The notes under the pieces: generated by a model
Seen by the model: only the letters and a program-made list of their open reading frames with translations
Told to the model about the DNA's origin: nothing
The model's database searches: none
Translations under genes and position numbers: made by a program
From: Siphonodentalium dalli
Taxonomy: Eukaryota; Mollusca; Scaphopoda; Gadilida; Siphonodentaliidae
NCBI GenBank assembly: GCA_032622095.1
Contig: CP136066.1
Span: 42,049,835-42,113,834 of the forward strand
Direction of reading: 5' to 3'
DNA length: 64,000 nucleotides
Shown: piece after piece, positions 1 to 64,000 of the stretch
How positions within the stretch are numbered: position 1 is the stretch's first letter
Layout of the letters: each line of letters opens with the position of its first letter

Positions 1-31
1 CACAGGGCCGTTCTGTTGGGTAAAGGGTTAA
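1..31 (+). mobile_element. Right end of a TTAA-1 MITE
   Basis: The window opens inside an element: CACAGGG and then the terminal repeat TGTTGGGTAAAGGGTTAA, identical to the right end of the full copy at 2217-2616. The TTAA target site is at 28-31. Confidence 0.85.
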
Positions 32-577
32 TAGAGGAAGCTCCAAAACATTGTATTATCAACTTATCCGGTCGAATAAATTGTAAACATGTTGTTTTTG
101 TCAAGGTACCGACGTGTGTTCTGTACTTAATTTCGATCTTGTTTGTACTGCCAGTGTAGTATTCACATTGGAAGGGAAATAACTCTGTCTCTTAATTGTG
201 AATTATGATACAAGCTGAGGCAAATAACGGGGAAGTCTTTGAGTGAATCTGAGAATCTCTATCACTTGGTGGACACTTCTTGTAGGCCACAACTGTTCCG
301 TATTCTAGTGGAATATTTATGGTTTAGTTCCTCTTCCAAATGGTATATATTATTGTGTATAATGTGATCTGGGCATTCGAAAATTAAGTGGACCTTTAAT
401 TCTCAAAAGTGTAATATATGTAAATGTTGCAATATTTATGCAGGTGAGATGCTAAGTTTACGAATGATTGAGAAAATTGAGTTCACTGTGCACTGTTCCT
501 GTTCACGCTCCCCGGAATAGTTCCTTGTTACCTGGATGATGTTCCTGTTCCTAGTTCCGTTCGTGTTACCCGGAATA
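32..577. other. Unassigned non-coding stretch
   Basis: No exon of any recognised protein was found on either strand. The part after about 490 has loose repeats of a GTTCCTGTTACCCGGAATAG-like motif, which resume after the MITE at 578-792. That MITE therefore appears to have inserted into this repetitive tract. Confidence 0.5.
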
Positions 578-792
578 CAGTAATGCCCTAAATAATCGAC
601 GCCTTAACCACAACATAATTATGGGTAATATTTTTCAGGATTTAGTCGGAAATATGGCTTGTTGCAATTCATCGGAAAGCTCTCACTGATAGCTTTCCGA
701 TGAATGGCAACAAGCCATTATTTCCGACTAAATCCTGAAAAATTACCCATAATTCTGCGTGGTTATGGAGTCGATTATTTAGGGCATTACTG
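578..792. mobile_element. TA-flanked hairpin MITE, copy 1
   Basis: This is a near-perfect foldback. The left arm starts CAGTAATGCCCTAA, the right arm ends with its complement, and both ends abut TA (576-577, 793-794), the Tc1/mariner target. The core reads GGATTTAGTCGGAAATATGG on the way in and its complement on the way out. Six more copies lie at 22334, 25947, 27430, 34685, 61439 and 63553. It is non-coding and would depend on a transposase supplied elsewhere; the superfamily assignment rests only on the TA duplication. Confidence 0.85.
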
Positions 793-858
793 TATATGCA
801 ACCCCACTTGTTCCAACTTCAAATTGAGTTTATATCTCTGTCCCTGTTCCTGTTACCC

Positions 859-1188
859 GGAATAGTCACATGTTTACTCAGAATAGTCACGTGTTTACTC
901 GGAATAGTCACGTGTTTGGTCGAATATGATCTCAACGGGCGTTCGCCAGATTAGAGAATCATGGCATGATCTAGACTACGAGTAACAGAAAGGGAAACAG
1001 GAATATGAAAAGCTTCCGAGTAAATGCGTGACTATTCCCAGTAAACACGTGACTATTCCGAGTAATCACGTGACTATTCCGAGTAAACACGTGACTGTTC
1101 TGAGTAAACACGTGACTATTCTGAGTAAACACGTGACTATTCCGAGTAAACACGTGACTATTCTGAGTAAACACGCGACTATTCCGAC
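859..1188. repeat. Inverted arrays of 21-bp units, most with CACGTG
   Basis: At 1021-1188 there are eight units of exactly 21 bp of the form GTAAACACGTGACTATTCCG plus one base. Six of the eight keep the CACGTG palindrome; the first has TGCGTG and the last CACGCG. At 859-915 about three units run in the opposite orientation, two with CACGTG and one with CACATG, so the whole is a stem with a ~105 bp loop. The short ORFs here on both strands are by-products of a 21-bp (7-codon) period. Confidence 0.9.
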
Positions 1189-1189
1189 T

Positions 1190-1575
1190 AGTACAACACC
1201 TGGAAATTTTTGAAGTATAGACAGGGAACCTTATAAAGTCGAAAAAATAATAAGGGGAATATATGTCTTATATAGTTACTATCTATTCCTTAATAATGTA
1301 ATTCATTGTATGTGAAGGTCCCAACTCGAAAGTTTACGATTTAAGTGACTGTGAGAGATGTTGCTTCTCCTGGGTAATTAATTCAATATGTATGGCGATA
1401 TCGGCTCACAAAAGTCACAGAAAATCATGCGATTTCGAGTTGGGACCTTCACCTACATTGAAGTACATTATTCAGGAAAAGATAATAACTAAGAAATATA
1501 TTCCCCGCGTTATGTTTTCGACTTTATAAAGTTCCCTGTCAAAACTTCAAAAAGTTCCCAGGTTTTGTACTGGTT
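1190..1575. mobile_element. Foldback element
   Basis: The left arm (starting near GTACAACACCTGGAA, continuing CAGGGAACCTTATAAAGTCG) is repeated inverted at the right end (CGACTTTATAAAGTTCCCTG, then CAGGTTTTGTAC). A second inverted pair lies inside: GAAGGTCCCAACTCGAAA near 1314 and its complement near 1435. A diverged relative is at 20163-20668. Confidence 0.7.
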
Positions 1576-2029
1576 GAATATGATATCTATATACGGGCGT
1601 TACCCATGCAGGGTAGAGTTTCATGACATAATCTAGTAATAGTCCATCCCAATTATTTAGCATATAATCTCTTTGTTGTAAGATTTGTTGATGGCTGAAC
1701 GGAAATACCACATCGTCATACAACCAATGACCTACTAAAACGCTGTTGCTGGTAGAAGATAGGTAACATGGCGAAATATCAGTTTGTTTCCACATAATTA
1801 TGAAGAGTTTATCTGAAATGCATATACATTCGCTATTTTTGTTTTCATTTAAAAATCGATTCAAATGTCCTGGATTTCTTTGTAACAACGATGATATCCC
1901 ATGTGAATATTCCTTGAGTTTCTGGGCACCCATGGTGGCGTTGACCAGACATATATACGTACAGAAAACACGATTCACATAAGAGCCATAATCACGAAAC
2001 CATGTCACCGTTTTGTGAACAATAGCCAT
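1547..2029 (-). CDS. Unrecognised 160-codon ORF, doubtful gene
   Basis: This open frame of 160 codons is long for DNA this AT-rich, where chance frames rarely pass 60-80 codons. The product has Trp, Cys and Tyr scattered through it and no low-complexity stretch, signal peptide or membrane segment. A second possible start, MGAQKLKEY, lies near 1932. I recognise no family. The last ~10 codons run into the right arm of the foldback element at 1190-1575, so the natural end may be lost. It lies inside or downstream of the C4orf33-like gene on the same strand but does not match that protein's C-terminal half. It may be a real small gene, an exon, or a relic of an inserted element. Confidence 0.25.
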   Translation of the reverse strand: MAIVHKTVTWFRDYGSYVNRVFCTYICLVNATMGAQKLKEYSHGISSLLQRNPGHLNRFLNENKNSECICISDKLFIIMWKQTDISPCYLSSTSNSVLVGHWLYDDVVFPFSHQQILQQRDYMLNNWDGLLLDYVMKLYPAWVTPVYRYHIQPVQNLGTF

Positions 2030-2216
2030 TAAAAGTTATATTCTACAGACAAATCCTTCGCAAACTTTGTAACTGCATATGGCTATATTTAGTTCAGTAT
2101 ATAATAATGGTTGTGCCTAAAGCCAGACCTAAGCATTTAGTGTGTGTAACATAGATGACTTTATGGCCGTGAGAGTTCAGCCTTTAATATGTGTAAAATA
2201 ACTGAACTAACATCCT

Positions 2217-2616
2217 TTAACCCTTTACCCAACAGAAGGGCCCTGTGCCAATGCATTCTCTTATATATGCGAGTCGACCATAGGTCGCCTCGCATATATA
2301 AGAGAATGCATTGGCTTAACACATTAAAAATTATAAAATTGTTAAAGAATGTAAGAAAAAATGGTAAAAAGTGTTAAAAAAAGATTTTTTTTAGGCCAAT
2401 GCATTCTCTTATATATGCGAGGCGACCTATGGTCGACTCGCATATATAAGAGAATGCATTGGCACAGGGCATAACTGTAACCATCACAATGTGGTCAATG
2501 AGCCGGTTCCAATGATATCCATATTTGTATGGTTTTATTGAGACAGACCCAAGATAATTTAGGCTTTTGCAGCTTTATTTGGACGTTTTTGGCCGGTTTG
2601 TTGGGTAAAGGGTTAA
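2217..2616 (+). mobile_element. TTAA-1 MITE with two hairpin modules (full copy)
   Basis: This 400 bp element is bounded by TTAA. Its terminal inverted repeat is TTAACCCTTTACCCAACAG on the left and ...TGTTGGGTAAAGGGTTAA on the right, a TTAA/CCC...GGG/TTAA form that suggests a piggyBac-type transposase. Inside are two copies of a ~67 bp hairpin (CCAATGCATTCTCTTATATA arms) in opposite orientation, separated by an AT-rich linker. It has no coding capacity. A diverged ~30 bp motif (TTTAATATGTGTAA...GCTGAACT) lies on both sides of the insertion. Confidence 0.9.
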
Positions 2617-2649
2617 TAAGTTTAATATGTGTAATATAGCTGAACTTAC

Positions 2650-5600
2650 GGCGAGAGTTCTACCTCCAGGTATTGATCCTTGTCATTCAGGAAGAAAGCT
2701 TCGACAACTGTGAACAAAACAAGTTAGCTGATGAAAATTATGTTACATCAAACAAGATTAACCCTTTCTATACTAAATCATCATTGATGAGTAAATATCC
2801 CATATATAGGAAATGTTCAGATAAAAAGTTTAAACCCTTTCTATACTAAAGCATCATTGATGAGTAAATATCCCATATATAGGAAATGTTCAGATAAAAA
2901 GTTTAACCCTTTCTATGCTAAAGCATCATTGATGAGTAGATATCCCATAGGACATGTTCAGATAATACGTTTAAAACACGACCACAGGTCACGTGATGCT
3001 GGTTCACCAAATAGACCCCGGGGATGTTCTGATGTCTGAAGGAAAGAGCGAATTATATTAATAAAGCTATATTTTTTATTACTTTTTCCCCTATCTGTGA
3101 TATGAACAATATTGTTTACCCCCCCCCCCCCCCCCTCCCATTGCCCCCTGCCAACAATAAAATTATTTGAGTCTGTAATGACTCGAAAACAGTCTAGGTA
3201 TGTGTGCATTGTAATTTCAAAGGAATCTCGCTTGATTTAGTCTTCTCGTATCATCTTAAAGACAGATTATGGACTTGTTCGTTAATTAGTACTCATACGC
3301 TATGCCAACTGGGGGAATGTAGCATTCTACTACCATAATCGAAAATCTCAAAGATATGGACCATACCACTCCATGGAAAACATCGTGTTAACTACCCTCA
3401 ATTGTAAATATTTACATCGTGATTCGGGACGCAACTATCAGCGATAAACTAACGCAAATGATGTCGCTATTGAGAGTCATTGCATTTAATTCATATACAA
3501 TAATAACGGTGTGTGTGTGTTGTAAATTTGGATTTATATTCGTAAAAATAACTACATTTGTACTTTGAGCAAGATTATTCTCCATTTCTATTTGGTCACC
3601 CTACCGGAGCGTTTCATATCACTTTAACCCCAAACGCGTGGACATATTTTATGCTATATATAGGACATTTAAGCCAGGCCGTGTTCCCACACAAACCTTG
3701 AATTCGATGGGTTCTTTGAAGAGCCAAACTTAGGCTTTGGTTCCAGATGGAAATTTGCATTTGAATTGAATTTCCACATTGGGAACTTATTTCTTAGAGT
3801 GGAAGGTTTGGATTTTATCTGTGTTCAGACCTTATAGACTGTTATCCACTGCATGCGATAAACACAAGTTTGGTGTACACTGCATGCATGAATCCGTGTG
3901 AATTGGACACCAATACACACAGGTGCACTTTATAGCCGGGTTTGTACCCTGAGAAATTGGAACAATGTACCCAGCTGGAACCCAGGTGCCATGTACATGG
4001 GTGTAACTGCGTAGGTAAAACCAGGATTATTTGCACCCGTAACACTTGTACCCCAATACACATAGGTCCACTGTACCCAAGTTTGTACCCTGTAAACAGG
4101 GAACTGGAACGATGTACCCAGATGGAACCCATATACATGGGTAAAAGAGGTTTATTTGCACCGGGTACACTTTATCCGGGTTTATACCCGGTATAAATGT
4201 GCGTATGGAAAACTTTCTTGTGGATGGCTGCCAATGTGGCCGCCACAGTTTTATCTAGGCATTGTATAATAATGTCACCTCGATCATAATCTGCAGTGCC
4301 TGACTGTATGGATCAAGATTACAGGCACAGATTATCTATTATATATTTTGAAAGATCTGTGTGTGTGTGTATGTGTTTGTTTGTGTGTTTGAAATCGATG
4401 GACTCGAAAACGACTAAGCCAATTTCGATGAAATTTGGTATTTTAGGGTATTTTCGGCCGGAGACGAACATAGGCATATTTATTTGTCCGTGCGAGGTCA
4501 ACTTTTCACGTGCGGAGGTCAAATCTGTTTTTACGCCGTTTTGCGCTAATATATTTCAGTTCGGTGCTCACAAATCGATACGATATAGCGCGAATAATAA
4601 ATTGCCAGTCATATAATTTGCACGGTTATAATCTGTGTGGCTTCATCTTTCCAACGATATATAATATGTATGTATCCGTTTTAGTTATCTGCCTCAATTA
4701 TTAGGTACAAGTGGTGCGATCTTTTATCAGGATAAAATCAATGCGTAAATTCTATGACGTCGTCAGAGGTCATAAAGTTAGATTACGTTAACTCTCACCC
4801 TGCCGATGCATTTGACTGTGTCGCGTTAACTCATCACCGGCCGAGGTATCCGCAAATGACATTGGGCTATATATCTCTGAAACGGGTGTAGCTATCGACT
4901 TGAAATTTGGTATGTGAATGTATCTTGCCCCGGATACGAATTTTATCGGGTCGCCGAGCACGTGCGACGCCAGCTTCGCGCATGCGCAGACGAGATCTCG
5001 GAAACGGGTTGAGATATCGACTTGAAATTTGGTATGTGGATGTATCTTGCCCCGGATACGAATTTTATCGGGTCGCCGAGCACGTGCGACACCAGCTTCG
5101 CGCATGCGCAGACCAGATCAAGGAAACGGGTGGAGCAATCGACTTGAAATTTGTTTTTTTAATAGCCCGGACGAAGTCGGGTCACCTTCTAGTCTATTAT
5201 ATATTTTGAAAGATCTGTGTGTTTGTTTGTGTGTTTGAAATCGATGGACTCGAAAACGACTAAGCCAATTTCGATGAAATTTGGTATTTTAGGGTATTTT
5301 CGGCCGGAGACGAACATAGGCATATTTATTTGTCCGTGCGAGGTCAACTTTTCACGTGCGGAGGTCAAATCTGTTTTTACGCCGTTTTGCGCTAATATAT
5401 TTCAGTTCGGTGCTCACAAATCGATACGATATAGCGCGAATAATAAATTGCCAGTCATATAATTTGCACGGTTAGAATCTGTGTGGCTTCATCTTTCCAA
5501 CGATATATAATATGTATGTATCCGTTTTAGTTATCTGCCTCAATTATTAGGTACAAGTGGTGCGATCTTTTATCAGGATAAAATCAATGCGTAAATTCTA

Positions 5601-8600
5601 TGACGTCGTCAGAGGTCATAAAGTTAGATTACGTTAACTCTCACCCTGCCGATGCATTTGACTGTGTCGCGTTAACTCATCACCGGCCGAGGTATCCGCA
5701 AATGACATTGGGCTATATATCTCGGAAACGGGTGTAGCTATCGACTTGAAATTTGGTATGTGAATGTATCTTGCCCCGGATACGAATTTTATCGGGTCGC
5801 CGAGCACGTGCGACACCAGCTTCGCGCATGCGCAGACCAGATCTAGGAAACGGGTGGAGCAATCGACTTGAAATTTGGTTTTTGAATAGCCCGGACGAAG
5901 TCGGGTCACCTTCTAGTAGGTTATAATTTAGAAATAACGTATACCAAATTTTGAAAATGTCGTGAAGAATATACTAATAGTATATTATAATGTGGTATTA
6001 TCCACAAAACACACTCTGTGTGGGTCGAGCGTTTGTTTATATACAGCACGTAATTAGTGAGCGATAAGCAATACTCCCAAAACCATGGCAATTATTTTAG
6101 GAGAGTGATTCACGGTGACCAATTCAACACCGAAATCTTGAGAGGCGAGGATTAGCGAGCATTATACATCTATGTTGTAAACAACTTAGTGGCATATCTA
6201 ACAAAATTTCATTAGTGGGGTTTCCCGGTGTTGAGTGTTTTGTTTATCGCATACTCTTTACGTACTGTTTGTTTACGTAACATGTCGTTTGTTTACATAA
6301 CACAGAGTACTAACATGACAATAACATGCAAGTTGTGCGATATTTATGATTGGCATAAGAACAAGGTGTGTCTATAATATAATATTCTTTCTGTTTATGG
6401 CAGTTTTAGCGGATGTGATTATTTTTAAAGAGATATGCCCACCGCCAACGCTCATCGTATCTTTAAGAAACACAACTACAATATTCTCTTTTCCAGAATA
6501 ACAATTACAAAAGAACATTATTTCCATGCATTTATGTCTTCTTTTCACAAACCATATATTGACAAACAAGCTTGCCCTGTGATTACGAAATTTACTTTTA
6601 TCATCCAGAGAAGATGTGTTTAATAACGATCATATATCTCTTCACTGCTTGGTAAAAGGATAACCAAATATTCCTTCTAGCTATATATAGCTGAAAGTAT
6701 TGATATTGACTCAGACCTATTGTGTATGTTATGCACTAGAGCGTGAAGATGAACAACATTGGATATTTATGGCAAAGATAGCAAGAGGACACTATACTGG
6801 CAAGCGTGGTAGTAATGCTGAATTGGTCATTGTCGCATGGTTTCGAGCAAAAAGACACCCAGGATCTCTCCAAAGTGCAAAAAGATACCCAGAATGTCCC
6901 AAACTTGCAAAAAGACAGACAGCATCTCAAAGTCTCACCAAACAACGGGCTTTTAGATTAGTCGTCTCCTATATAATTATTAATATTATATATATTATAA
7001 TAATTATGTTTGTGATCGGAGTGAAATATCAACGGAACTTAAATGGGCATATATACTTTGAGTCTGACTGGCAGCGCAATTCCGTTTTAATACATAGCAG
7101 ACGACTGATCTACATTCCCGTTGTTTGGTGAGACTCAAGATCCTGGTTGTCTTTTCGCACGCTTGAGACATCCTGTGTGTCTTTTTGCACGTCTGTGAGA
7201 TCCCGGTGTCTTTTTGCTCGAAACTATGCGACAATGAACAATTCCGCGTTAGTATATCTCCCACATACGACTTTCAATCTGGAAGTCGTGTCTGGAATAA
7301 GGTCAGGGGCGCCGGAAGAGGGGGGCAGAGGGGGCAGCTGACCCCCCTGCCCTTGACCAAGGGGGCGAGCGGGGGCAGGACTTGCCCTTTTTCTGGGGAC
7401 AGAAAATGCTTTTTGTGTGTTTAATCTCGTGTTTTTATAGCAAAATGTGACTTTTTGGGTCCAAATACCACCAATTTCACAAGGAATATTAATTTTTTGT
7501 CAATTTTATCACAAAACGGCCATAAAAACCGACAAATACCATTAAAATGGGGATTTTTGCCACAATGAATTTATGGTTATTTTCCCGAGTTTGCGGAGAA
7601 AATGCCCTTTTTTGCGAAAAGTGCCCTTTTTGTAGGCTCTGCCCCCCCCCTGCCCTTGTATGCTTCCGGCGCCCCTGAATAAGGTGTCACACTAACGCAT
7701 ATTATGAAAAATACCGTGTGACTCATCCAAATACAGTTTCTTTATGTGAGGGAGTTACCCGACGAATTGGGCAAAATATATGATTTTTCTATGTTATCAG
7801 ATAAATTCAGTTGAAAATGTTTAACTCTCTTCGTCTGGATAGCTTGCTGAACAAACAGTATCGCCCTGATCAGACGATGAACTCGCATCGTCAGGACATA
7901 GTCTCTTGTTGCGTCGATCCAACGTCGTGCGACGGTCATTTAATTATGGAAGTTGCGTTAGGCACCGAGCAGCATTGGTGTCCCCACTGGGAGCGATAGT
8001 GTTCGTGCGACATAATTCAGTACGCAATTTAGTCAACTCATTCGATAACTCTTACCGTATAACCTGTCAATTAGCGAATGTTCGCCTTTGCGAACACGAG
8101 GGGGTTGGGTAACCTCGACAACAGGTGAATCGGATTGACTCGAATCTGATATTTCAATGGAAAAAGGGGCGATATCCTTAGCAATGTGTCCGTCGCTAAC
8201 GCCCAGGAAAAATATAGGACGTTTGAGGGTCAACACAAAGTACGTCACACGATATTTCGGACTGCCGATTTATATATGTAGAGTAATATATGCGATAGCG
8301 GGTGCTACAGGGAGAATATCCATAACAAATGGTATCAGGTAAGTAACTAATTTAAAGAAAAAACATTGGTGATGAGTCGGTTTTGTCATATTATAGGTAG
8401 AGTGTTTCAGCCCTACTGTTAAAAAACATGAAATGTGTTGCTATTGTTGACAATTTTCCAATAAGAGGGTGTCTATAGTAAACAACCCTCATCTTTCAAC
8501 TGAAGTATGGGTTGGTTGCTATGGCAACAGTTTTTTCATCTATTCTACCACAGATTGTTTTGCCTACCGCTTTTTACAACTGGAGAATATCATAGATTAA

Positions 8601-8889
8601 GTGGACACATTTTTAAAAATGTATTCATAACGTGCAATCCGCTCCACTATATTGTGGTACATGATAATGCTCATAACTATATTTGATTTAAAATACCTTC
8701 GTAATCCCATAGTCCCGGGTATGGCTCGCCAGGCTTGATTGAAGGAGGGGGTTCATCTTTGTGGTACGGACACTGAACATTTATCACAATGCCAGCTGAT
8801 TCTTGACTTTGCAACTTCATTGTCACGGCAGCCTCCGGTGAATCTTCCCCATCCCAAGAGTGGTTGATTGTGAACTGTAATAAGCTCAT
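2650..8889 (-). CDS. UPF0462 / C4orf33-like protein, first two coding exons
   Basis: Exon 1 is 8889-8697: start codon, 64 codons plus one base, donor G|GTATTT. Exon 2 is 2707-2650: acceptor CACAG, phase 1 in, donor CC|GTAAGT, phase 2 out. Exon 1 has the family's opening pattern, a hydrophobic strand then HSWDG, later CPYHKDEPPP and GLWDYE. Exon 2 continues with VVEAFFLND and YLEVELSP, which matches animal C4orf33 closely across the junction. The matching phase and sequence 6 kb apart are strong evidence for one gene. Known members are about 200 aa, so roughly 83 aa are here and the C-terminal half should lie left of the window; I could not find exon 3 in 1-2649. The family's function is unknown and no catalytic motif is visible. 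The intron holds Helitrons, foldbacks and a hAT MITE. The gene is head-to-head with NAA20, about 7 kb apart. Confidence 0.85.
2758..2972. repeat. Three tandem units of about 70 bp
   Basis: Three successive copies begin TTAAACCCTTTCTATACTAA (with small changes), continue through CATTGATGAGTAAATATCCC and end GTTCAGATAAAAAGTTT. Fragments of the same motif (CTTTCTATACTAAA, CCTTTCTTTACTAAATGG) recur near 29240, 31385 and 53060. Confidence 0.75.
3120..3139 (+). repeat. Poly-C tract
   Basis: A run of about 16-20 C followed by TCCC. Similar poly-C or poly-G runs occur near 30055, 32130, 33440 and 33770. Their lengths are unreliable in assembled sequence. Confidence 0.8.
3255..3670 (+). repeat. Dispersed repeat, copy 1 of 3
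   Basis: The stretch GACAGATTATGGACTTGT...ACTCATACGCTATGCCAACT...GTAAATATTTACATC...AAGATTATTCTCCATTTCTA is shared with 31009-31385 (same strand) and with 62900-63290 (inverted). The third copy ends directly beside the last NAA20 exon. No coding frame or clear termini were seen. Confidence 0.75.
3842..4200. repeat. Degenerate GTACCC-rich repeat
   Basis: Irregular repeats of TTGTACCC, GGTACACTTTAT and CATGTACATGGG produce short ORFs on both strands with recurring Tyr-Pro and Cys-Thr. The irregular spacing and the frames on both strands argue against a protein. Confidence 0.5.
4335..5192 (+). mobile_element. Non-autonomous Helitron-like element, upstream member of a tandem pair
   Basis: It starts A|TCTATTATATATTTTGAAAG and ends with a hairpin CCCGGACGAAGTCGGG, then TCACCTTCTAG. 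A 5' TC, a short 3' stem and a terminal CTAG are Helitron signatures. A GT-rich microsatellite near the start and internal ~120 bp tandem units (GAAACGGGT...CGGATACGAATTTTATCGGG...CTTCGCGCATGCGCAGA) recall the pearl/CvA-type elements of oysters. No Rep/helicase frame is present; ORFs in the 120 bp units are artefacts. Confidence 0.75.
5193..5916 (+). mobile_element. Non-autonomous Helitron-like element, downstream member of the pair
   Basis: It begins TCTATTATATATTTTGAAAG at the very next base after the CTAG of the preceding element and ends with the same stem and CTAG (5913-5916), followed by T. It has one fewer ~120 bp internal unit but is otherwise nearly identical. The pair as a whole sits between an A (4334) and a T (5917), the A/T site Helitrons use. 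Confidence 0.75.
5917..6814. other. Intronic stretch, no gene seen
   Basis: AT-rich intron of the C4orf33-like gene. The part near 6385-6480 (GTTTATGGCAGTTTTAGCGG, later CCCACCGCCAACG...TCTTTAA) resembles 54130-54200, so a diverged dispersed repeat is likely. No exon was recognised. Confidence 0.5.
6815..7245. mobile_element. Foldback element
   Basis: The left arm has CATTGTCGCATGGTTTCGAG followed by CAAAAAGACACCCAGGATCT. The right arm has the inverted counterpart, GAGATCCCGGTGTCTTTTTG then CTCGAAACTATGCGACAATG. Both arms carry degenerate repeats of GCAAAAAGACACCCAG, and the centre is AT-rich (TATTAATATTATATATATT). The termini are not sharp. Confidence 0.65.
7304..7677. mobile_element. hAT-type MITE with 8-bp target duplication
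   Basis: The ends are CAGGGGCGCCGGA and its exact complement TCCGGCGCCCCTG. They are flanked by perfect direct repeats AATAAGGT at 7296-7303 and 7678-7685. An 8-bp duplication and CAGGG ends are diagnostic of the hAT superfamily. The 374 bp interior is non-coding, with G-rich and C-rich tracts near the ends (TGCCCTTTTT motifs). The clean duplication suggests a fairly recent insertion. Confidence 0.9.
7686..8696. other. Intronic stretch, no gene seen
   Basis: This intron segment of the C4orf33-like gene has several short ORFs on both strands, none recognisable or longer than about 70 codons. No repeat was identified with confidence. Confidence 0.5.
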
Positions 8890-11569
8890 CTTAGTGGAGA
8901 TTCGGTTGTATTTACTTCTCTCTACAATAAACTACAAGATTCACTTACAGATATAGCACCACCGTAAACCAGGTATCACATACCTGGATGATGTCAATAA
9001 TACATCAGAATGAATGGGAGGAATTCTCATGTAGATAATATGATAAATTTTATGTTTCTCGTCTTAATATGAGACAATTGAGACAACGATGGTGTGTCAA
9101 TACAAAGCAGGAATGTTTACACACCTTATGTCAGTCGGTGCTCCTATATATGTCAACCGACTCGACCCATTTCCCCATTTTTAGAGAGTTAATTGGATCT
9201 TCTTCTTTTTTTTGTTGCTTTTTTTTGTTTGGTTTTCCTAAATCAAATGTATTCACTGGTATAAAACTACACGCATGCATGATCTCGATCCCCACTGCCA
9301 AAATTGTTGCCAGTATATAGCTAAATATCTCGCTGAAGTATATGCTTAACAGCGTTAAAAAAACGGGTCAGTTTCAATATGCGCGCGATATTTGGTGTGA
9401 CCACTGTCCGCACAGAGATTTTTTTTTAAATTCACCAAGGCATATGATGTCATGAACAGCGGAGCTTATGTGCTGTAAATGTTCGTGGTACTGATATAGG
9501 GTTCATCGTGATTTTCGCGTGTTTCCGCTTGTAACTGAGACTGCAGATTGACTACAAATCTCATCTGAGATTATCGATTCATGGAATGTGTGCGAAAAAT
9601 GGTATACATATCTAAAATAAATGGAATAATTGACAAATCTACTCAGCTGTCATCATTTTGGGCACTGAAAATGGTGCATGGATTATAGAAAATAAGAACT
9701 ACATGAGTTTATTTAATATTTACTATATCATATTACCGAATATAGCATTGATTAATCAATCAATCATATATTCGGTAATATGCTACTGTAGATATTAAAG
9801 ATGGATTATATCTTTAAATAACAAATTTTAAATAGCTGCGTGGGTATAAAATAATAAATATGAATTGAAGACCCATGTGCGGAAAGGCTTCTATCAATTA
9901 ATATTGATTTTATTTCGAATATTTTATTGGGACCGTTCATTTGTCTATTTTTAGAACACACCATTCGGGTGATACCATATAGCGATAGAGAGCATTAGGC
10001 TGTTCCTATGGCTACGTACCGAACGTCAAATGTCCCAGATTGATTGGTTGTATTGTTTATTCCATAGTTATAAGCGATAATGAGTATAATTAATGTTTAT
10101 TTGTGAAAAAATTACACCATAAAATTGATGGTCTCTGTTAAGAGTAACCACTATTGTTCGTTAGCTAAACAACAACACCTTTTAAGACCAGAAAATATTC
10201 GAAATAAAATGAATATTAATCGATCGAAGCATTTCCGGACAGGAGTCTTCGATTCATATCTAATATTTTATACCCCAGTAACTATAATACATGTTTACAA
10301 AGAGATAATCCACCTTTAAATAAAATCGGGAATATTGTAAAAAATACAAACGGAAGTTCCACCGGAGAACGGAATTTTATCTCTGCTCAAAAACCGTGCT
10401 AGTGAAATTTCTTTGCCTCGAGTGGTTTTTTCTCTGGTGTAACCTCCGGTGATAATGACGATAAACTCCGCTCTATATTGCCAGAAATTTCTGCGCAATC
10501 TCTGCTGTTGTGAAAGTGGAAACTAAATTAAATTGAGCAGAATAAAATATAGTTGTGTGCGATGTTCCTGTGATAAATATCCCGTTTTATTTCCATTTAT
10601 TTCAACGGAATACAATTGTCACACACAATGCAAACACAGCCTATTGCCAATCATACTGAAATTTAAAGTAGAGTTCCAAGATTATGGAATCTGTCCTGAC
10701 CTCTGTTATGCAAGCTTATAGAAAATAGGTCCCAAATAAATCACTGCTTAATTGTGTTTTTCTTTTATTCACATAACCATTTATTTGTGAATGAAACAAG
10801 GTGTAGTAATTATGCTAAATATTGACCTAATTTACGAAAAGCGCAGCGTTTTACAAAAATTGGTCAAGTGCAGACTGCACTATACACAATGTTTTCCTTC
10901 TCAGAATTTATCATAAAATCAAAAGGCAAACGCAAGGTAGCGACATATATGTAAATAAACAAGAAAGAAATGATATAATGACAACAAGCTCTGTTCTGGT
11001 AATGCTATATTGCTATTGATGTGACATACTATTGCGTGATCTCCTCATTTAGAAATGCGTGGGCAATTTACTACGTAAGATTTATGATACAATCGTAGTA
11101 AAATCCTTATTTGGTTTGTGATGTAATTATATATGTTAATAAGTCATTTATTACATATCTATCAACGTAATTCGCATGATCGCACAAGTTTCCAGGCGTG
11201 TGATAATTCTCAGAATCGCACTAGTGCAATCTGTCGACGGAACTATTTCATTCAGTGTTGTTAGACTGGTTCTCGCCGTTACTATTTCTACTTTTTCAAT
11301 CACGACAATAAGGAAACAATAAGCGATCAAACGATGAGATGATTCATTCAAGTAGTTTCATTTCAAGAATATGTTTGTCAAGGCACAGAATTTAATTTCA
11401 AACGCATCATTAAAGATGGGTCAAGGTCACTCGCGGATAGACGGGCTCCCTGTCTGATTGTTGCGTTAACCCTAAAATGCCGTTAAAACTCAATTCAATT
11501 CACATTTTCTGTACCGGAGATGTTCGATTCTGAGTCAACTTACTATGATACGGAGATATGTAGTAAAAA

Positions 11570-11721
11570 TAGAACCGCATGAGTGTCTGGATTTTTACGA
11601 ATTATCGCACTCGATTTGTTGGCGGAACGCGATACATCTCGGTCCCGCACTCGAAGTATTGCTCCGCCAACAAATCTCGTGCGATAATTTCGTCAAAATC
11701 CAGACACTCGTGCGGTTCTAT
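11570..11721. repeat. Long imperfect palindrome
   Basis: The left arm (ATAGAACCGCATGAGTGTCT ... GATTTGTTGGCGGA) is matched inverted by TCCGCCAACAAATC ... AGACACTCGTGCGGTTCTAT. The loop is about 30 bp. It abuts the tandem repeat at 11725-12000. Confidence 0.75.
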
Positions 11722-11724
11722 CTA

Positions 11725-12000
11725 TTTAGAACACGCGCACACAATTTACTACGTACAATTTATATTACAATCGTAGTAAAATCCTTATTTGGTTTGTGAT
11801 GTAATTATATATGTTAATAAGTCATTTAGAACACGCGCACACAATTTACTACGTACAAATTACAATACAATCGGAATAAAATCCTTATTTGGTTTGTGAT
11901 GTAATTATATATGTTAATAAGTCATTTAGAACACGCGCACACAATTTACTACGTACAAATTACAATACAATCCTTATTTGGCGTGTGATGTAATTTGTTA
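11725..12000 (+). repeat. Three tandem units of about 100 bp
   Basis: The units run TTTAGAACACGCGCACACAA ... TACTACGTACAA ... AATCCTTATTTGGTTTGTGA ... TATGTTAATAAGTCA. The third is shortened. A diverged relative of part of the unit lies at about 11060-11145 (TTTACTACGTAAGATTTATG). Confidence 0.8.
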
Positions 12001-12699
12001 GATTGGGTGAAGAATTCAAATTAGTTGTCATTTTAATGCTTCTGGTCGCCATTCTGGTCGCCATCTTTGAAAAATCAGCTCTTTTCTTATATATTATGCC
12101 TTATATATGTCATCAGCATAATTATTACTGGTATAGTGTGATCCTGATAACAAATTATATCCACTCCGGTGTCGTGTGAACGGGATGTTTAAAATGCTAT
12201 TTATGCACATTTATTTAAAAACAAAAATTAATTTACGCATAATATTATGTTCTACTTATGAGAATATATCATCTTCAGTATGGAAGTTTTGTCCCTTACT
12301 CTAATTGTCTCATGTAAATTTACCCTGGTATTTTTAACAGAATTCACAATGGTATTTTTCCTCCGCTATTTGTTGTGATTTCACCATGGTATTTTTCACC
12401 CTGGTGATTTCAGCTTTGTATTTTCACCCTGGATTATTTACCCCAGTAATTTCAGCCTTGTGTGTCCATCGTGTCCACGATGGTGATGTCAACCTTGTAT
12501 TTCACAGAACCACCTGGAACCATGGTGAATTTAGTCATGTGTTTCACTCTTGTGATTTGGCATACGCAATTATATAGTAGTTTTACCCTGGTGTACCACG
12601 GTAGCTTTTAAATTGCTTAACATTTTAGTCAACTAATTGGGGGTCATGGGTCATTTAATTACCTAAGACGCGATCCTATCAACCGAAGTATTCCCACCA

Positions 12700-15440
12700 T
12701 CATACCATGCCTTGAGAAATGATAGAGGATCAGTCGGGGGCGGCGTATTCATTGCATGTCATGAAAACATAATTATCACAGAACAAACAGAATTCATCAC
12801 CGACTGTGAAATTGAATGGGCAAAGATATCACTCACAGGTAACAAAGACATCTACGTTGCCAGTTTTTACATGCCCCATAGGAAACTTGAAGTAGTAAAG
12901 AGCCTCGATAAATCAGTCAAGAAACTGGCAGCTAAAAGAGACCACAACTACATAATTGGTGGAGACTTCAACTGCCCAGATATAGACTGGGAGAAGATGA
13001 CAGTCAAAGAAGAAGCTCAAGACAGAGAGGTACAAACAGCTCTGCTAGATGTATGCATCAGGCATGGTCTATCACAGATGAATGAAGAGCCAACTAGGGA
13101 AAACAACATTTTGGACCTAGTACTGACAAACAACCCTTCGATAATGAAGAACTCCATTACAGTACCTGGGATATCAGACCATGCCATGATAGTAACAGAT
13201 TGTTACCCGAGACCTAAGAACCACAATAGGAAGAAGAAGAAAAACTACGTATTCAGCAAGGCAAACTGGACTATAATTAGTGAAGACGTAGAAAAGGTCA
13301 CCAAAGAGGTCACAACTAGAGCGGATACAAAAAAGGAATCGGTGGAATCGATATGGAAATACTTCCGAGACGAAATAAAGGAAATCATAGACAAAAGGGT
13401 ACCAACAGCCTCAAGTAGAAGAAGAGAACAACTCCCATGGATAAACAGGAAACTATCACGCATGCTTAGGAGGAAAGGGAAACTCTATCGTAAAGCGAAG
13501 ACATCGATGAAATGTGCAGGAACGAAATGAGGAAGGCAGAACGATCACACATACAAGAGATCATCAAAGAAAGCTCGGAGAAAAAGAACAGCAAACCATT
13601 CTGGAAATTCTTGAAGTCCAAGAAGAGAGACACCACTGGGATACCACCTCTCAAAAAGGGTACCACACTCACGGACAACAGCGCAGAGAAAGCAGCATTA
13701 TTGAATGAACAGTTTCAATCAGTATTCAACAAAGATCTAAAGAATACACCCACTGCAAAACCATCAAGCAGTATACCAGACATTGCAGATATCAACATCA
13801 AAGAGGTAGGGGTTTACAAACTCCTAAAAGATATAAAAACATCTAAAGCCCTAGGCCCAGACGGTATACCAAACCAAGTTCTCAAGATTTGCGCTAACCA
13901 CATAGCTCCTGCTCTAACAGCCATCTTCCAGCTATCACTGGACACAGGAGAACTCCCAACTGACTGGCGCAGTGCAAATATATCTCCCATCTACAAAAAA
14001 GGTGACGTACACAACCCAGAGAACTACCGCCCTGTCTCACTCACATCAGTACCCTGCAAAATTCTAGAACACATCATCTGCAGGCACATCAGAGACCACC
14101 TGGATGAACACAAAATACTGACCGACAAAAACCACGGATTCAGATATGGCCACTCATGCGTCACACAGCTAGTCAATGTCACAGAGGATCTCCTACAAAA
14201 CCTGGACAAAAACAAACAAACAGATATAGCCATCCTTGACTTCTCAATTTCTCAAAGGCCTTCGATACAGTGCCACACAAGGGCCTCCTATACAAGCTGC
14301 AGAACTATGGCATAAATGTCACAACACACAAATGGCTGGAAAATTTCCTCACAAAAAGAGAGATGAGAGTGGTACTCGAAGGAGAAGCGTCACAAAACGT
14401 ACCAGTGGAGTCCGGAGTACCACAGGGAAAAGTACTGGGACCATTACTATTCCTTTGCCATGTGAACGACCTACCGAAAGCCGTAACCTCAGAGGTAAAA
14501 TTATTTGCGGACGATTGCCTCCTCTATAGAGAAATCAGAGACCAGTCAGACCACCATGCACTACAGAAAGACCTCTCCTCGCTAGAAATATGGGCTGACC
14601 AATGGGGGATGCGCTTCAACGCTAAAAAATGTTACATCATGTCTACAAAGGGCAAATCAACCCACATGTACCAGCTAGACAATCACATCCTTCAGTCGGT
14701 AGATGAAACACCATATCTAGGACTGACTTTTACCAACAATCTAACCTGGTCATCCCATATAAATAAAATTGTCAAAAGAGCCAACAGCACCCTGGGATTC
14801 CTTAAAAGAAACATCAGCAAAGCCGATAAAAAACACAAGAAACTGGCTTACGAGTCCATGGTAAGATCTACACTCGAATACGGGGCAGAAATATGGGATC
14901 CATACTTGCAGAAGGACATAGACAACATCGAAAGAGTACAGAAAAAAGCTGCAAGATTCATCACCAGCAATTACAAGAACAGAGAAAAGGGTGCAGTTAC
15001 CGAAATGATGGAAATAGAAGGACTGACACCAATGAAGATAAGAAGAGAAGTGAAAAGGATGACACTGTTTAGGAAGATAGTAGAGGGGTTGGTTCCGGCT
15101 ATACATACACATAACCTATTAACACCAAGGAGCAAGGACAAACGAAAAATAACTGCCAAAAAATTCCCAGGATTTGAAACAACAAACATTATTGAGTCGC
15201 ACGAGTGTACTAACTCGCTTTCTTACGAAATAATAAGGACAAATACAGCTCAATATAAGAACTCATTCTTTGTGAAAACAATCATCGAATGGAACCACCT
15301 GGAGGATACGGACAGCGCATGTGATTCAACATCGATACCAACATTAACAGCAAATTAAGTCGTCCAACGGTGCACCTACAGCCAAATCAAGGCTACTACA
15401 CCGAACTACATACAGATACAGAACCGAAACAAGAGTTATT
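12700..15440 (+). mobile_element. 5'-truncated non-LTR retrotransposon (CR1/Jockey-like LINE)
   Basis: The insertion holds most of an ORF2: an endonuclease from about 12712 and a reverse transcriptase to 15358, then a short 3' UTR. The first third of the endonuclease and all of ORF1 are missing, the usual 5' truncation of target-primed insertion. The 3' boundary is uncertain (about 15440-15520); no clear target duplication or tail was seen. It ends some 400-480 bp before the NAA20 start codon, in that gene's 5' flank. Confidence 0.92.
12712..15358 (+). pseudogene. LINE ORF2: endonuclease and reverse transcriptase, disrupted
   Basis: Three frames in succession carry one protein. At 12712-13530 is an exonuclease-endonuclease-phosphatase domain, with GGDFNCPDIDW and later GISDHAMIV, the Asn and Asp/His residues of the active site. 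At 13512-14315 and 14270-15358 is the reverse transcriptase, with GPDGIP, YRPVSLTS, GVPQGKVLGPLLF and the catalytic FADD box (the first position F instead of Y is common). Breaks: a shift near 13490-13515, probably with a small deletion, and a second near 14250 where a short direct duplication (TTTCTCAA beside TTCTCAA) puts KAFDT out of frame. The C-terminal part (WDPYLQKDI, RVQKKAARF) is typical of CR1/Jockey-clade elements. As it stands it cannot make a complete enzyme. Confidence 0.93.
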
Positions 15441-15619
15441 TCTTAAATAACTATGACAACTTGTATTAACTGTTCGTATTTTAGTCATAACTGAATAGAG
15501 TGTACTCAGGATTCTAAATGGAGTAGACCCGAACGTTGTAAGCTAAAAACTGCACGTTTAATACTCCGGTCTGCAGATATAGCTATGTGGCAAAATACCT
15601 TATCGCAATAATAAATAGC

Positions 15620-15917
15620 TCAAAAATCACTTAAATAGTTCAAAAACCACCCGAAGTGTGTGTCAATTTGAATAGTAAAGTAAAACCATTCCAACCCCCA
15701 AACACACACCGCATATTGAAACTTATTGTTTACCTTAAAAGTCGACAAGTCGTCACGTGATGAGAGATTATAACCCGGCTGATCTCGGGCCTTTAGCTTA
15801 CAGCAACTCTCCGTCGCTACCGATTTGGGAATCGAGTGCACCTTTTTATCCAGACAAGCATGTTTTTGTCGTAAAAATGATCCGCTGCACGCTTTGTGCG
15901 AAGTCTCACAAAGCGAT
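15620..15917 (+). promoter_or_regulatory. Presumed NAA20 promoter and 5' UTR
   Basis: This stretch lies between the LINE remnant and the NAA20 start codon. A palindromic E-box CACGTG is at 15754-15759. No convincing TATA box is present, as is common for housekeeping genes. The transcription start cannot be placed from sequence. The 145-codon minus-strand frame over this region overlaps the coding exon and is probably a shadow. Confidence 0.35.
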
Positions 15918-18900
15918 ATGACCACCATCCGACCTTTCACATGTGAAGATTTGTTCAAGTTCAACAATGTGTAAGTTACCATTATAATTATTTCTCTTTT
16001 TGAAGTTAAACTAAAAGTAGCCCATTTTCGTGCAAAATAGATCGTGCACACATCCAAAACTGCCTACGACTACGTAGTCCGTTTTGTCTATTATAGACGG
16101 TGGGCAAATCTTGAAAAAGCAAGATTCACTGAGGAATTGTTTCCAGACATTAAATGCTCCCAGCAAACAATAAAAGAATACATTCATTAGAGACATTACT
16201 AGTACCTCCCTCGAAATGTCGCTCGTAAGCTGACTTCCGTTATTCTAAAAAAGGCAATCAGACCATGGACCTGGAGCGGTGTGTTGCATTCTATTGAATC
16301 ACATGACGATCGATCTTTCGAGATGTATTTGGATGTTGCCCTAAAATGAAACCCGAATAAATAAGCTGTCGTTTAGTGTTCAAATTAGAGGTGCCACGAT
16401 TATTGATTTTGATAATCGATAATCGGTTGTCAATAATCGACTATAATCGATTAATCGTACCTAATAACTTCAGTGGAAGATTTCCGTAATATGGCCTATT
16501 GGCTGGGGGCTGGTTAAATGCACTGTCGCTGATTGTGGCATCGGCTGATGTAATTTTTTACATTAATAAAGTGCATCATAAACCACTGTTAATGACAAAT
16601 GAACACAATGTATTGAATACCACCACAGTTCTCGGCGATGTTATGATTATAATATTTGTGAGTTCATTTGAACGAACATTGCGATTGATTTCAGTTATGA
16701 ATAGCCAAACATACAAACAATATAAAAGTAGGAAAGTTAGAAACTATAAGTTTCATCAAACATCCAGTGCGTGGTTAACAATCACAAACGTGTGCCCCCA
16801 CCCGCAAATTACAGGACTTAGAACAAGTTAAGTATGATACACGATAACCTGTATTAGTAACATCTAAGGTGACAGTCGGCACATTTCAAAGCCATAGTGC
16901 CACCTGTCAAGTTTAAATTTATATACAACGACGTCGCCATAAGTTCAAAGCTGCAGTGCCACCGATTTGTAGAATATACAATGGGCCGAAGAGTAACCAT
17001 GTCGCATCATCAAATGAACTGCCGAGTGTTTGCAACATAAGTTAGTAGTACTCATGTTGTCGGAATCTCTTTGATTAAATTGATGTTGTTAACCCTTCGG
17101 TTGTAGATTAAACTGTGTAAAAGAAACACCGTATTCAATAATACCCGGCATTTTCCGACCTCTGAAATAAATAACGCAGATTAATCGACTATGGCAATGG
17201 TAATCGATTATCGGCTTTATCAATGGTTCATCGATTATACGATTAATCGTGGCACCCCTAGTTCAAATAAATTGCCGCGATCAATTATTCTGGAACCTGC
17301 TTAAAGAATTTTTCGAAAATTAGTCAGACACAGTAATTGGTCAATAACGAGAAACGCTGGATAAAAACTTATCTTTTAGACAGAAAAAAATTTATTTACT
17401 CTCGTGTCTGGAATAAAAGTGCAGTCTGGAATATAAGTGCAGGGTGGAAAAACCGACCAGAATTAATATAAGTGCAGACTTGAATATAAGTGCAGGGTGG
17501 AAATTTTTATGGAAATGCAGGATATCAAAATTGTGTTTCTAAATTGTGTTAATATAATTTAATTAGCAAATTGGCCGGTTTCACATCGAAATATGTGATA
17601 CAAAATCCCAGTACTGCGAACAACAATCATATGTTCATTAGCAATACACCGATAGCCGGTCGGTATTAGCAGAATTAATAGCACAATTTGGATTACCCCC
17701 CTGGATTGCATTGCTAAAGTTGTATCTACATAATGACGTAGTGTCACGGGATTCCGGCACGTGGTTATCGATTTTTCTGTATGACGTATGTGCGCGCGGT
17801 ACAAATGCATACTTCCATTGGTTAATTTATAGCGGAATCCCGGTTCCTGCATATTGATTTGTTTTGGTCCTTCACACGGCACATGGGCATGTCTGCGGAT
17901 TAAATATACCGATTAGGATCGGAATTTAATCCCCGTGGTAATTCATAGCAAGCTCTGAATTGCTGCGTGATTTATCTTCAAAAATACTGCAAATGTATTT
18001 GTAATCGAGAGCATTGCGCTCTGCATGTTTTAAATCCATGTTCCCACCGGCACCTATGTTTCGGGAGTCCCGCGGAACTTCGACTCATTCAATCGGCTCC
18101 CTGTCAACAATATTACTATTCTGTTGACACTTACTAGTACCGTGCAGAGATTTTATAAACAACACTCGATCAAGATTTGTTGTGGGGGAAAACAAAATCG
18201 CCTGTCAAGACCTGTCTTCCAAAATCACAATAGACACAATACACAAAATTAAATAAACGTGCAGACTGGAATAAGCTTCGTGCAGGGTGGAAAATCTTCC
18301 GAGATTTAATAAACGTGCATGCACGTTTATTCCAGACACGAGAGTACCTGCCGCACTGTAACAGGCTCTCCGGGGCCCGGTCGGATTAATGCGGAATTAG
18401 AGTAATGGCTTAATAAAAATTATAGCGGCTTTAAATAGACAAATTAGTATGACAAGTGGAATAATTCACTGAATAGTTTTCACTTCCGCTTTTGAAATCC
18501 TGAAGTAAACCACGTTCATGACCGGGACGCTTTTAACGAAGCAAAAGCTATATTAATTGAATATTAACAATATATTTCACTTGTTTATTTTGTGGTAGGT
18601 GAAGCTAAACATTGAATACGTATATTCTGAGTGCCATGACCTTGTTCCCATTGTCTACGACACAACTTATCAATTGTTGTCATTACAGTTATCAGTTTCA
18701 CACCTGAGTACAGGTCTGGTCAAAACAGCTGATCGCTACAGGTGTTTGATTAGATTTTATTTTGATAGCATTCATATACATGTTGAAAGTGTAATGTTAC
18801 ACAAAATAGTATAACATTATGTGTATATGAACTGTATGTATAACATAACTAAAATTGGTTTCTATATATTATACTGTGATGTACAGTATAATATATGTAA

Positions 18901-21900
18901 TAATCTCATTTAAAGCTGTGATGCGTAAAAGTATAGTTGTGACAGTACAGAATATTGAAAATCAGTTGCGTGCACTCACATTCTTGGAGTTCGAAAGAAT
19001 TGAAAGGCAATATTATCACATCAAGGACATTCAATCTTGAGTTTAATTCATATAATTTAACTGCATCATCATTCTGCATTTCAGATATATATACATTCTT
19101 CGCAAAATGTTGCAATTATCTTTTGATTTTTAATGTTTGTCTCACTTGTCTGCCACTTGCCCCTCATGGCACATTCATAACTGACAATTAATTTCATCAT
19201 ATTTCAGCAGAACATAACCTTAAGTAAGACAAAGACACAATATTACCTACATGTAACTAAATGAATCCTGGTGTGTTCTATATCATGGGTTTGACTTTGG
19301 AGCATTTCTCGAAATATGAATTTCTCAAGTATTAAAAGTTTTTAAAAACTGAAATTGTTTCAAAGTCAAATTTTCTAACTTAGACCAATTCTAAGTTAGG
19401 AAACTCAATCAAATGGTTATGTTTATGTTCTAAATTACTAGAATTTGCAAAATATACCAAAAAATCTCAAAAACGAAAAAGCATGTTATGTTGCTTCATA
19501 CATGAACAGAACAAAACTCAACAACAGATAAACAGTTACTAGTATTCCGTTATAACAGTAGTGAATAAAGTATTATTGTAGAAAATTGTAAATGAGAAAA
19601 CACAGTACCAGAGCTCTCATTCAACTTATAGTGAAGAACGGAAGACAACAACAACAATTATAGACTGATTGACATACATTTTAGTATGATTTAAACAGTT
19701 ATCGATTACGGCAATACCACGGACAAAGCGAATTTTGAATTGTCTTTTATTAGTTGTATCTGTAGATATTGCTGTGCAGGAACCTTTCAGGTATATAGAC
19801 TCACTGGTCCAGGTGCTACCGCGGCCGAGTGACTTTATAATCCTGTGGTGACTCCAGTAGCATTATTTAACATGCACACACTGAGGCGAGTACACCTTAG
19901 CCATTATTCTGACAAACTTGTTATTTGATTTCATTGGTTAAATCATTAAGCTGTAAATTCGCGAAAAAAATAATGCGCCCTTTTTTATCACAATTGTTCT
20001 GACAAGTTGAAGCAAGACGTCCGATTTTTGTTGATTTTGATTTGAAAGTCCTCAATATAAGAGGCAATCTTTTTCAAGCCAATAACAGCTCCCGGTTGAC
20101 CTACATCATGCCATGAATCTCTACTAACTATGGCTAACACCCGTAGAGTGGATCATTTTCCACCAGTACAAAACCTGAGAATTTTTTAAGTCGAAAAAAT
20201 AGCATGGGGAATATATTTCTTAGTTATTACTGGTTCCTTAATATGTACTTCACTATAGGTGAAGATCCAAACTCGAAAATCTGGGTAATTAATTTAATGT
20301 TTATTGCGATATCGGCTCACAAAAGTCACAGAAAAACTTGCAATTTCAAACTGGGACCACCTCCTAATGTGAATTAGATTATTGAGGAACAAGTAACTCG
20401 AAATTGGACGATTTAAGTGACTTTGTGAGCGATTTAGTTTTATGGAATTTCTCCTGGGTAATTAATTCAATGTTTATTGCGATATCGGCTCACTAAAGTC
20501 CAAGAAAAACATGCAATTTCAAACTGGGACCACCCCCTAATGTGAAGTAGATTATTGAGGAACAAGTAGTAACAAAGATACATATTCCCTGCCTTGTTTG
20601 TTCAATGTTATAAAGTTCCCTGTCAAAACTGGTCAGAACATCAAAAAGTTTCAAGGTTTTGTACTGTGCAATATGATCTCTATGGGTGTTAGAATGATCA
20701 ACCGTTGACTGGAATATAGTCATGTGAGAATTGAATTGTAAATTGAAAATGGGTCACTCTTAAGGAATACTGTTGAAGACCGGCGGATTAGAAATAATGC
20801 TGGACGAACGTGCCGTTCATCGCCTGTCCTCTTTTACATGTAGGGGGACCTGGTATTGGTGATGTCTTTTCCTCACTGTCTGTAGGGACCAGATCAAAGA
20901 CATCTTAGTGAAAATATAACATCGAAAATGACTGATAATATGAGAAGAGGGCATCCTATATAGTATGATAATTTTGACATCGGATTCATGTTTCTCATAA
21001 TTAGCACCTATTGAAGTATACAATAGTGGTAAAATGTCATATTTGAAAACTCTTGCACGGTGGCCGGTGGGGAATCACATGGTTTCGAGGTTGGTATCAC
21101 AAATTGAAAATGGCCGAGGTGAGTGCAAACATACAAAAACATAATATACATGTACATGTATGAGAAACTATCACAAAGTGACAAAACAGCAATTTGACTG
21201 TTTTTAAAACAAGTTGAAATACTCAGTAGTTTTCTATAACATTCTGACCAAAGTCAGATTCATGGAATACACCTGTCCATACATCACGATACATCTAGGT
21301 GAATCTTTCGTCTGACAACATTGTTCAGATTAGTGCAAACAACTGAATTTGAACACAAATGTGGTGTCAGCTTGTTTGAAAAATAGTATGCCATACATGA
21401 ATGCTCGTAGCTGCCAAACTACTATGTAATATATCATTATCCTAGTTTATTACCCTTTTCCTAATGCGTGAATGTGTGATGCTCTTCTACTTGAAAGGCT
21501 GCAATTGAAAAACAGGTCGCACCAAAATTTTATGTAGGTCTCTTGATAACTGATTCTCACCTTAATTACATGTATTGCTCAATCAAGTCCCAAAATGAGA
21601 CATTTAAAATTATCAGTTCAATGAGTTGTCCATCTGTGACCTGCCATATCAAATCCAATCGGAAGTCGGGATGTTTTACCCTGTGCCAATGCATTCTCTT
21701 ATATATGCGAGTCGACCATAGGTCGCCTCGCATATATAAGAGAATGCATTGGCCTTACAATATTTTACAATTTTAATAATTTTTTCTTGTATTCTTTAAC
21801 AATTTTATAATTTCACCCATACAGAGCCCCAGACAAACATGAGCAGACGACACTCTTCTATTTGCTTCTATATATGTATGGGGCTCCCTGCAGGGTAATG

Positions 21901-24900
21901 GATGTTTTTTATTTTATGTCCTAAAAATTGTCAGAAACATTTATTTAAAAAAAATGATAAAAAATTGTTAGGCCAATGCATTCTGTTATATATGCGAGGC
22001 GACCTATGGTCGACTCGCATATATAAGAGAATGCATTGGCACAGGGTAAAAAAATCCCGACTTCCGACTGGATTTGATATGGCGGGTCACATATGTAGTT
22101 GTTAGTATCAGTTGTAGTCATTATAAGTTTTACCTACACTTCTGCTAACCTACATGTATGGGTTACCTAAAGCACAAACCAGGTGTAACAAAAATCAGTT
22201 ACGGTACACATAATTTTGAAATCTGCAGGCCTGGATTTAATACATGTACATATATATGCAAGCTTTGCTCTCTGGTCCACACCCAGGTAATATTGCATGT
22301 GGAAGCTAGAAGAAACTTAGGATATAGTATTATACAGTAATGCCCTAAGTAATCGACCCCTTAACCACAGCAGAATTATGGGTAACTTTTCAGGATTTAG
22401 TTGGAAATATGGCAACAAGCCATATTTCCGACTAAATCCTGAAAAGTTACCCATAATTCTGCTGTGGTTAAGGGGTTGATTACTTACATGTTGAGCATTA
22501 CTGTAAACAAGAATGGTAGAGATCTTTGTTTGAATTAAATTTCAATATTAAAATTAATTTCTACTGCAATCACATGGAATGTGTTCAGTATGTGAAGTTT
22601 TAGGAGCAACGTGATTGTCAATTTGCATGATTTCAGAAACCTACTAGTACATTGAAATATGGAAGATAAAATTCTCAACCACATGTCAGACGGTTGGCGG
22701 TTGTCGCAATACGACAGGGGAACAATGTGTCCATAACATAACTATCACAAGTACATGTATATCATACTCTGGAAACTACTTACATATGTAGCTCAAATTT
22801 CATGCATAAGAAATTTTAATGAAATTTGGTATGTGAGTTTACTAGCCCAAAATACGGGTCAAGTTCAAATTTGGGTTAAGCTCGGCAATTTTCACTTGGG
22901 TTATGGCATATTTTGCCATGCCATAGTGGTGCTCTTGTTATGAAAAGAAATAATAAAGTATTTTAGAGCACTTCTTTGGAATTTAAGCAATACAAAACTG
23001 TTAGTTATTTATTTATTAACCCTTTACCCAACAGAACGGCCCTGTGCCAATGCATTCTCTTATATATGTGAGTCGACCATAGGTCGTCTCGCATATATAA
23101 GAGAATGCATTGGCTTAACACATTAAAAATTATAAAATTGTTAAAGAATGTAAGAAAAAATGGTAAAAAGTGTTAAAAAAAGATTTTTTTTAGGCCAATG
23201 CATTCTCTTATATATACGAGGCGACCTATGGTCGACTCGCATATATAAGAGAATGCATTGGCACAGGGCATAACTGTAACCATCACAATGTGGTCAAGGA
23301 GCCGGTTCCAATGATATCCATATTTGTATGGTTCTATTGAGACAGACCGAAGATATTTTAGGCTGTTGAAGCTTTATTTGGCCGTTTTGTTGGGTAAAGG
23401 GTTAAACATACATAGAATGAAAAATAAATTCAAATTCATACCATTTTTTCCGTGAAACTTTGGCCAGGCAAGCAAGATACAAAAAATTTATAATATCCGA
23501 GTACAAACATTGGACTGTTCCCCTATCATATAATAATCGGCAACCGTGTCAGACCAGAACAGCTGCCAATTGGAAGTACACATTCTCAATGTGATGTGTC
23601 AATTGACACTAATCAGACTTTCAAATAATCGTGGATTGTCCCCCTTGGCCACAATGACATATTGAATTGTACAGATTATTCTACTCATTCATTGCTTAAT
23701 ATTTATTTCAGGAACTTGGATCCGCTCACAGAAACTGTATCCTTAAACGGACATGGCTCAATCGAGCTTCAATATTTTGTCTATTTGGAAGGACGTATAA
23801 GATAGGAAATATTGCTATACCAGCTTCATACTCTCTGAAAAATACTTGTCATGGTCTCAGCAGTTTTACAGATGTTTTCAACTTTTCTCATTGAAGACAA
23901 ACAAATGCTCTTTGTGTCTACCATATCAGGAATAGACTAACCCTGAACGCTGAATGCAAATTGTTGTTTGTGATTGGGAACCAAACACCGTGTTTAAGGT
24001 TGTACTACGTGGCTTTAATACATACCGGTACCGGACTTAAAATTCGTACGAGAATCAGAATCGATTCTCACAAATGATTCTCGCGTACATACATGTATCT
24101 CTGCTTTGTTATATGAAGACATCATATCATAGCTATTAGGCCAGGGTGTTTTTTTAAATTGGCCAACAAAATCTTTCAAAGCTATGCATGTACAATAAAT
24201 ATTGCAATTCTACATTCCTGTCGCATTCACATCAACTCATTTGACTGAAGATACAGGGAGAGGGTAAACTTTTTTTAAGATTTAAAAGTAAGATATTACT
24301 GTTGAGAAATTGACTCAGTGCGTTGAATTTTCAAAACTTTCCCAGGGGATGCCCTTCAAACTATCTCTAACATGGAATGAGCGATGCACCTTACCCCACT
24401 CCCAACCAACATAATGTGGCATAATCATGATCTGATTTTGATTCTCATACCCTCAAACTGGTGAATTCAGCTTTGATTCTCATACCCTCAAACTGGTGAA
24501 TTCAGCTTTGATTCTCATACCCTCAAACTGGTGAATTCAGCTTTGATTCACATACCCTCAAACTGGTGAATTCAGCTTTGATTCACATACCCTCAAACTG
24601 GTGAATTCAGCTTTGATTCTCATACCCTCAAACTGGTGAATTCAGCTTTGATTCTCATACCCTCAAACTGGTGAATTCAGCTTTGATTCTCATACCCTCA
24701 AACTGGTGAATTCAGCTTTGATTCTCACACCCTCAAACTGGTGAATTCAGCTTTGATTCTCATACCCCCAAACTGGTGAATTCAGCTTTGATTCTCATAC
24801 CCTCAAACTGGTGAATTCAGCTTTGATTCTCATACCCTCAAACTGGTGAATTCAGCTTTGATTCTCATACCCTCAAACTGGTGAATTCAGCTTTGATTAT

Positions 24901-27900
24901 CATACCCTCAAACTGGTGAATTCAGCTTTGATTCTCATACCCTCAAACTGGTGAATTCAGCTTTGATTCTCATACCCTCAAACTGGTGAATTCAGCTTTG
25001 ATTCTCATACCCTCAAACTGGTGAATTCAGCTTTGATTCTCATACCCTCAAACTGGTGAATTCAGCTTTGATTCACATACCCTCAAACTGGTGAATTCAG
25101 CTTTGATTCTCATACCATCAAACTGGTGAATTCAGCTTTGATTCTCATACCATCAAACTGGTGAATTCAGCTTTGATTCTCATACCCTCAAACTGGTGAA
25201 TTCAGCTTTGATTCTCATACCCTCAAACTGGTGAATTCAGCTTTGATTCTCATACCCTCAAACTGGTGAATTCAGCTTTGATTCTCATACCCTCAAACTG
25301 GTGAATTCAGCTTTGATTCTCATACCCTCAAACTGGTGAATTCAGCTTTGATTCTCATACCCTCAAACTGGTGAATTCAGCTTTGATTCTCATACCCTCA
25401 AACTGGTGAATTCAGCTTTGATTCTCATACCCTCAAACTGGTGAATTCAGCTTTGATTCTCATACCCTCAAACTGGTGAATTCAGCTTTGATTCTCATAC
25501 CCTCAAACTGGTGAATTCAGCTTTGATTCTCATACCCTCAAACTGGTGAATTCAGCTTTGATTCTCATACCCTCAAACTGGTGAATTCAGCTTTGATTCT
25601 CATACCCTCAAACTGGTGAATTCAGCTTTGATTCTCATACCCTCAAACTGGTGAATTCAGCTTTGATTCTCATACCCTCAAACTGGTGAATTCAGCTTTG
25701 ATTCTCATACCCTCAAACTGGTGAATTCAGCTTTGATTCTCATACCCTCAAACTGGTGAATTCAGCTTTGATTCTCATACCCTCAAACTGGTGAATTCAG
25801 CTTTGATTCTCATACCCTCAAACTGGTGAATTCAGCTTTGATTCTCTCAAAAATGGATGGATTTTAAGGCCTGCCGGTAGTAGTATTTATTTACAACTTT
25901 GCTCTAAATTAATAGTCTAGATGTTGTTTTGTCATATGTCCATGTACCGTAATGCTCTAATTAATCGACCTCTTAACCAAAGCAGAATTATGAGTAACTT
26001 TTCAGGATTTAGTCGGAAATATGGCTTGTTGCCATTCATCGGAAAGCTCTCGGGGAGAGCTTTCCGATGAATGGCAACAAGCCATATTTCCGACTAAATC
26101 CTGAAAAGTTACCCATAATTCTGCTTTGGTTAAGAGGTCGATTAATTAGAGCATTACTGTATGTACTATTTGGTTTATGTAAAATTATCTTTAGTGTACT
26201 GACTGTACTCGTTGGAACTTTCAAAGCTTTCGTAATGAGTTGTCACAGTATTATGTCATTTTAAAATTATATACGGGGCACATGCAAATTTTTTAGTCCA
26301 AAAAAAATAGATTTGGTTGCACTTTCCCTACGGACCATATTTTAAACCCCCTGCCCTAATTTTTTGTTCATGGTTTCCCAGAAGATATGTTTGAAATTGT
26401 TTGTAATATAAATAATAAAACACAAAAAAAAACAACAACACCTTTCAATGTCTCAAATTGTTTTCAGCTAAATATATTATTTTCATGCTCATTTGCATCA
26501 ATTGGTTTTCAAGTATGAATTCTCAGTTTAACCCTTTGAGTGCCAGGTCGATTTTTGTATCAACCCATATACCCTGTGCCAATGCATTCTCTTATATATG
26601 CGAGTCGACCATAGGTCGCCTCGCATATATAAGAGAATGCATTGGCCTAACAATTTTTGTTTTTTTTTGTTTTACAATTTATTTACAATTTTAATAATTT
26701 ATTCTTATATTCTTTAACAGACTTATTTTGTAGGTTTAGGGCCGATGAGATCGGCTCCTGGCACTCAAAGGGTTAATTGTTTACAGAATTTGGCCATTGT
26801 AAAATGTACTAGAGATCCTTAATAGTCTTTCAGTATGGACTGCCGTTCTACATGCAGTATTTGGCCCATTGGCCAGAATACTTCCAGGTGGCCGAGACTC
26901 CAACTGGAGAAATCATGGGATACAGTAAGTTTATTAATATGCCCACACCCCCGAGGTGGTTTGGGGTATATTGTCTAGGGCTTCGTCCGTCAGTCTGTCC
27001 ATCAGTCCAAACATATCACCTTATAACTCGGGGTGTTAATTAACGGATTTTGTTGTCCTTTGGCATGGTGATAGCACAGCTTGGGGGAAGTATACCCACA
27101 TGCTATGGGTTTTGTTCATTCATTTTTACCAGAGTTACTGTCCTTACGGACCTTTTTGATTCGGACATTTACAAATTTTGTGTCCGTACAAACATTCGGC
27201 TTGTAACTTTGGCATGGATCATCAGATTTGGTTGTGCTTTGATATGGTGATAGCACATGTTGTGGGGAAACCATACTTACTAGAGTTACGGTCCTTTTTT
27301 GACATGGAAATTTGTTAATTTTGTGTCCGAAAGAACATTTCAGCTTGTAACTTGGGCAAGTATAATCGGATTCTGATGTGCTTTGTTATGGTGATAGCAA
27401 AGCTCGGGGGAAATGATACCGACTTACTACAATAATGCCCTAAGTAATCGACTCTTTAACTACAGCAGAATTATTGGTAACTTTTCAGGATTTAGTCGGA
27501 AATATGGCTTGTTGCCATACATCGGAAAGCTCTCGGGGAGAGCTTACCGATTAATGGCAACAAGCCATATTTCCGACTAAATCCTGAAATGTTACCCATA
27601 ATTCTGCTGTAGTTAAAGAGTCGATTACTTAGGGCATTACTGTACATGTTATATCAGATGTCCATTTAATGTCAAAGCTACAAGATTTATAAGTAAATAG
27701 AGCCTTGTTTACCAGAGAATTTTATTTGTTGCGTTATCAGAAAATGTAAACATTAAACAATTGTCAATATACTAAATGATCGTATAATCACTTTACCTTT
27801 TTCTATCACGATAAATTATATATCATTTTGAAGACTTATTAATCGCAGACATGTCAGATGATTACTGTTATAGAAGAGTAACGGGATGTGACTTGGTCCA

Positions 27901-30900
27901 AAACAGCATCCACCCAACTGATATCCCAAGCTGTTACAGCATCAACCTAACTGATATCCCAAGCTGTTACAGCATCAACCTAACTGATATCCCAAGCTGT
28001 TATAGCATCAACCCAACTGATATCCCAAGCTGAACCCAACTGATATCCCAAGCTGTTACAGCATCAACCTAACTGATATCCCAAGCTGTTACAGCATCAA
28101 CCCAACTGATATCCCAAGCTGTTACAGCATCAACCCAACTGATATCCCAAGCTGAACCCAACTGATATCCCAAGCTGTTACAGCATCAACCCAACTGATA
28201 TCCCAAGCTGAACCCAACTGATATCCCAAGCTGTTACAGCATCAACCCAACTGATATCCCAAGCTGAACCCAACTGATATCCCAAGCTGTTACAGCATCA
28301 ACCCAACTGATATCCCAAGCTGTTACAGCATCAACCCAACTGATATCCCAAGCTGAACCCAACTGATATCCCAAGCTGAACCCAACTGATATCCCAAGCT
28401 GAACCCAACTGATATCCCAAGCTGAACCCAACTGACATCCCAAGCTGAACCCAACTGATATCCCAAGCTGTTGTGGGCAGAGAAGACTTGGTCTACACTA
28501 AAAGCAATGGAACTCTGCATGCTTTTCACAATATTTTTCAAACATTATGTTTAACCCTTTACCCAACAAACCGGCCAAAACCGGCCAAATAAAGATTCAA
28601 CAGCCTAAAATATCTTCGGTCTGTCTCAATAGAACCATACACATATGGATATCATTGGAACCGGCTCCTTGACCACACTGTGATAGTTACAGTTATGCCC
28701 TGTGCCAATGCATTCTCTTATATATGCGAGTCGACCATAGGTCGCCTCGCATATATAAGAGAATGCATTGGCCTAAAACAAATCTTTTTTTAACACTTTT
28801 TACCATTTTTTCTTACATTCTTTAACAATTTTATAATTTTTAATGTGTTAAGCCAATGCATTCTCTTATATATGGGAGGCGACCTATGGTCGACTCGCAT
28901 ATATAAGAGAATGCATTGGCACAGGGCCCTTCTGTTGGGTAAAGGGTTAATTAAAAGTATAAAAATAAATTGAGATATTCAAATAGTACAGTTTAAAATA
29001 TACATCAACTTTTTTCCCCTCCCAAATATTTGTAAACCAGGAAATGATATTGTGAGTGGCCTACATGTATTTTTTATTTTTTTCAGTCATGGGGAAAGCT
29101 GAGGGCACATCGGAGCTGTGGCATGGGCATGTGACGGCTCTTACTGTAGCCCCAGAGTTCCGCAGACTCGGCCTAGCCGGCACATTGATGAAAAATCTGG
29201 AAGAGATCTCAGAGAGGTGCTTATCTCGGTCACAGTTTAACCCCTTCTTTACTAAATGGATTCTCCCATTCAGTTATAAAAGTACTAGTATATACACAGA
29301 ACGACACGATGTGTAAATGGGTTTGTCGATATGGCACGAGTGCTGTCGTGGAAGGTTAGAACGAGAGGCGCTTGTGCCTCGAGTTCTATCCTTCCGCGAC
29401 AGCACGAGTGCCGTATCGACAAACCCATTTACACATCGTGTCGTTCTGTGTTTATTACACGCTTCGCGTCCTAGAATCCGTGCATTAAAAATACAGGATT
29501 AGAAGGTTTGTTTAGGCTCATACAGGGCGTGTTTGTCATCTGTGATGATTCTTTTATTTAAATAATTCCAGTTTCATGGTTGAGGCGAACATCATGTACG
29601 TCATTTTACGTCAACGAGATATGTATGGAACGTACGTTCCATACGGATTTGTAAATATGGAACAGCAATAACACTGTACTTCTAGGAACAAGCGTGTAAT
29701 AAAAGTTAGAATGGTCTGTTATTCATCTGGAGTGATGGATTCTCCCATTCAGTTATACTTATGTACATGTACCTATGAAGTTATGAACAACAATGCAAAA
29801 TTAAACAACTTAAGTATCACCGTAACATATTCCTGTACCAAATTAAGCAGTATTCACACCCGATATTTCTTTGACCACCTAAAAATAGTGTCAATTTCCA
29901 CATTATTGCTGATAACATATACCTCACGATCTTGAAAAATATACAGGTATTGCAAGATGATCAAGCAGGTCACAGCATGAAGACATTAAGATAATCATAT
30001 TGACTACTCAGTTAAAGCATAAAAAATTACTACAGTCTCCATCTCACACCCTGACCCCCCCCCCCCCCCACCTAACCCCATGCCCCCAACCCTTCTTGCC
30101 CATGTATATACGGAACTACACACATTGTGAGTGAATACCCACATGCACAATGCATCCTCAATTATACGTAAACATTATACTTTATCATTATAATCGCATA
30201 ACGGCACTGCCAGAAGTTAAACTTTATGTGGGGTCCTGTTCTTGTAAATCAAATATATTGTTTGAATATCAATTAAATTTCATTCAATCTTGATAAAAGC
30301 AAGCCTTGATATAGTGAGCCTGTCATTTGCAGAATGAGGTCCCCAGAGGGTGAATTTGGTGATGCTAGCCCACTATGCGGGGTAGCATCACTAAATTCAC
30401 CCTCTGGGGACCTCATTCTGCAAATGATAGGCTCACTATTTCAAGGCTTGGATAAAAGTATACATTGGAATGGTTTGTTATTCATCTGGAGGGATGTTCA
30501 GGAAATAGAAGAAGACTTATTATTATCCATACCTTAACTAACATTCTTTCTGATTGGGTCAAAGCCGCCACGTGATAATCTGGGAAAAAGTCATATTGGA
30601 CTCCCGAATGTCATATTGGACTCCCAAATGTTCAATATGACTTTTTTATCGGGACTCTGTGATGTCATGAATTAACTCTATCATGATATGAATCGGTGGA
30701 ATTGTGATGCGCGCGCAACACTGGTGGATATAGCAGACGTTTAACTTCCGCATTGAGTTGCGGTGAAAAAGTCATATTGGACTCGACACTGCGTGTCTCG
30801 TCCAATATGACTTTTCTCCACAACCTGGACTCGTACAAGAAAGACACATACTGTACACAACATTGTATAATAGGAACTACTTGTACTTATCAATGAGTAT

Positions 30901-33900
30901 TTAGTACAGAAAGAGGTGCAGATTTATGCCTAAATTTAAAGATGTACATTGTACATGTGTTCAGGATTCCAATCTTATTTTAGCAACAAAAACAAATCTT
31001 ATTATTTAAAGACATATTATGGACTTGTCTGGATGCGTGAAGCTGATAAGTTAGTACTCAGGTGCTATGCCAACTGTGGGAATATACCATTTTACTAACA
31101 TCGCCGAAAATATCAAAGAAATCCAGCATACCACTCCATAGATATCATGGTCTGAACTACGCATAATTGTAAATATTTACATCTCGATTCGGGGCGCAAC
31201 AATCGGCGATAAACTAATGCAATTGATTTCGCCATCAAGAGTCATTGCATTTAATTAATATACCGGTATAAGAATGGCCGTGTGTGTGCTGTAAACTTGG
31301 GTTAATATTCGTAAAAATAACTACTTTGAGCAAGATTATTCTCCATTTCTATTTGATCACCCAACCGGAGTGTTTCACATCACTTTAAACCTTTCTATAC
31401 TAAATACTACCCCCTGCAACGAGTTGTGGGGGGGGGTATACTGATATCAACTTGTCTGTCCGTCTGTCGAGCCGTCTGTCCGTCCGTCCGTCAACTTTTT
31501 TTTAAACATCTTCTCCTCTGAAACCATCATACCGAATTGGTTCATATTTGGTGTGGATGTTCCCTAGGTGACTCTCATTCAGATTTGTTCATATGAGGTC
31601 ACTGGGTCAAATAGTTGCGAAACCAGGGCCATAACTCTATTCCTCCATAGTAATTCTTACAACAACTTCTTGTCCATAACCATTCTGCTGATTTAGCTAA
31701 TATTTGGTATGGAGGGTCCTTGGGTGACTGGTGTTCAGATTTGTTCAAATGAGGTCACCCGGTCAATTAGTTGAGAAACCAGGGCCATAACTCATAGTAA
31801 TTCTTACAATGACTTCTTCTAAAAAAAAATATTGGGCCGATTTAGCTTATATTTGGTACTGAGGGTCCTTGGGGGGACAGTGGTTCAGATTTGTTCAAAT
31901 GAGGTCACTGTGTCGAATGTGGGCGGAGCCAGTGACATAACTCAAAAAAACAAAAAACCCACACAAAAAAAATTCAGATTGAACTCATTGCTCAATTTAA
32001 CACACAAAATTTGTTTTAATTTTTTTTTATAACATGTTATAAAATTTGAAAAACTCACATAATTATAACATCCTCTGAGTTATGAAACTTCAGTCTTTAA
32101 TGAAATCACAGAAACTTTCCATCACCCACCCCCCCCCCCCCCCCACCCTCACATGACCCAGGCCCCCACCCTGCCAACAGCCCCTTTACCCATATCATAT
32201 CTCTCCAGAAGCACTTATTATATCTGCCAATATTATATCTACCAGAGGACTGGGCTTCAGAGAGACAGCCAGGTCATTAATTGAGATCAGAATGACAGAT
32301 TAGAGATTAGAATGTTATTGGACAGGTTTGTGTAAACACTGTGCTAGCAATGGTGCTTGTTGTTATTATCAAATTCAAACATAATTATTTTCTCAAGCCT
32401 GAATTTAGTGTGTCTGACATTTGCAGAATGAGGTCCCCAGAGGGTGAATTTAGTGTTGCTACCCTGTACAGCAGGCTAGAATCACCAAATACACCCTCCA
32501 GGGACCTCATTCTGCTTAGGCCTCATCTTCTGGGAAGTATCTTGAGTGTAAAATTAGAAATTTTTGTTTTAGTTACTTTTTGACTTTTTCCATTCTGTTC
32601 AGTTTCTATGTCCCCTAATTTGCAAAAGATAAAATGCATAATTGAGGTGCTCAATGGGTGTGCATAACCAACTTCAACAGTAGAACTTCAGTCTGTTTCT
32701 AGGTTTCCCATGGCAGTTGAGGCCTAATCAGACTGAGTGTGAATTCGGTGATGCTAGCCTGCCTTGCGGAATAGTGTCATTAAATTCACCTTTTGGGGAC
32801 CTCATTCTGCAAATGTCAGACACTAAATTCAGGCTTGGCTGTTTCATATTATTTTCTTAACCACCACTTATCCAGGTGAAGACAAATTGGGGGGGTATAT
32901 TGGATTGAATTTGTCTTCTGTCTGTCAGGCAGTCCTTCTATCCATCTATCTGTTGGGATGTCTATCCATCTGTCTTTCAACAATTGTTTTCTTCTCCATA
33001 TTAAAGACCGAATGTGTTTATATATTTTGGTGTGCATGTTCCCTAGGTGACTCACAATCAGATTTGTTCAAATAAGTTCATCAGATCAAATAGGTGCAAA
33101 GCCAGGACCATAACTGTTTCCTTCCATAGTAATTCTTAAAACAATTTCTTCTCAAGAACCATTGGGCCTATATAGCTTATATTTGGTATGGAGGGGCCTT
33201 GGGTGACCGGGGTTCAGATTTGTTCAAATGTGGTCATTTTTAGGAAAAGAGGCCCCCAGAGGGTGAGGTGAATTTAGTGATGCTAGCCCACCTTGCGGAA
33301 TAGTGTCATTAAATCCGCCATTTGGGGACCTCATTCTGCAAAGGTCAGACACACTAAATACAGGCTTGGCTGTTCCAAAATTATTTTCTTAACCACCACT
33401 TATCCAGGTGAAATCATACCCTGATTTTTCAAAGAAAAATGGGGGGGGGGGTATATTGATATTGATATTACTAGATAAATGGATCTCATAGATGGAGATT
33501 CACATTTGTTCTAATAGGGGCAGAGATAAGAGATTTAACTCTCCTCTACACTGTTTGGTACTGGTATAATAATATTGATTTCTTAGTAAGGCAGCCTGGG
33601 TGAGGGCAATGTTTGAGGCAATGGGTAGTGAGTGTAGAGGGGGTGGAGTTTTGACCCCCTACTTTAATCAAAAATTTAAACAGTTGAAAATTTCATGCCT
33701 GATACAATATTATTTTCTTAACCACCACTTACCAGATTAAATCATGCCCTTATTTTTCAAAGAAAATTGGGGGGGGGGGGGGTATATTGGATATTGGGGG
33801 GTATATTGATATTACTAGATGAATGGATCTCATAGTTGGGGATTCACATTTGGCAATGGGGAGGGAGAGTAGAGGGGGTGGAGTTTTGACCCCCTACCTT

Positions 33901-36900
33901 GGTCAAATCACCAGTCCATATATGTTCCTACTTCAGGTTAAACTGTTGGACAGATCTAGAATTGGCCACAAATTTTAACTTTATGGGGGTGTCAGGTTGG
34001 TAATTTTCAAATGGGGTCACCTTGTCAAATAGGGGCCAAGCGAAGGACAGTTTTCCTCTTAATATGCTTCCTTCACAAGGACCATCAGGTCTATTTTACT
34101 GATATTTAGAATGAAGGGTTCTTTGGTGTATGGGATTCAAATTTATTCAGATGGGGTCACCAGGTTAAATGGGGTGGGACCAGGGACATAACTGTATGTC
34201 TCTATAGTAATACTTAATATGTCTTCTCAAGAGAGGTTGGACTATTTAGCTTACATATAGCATGGAGGATCCTTTAGTGTCTCAGATTCAGATTTGTTAA
34301 CATGAGGTCAACCTGTTAAGAAATGACGGGGCTATGGGGACTTAACACTTTTGCGTCTAATAAAATCATTAAAATACAAAATTCATTAAAACATCTACCT
34401 TGGAACTACCTGACTGATTAATCTGACATACATGTATGGTGTTTTGGGTCCATGGATAATTGGGCTTCAAACATGTCTAAATGGTTTTATAAAAAGGCGC
34501 TTGTGAGATTGGAAATTTCCAACAATTGAGAAAGTTTGAGATGTCGGTTGTGAAATTCCAACCTATTAGACTTGGGAGTCTGGAGCCCGGTCGGGAGGGG
34601 ATTTGTTGAGCTGGAGGAGGGGGGGTGGGGTGATCAGTAGTGTACAGTTGGTAATTTCAAGGTAGATATTCACCGATCTACATACAGTAATGCTCTAAGT
34701 AAGCGACTTCTTAACCACAGCAGAATTATGGGTAACTTTTCAGGATTTAGTCGGAAATATGGCTTGTTGCCATTCATCGGAAAACTTTCATCGGAAAGCT
34801 CTCACCGAGAGCTTTCCGATGAATGGCAACAAGCCATATTTCCGACTAAATCCTGAAAAGTTACCCATAATTCTGCTGTGGTTAAGAAGTCGCTTACTTA
34901 GAGCATTACTGTACATGAAGCCTCTCTAGCCACATATCCTGTTTAGATCTACTTCTTTTAAAATGATTATGAAAAGTTCTGACTGTTGTGGTCTCCAGAG
35001 TCCCAGTCTTATCAGTCTTTGCAGTCTGGTGAGCGACCCCACAGTCTTTGACTGTCTTGTTTGGTATGGAGCCACCATGTCAAATAGGGACAGAGCCCAG
35101 GACCAAACTATTTTCTTCAAATTTACTTACTTTAAGTCTTAACACGTTGATTGCCAACTACGAGTTACATGTATCTCATACTTTTTGCTTGTAATTGAAT
35201 GGGAGCCGGCACTCAACGTGTTAATATGTTTTTTTTCACAAAACCATCAGGTCTATTTTGCTGACATTTACATGGAGTAGGAAGATGACCTGGATTAAAA
35301 TTTATTCAGTTAGGGTCACATGGTGAAATAGGGCGAGACCAGGGACATACCGCTAACTCTTTCCCTCTATAGTAACTCTTAAAACTTCTTCTAACCCTTT
35401 ACCCAACAGAAGGGCCCTGTGCCAATGCATTCTCTTATATATGCGAGTCGACCATAGGTCGCCTCGCATATATAAGAGAATGCATTGGCTTAACACATTA
35501 AAAATTATAAAATTGTTAAAGATTGTAAGAAAAAATGGTAAAAAGTGTTAAAAAATGATTTTTTTTAGGCCAATGCATTCTCTTATATATGCGAGGCGAC
35601 CTATGGTCGACTCGCATATATAAGAGAATGCATTGGCACAGGGTATAACTATAACCATCACAATGTGGTCAATGAGCCGGTTCCAATGATATCCATATTT
35701 GTATGGTTTTATTGAGACAGACCGAAGATATTTTAGGCTGTTGAAGCTTTATTTGGCCGGTTTTGGCCGGTTTGTTGGGTAAAGGGCTAAAGAACCATTG
35801 GACTATTTAGCATATTATATCAGTTCCTTCTCAGTGCTCGCATCATGAATGGCTTTGGGCTGTGCGTGACTCCGAGGGACCCCTCCACCGGTGGGGGATG
35901 TATTCCATCAGCAGGCAGTAGGTTATAGTTCTGTAGTAGAGCTGACAAGAACAGGTAGAATTCCATTTTAGCAAGAGACTCTCCTGGACACAGACGTCTT
36001 CCTGCAATGAAACGTCAACAATTTCTTTTAGCACACCCTGCAGGTCACCTCTCTCATCTCTCATGGTGACCTCTAGATGGGAGCCATCATTTTTTTTTTT
36101 TTACGAAATTCATTCAAATGCATGGTCGCCAGCAACTTTGTTGGATTTAAAATTTGAGTCCATCAGCACATTCTGCAGCACACATTGGAGAAATATTTTT
36201 AAAATTTACAGGCATTTTTAGGATCACTTCTAGATGGGAGCTATCAAATTTGAATGATTTTCGATGAAAACATTGGATTTTATTCTTCGCATTGGATTTT
36301 ATTCTTCGCATCTGTTTGTATGACTAAATAATTTCAGCTTGTTGACCTCTGGTATTGCTTAAACATTTAAACTTTCCGCAGGCATGTTTAGGATCATCTC
36401 GATGAAAAACATGGCCACCATCAGCCATCTTCCATTTTACACTTTGTATGACTAAATCCTTTGGCACACCCAACAGATAACATCCCTTCTCCGATCGTCA
36501 CCAGACTGGATATGGATCGTTGGGGTGACCACTAGATTGGAGCTATCAAATTGTTCCAAAAGCGGCATCTTGGATTTTACTCTTAGCATGACTAAATCAT
36601 TCGGCCCACTCTACAGGTGACATCTCTCATGCTGAATCCCAAACTTTATATACATGTATCTCTTCATGTTAACATCTAGAATTACTTGGACATTTCAACT
36701 TTACGCATTCCTAATCGCTATTGACAAACATGAAATTATCCCCTCTCCAATGAACTACAGTGTCCTTGACACTTCCATATACCATTGATTTTGACTTATG
36801 TTCGTTTATGTTTGTTTGTGCTTTTACGTTTTTAGTTAGGACCGTTGGACATAGGCCAATAGAATAGATTGAATAGCATATAGATCAAAAAGAGAGAGAA

Positions 36901-39900
36901 GCATCTGATTTCAGGGATAAGAACTTTCTTGTCCCTTGATTACAGTCTACCTACCAATTGAGAATGCAACAAATTCCTCTGGGATAATTTTCTTCCCCTT
37001 CTCATCAATGAATCTGGATGGCAGATACTTTGTGGGCTCTGGAAAATGAGTTTCGTCAAACAGTACCGAATGTATATTGTGTAAAAGAAGAGCATCTTGT
37101 GGTATGGTATAGCCATGGAATTGGGTCTCTTTAGACACGCAATGTGGAAAACCAATCGGTACAATACCAGAAATCCGTAATGTTTCCAAAACAGTTGCAT
37201 TCATGAGGGGCAAGGCAGATCTATCAGCCATTGATGGTTTGCGGTCGCTTTGGATGGCTGAATCAAGTTCTTCATGAAGTTGTCGTTGAAGAGTGGGATC
37301 TTGTAGAATGTATAAAAGGCAGAAACTCAAAGCTGAGGCTGTTGTGTTAGTTCCTGCTTCAAACAGTTCTTGCACAAACCTCGCAAGTTCGTCCTCTGAA
37401 ATGTATGAATGAAGAGACAGTTTTTTCTAAATAAATCATGGGGAGAAGTGCAAAGGAGAAAATACATGTAGGTAGCAGTATCCTAGATTGGATATTTGGT
37501 TTACCTGAAAAATTAAATCGAAGTGGTAAGTCGAGGAATTCGAATTCGAGTGAATGAAAATGGGCGCGAAAAGCTTTTATACCAAGGGTTAGTATTATGG
37601 GCTATCCAAGAGAATCATGGGAAGTTCAAAGGTCACTATAGTTTTGTCAAACAGAAACATACCGGTATAGAGTAATATTTATATAGTCTGTTGAGTATTA
37701 TTTCCGGTTTAGTAATTACAAATTTTGTAAACAAAATAGCCCCATTGTCACATATCAATGAAAAACAATTTTGTTTGTAGTGTCTAGGTGGAGGGGCCCT
37801 GGGGTAACAGTTGATAAGATGCATTGGACATTAATAGCCTTATTTAGGTCAACATAAGCCATTAATGTATAATATGTGAATGTTTCCATTATTCAAAGAA
37901 GCGTCTTTGCATGACTAAATCCTTTGGTACACCCTACAGTCCACATCCCTCAACCGATCATCACCAAACTTCATATGGCTCTTTGGGATGACCTCCTGAT
38001 GGGAGTCATAATTTTTTTTCCGAATTTCTTTAAAAAAACATGCTCTTTGCATGACTAGATCCTTTGCCAAATCCTACAGTCAACATCCCTCATCTGATCG
38101 TCACCAAACTTCATTTTATCTTCGGGGTTACCACTAGATGGGAGCTATACATTTTTTTTTAATTTCATTGGAAAATATGTCCGCCAGTGGCATTCTTGGA
38201 ATTTACTTTATATATATGTTTTCATGTTGACATCTAGTATTTAATACTTAGACATTTCAACTTTCCGCATTTCTTATCACTCCATTGACTGTAAGACATG
38301 AAATTATCCCACCTCCAAGTTAAGTTACAGTGTCATTGACACTTTCGTTAACCCTTTACCCAACAGAAGGGCCCTGTGCCAATGCATTCTCTTATATATG
38401 CGAGTCGACCTATCATTGGCTTAACACATTTAAATTATAAAATTGTTAAAGAATGTAAGAAAAATTAACTATAACCATCACAATGTGGTCAATGAGCCGG
38501 TTCCAATGATATCCATATTTGTATGGTTTTATTGAGACAGACCCAAGATATTTTAGGCTGTTGAAGCTTTATTTGGCTGGTTTTGGCCAGTTTGTTGGGT
38601 AAAGGGTTAAGGATATCCCCATAGGTGAAGTGGTTGGGTCATGTATGGATAAGATCGTCACAGTCTGGGCTAGACGAGGTTGGCACAGGTTGAAATCCCG
38701 ACTTGGGCAAATCATATCAGGACCTATTTTCGAGCTTAATAAAAAAAATGAGAAACTGTCCATGCTCACTGAAGCGTGCAAGCACATTTGAAGCAATGCA
38801 CATGCACTCATACTATAAAGTCTTTGTTTCATAAATCTGTTAGATATAAGAACCATTTATTTAGCAATAGCAAACAGCGATTCAATGATGGTTTCGTTAA
38901 CACAAGCTCAATGATCTAACTATAAACATCTAAATTTATAAAAAATTTATATTGAAAGTTATTCATAACTTATTCACATGTATATATTTTATTAATTCGC
39001 CGAGTACCGTGTATCGGGATTACGCGAACACTCAGCACTGTGAAAATTGACTGAGTACCTATGGGATGGACCGGTACTGGTTCCATTGAGAAGCCTGAAC
39101 CAAATCAATTAACCAATCTAGGTGGGGAATTCATGAGATATAGCAGTAGCCAGGATGTCATGGATTTCTTTAACCCTTTACCCAACAAACCGGCCAAAAC
39201 CGGCCAAATAAAGCTTCAACAGCCTAAAATATCTTCGGTCTGTCTCAATAGAACCATACAAATATGGATATCATTGGAACCGGCTCCTTGACCACATTGT
39301 GATAGTTATAGTTATGCCCTGTGCCAATGCATTCTCTTATATATGCGAGTCGACCATAGGTCGCCTCGCATATATAAGAGAATGCATTGGCCTAAAAAAA
39401 ATCTTTTTTTAACACTTTTTACCATTTTTTCTTACATTCTTTAACAATTTTTTAATTTTTAATGTGTTAAGCCAATGCATTCTCTTATATATGCGAGGCG
39501 ACCTATGGTCGACTCGCATACATAAGAGGATGCATTGGCACAGGGCCCTTCTGTTGGGTAAAGGGTTAAACCAAAATATCTTACTTTCTCTCAACCTGTT
39601 GCTCTCAAAATGATCTTCTCGCCTTAATTGTTTGTATGTGTACTACTAGTATTTAATAAATAGAGCATGGTTTGGAGTTGGCTATGCAGATATAGTGCCC
39701 AGTGGGGTGGGTATAGTTCACAACGCGTAGCACTATATATATGAATTCAAGTTCAATAATCTGAAATGCACAGTAATTAGGTTTTGTTTTGAATGCATGA
39801 ACACCCGAAACTGTATTACAAGGTGAATTCAACTGAATGTTGCCACTTTGCAAGTTGATGTCTTTCCTGTAAAAACACTTTTCACAGTAATGTTTTATTT

Positions 39901-42900
39901 TCATTTGGACACGCCTTAGTAAACTGGTGGACACATATATGTATATCTGTTTTCGAGATCGTTGCCTCTGTTCATATGGCTTTTTGCATGCCAGTTTAGT
40001 ATCGTAGTGTGCTTTGTTTAGCAAGATACTATACAAGTATAGTAGTGTGCTAAATTTAGCACAACACTACACATTATAGAACATAGCTCTCGACCAATCA
40101 GAAGGCACCATTTCTGGGAGAGGTGAAATATTATGGAATCACTGAACTAAATGGTTTCCCATAGGCGACAGTGTTAACGTTTCGGCCAAATTCACTGAAT
40201 TGAAGCCTGCAGGCAACTCCAGAAAAATCATAGGTCATGTGTTTACTTTTTAAAATAAATCCCCAAGTGTACGACAGGGCTATACCACAGCCAAATTTGA
40301 TCTGGAAAAACCCAGAACTACAGCAGCCAGTTAAATAAATTTCCCACTCACAAAAATTCATTCCCCCATTAATTCACCAGTTTAAATTATTAGATATGAT
40401 GTACAAATCAAATAAACACGATGTCATCATTTAATAACGTGCCACATGTATCAGGTGAAGGTCATTCTTCAGTTACCTTCACCTTTAGCATTCAAAGTTG
40501 CACTCGCTCCCCGACTCTGGAACACATTTAGCTCCCTGATTCCTTATGGTATATCTGTCGTGTACAAAATATTTAATCTAAAATTACCACTGGAATGTAT
40601 ATCACTTGTCTTTTCCTGATTGTTTTTGGAAATGTCCTTTCTCCATTTCTCTATGTATGCATCAATGAAGTCGTTGACCACACCAGGCTGATGGTCTTGT
40701 AAATGCCTTTTCACCTCACTGATAATAAATGAACTCTGCATGTCCATATTTTTCTTTATTTTCTTTATTTTGAAGACATCTCCTGGCATGAATCTCATAA
40801 TTGGATGGAGGAAGAGAATAAGTTCAGATCCCGAGAGACTCTCGTCCATTCTTGTTAGATATTCTTGGAATGTTTTGTCATCATATTCATATCGTCTTCC
40901 GAAAGTAATTAAACAAATGACATTACTGATAGCATTCCTTATCAGGGGCGTGACATTGAATGGTCTCCCCTCGTATCGATCCACTTCCATGAGAAAGCTT
41001 TCTATCTCTGAATGTATCTTGGTTTGCAGAAGATTTTTTCCCATTCCAAAATCTCGCAGAGTGTGGATACAGAATCTTCTGTTATTTTTCCATAATTGCC
41101 CGTTTGCCCACATCAGTGCTGAAAGATAGGATGTGATATAATTGTTTTGATATTTGTTTCCGGGTATCAACTGGCAACTTTGTAACTTTCTGTGCCAGAT
41201 TTTAACAAATCACCATTATGAGATTCATTCTTTAATAGTTGCATTTGATGTCAGCTTGGATAAAATAAAGCTTCAGTAGTAAAATCTTGACTTAGTCAGG
41301 GATGGTGGGGGAGGGGGTTGCAAACATTTCCAGGATACAACATTTGGGTGGATCTGAGCACCGATCGCAGATTTTTCCAATGCCATGTAAATATTTTACC
41401 AAATACATGTTTAATGACTACTAAAATGATTTTAAATGTTCATTCTTATAAACTGGACCAAAATTAATAGAGCATAAATTCAAAAGAAGGGGGCTCCTAG
41501 TTTAAATATTTACCCAATATTTGTTCTTTTATAACACAATATCATGTGGTGGGTCCCACTTCTTAAAAGGAAAAAATAGCACTGAAAATAAAAGTAATTC
41601 CATGAGATTCCATCAGTTCTCACAGGTTTACATTGTTGCTTTTGACATTGAATTATCCGTGTGGTGCAAACATCAGCTCATTTAATACTTCTGGTGCTTT
41701 AAATGGTATGACTATTGAAAGATATACAGATTTCTTTTATTATTGTATGATGTTCATCCTTGGGCAAATGGGACCTTTGATTTATGGCACTTACCGATAT
41801 AATGAAAAACTGAGTAATGGAACATAACATGCTAATTATTATGCATTTGACTCTTGGGGGTATATAGTGGAAACCTTTGTCTGTCCATGCTTCCATCCCT
41901 CCATCCTTCTGTCCTTCCATCCATCCTTCTGTCCTTCCATTTGTCTGTCCGTAAAAATATGTCACAACACAGCTCAAGTATCGATAGTCCAACTTGGTTG
42001 TCCTTTGGTTTGCCGGTAGACCAGCATTGTGGAAATGATCTCCACATATTGCGTGGTCGATCCGTCCGTCAACAATTTCCTTTGGCTCCCCCTACAGGCC
42101 GCGTCCCTCATCCTATCATCACCAAACTTCATATGGATCTTGAGGGTGATCTCTAGATGGGAGCCATCAATTTTTTCCCACGAAATAAACAAAAAAACAT
42201 GGCCACCAGCAGCCATTTTTGATTTGAAATTTGAATCCATCGACACACTCTGCAGCCTGCATTTATTGGAGAAATGTTTTGAAAATTTACAGGCATGTTT
42301 ATGATCATCTCTAGATGAGAGCTATCAAATTTTAGCGATTTTATTAGTCTTTGTATGACTAAATTCTGTGGCACATCCTCATCTGATCATCACCAAACTT
42401 TATATGGATCTTCATGGTGACTTTCAGATGGGGGCCCATGATTTTTTCCCCTTAATTTGTAGAAAAACATGGCTTCTAGCAGCCATCATTGATTTTACTC
42501 TTTGCATGACTAAATGCTTCAGCACACACTACAGGCCACATCCCTCATCCGATCATCACCAAATTTCATATGGATCTTTTGGGTGACCTCTAGATTGGAA
42601 CCGTCGATTATTTCTGAAATTCTTTATAAAACATGGCTGTTTGAAACCATCCGCATGCATTGCAGCCTACATTTATTGGTGAAATGTTTGAAATGAACAT
42701 ACAGGTAATTTCACCTACACAATACAAGACCTTTACTATAACTTTTTGGCTTCCTTCATTATTATTCTATTCATTCATTGCTCAGCAAAAATAAACTCCT
42801 TCCCAAGTTGAGTTACAATGTCATTGACACTTTCATTAAAAATCAAACTTTTGGGGGTGTGTCAACAATTTCCCTTGGAAAAAAAACTTGCTTTGGAAAT

Positions 42901-45900
42901 GTGGGTGTCAGAGATTATAGATAGGAAAAAAAATGCGTTCACGGGGTGATGTGTCCCGAAAATTAAAAAAAAATAAACATTCCACCTTGTATCCAGCTGT
43001 TGTATTCTGGAATGTTTTCCAAACCCCCCTGACTTTGATAACAATTAAATTATATGTATTGTATAGAACCTGCATACGAACAAATTTAATAGTGGATGTG
43101 AGGGTTTCGGTAGAATCAGGCCCAAAACATTTGGGGCAGGGGTAAGTTGGTTGTAGGATGTAGGTTTCAAGTGTAATTTCCAACATTGGACAGAGGTGCA
43201 TTTGTTACCTCCTGGCTACCTCCCTGCTTTCTGCTGTGCATTATAAATAGCTCATTTTCAGGTACTGGTATTTAAGGGTATTTCAATGAATTTCTGTTGT
43301 TACTTAGTATATAATTTTTAACAATTCTATAACACCCTTGCTTTAAGCAATCTATAGGGTGAAGACAAACCTTTGGCTGGACCAATCATGTAATCAGCCA
43401 TCAGATTTTGAGGGCGATTAGCAACCAGGTCACCATATTCAACAAACATCTCCTTCAATGTTTTGTATCCATTGAAAACAATAAATGTTGTTCCAAGGAT
43501 TTTGATTGTGAAAACATCACCATAATCCTTTCGGAATTCTTGGAAAACAGTTCGGATGTCACGTCCCATTATCTGAAATATATTTCCCAGCCAAGGCAGC
43601 CTCGGAGGTCCTGGTGGCAAATTCAAACATCTCTTGTTAAAGTACCAGTAACCAAACAATACTAGAATGAGAAATGTTACAAATATCTGAAGATCTTTAT
43701 CACTTAGGAAGTCCATGATGCAATCACTTTAACACTGAAGTGTAAATTGCATGGACATATGTACATAGGCCATGTAGTAAGATAATTATTTTATATCTAT
43801 TCAGATCTATTGGTATACTTTTATTATCTCATTTGTTGATTTGGAGCAGCAAACAAATCTAATCCTAATATATTCAGGTCATGGTCAAATAGGGTGGTGG
43901 TGTATTGTTGGTGTATTATTAATAGGGTGGTGGTGTATTGTTGGTGTATTATTAATAGGGTGGTGGTGTATTGTTGGTGTATTATTAATAGGGTGGTGGT
44001 GTATTGTTGGTGTATTATTAATAGGGTGGTGGTGTATTGTTGGTGTATTATTAATAGGGTGGTGGTGTATTGTTGGTGTATTATTAATAGGGTGGTGGTG
44101 TATTGTTGGTGTATTATTAATAGGGTGGTGGTGTATTGTTGGTGTATTATTAATAGGGTGGTGGTGTATTGTTGGTGTATTATTAATAGGGTGGTGGTGT
44201 ATTGTTGGTGTATTATTAATAGGGTGGTGGTGTATTGTTGGTGTATTATTAATAGGGTGGTGGTGTATTGTTGGTGTATTATTAATAGGGTGGTGGTGTA
44301 TTGTTGGTGTATTATTAATAGGGTGGTGGTGTATTGTTGGTGTATTATTAATAGGGTGGTGGTGTATTGTTGGTGTATTATTAATAGGGTGGTGGTGTAT
44401 TGTTGGTGTATTATTAATAGGGTGGTGGTGTATTGTTGGTGTATTATTAATAGGGTGGTGGTGTATTGTTGGTGTATTATTAATAGGGTGTTGGTGTATT
44501 ATTAATAGGGTGGTGGTGTATTGTTGGTGTATTATTAATAGGGTGGTGGTGTATTGTTGGTGTATTATTAATAGGGTGGTGGTGTATTGTTGGTGTATTA
44601 TTAATAGGGTGTTGGTGTATTGTTGGTGTATTATTAATAGGGTGGTGGTGTATTATTGGTGTATTATTAATAGGGTGTTGGTGTATTGTTGGTGTATTAT
44701 TAATAGGGTGGTGGTGTATTGTTGGTGTATTATTAATAGGGTGTTGGTGTATTGTTGGTGTATTATTAATAGGGTGGTGGTGTATTGTTGGTGTATTATT
44801 AATAGGGTGGTGGTGTATTGTTGGTGTATTATTAATAGGGTGTTGGTGTATTGTTGGTGTATTATTAATAGGGTTGTGGTGTATTGTTGGTGTATTATTA
44901 ATAGGGTGTTGGTGTATTGTTGGTGTATTATTAATAGGGTGGTGGTGTATTGTTGGTGTATTATTAATAGGGTGGTGGTGTATTGTTGGTGTATTATTAA
45001 TAGGGTGTTGGTGTATTATTAATAGGGTGGTGGTGTATTGTTGGTGTATTATTAATAGGGTGGTGGTGTATTGTTGGTGTATTATCAATAGGGTGGTGGT
45101 GTATTGTTGGTGTATTATTAATAGGGTGTTGGTGTATTGTTGGTGTATTATTAATAGGGTGGTGGTGTATTATTGGTGTATTATTAATAGGGTGTTGGTG
45201 TATTGTTGGTGTATTATTAATAGGGTGGTGGTGTATTGTTGGTGTATTATTAATAGGGTGTTGGTGTATTGTTGGTGTATTATTAATAGGGTGGTGGTGT
45301 ATTGTTGGTGTATTATTAATAGGGTGGTGGTGTATTGTTGGTGTATTATTAATAGGGTGTTGGTGTATTGTTGGTGTATTATTAATAGGGTTGTGGTGTA
45401 TTGTTGGTGTATTATTAATAGGGTGTTGGTGTATTATTAATAGGGTGGTGGTGTATTGTTGGTGTATTATTAATAGGGTGGTGGTGTATTGTTGGTGTAT
45501 TATTAATAGGGTGGTGGTGTATTGTTGGTGTATTATTAATAGGGTGGTGGTGTATTGTTGGTGTATTATTAATAGGGTGGTGGTGTATTATTGGTGTATT
45601 ATTAATAGGGTGTTGGTGTATTGTTGGTGTATTATTAATAGGGTGGTGGTGTATTGTTGGTGTATTATTAATAGGGTGGTGGTGTATTGTTGGTGTATTA
45701 TTAATAGGGTGTTGGTGTATTGTTGGTGTATTATTAATAGGGTGGTGGTGTATTGTTGGTGTATTATTAATAGGGTGGTGGTGTATTGTTGGTGTATTAT
45801 TAATAGGGTGGTGGTGTATTGTTGGTGTATTATTAATTGGTGTATTGTTGGTGTATTATTAATTTGATGACAAAACCTTTGTTCAGGCCAGGCTTAGAAA

Positions 45901-48900
45901 TTTGACAAAGTAGCTGAAAGCACTAACATAAACATTAACCCTTTGAGTGCCAGGGGCCGATCTTATCGGCCCTAAACCTACAAAATACGTCTGTTAATGA
46001 ATATAAGAATAAATTAATAAAATTGTAAAAAAAATTGTAAAAAAAAATAAAAAATAAAAAATTGTTAGGCCAATGCATTCTCTTATATATGCGAGGCGAC
46101 CTATGGTCGACTCGCATATATAAGAGAATGCATTGGCACAGGGTATATGGGTTGATACAAAAATCGACCTGGCACTCAAAGGGTTAAACAACAGCATACA
46201 GAAAATAGATTTACAATTTGAGAATGCGCCAAAATATAAGAAAATATAGAGTTATCACTCTTTGTCTACCATAGATTCATGTATAGAGCTGCTATGGATT
46301 GGACGACACAAACCTGGCAGATGCCATAGCTACATGTTTTAGGCATTCAACATCGAGAGGTGGTATTTCCCACACATTTAACCCTTTGATGACTGTTGTA
46401 TCCATTGATTAGTAGCTCACTATGTGAATGATCAGATAATAAGTTAAAAAATTACCTAAGGCTGTTTTTTAACTTATTTATATCTGAAATTTCCTCTAAA
46501 TGACCAGCTACATGTAGGTATCATATGCTTTCGCCACTTTCATTATTAAAACACTGCTCGAAATGAATAATAGACCATTCCAATGTATCTCTTTATTCAT
46601 GAGTGGGGAAAATCCATTCAGTAACAAAAGGGTTAACCCTTTACCCAACAGAACGGCCAAAACCGGCCAAATAAAGCTTCAACAGCCTAAAATATCTTCG
46701 GTCTGTCTCAATAGAACCATACAAATATGGATATCATTGGAACCGGCTCCTTGACCACATTGTGATAGTTACAGTTATGCCCTGTGCCAATGCATTCTCT
46801 TATATATATGCGAGTCGACCATAGGTCGCCTCGCATATATAAGAGAATGCATTGGCCTAACAAAAATCTTTTTTTAACACTTTTTACCATTTTTTCTTAC
46901 ATTCTTTAACAATTTTATAATTTTTAATGTGTTAAGCCAATGCATTCTCTTATATATGCGAGGCGACCTATGGTCGACTCGCATATTTAAGAGAATGCAT
47001 TGGCACAGGGCCCTTCTGTTGGGTAAAGGGTTAAGGGATAGTGACAGTCTCTTTAGAAATCATGCCTTTTACCAAGCTCTTTCCAACACGATCTTCTATT
47101 ACTAGTACAAAAATTTGCATATAAAGTGTACATTCTCTAATTATTGAAACAGGACGCTACCACAAACCCCGTAAACTGGATGAAGATGACCAAATTTATT
47201 TCCACTGTCCGAACAGGAGAAAGGAAGATGAGAAACACATTTCTCCTGTATATCAAAATTTAAGAAACAAACATAAAGAATTATTCTTAAGCAAAACTGA
47301 AGATACAAATATTTGTTCCCTTCTCAATCACACATCATTAAATGTGTCTTTAATAGGCAAGCAAGAACAGTTTTATCTGAGGCCCTGAAGGTTCGAAAAG
47401 AAAAGCTACATGGCAATACACAAATTGATGGCAGAAAATTCATTTATGTTTTTGAATAATTATTCTTCATTGTTTTATTGATGTTACTAGTCCAAGTCTT
47501 CTCGTACTAAAACTAGCTAAGATTTTGGGATGGAGATGCTAGTATTTAGTCCGAGTTCCAGGCCCATGCATTCCTATGACACGACTTAAGCGTTAGTGAC
47601 CCGCTCAAATAAAACCACAATTATATGAAATAAAATATCACAATTGCGACAATAAACGGATATTTTCCGCAGAAGACTAGCTATTTTATCTGAAACCCAC
47701 ATCGTTTGTGAATTGAAAGCCGTAATTTAATGTGAAAAGAGACATTTGCCGCAGTGTTTACATATTTTTAAAAGTATGCGAACTCAGTTGACCTTGCGAA
47801 CTGCGTTCGGCATTTTCCGGTGAAAATATTCCGTAGATTTTCAATCAACCACGCACGATGAATTCTCCATTGTAATCGTAATTATACGTGACAATAAATA
47901 AATGAATACATAGATTAAATAAATATTGAAGATATAAATGTAATACATTTAATAAATTACGGGAATTACAACCATCTCACAGTTTAAAACAGTGTAAACA
48001 CAATGAGCATTAGAATATCATGGGGGCCGCCATTTTGTTTGTATCGAAATTCGTCTCGGCCAAAACAAACACCGGACAATGCCGAAGTTCTTCGGAACCT
48101 GAGTTCGGCTTTCAGTTAAGTAAACAAACAGAAAAAACAACGATGTTTGTGGCAATCAACCGGAATATTCTATGTGTAATTTAACATTAAAGTTAGATTA
48201 TTATACACCATTATGACCATAATATGTCACTCTTTCCGATGTATATAGCATCATGTATTGCTTTGTTAGGTAAATCGAGTAAAATACACCACAGATTTGC
48301 TACAGATCCTGGGCGTAACTCGTGTCATAGGAATGCATGGGCCTGGAACTCGGACTAAATACTAGCATCTCCATCCCAAAATCTTAGCTAGTTTTAGTAC
48401 GAGAAGACTTGGACTATGATGTTACATGCTCTTTATTGTTCGATTTGTGGGATGACGCAAATATGTTATGTCATGTGCATATATCCAATAAATGGTTTGA
48501 TAAAAAAAATAATAACTAAGGTTTAACCTAGACAATATTTGTACAGAAATGGTCTTAACTATTTTTTGAAGCATTGTGCAATTGCATTGAACATTAAAAC
48601 AGTTTGCTATTAAAGTGATCTGTTTGCAACTTTCCGCAATTGCATATTTTTTTGCGGTTCCCAAAATTGGCAAATTTTGCGATTGATTGAAGGAGTAGGA
48701 TTAAGGCGTTTCCATGCCAGGAGGTGGAAAGTTTAGATGAACCTACACAGAAAACTACTTAATTGTTAAGCTAGTACACCACATGAAGGAATCTATGCTA
48801 TCTATTAAAAGACCACAGTCTATTTAAAAAGCTGACAATTTTTTTGCAATATTTACAATATAAATCTCATTCATAATCAGTTACTGAATTGATGGGATTT

Positions 48901-51900
48901 CCTCCATTTCATTAACCCTTTACCCAACAGAACGGCCCTGTGCCAATGCATTCTCTTATATATGCAAGTCGACCATAGGTCGCCTCGCATATATAAGAGA
49001 ATGCATTGGCTTAACACATTACAAATTATAAAATTGTTAAAGAATGTAAGAAAAAATGGTAAAAAGTGTTAAAAAAAGATTTTTTTTAGGCCAATGCATT
49101 CTCTTATATATGCGAGGCGACCTATGGTCGACTCGCATATATAAGAGAATGCACTGGCACAGGGCATAACTGTAACTATCACAATGTGGTCAATGAACCG
49201 GTTCCAATGATATCCATATTTGTATGGTTCTATTGAGACAGACCGAAGATATTTTAGGCTGTTGAAGCTTTATTTGGCCGGTTTTGGCCGGTTTGTTGGG
49301 TAAAGGGTTAAAGAGTGGCGATGCATTGGTTTATGGCATAACGGATCACTTCACAGATCAGAGGTCAATGACATGTTGACAAGTTTCCATATATATAGCA
49401 CTCCATATTTGGAAATGGTTTATTACGTCATGTTGGGAATGCCACGCCGTTGTAGAAATCAAATTTAGTGGACACTTCTAGAGACGTACACACGTTAGGA
49501 TTATCGTCGTCTTTTTGAGGGCCTGTGGCCCTGGCACAAAGGTGCCGCAGACCCATAGAGTATTAGGGACCTGTATGCGCTTCGTACACATTTGGACCTA
49601 AATATTCGCATAGGATCATATTCGATTTACTTGATTCTGAAATAAGCCAAGCCCATAGTGGACATATACCCATTATTCTGTTGGATGGTGCAGGCCACAG
49701 TGAAAACACATATATATTAAAAGAGCATACATCTGGTCTGAAAATAGGATCATATTGAACCTAAATATTCAGTTTTGATTCTGAAATACCCCCATAGTGA
49801 GCTTATTTTAATTTGTATGTTTTTAGCTCACCTGAGACGAAGTCTCCGGTGGAGCTATAGTCATCACTCCTCGTCCGTCGTCCGTCCGTGCGGGCGTCTG
49901 TCCGTCCGTGGACACAATTTTGTCCGGAGTTTTTCTCAGTCGTTTTATGATTATTTTCCTCAGTCGTTTTATGATTATTTTCCGTGAAACTTGGCACAGA
50001 CCACCCTGGGAACCTGTGCACCTGCGATTATGACGTCTGTCAGACTTTTTTTGGTGGAGTTGTCCCCCTTTTTCGACTTAGAAATTTTTCGCAACATGTA
50101 TAATTTTGTCCGAGCTTTTATTCCTACATTTTTAGGTAAATATTTTTAAAACTTAGCACAGATATTTAGTACCATGGGAACCTGTGCACCTGCGATTATG
50201 ACGTCTGTCCGACATTTTTTGGTGGAGTTATCTCCCTTTTTCGACTTAGAAATATTTTTGCAAGATGCATAATTTTGTCCGAGCTTTTATTCCTACATTT
50301 TTGGGTCAATTGTTTTTAAACTTGGCACAGATATTTAGTACCATGGGAACCTGTGCACCTGCGTTTATGACGTCTGTCCGACATTTTTTGGTGGAGTTAT
50401 CCCCCTTTTTCGACTTAGAATTTTTTTCGCAACATGCATAAATTTGTCCCAGCTTTTATTTAGTCAATAAATTTAGGATTAGAGTTAGGAGTTAGGGTTA
50501 GGGGGTTTAGGGTTAGGGTTACCTGTTGACATAATTTCAGTGCCAAATATATGGTAATGGCTACTTCATTCAAATAACATTTTGAATACGGGGGGTATTA
50601 CTTAGTCCCATCTGGGACAAGCCCATCTCTAGTTGAATTTATTATGTGAATATTTTACCCTCCAATTAACACCACTCCTTCTGTTCTTTTACTATTTTGT
50701 TGTCCGGATGATAACTTAACTCTTTCAGTGCCAAGTCCGATTTTTGTATCAACCCATATTTCCTTGATCATTTTTCAAATTTATTGATTATAATAATGTC
50801 ATACATTGATGGAAAGAGCTCTTAGAATTTGCTTACTATTTTGACAGAATTTTATGAAACTTGTTATGTGGTCGTCATATAAGAAAGAACCGATGGAGAA
50901 CACAACAAAGATGAGCTATATATATTTTTTACCCTGTGCCAATGCATTCTCTTATATATGCGAGTCGACCATAGGTCGCCTCGCATATATAAGAGAATGC
51001 ATTGGCCTAACAATTTTTTATCATGTTTTTTAAATAAATGTTTCTTACAATTTTTAGGACATAAAATAAAAAACATCTATTAACCTGCAGGGAGCGCCAC
51101 ACATATATAGAAGCATAGAAGAGTGTCGTCTGCTCATGTTTGTCTGGGGCTCTGTATGGGTGAAATTATAAATTTGTTTATAATTTACAAGAACAAATTA
51201 TTAAAATTGTTAGGCCAATGAATTCTCTTATATATGCGAGGCGACCTATGGTCGACTCGCATATATAAGAGAATGCATTGGCACAGGGTAAAAAAATCCT
51301 GACTTACGACTGGATTTGATATGGCGGGTCACATATAGAATAGAAATAAACCGCGCAATTCAAAAGAGTCCGAACTCAAGTAAACAAAATGATTGCAAAC
51401 TGATTGATGCTCTAACTGTACTGAAGAAAATGAAAACTAAAATGGCATATTCTGTTCAGTATAAAAGGAGATGGTCCCATAAATGGCCGAATTTAACCCT
51501 TTAAAAATACCCCTTTAACTAATCAATAAGGCCAAAAAACCCACACAAAAAAATGTTGGTTCTCAGGCCCCGCTGCATTGAATAAAAAGGGCCGCACTAG
51601 GCCTTTTTATTGCAATGCCTGATGTTATGACAAAAAAACTTACGAAAAAATAAATTTAAAAAAAAAAAAAAAAAAGTTTTTTGGGATTTTATCAACATGT
51701 CCATAGCAGATATGTGTTGAATATTAGTGTGCATTGAGCTCTAACATCTAATGTGTTAAAAAGTGACTTGCAGGCTTACAACATGAAGTAGATGACTACA
51801 ATTAAGAAAATGATTAGCTGATCCTCATGCTCTTCTTACAATTAGTCATTGTGAACAACTTACACTAATTGTAAATTTATACAATTGAAAGGCACAGGAC

Positions 51901-54900
51901 TAAATTCAGGATCACATATTAGAATGGGGAGGTATCAGTTTTTAGACAACAATAACAGTAGTTAATGTCAGGGGCATTATATATTGTTAGGTAATCCCAG
52001 TCATACACTGGTAGTACAAAGTCATTTTTATATAAGACTAAATGAGTTTATATGCATAACAGTTCCCTCTACCTTTCTGGTTATTACTAGACAGAGGAAG
52101 GTATCTTTGTCCATGCTTACTATGCGCAGAAAAAAATTAAAAATAAAAATAAAACCATCCCTCCCTCATTGATTTGAAAACAAAATTGCCCGAGAACCAA
52201 AACACTTTTTTTTTTGGCCTAATAAGTATTAGTATTTATGTGTACCCATACCATAGTATGATATACATTGTGTCGATGTCCGGAATATTTCCCACCAATA
52301 AGAAGGAATCCTTCTGCAATTGCATTAAATGTTCTGTTGTCTGCTTATATTTCATGACAAATAATAGGCCATTTCAATAGATTTTATGTGTACCCATACC
52401 ATAGTATGGTACACATAGTGTCGACATTCGTCCATCCGCCTGTCTGTCTGGTAGACACTTTACTCATAATGCGATAAGTCAAACATTTTCTATACGATCG
52501 GAACCAAAATTTGTATATGAGTTTCTCAGATCGAGTTCTAATACGGGTTTGATCCGAGTTTGTTTTACAGAGTTATGGCCCTTTTATGCATGCTGCAATA
52601 ACTAAAAACAAATTTATCTGATCGAAACCAAATTTGGTATCTGAGTTTCTCAGCCCAAAATATAGATCGAGTTCGAATATGGGTTTGATCTGATTTTTTT
52701 AACAGAGATATGCCCCTTTTTAAAAAAAAATTTAGTATCCAAGCTGAAAATGGTCAATAACTAAACATCTGCCGATCGTGATCGCCCTCTCTTTTTTCAC
52801 AATTTTGCAAAAAAACATTCTAGGATGGGGATTGTAAATTGTTCTTGCCTGAGGATGAATTTATAAATACCGGTATGCCTCATTTTACAATTGCAGGAAA
52901 AAGTGCTTTTTCGTTGACTTATTCGTGAGAGTATCAAACAAGGTAGCGGTGGACATGTACAACCGACTGGGTTACACCGTTTATCGGCGGGTTCTCGACT
53001 ACTACTCCGGAGAAGTGGACGAGGATGCTTTCGGTGAGTAGTGTGTATTTATGTGCATTTATTAACCCTTTCTTTACAAAATGGATTCTTCCATCAGTAA
53101 TAGCACTATATATTGGGATGATCTACTATTCATCTGGAGGGGTGTTCATGAAATGTAAGCAGATGTCAGACAGGTGAAATGACAATACAAGTACAGAAGG
53201 AGTCCTATATAGTGGAGGGAAATGTTCAGATAATAAGTTCAACAGAAGACCTATGGTTGTTTGTTGAACTTATTTTCTGAACATTACCTAAGGGAACTAC
53301 TTTTCAAAGACAATTTGGTATAGAAAGGGTTAATTGTCCCACAGAGTTGGTGGAGCCACTGTGGAGGCTTTAGAAATGTGTTCCGTCCGTTCATCCATCC
53401 ATAACAATTTTGGAGCTCTCTATCCAGGTCTCTAAATTTACCCGAATTCAAACCGGAAAAAGGTGTGCCCAAAATATGGAATTGTGCACAAATTTGCATA
53501 TGAATACATTCTTTCTTCATGTATATAAATGCAAATGTCATAATTCACAAATTTATCATTTGAGGGGAAGGAAACAACCATTTTTAAAGGTATCTTCAGG
53601 AATTGAGCTCCCAGAAGCAAAGAAATTGCTTCTTTGGTGTCAACATTCAAACTTTTATTCCACCGGGCTATACCACCAGGCATGTGGGGTGCCTAAATTA
53701 AAGGCACGTGCGGCCTTAATTGTCGAAAATATTCATATTTGTTCCAAACACTGTAAACAGAAAAACATTAAAACGCATACAGTTCCGTTCATATATACCA
53801 TGACCATCGCGTAAACAGCATGTTATCATAAAGACCTACTATATTTTACCTAAGCAAGAGCCTGATTGTGTTACAGAAGACAGCACAATGCTACTGGCTA
53901 ATCACACACAAATGGCATAAATGCTCTTTATTAGTTCCATATCAGGTATTCACCAACAAAGAACGCTCTTTATGTTTACCATCATAATATAAACAAACAC
54001 CAGAAAAGTAACTTATTATTCTTTTGTTTACATAACAATGGTCAAACAAATGACCATAACATACTGTTTATGCGATATTTCTTATTTGTATACGGACAAA
54101 GTCTATCTACATTTTGATGTTCTTTCTGTTTGTGGCAGTTTTTGACGGGTGGAGATATTTTCACAGGATACCCACCGCCAAGGCCAACCGTGTCTTTAAT
54201 GATTTGAATGATTTTTTGTATACTCATAAACAAGCATGGGCGATATCAACAAGGAATGGGTTAGTCTATTCATTTTTTTGCTGAGTTATTGGCCTTTAGC
54301 ATGAAAAATGCAACCATGCCAACTATTAATCTCTATATCTCTGTCATGTTAGCTAATGTTTGAATTCTCTCAGGTATACTTGTGAGGGAGCATGGGGTAC
54401 AATATAACCCATAACCTATGCTGATCATTCTAGACTGGTATTCTGATACATTCATGTTGTTGGGGTCAGTATATTTCCTAAACAGCACACAAATCTTCAT
54501 AGTAATGTGATACATACATGTATATATATGTACCTGATATATCTCCAACTGACTATCCTTTTAAGACTGGACAGTCTTCGTAATTGAAACCATCATAAGT
54601 ATTTGGGACCACTATGGAAATAAGAGGGATTTCTTTCCTTCTTTCAGAGTTATCCCTGGTAATGATATATTTAATTATAGAGGTTGACCAGTATTAATAT
54701 TAAAATCCATTAATATTAATATCTCTGTATAACCATCTTTTAAAACTTTATTGGTTAAATCTCTTTTTGATTATAAATCTAAACAGTGAGCCCTTTTTAT
54801 CACTCACTTTCAGCTTACAGCTATATTTTAATGTCGACCACAGTTCCATCCATAATCATATAACATTTTAAAACTTTATTGGTTAAATCTCTTTTTGATT

Positions 54901-57900
54901 ATAAATCTAAACAGTGAGCCCTTTTTATCACTCACTTTCAGCTTACAGCTATATTTTAATGTCGACCACAGTTCCATCCATAATCATATAACATTACTCC
55001 TTCAATTTGTAGTCATGTGACATCTTTGTATAAAATTGTATATAGATATTTGTATTATTGCCAATAAATAATCTAATCTAATCTAATAATCTAATATTTT
55101 GAGGTTAGGTGAGACCAATTTAATTAAAGGTACTCAATCTGATCAGACGCTCCTAAATTACTATTTCTTTGGCTTCAAGGAACCCACCCGTCAAAGCTCA
55201 GATTGATCAAATATAGATTTTTGAAGTTTGTGATTTCAATTGTTTGATTACCAGAAACACGAGGTCAAACGGACGGTCTTGCAGATAAAGATGGATAACT
55301 CTAAAATCAAGTGGTTATTATTACAACTTGATTTTAGAGTTATCCATCTTTATCTGCAAGACCGTCCATTTGACCCTCGTGCTTCAATCAGTTTGTGGCC
55401 CACAAACAATAGAAACCGCAAAGTTCAAACATCAATATCAAATCACTCTGAGCTTTGATGGGTGGGTTCCTCGACTCGAATCAAATATTTTTTACCCCCG
55501 AAGCCAAAGAAATAGTAATTTAGGAGCGTCTGATCGGATTGAGTACCTTTAATTGGTTAAGAACCAGTCAACAACTTTGTTTATTGAAAATGCAAAAATA
55601 AAATAATTATTTTTTTTTTTTGCTCATGGTGTTTAGTTTTTATAAGACTTCTCACCAAACGATTCTATTGGTCTTAACTCTTTCGCTGCCAAACGCGCAT
55701 AAATGCGAACTTCGTAGACGCTGCCAATCGCGCATTTTTGCGAATTTGGTATGTAGTCTAATGTATGGGATATAACTCTATTCTTTCCGGCATGTTTGAC
55801 AGTGTACAATGTATTTATCTGTAGTACTGTTGAGCGCGAACAATTTAAAGCGACAATGTCCTCAAGGTCATGCTATTTCTGACGTTATGGAGGTACAGTC
55901 AGAGCCGGAATATTGCGTCATTGTAATTAGCACGTGGTTATCAGTCGAAAATGGCTGCTCGCAAAAGACTCAGGACTGAAGAAGTTATTGTTATTACCTC
56001 TATACTCTAATGATCGAGGGGCGCCTGTGGCGCATAAGTTACTTATACCTATTATTTGTGTGGGCAGTAGCCTCTATTATAGGGGCGCCTGCGGCGCGGA
56101 AGATACTAGGGTGGCGGGATGGGGTGGTGGGTGGGTAACTAACCTCTATACTCTAATGATCGAGGGGCGCCTGCGGCGCATAAGATACTTATACCTATTA
56201 TTTATAATACACCTTTACTGGTTTGAACAACCCTTGTCTATTGTGTCGTTTTCCAGTGGTGATAACAGGCCACTAAATTAATTATGCTGGTGAGTTGACC
56301 ATGCGTACGCCCGCGTGACCCATATAATTCACATAAATCATCGTAAAACCCAATTTTCCTGAAATTCAAGATGGCCGTCAAGATCACGTGACTTATAAGG
56401 GGCGGAGCAGGGTCATATGTTACCTGCAGGTATATATACATATGGGTATGGTTATCTCATATATATTTTGAAGACCTCTGTCTGTCTGTCTGTTTGTTTG
56501 TCTGTCTGTCTGTCATTAATACAAATCTACGATTCTCGACCGATCGGGACGAAACTTGGTACGTGTGTGTAGTTTGACCAGGCGGTTGTCGTTGTCGTAT
56601 TGGCGAGCCCGTGCGACGCCCGCTTCGCGCATGCGCAGACGAGATCTCGGAAACGGGTGGAGCTATCGACTTGAAATTTGCTATGTGAATGTATCTTGCC
56701 CCGGATACGAATTTTATCGTGTCGCCGAGCCTGTGCGACGCCAGCTTCGCGCATGCGCAGACGAGATCTCGGAAACGGGTGGAGCCAAAGAAATAGTAAT
56801 TTAGGAGCGTCTGATCGGATTGAGTACCTTTAATTGGTTAAGAACCAGTCAACAACTTTGTTTATTGAAAATGCAAAAATAAAATTAAAAATTTTTTTTT
56901 TTGCTCATGGTGTTTAGTTTTTAGCTCACCTGAGACGAAGTCTCCGGTGGAGCTATAGTCATCACTCCTCGTCCGTCGTCCGTCCGTCCATCCGTCCATT
57001 CGTCCGTCCGTCAACAATTCTTTGAACATCTTCTCCTCTGGAACCGTAAGACCAAATGGGTTCATATTTGGTGTGGATGTTCCCTAGGTGACTCTCATTC
57101 CGATTTGTTCAAATGAGGTCACTGGGTCAAATAGTTGCGAAGCCAGGGCCATAACTCTGTAATTCTTACAACAACTTCTTCTCAAATTTCATTGGTCCGA
57201 ATGGGTTCATATTTGGTACAAAGGGTCTTTGGGGGACTGTTATTCAGATTTGTTCAAATGAGGTCACTGGGTCGAATGTGGGCAGAGCCAGTGACATAAC
57301 TAAAAAAAAAAAGCATGTTATAAAATTTGAAAAAGTGACACCATTATAACATCTGCAGATTTATGAAACTTTAATCTTTAATCTTCTGAAATTACAGAAA
57401 TATTCCATTACCCATCCCCCTCCCACATGGCCCAGATGCACCCCCACCCTGCAGTGGCCTACACCCAACCAACATCCCTTCCAATGGATATCATTTCCAG
57501 CTTCCAACATTTATACCTGTTCTATTAAAGTTGCAGATATCTCTTTGTGGATAGACAGAGAGAAACACAGGTCATTAATCAAGGAATACAATGTCACTGA
57601 CAGCTTGTATAAACATACTGCTAGCAATTTAAACAAACTGCCTGAATTTAGTGTGTCTGACATTTGCAAGTCAGAGAATCATTAATAAGAGGTACAATCT
57701 ATCATGTATTGTTCAACATGGCAAATAGGAGGTCTGTCATTTGCAGAATGAGGTCCCCAGAGGGTGAATTTAGTGATGCTATCCCACACAGTTGTTAGTT
57801 ACATTTCCCTTCTAGGAAGTTTCTATATCCCCTAATTTGCAGAATATAAAATTCATAATTGAGGTGCTGTCCAATGGGTGAACATCAACTTCAACTGGGG

Positions 57901-60900
57901 AACTTCAATCTTATCCTAGGTCTGCCATAGCAGTTGAGGGCCTTAGCAGAATGAGGTCCCCAGAGGGTGAATTTAGTGATGCTAGCCCACTGTGCAGGAT
58001 AGCGTTACTAAAGTCACCCTCTGGGGGACCTCATTCCGCAAATGACAGACACACTATCACACTATTTCAAGGCTTGATTGTATAATACATTGTGTTGCTT
58101 GAGGCCAGGCACATACAATGTAGGAATAGGTGCACTATTTGCAGGCTTGCTCCTTTGGTGATTGTGGTTCAGATTTGTTCTATCAGGGTCACCAGGTCAC
58201 GTAGGTGCAAGGCCAGCTACATTACTCTTTCTCTACATAGTAATTCATGATGTGTCTTCTATGCAATAATCAAATGGCCTATTTTGCTTATATTTGGTAT
58301 GAAATTACCTTTGTGAAAATGGGATCACAAAGTCAAATAAGGGCAGAGCCAGAGACTATTTCACTACATAGTAATTCTTAAAATATGTTTGCAAGAACTG
58401 GTTGGCTTATTTAGCATGGAATGTTCTTCCTTGACTGCAATTCAGATTTTTTTTAAATGGGGTCACTTGGTCAAATAGGGGCCAAACGAAGAACAGTTTC
58501 CCTCTTAATATGCTTCCTTCACAAGGACCATCAGGTCTATTTTACTGATATTTATCATATGTATGAAGGGTTCTTTGGTGTCTGGGATTTAAATTTATTC
58601 AGATGGGGTCACCAGGTTAAATAGGGTGGGACCAGGGACATAACTATATGTCTCTATAGTAATTCTTAAAATGTCTTCTCAAGAGAGGTTGGACTATTTA
58701 GCTTACATATAGTATGGAGCAATCAGGAGGATCCTTAAGTGACTGAGATTCAGATTTGTTAAAATGAGGTCAATTTGTCAAGAAATGGTGGGGCTATGGG
58801 GAGTTAACACTTTTGTGTCTAATAAAATCATTGAAATGCCAAATTCATTAAAACATCTACCTTGGAACCACCTGACTGATTAATCTGACTTACATGTATT
58901 GTGTTTTGGATCCATGGATAATTGGGCTTCAAACATGTCTAAATGGTTTTGGAAAAAGGCGCTTGTGAGATTGGAAATTTCCAACAATTGAGAAAGTTTG
59001 AGGTGTCAGTTGTGAAATTCCAACCTAAGACTTGGGAGTCTGTATACCGGTCAAAGGGGACTTGTTGACCTGGAGGAGGAGGGGGTGATCAGTAGTGTAC
59101 AGTTGGCAATTTCAAGGTGGTTTTTTACCAAGCTACATACTTGAAGTCTCTCTAGCCACATATCCTGTTTAAATCTACTTCTTTTAAAGTGATTATGAAA
59201 AGTGCTCACTGTTTTGGTCTCCAGAGTCCCAGTCTTATCAGTCTTTGTAGTCTGGTGAGCGACCCCACAGTCATTGACTGTCTTGTTATAAGACTTCTCA
59301 CCAACCGATTCTATTGGTCTTAACTCTTTCGCTGCCAAACGCGCATAAATGCGAACTTCGTAGACGCTGCCAATCGCGCATTTTTGCGAATTTGGTATGT
59401 AGTCTAATGTATGGGATATAACTCTATTCTTTCCGGCATGTTTGACAGTGTACAATGTATTTATCTGTAGTACTGTTGCGCGCGAACAATTTAAAGCGAC
59501 AATGTCCTCAAGGTCATGCTATTTCTGACGTTATGGAGGTACAGTCAGAGCCGGAATATTGCGTCATTGTTATTAGCACGTGGTTATCAGTCGAAAATGG
59601 CTGCTCGCAAAAGACTCAGGACTGAAGAAGTTATTGTTATTACCTCTATACTCTAATGATCGAGGGGCGCCTGTGGCGCATAAGTTACTTATACCTATTA
59701 TTTGTGTGGGCAGTAGCCTCTATTATAGGGGCGCCTGCGGCGCGGAAGATACTAGGGTGGCGGGATAGGGTGGTGGGTGGGTAACTAACCTCTATACTCT
59801 AATGATCGAGGGGCGCCTGCGGCGCATAAGATACTTATACCTATTATGTATGTGGGCAGTAGCCTCTATAGGGGCGCCTGCGGCGCATAAGATACTATGG
59901 GTGGCGGGATGGGGTGGTGGGTGGGTAACTAACCTCTATACTCTAATGATCGAGGGGCGCCTGCGGCGCATAAGATACTTATACCTATTATTTATAATAC
60001 ACCTTTACTGGTTTTGAACAACCCTTGTCTATTGTGTCGTTTTCCAGTGGTGATAACAGGCCACTAAATTAATTATGCTGGTGAGTTGACCATGCGTACG
60101 CCCGCGTGACCCATATAATTCACATAAATCATCGTAAAACCCAATTTTCCTGAAATTCAAGATGGCCGTCAAGATCACGTGACTTATAAGGGGCGGAGCA
60201 GGGTCATATGTCCCCTGCAGGTATATATACATATGGGTATGGTTATCTCATATATATTTTGAAGACCTCTGTCTGTCTGTCTGTTTGTTTGTCTGTCTGT
60301 CTGTCGTTAATACAAATCTACGATTCTCGACCGATCGGGACGAAACTTGGTACGTGTGTGTAGTTTGACCAGGCGGTTGTCGTTGTCGTATTGGCGAGCC
60401 CGTGCGACACCCGCTTTGCGCAGACGAGATCTCGGAAACGGGTGGAGCTATCGACTTGAAATTTGCTATGTGAATGTATCTTGCCCCGGATACGAATTTT
60501 ATCGGGTCGCCGAGCCTGTGCGACACCAGCTTCGCGCATGCGCAGACGAGATCTCGGAAATGGGTGGAGCTATCGACTTGAAATTTTGTATGTGAATGTA
60601 TCTTGCCCCGGATACAAATTTTATCGGGTCGCCGAGCCCGTGCGACGCCAGCTTCGCGCATGCGCAGACCATATCTCGGAAACGGGTAGAGCTATCAACT
60701 TGAAATTTGGTTTTTGAATAGCCCGGACAACGTCGGGCTGGGTAGAGCTATCGACTTGAAATTTGGTTTTTGAATAGCCCGGACAACGTCGGGCTCATCG
60801 GCTAGTATTATATATATCTATATTTGGAATTGTACCTATCAGGGAATATTCAAGCAACCAAAGCACGAACTCGACAAAGTGCGCCATTGTATCCCATTTT

Positions 60901-63388
60901 GCTACAAATAGGTGGCAACTTGCATAAATCCAAGATGGACGTCAAGGTCACGTGACCTATTTTATGTCCAAAGTGGGTTCATATAGGTTACTCCTGTGTA
61001 CCTTACTGTTGGACATCGTATAATTGGGTTGAATATTAGAAAGCAAACAACACACCCATTCATACCCACACAAACTGTACATATACAGGCAAATAGCCAC
61101 TAATCCAAGATGGCCGCCAATGTCGCGTGACCTTGGTGGGCGTGTCCACGGCGGCATTCGACAGGGTATACCTATGTCTATATAAATGTGAAGTTTCAAC
61201 TAATTATATTAGAAACTGCTTGAGATATAATGTATTACCCATATATACCTGAAATACATGGATATATGTACAGGATGCTTGGCACTGGGGGCTACGTCTG
61301 TGGTGGCGGGTGGCAGCAAAAGAGTTAATGCCATAAAAAATGTGAAAATACGGGATTTACATTCACCGGGATTGAGTGGAATAATCTGTGCCCCCCTCCA
61401 TCTAGATATTTTTTCCCTTGTTTTTCGTAAACTAACTACAGTAATGCCCTAAGTAATCGACCCCTTAACCACAGCAGAATTAAGGGTCACTTTTCAGGAT
61501 TTAGTCGGAAATATGGCTTGTTGCCATTCATCGGAAAGCTCTCCCTGAGAGCATTCCGATGAATGGCAACAAGCCATATTTCCGACTAAATCCTGAAAAT
61601 TTACCCATAATTCTGCTGTAGTTGGGTAACTTTTCAGGATTTAGTCGGAAATATGGCTTGTTGCCATTCATCGGAAAGCTCTCCCTGAGAGCATTCCGAT
61701 GAATGGCAACAAGCCATATTTCCGACTAAATCCTGAAAAGTTACCCATAATTCTGCTGTAGTTAAAGAGTCCATTACTTAGGGCATTACTGTACATGTAC
61801 TGGATTCACTTTTGTCAGTCTGTCCATCTGTCTGGCAATTTATCTCAGCCATCATCATGGGTAACAGGGTTTGAATGAAATTTGGTATGGAAGTTTGCCA
61901 TCCCGAGTACTGTAAAAAGAGGGGCCAATGACATTCTTACATTTTCTTTTCTAGAATTATCCTTCTTTGTTAATCTGGAAATATTGTTTATGTCCGCTCA
62001 CCTTTTAGGGGATATGGCATCTACTGGACCTGGTTGGGCCTCACCAAATAGATGCTTACAGGCAAGGCTGGTTACAGTGTGTCTGACATTTGCAGAATGA
62101 GGTCCCCAGAGGGTGAATTTAGTGATGCTATCCCACCCAGTGGGCTAGCATCACCATATTCACCCTCTGGGAACCTCATTCTGCTTTGTCCTCAACTGCT
62201 TATGGAGACCTAGTTCCCCAGTTGAAATTGGTGATGTTCACCCATTAGTCATCTTGATTATGCAACATATCTTTTGCAAATTAGGGGATATAGAAACTGA
62301 ACAGAAGGGGAAAAGTAACTAAAACAATGTTAATTGGAGACTATAGATTATAGACTAGCAGAATGAGGTCCTCAGAGGGTGAAATTGGTGATGCTAGCCT
62401 TCTATAAGGGTTAGTACATGTATAACTAAATTCACCCTCCGGGGACCCCATTCTGTAAATGTCAGGCACTCTATGTCCAGGCTTGCTTACATATACATGT
62501 TTAAAGGTACTCAATCCGATCAGAGGGTCCCCATCTCAACAGATTTTATCAAAGGTCACTTTAGTTATCAGAATCGATTAATTATCCAAAAATAATGCTA
62601 ACGACTGTGAACTATCGTATATATAATTGCCCAAAATGTGTTGTGTAGCAACATTTTATTCAATGGAATTTAGTATCGAGAGTATGTCGGTCGGCTTTTT
62701 CGGTAAACTTCTGGGACAGAAAGTATTCCCGATAATGAAAAATAATAGATGTCTAAAATCGATATCTAATAAATCTGAGCTTTGATGGGTGGATTCCTCG
62801 ACTCGAATCAAATATTTTTGACCCCCGAAGCCATTGAAAAAGTAATTGTTGGAGTTTTATCGGATTGAGTACCTTTAAATGAGTCCACTACTCCACTAGC
62901 TACATATTCTATATTTAAATTGATGTGAAGCACTCCGGTAGAGCGATCAAATAGTGGAGAATAATCTTGCTCAAAATAACCGTAGTTATTTTTACAAATA
63001 TTATATCCGAATTGACAACACAGACCATCATTCTTATATATTAATTAAATACAGTGACGCTCCATGGCGAAATCGTTTTCGTTAGTTTACCACCGATAGA
63101 TGCGTCCCGAATCGAGTAGTAAATATTTACAATTGAGCGCAGTTCAGATGATGTTTTCTATGGAGTGGTACGGTTTATTTGCTTCAAAAATTTTGGCGAC
63201 GTTAGTAGAATGTTACATTCCTCCAGTTGGCATAGCGCCTGAATACTAACACATCAGTATCACGCAGCCGAACAGGTACATAATATGTCTTTAATTATTC
63301 AGATATGAGGAAGGCGTTATCACACGATGTAGATAAGAAGTCAATTATTCCGCTACCACACCCTGTACGTCCAGAGGAGTTGGACTAA
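15918..63388 (+). CDS. NAA20: N-alpha-acetyltransferase 20, NatB catalytic subunit
   Basis: Six coding exons: 15918-15970, 23712-23736 (a 25-nt microexon), 26834-26924, 29087-29216, 52897-53033 and 63303-63388. All introns are GT-AG, phases agree at every join, and the product is 173 aa against about 178 in vertebrates. It opens [17 protein letters not shown], then [18 protein letters not shown] and MGYIMGK. Residues 82-87 are RRLGLA, the acetyl-CoA pyrophosphate-binding loop (R/QxxGxG/A) of GNAT enzymes; FFVDLFVR and NRLGY follow, and it ends HPVRPEELD. NatB (NAA20 with NAA25) acetylates nascent proteins starting Met-Asp, Met-Glu, Met-Asn or Met-Gln at the ribosome. The start has a purine at -3 (G). 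The weakest site is the microexon donor ACT|GTATCC. Introns are large (7.7, 3.1, 2.2, 23.7 and 10.3 kb) and full of mobile DNA; intron 4 contains a P450 gene on the other strand. The gene looks intact. Confidence 0.96.
16386..17260. mobile_element. Non-autonomous hAT element with 8-bp target duplication
   Basis: Termini are TAGAGGTGCCACGATTA and the inverted TAATCGTGGCACCCCTA (one mismatch). Direct repeats GTTCAAAT lie at 16378-16385 and 17261-17268. Subterminal copies of AATCGATTAT in both orientations are likely transposase-binding repeats. The 875 bp interior has no transposase; a 110-codon frame at 16499-16831 is unrecognisable. It lies in NAA20 intron 1. Confidence 0.9.
17399..18344. mobile_element. 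TA-flanked non-autonomous DNA transposon
   Basis: Terminal inverted repeats begin CTCTCGTGTCTGGAATAAA and are followed by GTGCA-containing subterminal repeats (AATATAAGTGCAGGGTGGAA near 17430 and 17480; AATAAACGTGCA and GTGCAGGGTGGAAAATC near 18255-18315). Both ends are flanked by TA. The interior has a 107-codon minus-strand frame (17559-17882) matching nothing I know. Tc1/mariner-like by target only. Confidence 0.8.
18345..20162. other. Intron 1 stretch, no gene or clear element
   Basis: Very AT-rich NAA20 intron sequence. Short local inverted repeats occur (for example GAATTTCTCAAG near 19320 and CTAACTTAGACC/CTAAGTTAG near 19375). ORFs stay under 80 codons and are not recognisable. Confidence 0.5.
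20163..20668. mobile_element. Foldback element, diverged relative of 1190-1575
   Basis: It shares AGTACAAAACCTG...AAGTCGAAAAAATA at the left, ATTGCGATATCGGCTCAC twice internally (near 20302 and 20477), and AAAGTTCCCTGTCAAAACTG...CAAGGTTTTGTACTG at the right. The central unit seems to have been duplicated relative to the copy at 1190-1575. Confidence 0.65.
20669..21630. other. Intron 1 stretch, no gene seen
   Basis: NAA20 intron sequence without a recognisable exon, element end or tandem repeat. ORFs are short. Confidence 0.5.
21631..22095. mobile_element. MITE family 3 with two hairpin modules
   Basis: Terminal inverted repeats of about 50 bp contain TGACCTGCCATATCAAATCC at the left and GGATTTGATATGGCGGGTCA at the right, then ...TTTTACCCTGTGCC, where the hairpin begins. 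Two hairpin modules in opposite orientation flank a middle part with CAGAGCCCCAGACAAACATG and GGGCTCCCTGCAGGG. The ends differ wholly from the TTAA families, yet hairpins and part of the AT linker (ATTCTTTAACAATTTTATAA) are the same. The target duplication is unclear. Confidence 0.8.
22334..22503. mobile_element. TA-flanked hairpin MITE, copy 2 (shorter loop)
   Basis: Same ends as the copy at 578-792, flanked by TA. It lacks the central CATTCATCGGAAAGCTCTC part, so the two arms meet at GGAAATATGGCAACAAGCCA. Confidence 0.85.
23016..23405 (+). mobile_element. TTAA-1 MITE with two hairpin modules
   Basis: It has TTAA at both ends, the TTAACCCTTTACCCAACAG terminal repeat, and two hairpins in opposite orientation. 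It lies in NAA20 intron 1 about 300 bp before the microexon. Hairpin substitutions (GTGAGTCGACC, GGTCGTCTC) are not compensated on the other arm. Confidence 0.9.
24432..25846 (+). repeat. 35-bp minisatellite, about 40 units
   Basis: Head-to-tail repeats of a 35-bp unit containing CATACCCTCAAACTGGTGAA followed by TTCAGCTTTGATTCT. Units are nearly identical, with occasional single changes (ATTCACATACC, CATACCATC, ATTATCATACC). Each carries GAATTC. It lies in NAA20 intron 2. There are no unique spacers, so it is not a CRISPR-like array. Copy number may be collapsed or expanded by assembly. Confidence 0.97.
25947..26159. mobile_element. TA-flanked hairpin MITE, copy 3
   Basis: The left end is CCGTAATGCTCTAA and the right end AGCATTACTG, flanked by TA. 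The arms are nearly perfect complements around GGAAAGCTCTCGGGGAGAGC. NAA20 intron 2. Confidence 0.85.
26528..26776 (+). mobile_element. TTAA-2 MITE with one hairpin module
   Basis: The ends are TTAACCCTTTGAGTGCCAGG and CCTGGCACTCAAAGGGTTAA, with TTAA target sites. Internally GTATCAACCCATATACCCTG leads into a single hairpin, then GGCCTAACA and an AT-rich linker, then GGGCCGATGAGATCGGC. It lies 57 bp upstream of NAA20 exon 3. Confidence 0.88.
26985..27428 (+). repeat. Diverged tandem copies of a dispersed mollusc-type repeat
   Basis: GGTGATAGCACAGCTTGGGG and close variants recur near 27067, 27246 and 27391, each followed by GTCCTT and a ...CTTGTAACTT motif. The start has the CGTCCGTCAGTCTGTCC tract common to such repeats. 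No coding frame. Confidence 0.6.
27430..27642. mobile_element. TA-flanked hairpin MITE, copy 4
   Basis: The left end is CAATAATGCCCTAAG, the right end CTTAGGGCATTACTG, both flanked by TA. NAA20 intron 3. Confidence 0.85.
27895..28470. repeat. Two-length minisatellite (33 and 23 bp units)
   Basis: Every unit has CCAACTGATATCCCAAGCTG. It is followed either by TTACAGCATCAA (long unit) or by AAC (short unit). Long and short units alternate early on, and a run of short units closes the array. The long unit is 33 bp, which explains the open frames; the two lengths would disrupt any protein. NAA20 intron 3. Confidence 0.93.
28551..28950 (-). mobile_element. TTAA-1 MITE with two hairpin modules
   Basis: Full 400 bp copy, inverted relative to the one at 2217. 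TTAA is present at both ends. It lies 137 bp upstream of NAA20 exon 4. Confidence 0.9.
29297..29452. repeat. Long palindrome
   Basis: Left arm ACAGAACGACACGATGTGTA ... GTGCTGTCGTGGAAGG and right arm CCTTCCGCGACAGCAC ... TACACATCGTGTCGTTCTGT are inverted copies with few mismatches. The loop is TTAGAACGAGAGGCGCTTGT or so. It begins 80 bp after NAA20 exon 4 and creates short ORFs on the plus strand. Confidence 0.85.
29453..30299. other. Intron 4 stretch, no gene seen
   Basis: AT-rich NAA20 intron sequence with a C-rich tract near 30050-30080. No recognised exon or element. Confidence 0.5.
30300..30450. mobile_element. Palindromic GAATGAGGTCC element, copy a
   Basis: The arms AGCCTTGATATAGTGAGCC, GCAGAATGAGGTCCCCAGAG and GGTGAATTTGGTGATGCTAG are mirrored by their complements around a short loop. 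Other full or part copies are near 32425-32515, 32730-32817, 33243-33342, 57742-57787, 57944-58045, 62093-62190 and 62357-62457. Several sit beside the same CAAATGTCAGACACACTAAA flank, so the true unit may be longer. No terminal duplication was established. Confidence 0.7.
30580..30820. repeat. Repeats of GTCATATTGGACTC
   Basis: The motif GTCATATTGGACTCCC occurs twice at 30590-30630 in direct order, then inverted as TATGACTTTTT; again at 30769 direct and 30799 inverted. It looks like the ends of one or two small foldbacks. Confidence 0.5.
31009..31385 (+). repeat. Dispersed repeat, copy 2 of 3
   Basis: Closely matches 3255-3670: GACATATTATGGACTTGTCT, TACTCAGGTGCTATGCCAAC, GTAAATATTTACATC, AAGATTATTCTCCATTTCTA. 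See also 62900-63290 (inverted). Confidence 0.75.
31410..35095 (+). repeat. Segmental duplication, copy 1 (pairs with 57000-59286)
   Basis: In the same order and strand this block shares many stretches with intron 5: GGTGTGGATGTTCCCTAGGT, CAGATTTGTTCAAATGAGGT, GCTTCCTTCACAAGGACCAT, AACATCTACCTTGGAAC, GAGATTGGAAATTTCCAACA and CAGTCTGGTGAGCGACCCC. Copies of the GAATGAGGTCC palindrome lie in both. Copy 1 is longer because of local expansions near 32700-33900 and a TA-flanked MITE at 34685. No protein is visible. Confidence 0.8.
34685..34911. mobile_element. TA-flanked hairpin MITE, copy 5
   Basis: The ends are CAGTAATGCTCTAAG and its complement, flanked by TA. An extra AAACTTTCATCGG beside the loop makes it slightly longer. 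The paralogous position in intron 5 (near 59130) lacks it, so it inserted after that duplication. Confidence 0.85.
35139..35224. mobile_element. Very short TTAA MITE (86 bp)
   Basis: The ends are TTAACACGTTGATTGCCAAC and GCCGGCACTCAACGTGTTAA with TTAA sites. The TGCCA in the end matches the other TTAA families. It has no hairpin module. Confidence 0.7.
35391..35790 (+). mobile_element. TTAA-1 MITE flanked by CTAA, in the P450 3' UTR
   Basis: Full 400 bp copy with two hairpins. Both flanking target sites read CTAA instead of TTAA, so a CTAA target is likelier than two separate mutations. Its right end is 29 bp past the P450 stop codon. On the minus strand it carries AATAAA (35753-35748), a candidate polyadenylation signal for that gene. 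Confidence 0.88.
35820..43716 (-). CDS. Cytochrome P450, CYP2 clan, complete, nested in NAA20 intron 4
   Basis: Four exons: 43716-43371, 41118-40588, 37395-36955 and 36001-35820; all introns GT-AG and phase 1; product 499 aa, normal for the family. In order: N-terminal membrane anchor (about residues 9-26), proline hinge LPPGPP (33-38), helix-C WKNNR (125-129), helix-I AGTNTT (306-311), helix-K ETLR (363-366), PSRF in place of the usual PERF, and the heme loop FSIGRRLCPG (437-446) with Cys444 as the iron ligand. The protein should sit on the ER membrane and, with cytochrome P450 reductase, insert one oxygen atom into a lipophilic substrate. The helix-I acid (D/E) is Asn309, which also occurs in some active P450s. 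Substrate and subfamily cannot be set from sequence; CYP2J/2U-like is a guess. A 2 kb minisatellite starts 174 bp upstream of the start codon. It seems intact. Confidence 0.96.
36060..36800 (-). repeat. Dispersed repeat in P450 intron 3 (copy of the GATCATCACCAAACTT family)
   Basis: Recurring motifs are TAGATGGGAGCTATCAAATT, GCATGACTAAATC and AACATGGCCACCA. The same family fills 37900-38345 and 42055-42840. Internal units of about 170-200 bp repeat imperfectly. No protein. Confidence 0.7.
37900..38347 (-). repeat. Dispersed repeat in P450 intron 2
   Basis: Two imperfect units share GCATGACTA(A/G)ATCCTTTG, TACAGT(C/T)(A/C)ACATCCCTC and TCACCAAACTTCAT. The tail TTAAGTTACAGTGTCATTGA recurs near 42815 and 36755. 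Confidence 0.7.
38348..38610 (+). mobile_element. TTAA-1 MITE, internally deleted
   Basis: Both TTAA ends are intact, but the element is only 263 bp. The first hairpin breaks off at CGAGTCGACC and resumes as TATCATTGGCTTAAC; the second hairpin and the linker end are lost. The missing parts are the palindromes, as expected if replication skips over hairpins. Confidence 0.85.
38611..38760 (+). mobile_element. Possible tRNA-derived SINE
   Basis: A-box-like TAGGTGAAGTGG (38622-38633) and B-box-like GGTTGAAATCCC (38688-38699) are about 55 bp apart, near the spacing of a tRNA promoter. An A-rich tail (TAATAAAAAAAATG) ends it near 38750. The head does not fold into a clean tRNA by eye. It directly abuts the TTAA of the preceding MITE. 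Confidence 0.4.
39170..39569 (-). mobile_element. TTAA-1 MITE with two hairpin modules
   Basis: Full 400 bp copy in inverted orientation with TTAA ends, in P450 intron 2. The second hairpin has uncompensated changes (GCATACATAAGAGGATGC). Confidence 0.9.
39570..40587. other. P450 intron 2, no further exon seen
   Basis: AT-rich sequence with a small palindromic tract near 39995-40075 (GTAGTGTGCT...TTAGCA). A 127-codon minus-strand frame (40036-39653) has no recognisable domain and is probably chance. Confidence 0.5.
42055..42840 (+). repeat. Dispersed repeat in P450 intron 1
   Basis: At least three imperfect units carry TCATC(A/C)GATCATCACCAAA, TATGGATCTT and GGTGA(C/T)(C/T)TCTAGAT. The upstream edge has a TCCATCCTTCTGTCC tract (41880-41945). 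Frames on both strands are repeat artefacts. Confidence 0.7.
43890..45862 (+). repeat. 33-bp minisatellite with higher-order structure
   Basis: About 60 units of 33 bp containing GGGTGGTGGTGTATTGTTGG and TGTATTATTAATA. The first ~600 bp are homogeneous GTGG units. From about 44490 two unit types (GGTGGTGG and GGTGTTGG) plus rare variants (GGTTGTGG, TATTATTGG) and 22-bp short units occur in a fixed order. That order repeats from about 45003 and, less fully, from 45424. Because 33 is a multiple of 3, open frames up to 393 codons arise on both strands; they are not genes. It starts 174 bp upstream of the P450 start codon. Confidence 0.97.
45935..46187 (-). mobile_element. TTAA-2 MITE with one hairpin module
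   Basis: Inverted relative to 26528-26776. The ends are TTAACCCTTTGAGTGCCAGG and its complement with TTAA sites; it holds GGGCCGATCTTATCGGCCC and one hairpin. It lies 70 bp from the minisatellite. Confidence 0.88.
46633..47034 (-). mobile_element. TTAA-1 MITE with two hairpin modules
   Basis: Full copy with TTAA ends. One hairpin arm has an extra TA (TTATATATATGCGAG) with no matching change opposite. Confidence 0.9.
47150..47457 (+). pseudogene. Possible relic of a LINE ORF2 C-terminus
   Basis: A short plus-strand frame reads [20 protein letters not shown] and later [22 protein letters not shown] before a stop. The pattern (G-R-Y/W, an acidic turn, F-x-C-P, then a helix) resembles the zinc-knuckle tail after the reverse transcriptase in CR1-like LINEs. 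No reverse transcriptase lies upstream, so it would be a heavily truncated fragment. Confidence 0.35.
47488..48416. mobile_element. MULE-like element, ~100-bp terminal repeats, 9-bp target duplication
   Basis: Both ends carry about 100 bp of almost perfect inverted repeat, starting TAGTCCAAGTCTTCTCGTAC and running through GGGATGGAGATGCTAGTATT and CAGGCCCATGCATTCCTATG. Direct repeats TGATGTTAC lie at 47479-47487 and 48417-48425. Long inverted repeats with a 9-bp duplication fit the Mutator superfamily. The 929 bp element has no transposase. NAA20 intron 4. Confidence 0.87.
48427..48912. other. Intron 4 stretch, no gene seen
   Basis: AT-rich, with one unremarkable 83-codon minus-strand frame. 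Nothing recognised. Confidence 0.5.
48913..49311 (+). mobile_element. TTAA-1 MITE with two hairpin modules
   Basis: Full copy with TTAA ends in the same orientation as 2217-2616. Confidence 0.9.
49825..50470 (+). repeat. Mollusc-type dispersed repeat with three ~175-bp tandem units
   Basis: It starts TTAGCTCACCTGAGACGAAG, TCTCCGGTGGAGCTATAGTC and runs of CCGTCC, shared with 56926-57020. From about 50008, three units repeat GAACCTGTGCACCTGCG, TATGACGTCTGTC, GGTGGAGTTATC and CGAGCTTTTATTCC. No protein. Confidence 0.85.
50478..50521 (+). repeat. Short interstitial telomere-like tract
   Basis: Five or six imperfect TTAGGG units (GTTAGGGTTAGGGGGTTTAG, GGTTAGGGTTA). It is a few tens of bp long and embedded in intron sequence, so not a chromosome end. 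Confidence 0.85.
50716..51336. mobile_element. Chimeric MITE: TTAA-2-like left end, family-3 right end, two hairpin modules
   Basis: The left end TTAACTCTTTCAGTGCCAAG and GTATCAACCCATAT match the TTAA-2 family. The right end GACTGGATTTGATATGGCGG matches family 3. Between them are two hairpin modules in opposite orientation (near 50938-51004 and 51213-51281) and the family-3 middle part in reverse (CCTGCAGGGAGCGCC, CATGTTTGTCTGGGGCTCTG). This is either a nested insertion or a recombinant of two families that share the hairpin. Confidence 0.65.
51337..52896. other. Intron 4 3' portion, no gene seen
   Basis: Contains a poly-A tract near 51657 and a dispersed repeat at about 52384-52700 beginning ATGTGTACCCATACCATAG, with the TCGTCCATCCGCCTGTCTG tract, twice CCAAA(A)TTTG(G)TAT units and GTTCGAATATGGGTTTGATC. 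Some motifs recur near 22810-22880. No exon until 52897. Confidence 0.5.
53040..54700. other. Intron 5 5' portion, no gene seen
   Basis: A small inverted repeat at 53216-53290 (GTTCAGATAATAAGTTCAAC / AACTTATTTTCTGAACATT). A 134-codon frame at 53410-53814 has no recognisable domain and ends in poor composition. The part at 54130-54200 resembles 6385-6480. Confidence 0.45.
54738..54993 (+). repeat. 128-bp direct duplication
   Basis: Two essentially identical units from TTTTAAAACTTTATTGGTTA to ATCCATAATCATATAACA. They are followed near 55050-55095 by CCAATAAATAATCTAATCTA, a simple-repeat tail of the kind that ends some LINEs, so this may be the 3' end of a retrotransposon. Confidence 0.75.
55124..55552. 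mobile_element. TTAA-3 MITE, copy 1
   Basis: Ends are TTAAAGGTACTCAATC and GATTGAGTACCTTTAA with TTAA sites. The 429 bp interior is a foldback centred on AACTCTAAAATCAAGTGGTT and its complement, with GGAACCCACCCGTCAAAGCT mirrored by AGCTTTGATGGGTGGGTTCC. A relative lies at 62501-62878. Confidence 0.85.
55643..56783 (+). repeat. Duplicated block A (copy of part of 59287-60570)
   Basis: Nearly identical to block B, from TATAAGACTTCTCACCAA through the TTAA end at 55674 (TTAACTCTTTCGCTGCCA), the GGGGCGCCTGCGGCGC repeats and the first part of a Helitron (from 56455). It stops abruptly inside a Helitron sub-repeat at GGAAACGGGTGGAGC. Both sides are flanked by a ~140 bp direct duplication (55503-55642 and 56784-56925). 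Confidence 0.85.
56784..56999 (+). repeat. Repeated MITE end plus mollusc-type repeat start
   Basis: 56784-56925 repeats 55503-55642: the right end of the TTAA-3 MITE and its flank (AAGAACCAGTCAACAACTTT, GCTCATGGTGTTTAG). It then enters AGCTCACCTGAGACGAAGTC and CCGTCC runs like those at 49825. Confidence 0.8.
57000..59286 (+). repeat. Segmental duplication, copy 2 (pairs with 31410-35095)
   Basis: Colinear with the intron 4 block in direct orientation (see that entry for the shared stretches). It includes two GAATGAGGTCC palindrome copies (57742-57787 partial, 57944-58045). The minus-strand 134-codon frame at its end (59455-59051) is an artefact. Confidence 0.8.
59320..61328. mobile_element. 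2-kb non-autonomous TTAA element
   Basis: TTAACTCTTTCGCTGCCAAA at the left and GGTGGCAGCAAAAGAGTTAA at the right form an inverted repeat (17 of 18) with TTAA at both ends. Inside are tandem ~100-180 bp units around CTCTAATGATCGAGGGGCGC and GCCTGCGGCGCATAAGATAC, three similar blocks with AAGATGGCCGTCAAGATCAC-type motifs (60160, 60930, 61108), and a nested Helitron. No transposase frame was found. Confidence 0.75.
60246..60805 (+). mobile_element. Helitron-like element nested in the TTAA element
   Basis: It starts A|TCTCATATATATTTTGAAG, has a GTCTGTCTGTCTGTTTG tract, about three ~120 bp units of the same family as at 4335-5916, and ends with the stem AGCCCGGACAACGTCGGGCT, then CATCGGCTAG|T. 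The last part repeats an AGCCCGGACAACGTCGGGCT end twice (60719, 60776). Non-autonomous. Confidence 0.7.
61439..61791. mobile_element. TA-flanked hairpin MITE, copy 6, internally duplicated
   Basis: The ends are CAGTAATGCCCTAAG and its complement, flanked by TA. The central hairpin (GGTAACTTTTCAGGATTTAG ... CCTGAAAAGTTACCC) is present twice in tandem, 353 bp in all. Both duplicates share CTCCCTGAGAGCATTCCG, so the duplication is local and recent. Confidence 0.87.
62093..62457. mobile_element. Two GAATGAGGTCC palindromic copies
   Basis: Foldbacks at 62093-62190 and 62357-62457 share GCAGAATGAGGTCC, GAGGGTGAA and GTGATGCTA with inverted right arms. The intervening sequence (TTGAAATTGGTGATGTTCAC, GCAAATTAGGGGATATAGAA) matches, in inverted orientation, the spacers near 57830-57910 and 32600-32700. 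Confidence 0.7.
62501..62878. mobile_element. TTAA-3 MITE, copy 2
   Basis: TTAAAGGTACTCAATCCGAT at the left and TCGGATTGAGTACCTTTAA at the right with TTAA sites. The right interior keeps GAGCTTTGATGGGTGG and GACTCGAATCAAATATTTTT of copy 1; the left interior is different. Confidence 0.82.
62900..63290 (-). repeat. Dispersed repeat, copy 3 of 3, beside NAA20 exon 6
   Basis: Inverted match to 3255-3670 and 31009-31385 (GAGAATAATCTTGCTCAAA, GTAAATATTTAC, AGTTGGCATAGCGCCTGA). It ends about 15 bp before the exon 6 acceptor, so the polypyrimidine and branch-point region lies at or inside its edge. Confidence 0.75.
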
Positions 63389-63417
63389 CACGGGCTCAGG
63401 TTCTTTACGGAGATAAC

Positions 63418-63546
63418 ATGACGTTCTATCTCAACCTACTGGTTATTGTTCTTACAACACTGATTGCTGTTGTCATCACATTTATTATACTGACGGCCAG
63501 ATCATCGAAGAAATACCACATCCATGTTCCTGACAGAGAACTATAG
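63418..63546 (+). CDS. 42-aa single-pass membrane microprotein, 29 nt downstream of the NAA20 stop
   Basis: The ORF has an A at -3 of its start codon. The product opens MTFYLNLLVIVLTTL, an uninterrupted hydrophobic stretch to about residue 26 (one membrane helix), then a polar basic tail SSKKYHIHVPDREL. The composition, a helix with no charge followed by Arg and two Lys, would place the tail in the cytosol. I recognise no family; sarcolipin-like or SMIM-type proteins are similar only in size. It probably lies in the NAA20 3' UTR, so it would be a downstream cistron or a separate short transcript. A TA-flanked MITE begins 7 bp after its stop. It could be chance, but a clean helix plus basic tail is uncommon in random AT-rich DNA. 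Confidence 0.45.
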   Translation: MTFYLNLLVIVLTTLIAVVITFIILTARSSKKYHIHVPDREL

Positions 63547-63552
63547 TTTGTA

Positions 63553-63762
63553 CAGAATGTCCTAAATAATCGACTATTAACCACAGCAGAATTATGGGTA
63601 ATTTTTCAGGACTTAGTCGGAAATATGGCTTGTTGCCATTTATCGGAAAACTCTCAGTGAGAGCTTTCCAATGAATGGCAAGAAGCCATATTTCCGACTA
63701 AATCCTGAAAAATACCCATAATTCTGCCGTAGTTAAGGAGTCGATTATTTAGGGCATTACTG
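63553..63762. mobile_element. TA-flanked hairpin MITE, copy 7
   Basis: Left end CAGAATGTCCTAAATAATCG, right end CGATTATTTAGGGCATTACTG less one base, left flank TA; the right flank has changed to CA. It lies in the likely NAA20 3' UTR. Confidence 0.82.
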
Positions 63763-64000
63763 CAGTCCAAGTTTCCTGCTACGTAATCCAGCTTGTGATA
63801 TCGGTAATGCTAGATGTTGGTTTTTTTCACATTATATTGCCATTTTAAGTTGACGACTCAATGTGGAGTTTAGAACAAATATGTATTTTATGGAATAAGC
63901 CAGTTACTTTCACAATTTTTAATTTTTAACCCATATTAAAGATATCAGCAGGTGTTTTGTTATACCCATGATATATTAGCAGTGGTTATGTTATACCCAT
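63763..64000 (+). other. Likely NAA20 3' UTR or flank
   Basis: ATTAAA at 63935-63940 is a possible polyadenylation signal. No canonical AATAAA occurs between the NAA20 stop and the window end. No further exon seen. Confidence 0.35.

Follow-up and report, generated by a model that had tools for sequence, protein, structure and literature searches.

Ordinary MITE families are short and non-coding, have inverted tips and a target duplication, and reach very high copy number; to our knowledge, unrelated MITE families normally have no identical internal block in common. The sharing of MITE interiors without common ends, and the escape from transposase loss, have usually been argued from few chimeras. 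The elements described here, found in the scaphopod mollusc Siphonodentalium dalli, share with ordinary MITEs the short non-coding form, the tips and the copy number, and differ in carrying an identical block across unrelated families, which we refer to as T1 (TTAA-1), T2 (TTAA-2) and F3 (family 3). Like our T1 and T2 elements, piggyBac and piggyBat have a TTAA target and palindromes shortly inside the tip, and in the part of the report cited here these subterminal palindromes are described as bound by transposases of the piggyBac superfamily and as sites that can also restrict activity (PMC11707139). Those palindromes are transposase sites of 14-19 bp according to the same part of that report (PMC11707139), whereas the block found here, below called the module, is a 67-bp hairpin that lies about 27, 47 or 150 bp from the tip and is also present in the non-TTAA family F3.

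The nearest case that we found is Galileo, a Foldback-like transposon of Drosophila mojavensis, for which 12 of 170 copies were counted as chimeric in the part of the study cited (PMC3573991). As in our elements, some copies combine terminal inverted repeats from different subfamilies, or the ends of one with the interior of another, and the authors invoke ectopic recombination and conversion (PMC3573991). However, the Galileo chimeras in that account join subfamilies of one transposon, whereas here the joined arms are those of the TTAA family T1, the TTAA family T2 and the non-TTAA family F3, an identical 67-bp hairpin stands at the joints, the copy number is far higher and one hybrid has been amplified. 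The Galileo target duplication is 7 bp (PMC3573991), and no duplication of this Foldback/Galileo type was found at T1 and T2, which have the 4-bp TTAA. Our elements differ from those in this source in that the exchange crosses terminal types, in the fixed hairpin found at their joints, and in scale. A literature search gave no match to this arrangement, although a published description may exist.

We analysed a window of 64,000 nucleotides (C6:42049835-42113834) in a genome of 2,226,750,531 bases in 9 contigs. The window contains 20 complete 67-bp hairpin modules and one remnant, and their hosts are T1, T2 and F3 elements and one composite, as follows.

1..31, minus strand: T1 tip with CCCTGTG, cut by the window start
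2217..2616, plus strand: T1, modules 2248-2314 and 2396-2462, TTAA on both sides, inverted tips CCCTTTACCCAACA
21636..22090, plus strand: F3, modules 21686-21752 and 21973-22039 with the core between them
23016..23405, plus strand: T1, modules 23047-23113 and 23195-23261
26528..26776, plus strand: T2, one module 26579-26645, TTAA on both sides, tips CCCTTTGAGTGCCAGG
28551..28950, minus strand: T1, modules 28705-28771 and 28853-28919
35391..35790, plus strand: T1, modules 35422-35488 and 35570-35636, CTAA on both sides
38348..38610, plus strand: T1, internally deleted, half module at 38379
39170..39569, minus strand: T1, modules 39324-39390 and 39472-39538
45935..46187, minus strand: T2, one module 46070-46136
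46633..47034, minus strand: T1, modules 46787-46855 (2-bp insertion) and 46937-47003
48912..49311, plus strand: T1, modules 48943-49009 and 49091-49157
50716..51336, plus strand: composite, T2-type tip and then a hairpin unit, modules 50939-51005 and 51215-51281

T1 is represented by eight full-span copies, one of them (38348-38610) reduced to half a module, and no stop-to-stop frame of at least 150 aa overlaps the window's elements. The element at 50716-51336 had been called a chimera in the first-pass annotation; it does carry two modules, but it is a composite in which a T2-type tip without a module precedes a hairpin unit; this unit has a T-run beside unplaced sequence on its left and the F3 arm on its right.

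The module has the layout CCAATGCATTCTCTTATATATGCGAG-TCGACC-ATA-GGTCGC-CTCGCATATATAAGAGAATGCATTGG (67 bp), and its consensus stem is perfect apart from the loop and one T:C mismatch, which gives the module a polarity. CCCTGTG was on the T side of the stem (the GAGTCGACC side) in 18 of the 18 rows scored in the window, a count in which copy 35422 was merged with an identical copy and copy 46787, with its 2-bp insertion, was omitted; both have the same polarity. The arm CCAATGCATTCTCTTATATA gave 41 matches in the window at no more than three mismatches against a chance expectation of 0.01, corresponding to 20 arm pairs and the single arm at 38379, and the numbers for GAGTCGACC and GAGGCGACC were 20 and 19 matches (chance 0.13 and 0.07, respectively). 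The polar hairpin block of about 75 bp, in some 20 copies of fixed polarity, that had been described from a first inspection of the window was thus confirmed. As single-stranded DNA the hairpin has a folding energy of -36.3 kcal/mol (z = -14.6). Point changes were seen in a few copies (e.g. CAAGTCGACC at 48943), and the window modules showed 0.9% substitutions (11/1206). Changes on both sides of the stem were seldom seen: of the changed arm pairs, none of 10 in the window and 8 of 80 elsewhere had them. Repair between the arms of a single hairpin has thus left no clear trace, and correction of the arms by intramolecular repair was dropped as changes mostly strike one arm at a time. Rfam gave no match at gathering score within the window. 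A viral or bacterial source was likewise rejected, as exact searches with 26 and 20 nt gave no hit in either viral_contigs or genome_contigs.

With respect to the host families, T1 elements have TTAA, CCCTTTACCCAACA tips, a length of about 400 bp and two inverted modules, and T2 elements have TTAA, CCCTTTGAGTGCCAGG tips, a length of about 250 bp and one module; both are non-coding, with sizes of about 190-480 bp. TTAA was found on both sides of T1 in 26 of 30 rows extracted with a TTAA-like tip at no more than three mismatches, one window element being listed on both strands and the copy at 35391 having CTAA/CTAA. The same held for all 14 T2 rows listed, which were selected by a TTAA-like tip and in which most elements are counted on both strands. 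T1 and T2 have the terminal inverted repeats, the target-site duplication and the short non-coding form of MITEs, and judged by the TTAA target and the CCCTTT-like tips they appear to be piggyBac-like. F3 consists of two inverted 53-bp arms, which start with GTGACCCGCCATATCAAATCC and end with a T-run plus A followed by CCCTGTG, around an interior in the order module, linker, core, linker, module; in the copy at 21636..22090 the inverted arms GTGACCYGCCATATCAAATCC...TTTA adjoin CCCTGTG. The 4-mers beside GTGACC in F3 formed exact pairs in only some loci (ATTT/ATTT, ATAT/ATAT), others having one mismatch. Beyond the CCCTTT of T1 and T2, no common sequence was evident between the arms of T1, T2 and F3.

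Genome-wide we counted 155,111 modules (77,632 on one strand and 77,479 on the other), using a 44-nt part of the module at no more than three mismatches; the reversed-pattern control gave 0. This corresponds to approximately one module per 14 kb, compared to one per 3 kb in the window. All genome counts given here rest on near-exact matching that allows no indels, and they overlook diverged copies. The loci that we read come from one genome; of the 136 that were fetched, 96 lie within the first 45 Mb of contig C1, and almost every one was picked by pattern or similarity, not at random. The consensus module was identical across five element contexts in a sample of 115 distinct modules (37 T1 left, 37 T1 right, 20 F3, 13 T2 and 8 other), taken from the window and the fetched loci and including many chosen for a perfect 44-mer. 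The module with CCCTGTG showed 0 differences in 74 positions in each of four context pairs compared. With family consensus modules that are all alike, setting a module tree against a host tree would be uninformative at this level. Linkers differed in 17 of 73 aligned columns for T1R-F3a, 5 of 55 for T2-F3a, 15 of 62 for T1R-T2 and 22 of 74 for F3a-F3b, and these alignments carry 11 to 47 further gap columns. A cassette of 75 bp, as the first-pass annotation had it, is too short: the shared unit includes CCCTGTG, the hairpin and the AT-rich linker, and in F3 also the core and a second inverted hairpin, so that its longest form reads CCCTGTG, hairpin, AT-rich linker, core, linker, inverted hairpin, CACAGGG.

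The T2 tip TTTTTGTATCAACCCATA was found at 24,610 places in the genome. Among the 100 matches listed, 67 lead into the module (ten of them from one tandem array on C1, and two with a changed CCCTGTG base), 32 are module-free, many of these being the two ends of one element, and 1 has CCCTGT followed by other sequence. Three module-free copies that were read (L013, L121 and L122) are short fold-back palindromes with TTAA and a T2-type tip at both ends, and their existence suggests that the module is not indispensable for T2-type ends. Descent of all hosts by deletion from one parent element had been named as the case that would speak against an exchange; between families this did not hold, but within T1 a deletion at the left end can be recognised. 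L120 (C1:7787800), which lies between TTAA sites, is a symmetric T1 in which two 143-bp arms in inverted orientation, with CCCTGTG and CACAGGG at their inner ends, enclose two modules and the linker between them, and in its light the short T1 left end looks like a 143-bp arm with an internal deletion, the ends of which share CC. The asymmetry of T1 thus looks like a simple deletion, within T1 only. For CCCTTTACCCAACARAACGG there were 28,099 matches, and all 100 listed continue as the short or the 143-bp T1 form, a few of them with small deletions or point changes; no module-free T1 was among these 100, a set in which the 143-bp arm form could not show one.

Hybrids of T1 and F3 were found in both directions. 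A T1 end with the module and an F3/T2-type linker is present at 242 places genome-wide (131 + 111; no more than three mismatches over 119 nt), and an F3-type T-run with the module and a T1 linker at 180 places (89 + 91; no more than three mismatches over 109 nt). All seven members of the first set that were read (six fetched and L123) contain F3 core sequence. Five of the seven (the second element of L123, L124, L127, L128 and L129) carry the two modules between a left and a right T1 tip, and L125 and L126 are damaged members. L123, L127 and L129 have TTAA and the usual tips on both sides, L128 likewise with a changed tip, and L124 is flanked by TTGA and TTAA. Because their right junction, CACAGGG followed by TATTTTAGG, is common to all, the five hybrids with T1 ends and an F3 interior probably derive from one event or founder that was then amplified.

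From the second set seven loci were fetched. In L131, L133 and L135, T1 tips stand at both ends, and patches of 9, 21 and 15 bp, respectively, lie outside CCCTGTG and directly beside it, with different junctions. The patch in L133 is clearly F3 sequence, and its junction shares CAG; in L131 and L135 the patches consist largely of T-runs and may have arisen by simple expansion. L130 and L134 have the right T1 tip only, L132 has no T1 tip and L136 is rearranged. In L089, 51 bp including a whole F3 arm are placed between the T1 tip and the T1 interior; the survey yielding L089 had linker classes that are noisy for AT-rich rows, and only this locus was used from it. As the patch junctions of L131, L133, L135 and L089 all differ, several independent events are required. 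We also considered L089 as an ancestral form with F3 nested in T1 and dropped this, as only L089 was exact among 682 junction matches at no more than three mismatches, with four further matches at one mismatch.

Unrelated arms meet the same shared unit at boundaries within about 10 bases of CCCTGTG, T2 ends occur with and without it, T1 has a symmetric form, and the T1/F3 hybrids are reciprocal and flanked by TTAA. Exchange between the families is well supported by these observations, in line with the earlier proposal that the block is captured by, or exchanged among, separate transposon families. As for the mechanism, we infer that the module is probably the inner-terminal hairpin common to a complex of MITEs, which are non-autonomous DNA transposons, and in this complex the outer arms would belong to the unrelated terminal families T1, T2 (TTAA, piggyBac-like) and F3. 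The approximately 155,000 identical dispersed hairpins would act as homology sites for gene conversion or template switching, and perhaps also as sites of breakage or stalling. Repair begun in the hairpin of one element would copy outward or inward from a copy in another family and switch back at microhomology, by which arms and interiors would be exchanged, and chimeras that succeed would multiply through any transposase able to recognise their outer tips. Identity of the module between families may be maintained by this conversion or by selection for hairpin function, and each arm could first have gained the unit through a nested insertion. The exchange was read from its products, copies within one genome.

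A more far-reaching reading, which we put forward tentatively, is that the hairpin may serve as a recombination dock where non-autonomous transposons of different superfamilies trade arms and interiors, the ends being interchangeable parts around a fixed hairpin that is kept identical genome-wide by conversion. If this were true, one interior would repeatedly acquire new transposases. With one junction sequence present 155,111 times and hybrids at hundreds of places in a single genome, tract lengths, junction microhomology and the success of chimeras can be counted, and the exchange of ends between transposon families would become a measurable process.

The main rival to an exchange around the hairpin is nested insertion, which we regard as unlikely: CCCTGTG-hairpin...hairpin-CACAGGG would be a small transposon of its own that entered T-run/A-run sites, T1, T2 and F3 would be MITEs into which it jumped and which carried the unit along, and deletions would have made the rest. 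The module-free T2 hosts agree with this, as do the two inverted 53-bp arms of F3 around T-run, unit and A-run, and so does L111, where the unit is centred in a palindrome with a 60-bp arm that matched only its partner, at 88% identity (40 of 106 candidates scored). The unit also occurs with other flanks and T-runs on both sides in L075, L102, L103, L106, L110 and L111 (for L075, L110 and L111 both sides appeared in the selected listing), and the far side begins with TAAA in 6 of 7 such copies, the exception being L093. However, no clean empty F3 site was found; the exact pattern of joined F3 arms had one match in the genome, which still retains CCCTGTGC-CG-GCACAGGG and is an interior deletion at the hairpin base. 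When 20 T-run places with non-F3 sequence upstream were fetched, 8 had an F3 arm or part of it on the far side, which argues for breakage and not insertion, 6 had no far end and 6 had other sequence on both sides. A plain TA is also insufficient as a target, with C/G-TA-CCCTGTG at 219 places (more than half of the 100 listed being T2/F3 variants by eye) compared to 3,888 exact matches of TTTTA-CCCTGTG, and the T1 left joint has neither TA nor T-run. A Tc1/mariner-type TA at both unit ends was absent at this T1 joint and on the right side of L093, and a TA-target nested transposon was dropped as the main explanation given the rarity of C/G-TA contexts and the T1 left joint without TA. Moreover, nested insertion leaves the patch hybrids unexplained. 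In our reading the T-run copies arose at the base of the hairpin, by breakage, template switching or one-ended insertion; alternatively, they may come from insertion of the unit itself.

Common descent, in which the hairpin would be a cis-acting site (for example for transposase binding, replication or excision) that the families received from one ancestor and that selection preserved as linkers and ends diverged, seems improbable, even though the module is identical between families with diverged linkers. As piggyBac-superfamily transposases are described, in the part of the report cited, to bind subterminal palindromes (PMC11707139), a role of the hairpin in transposition is possible. At least 128 matches to PF13843, the piggyBac transposase family, were found genome-wide (116 of 649 candidates scored), many of them in open frames of 500-700 aa. 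Two transposase loci, L059 and L066, have T2-like TTAACACGTTGAGTGCCGG and unrelated hairpins with 38-39-nt arms at about 150 bp from the TTAA tip, which fits common descent, and TTAACCCTTTATCTGC is found near the transposase loci L068/L069. On the other hand, the module or T1 tips were present in 0 of the 12 transposase loci read from the 128 matches, and no TTAA-flanked pair of terminal inverted repeats was seen within 1.5 kb of the matches in these 12 loci. On these 12 loci, the idea of a module-bearing transposase was dropped. Common descent also has against it the TTAA-flanked palindromes with T2-type ends and no module, and arms of T1, T2 and F3 that are not evidently alike beyond CCCTTT in T1 and T2. 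The lower substitution rate of the window modules compared to the T1 right arm (0.9% versus 2.7%, 33/1214) would favour a selected site, but it is confounded by T1 subfamilies, and the T1 left tip (1.2%) and linker (1.1%) come near the module; unusual conservation of the module within T1 was dropped for this reason.

Direct repeats were found beside four of the 27 T-run loci read, of 16 bp in L096, 17 bp in L102, 69/70 bp in L130 (cut by the locus end) and 62/64 bp in L132. Long direct repeats were not found in the other 23, among which three are ordinary TTAA insertions and several are without one end. Retroposition, in which LINE machinery would have copied MITE transcripts with CACAGGGU plus poly(A) at their 3' end and the T-runs next to CCCTGTG would be reversed A-tails, could account for these four repeats and for the far end missing in 6 of 20 T-run copies, and a LINE is at hand in the window, but it is highly improbable since direct repeats of 64-70 bp are unusual for LINEs, no long repeat was found in 23 of the 27 loci, and the far end of L130 and L096 is an exact transposon terminus.

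Apart from the hairpin-bearing elements, the window also contains LINE frames, including a LINE with endonuclease and reverse transcriptase, and cytochrome P450 exons.

Direct repeats were found beside the T-run copies, hairpin units with a T-run directly before CCCTGTG, at loci from the rest of the genome, and their length was 16 bp at L096, 17 bp at L102, at least 70 bp at L130 and 64 bp at L132. None of the mechanisms considered explains all four. At a further locus, a diverged relative of the module (L128:522-588) adjoins GGGTTAACCCTTTCATGG and is perhaps one more hairpin-bearing family. Fold-back sequences were also present in the flanks of piggyBac transposase loci:

L059:674-755, hairpin with 38-39-nt arms
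L066:3313-3396, hairpin with 38-39-nt arms
L065:3066-3131, repeated 22-bp perfect palindrome

On contig C1, module pairs are evenly spaced at about 14.5 and 11.2 kb in region G000 (727-926 kb), which is most likely a tandem array with the same T1 copy, a TTAA-flanked MITE, in each unit. Additionally, the locus pairs L048/L053, L049/L052 and L050/L051, located at about 1.8-2.1 and 3.3-3.6 Mb, share their flanks in opposite orientation within each pair; either a large segment has been duplicated in inverted orientation, or this is an artefact of the assembly.

The window itself contains the following features:

12667-15358, three overlapping frames encoding the endonuclease and reverse transcriptase of a LINE
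25945-26161, near-perfect palindromic repeat
27428-27644, near-perfect palindromic repeat
36947-37426, minus strand, cytochrome P450 exon
40544-41209, minus strand, cytochrome P450 exon
61437-61793, near-perfect palindromic repeat

The palindromes, with arms of 77-171 bp separated by 3-15 bp, are members of other fold-back families. MITE copies lie on either side of the cytochrome P450 exons. Two long tandem arrays were also observed, one at 24437-25846 (35-bp unit, 40 copies, 99% matches) and one at 43888-45863 (33-bp unit, 61 copies), the latter overlapping a segment (44001-46000) with a GC skew of 0.91.
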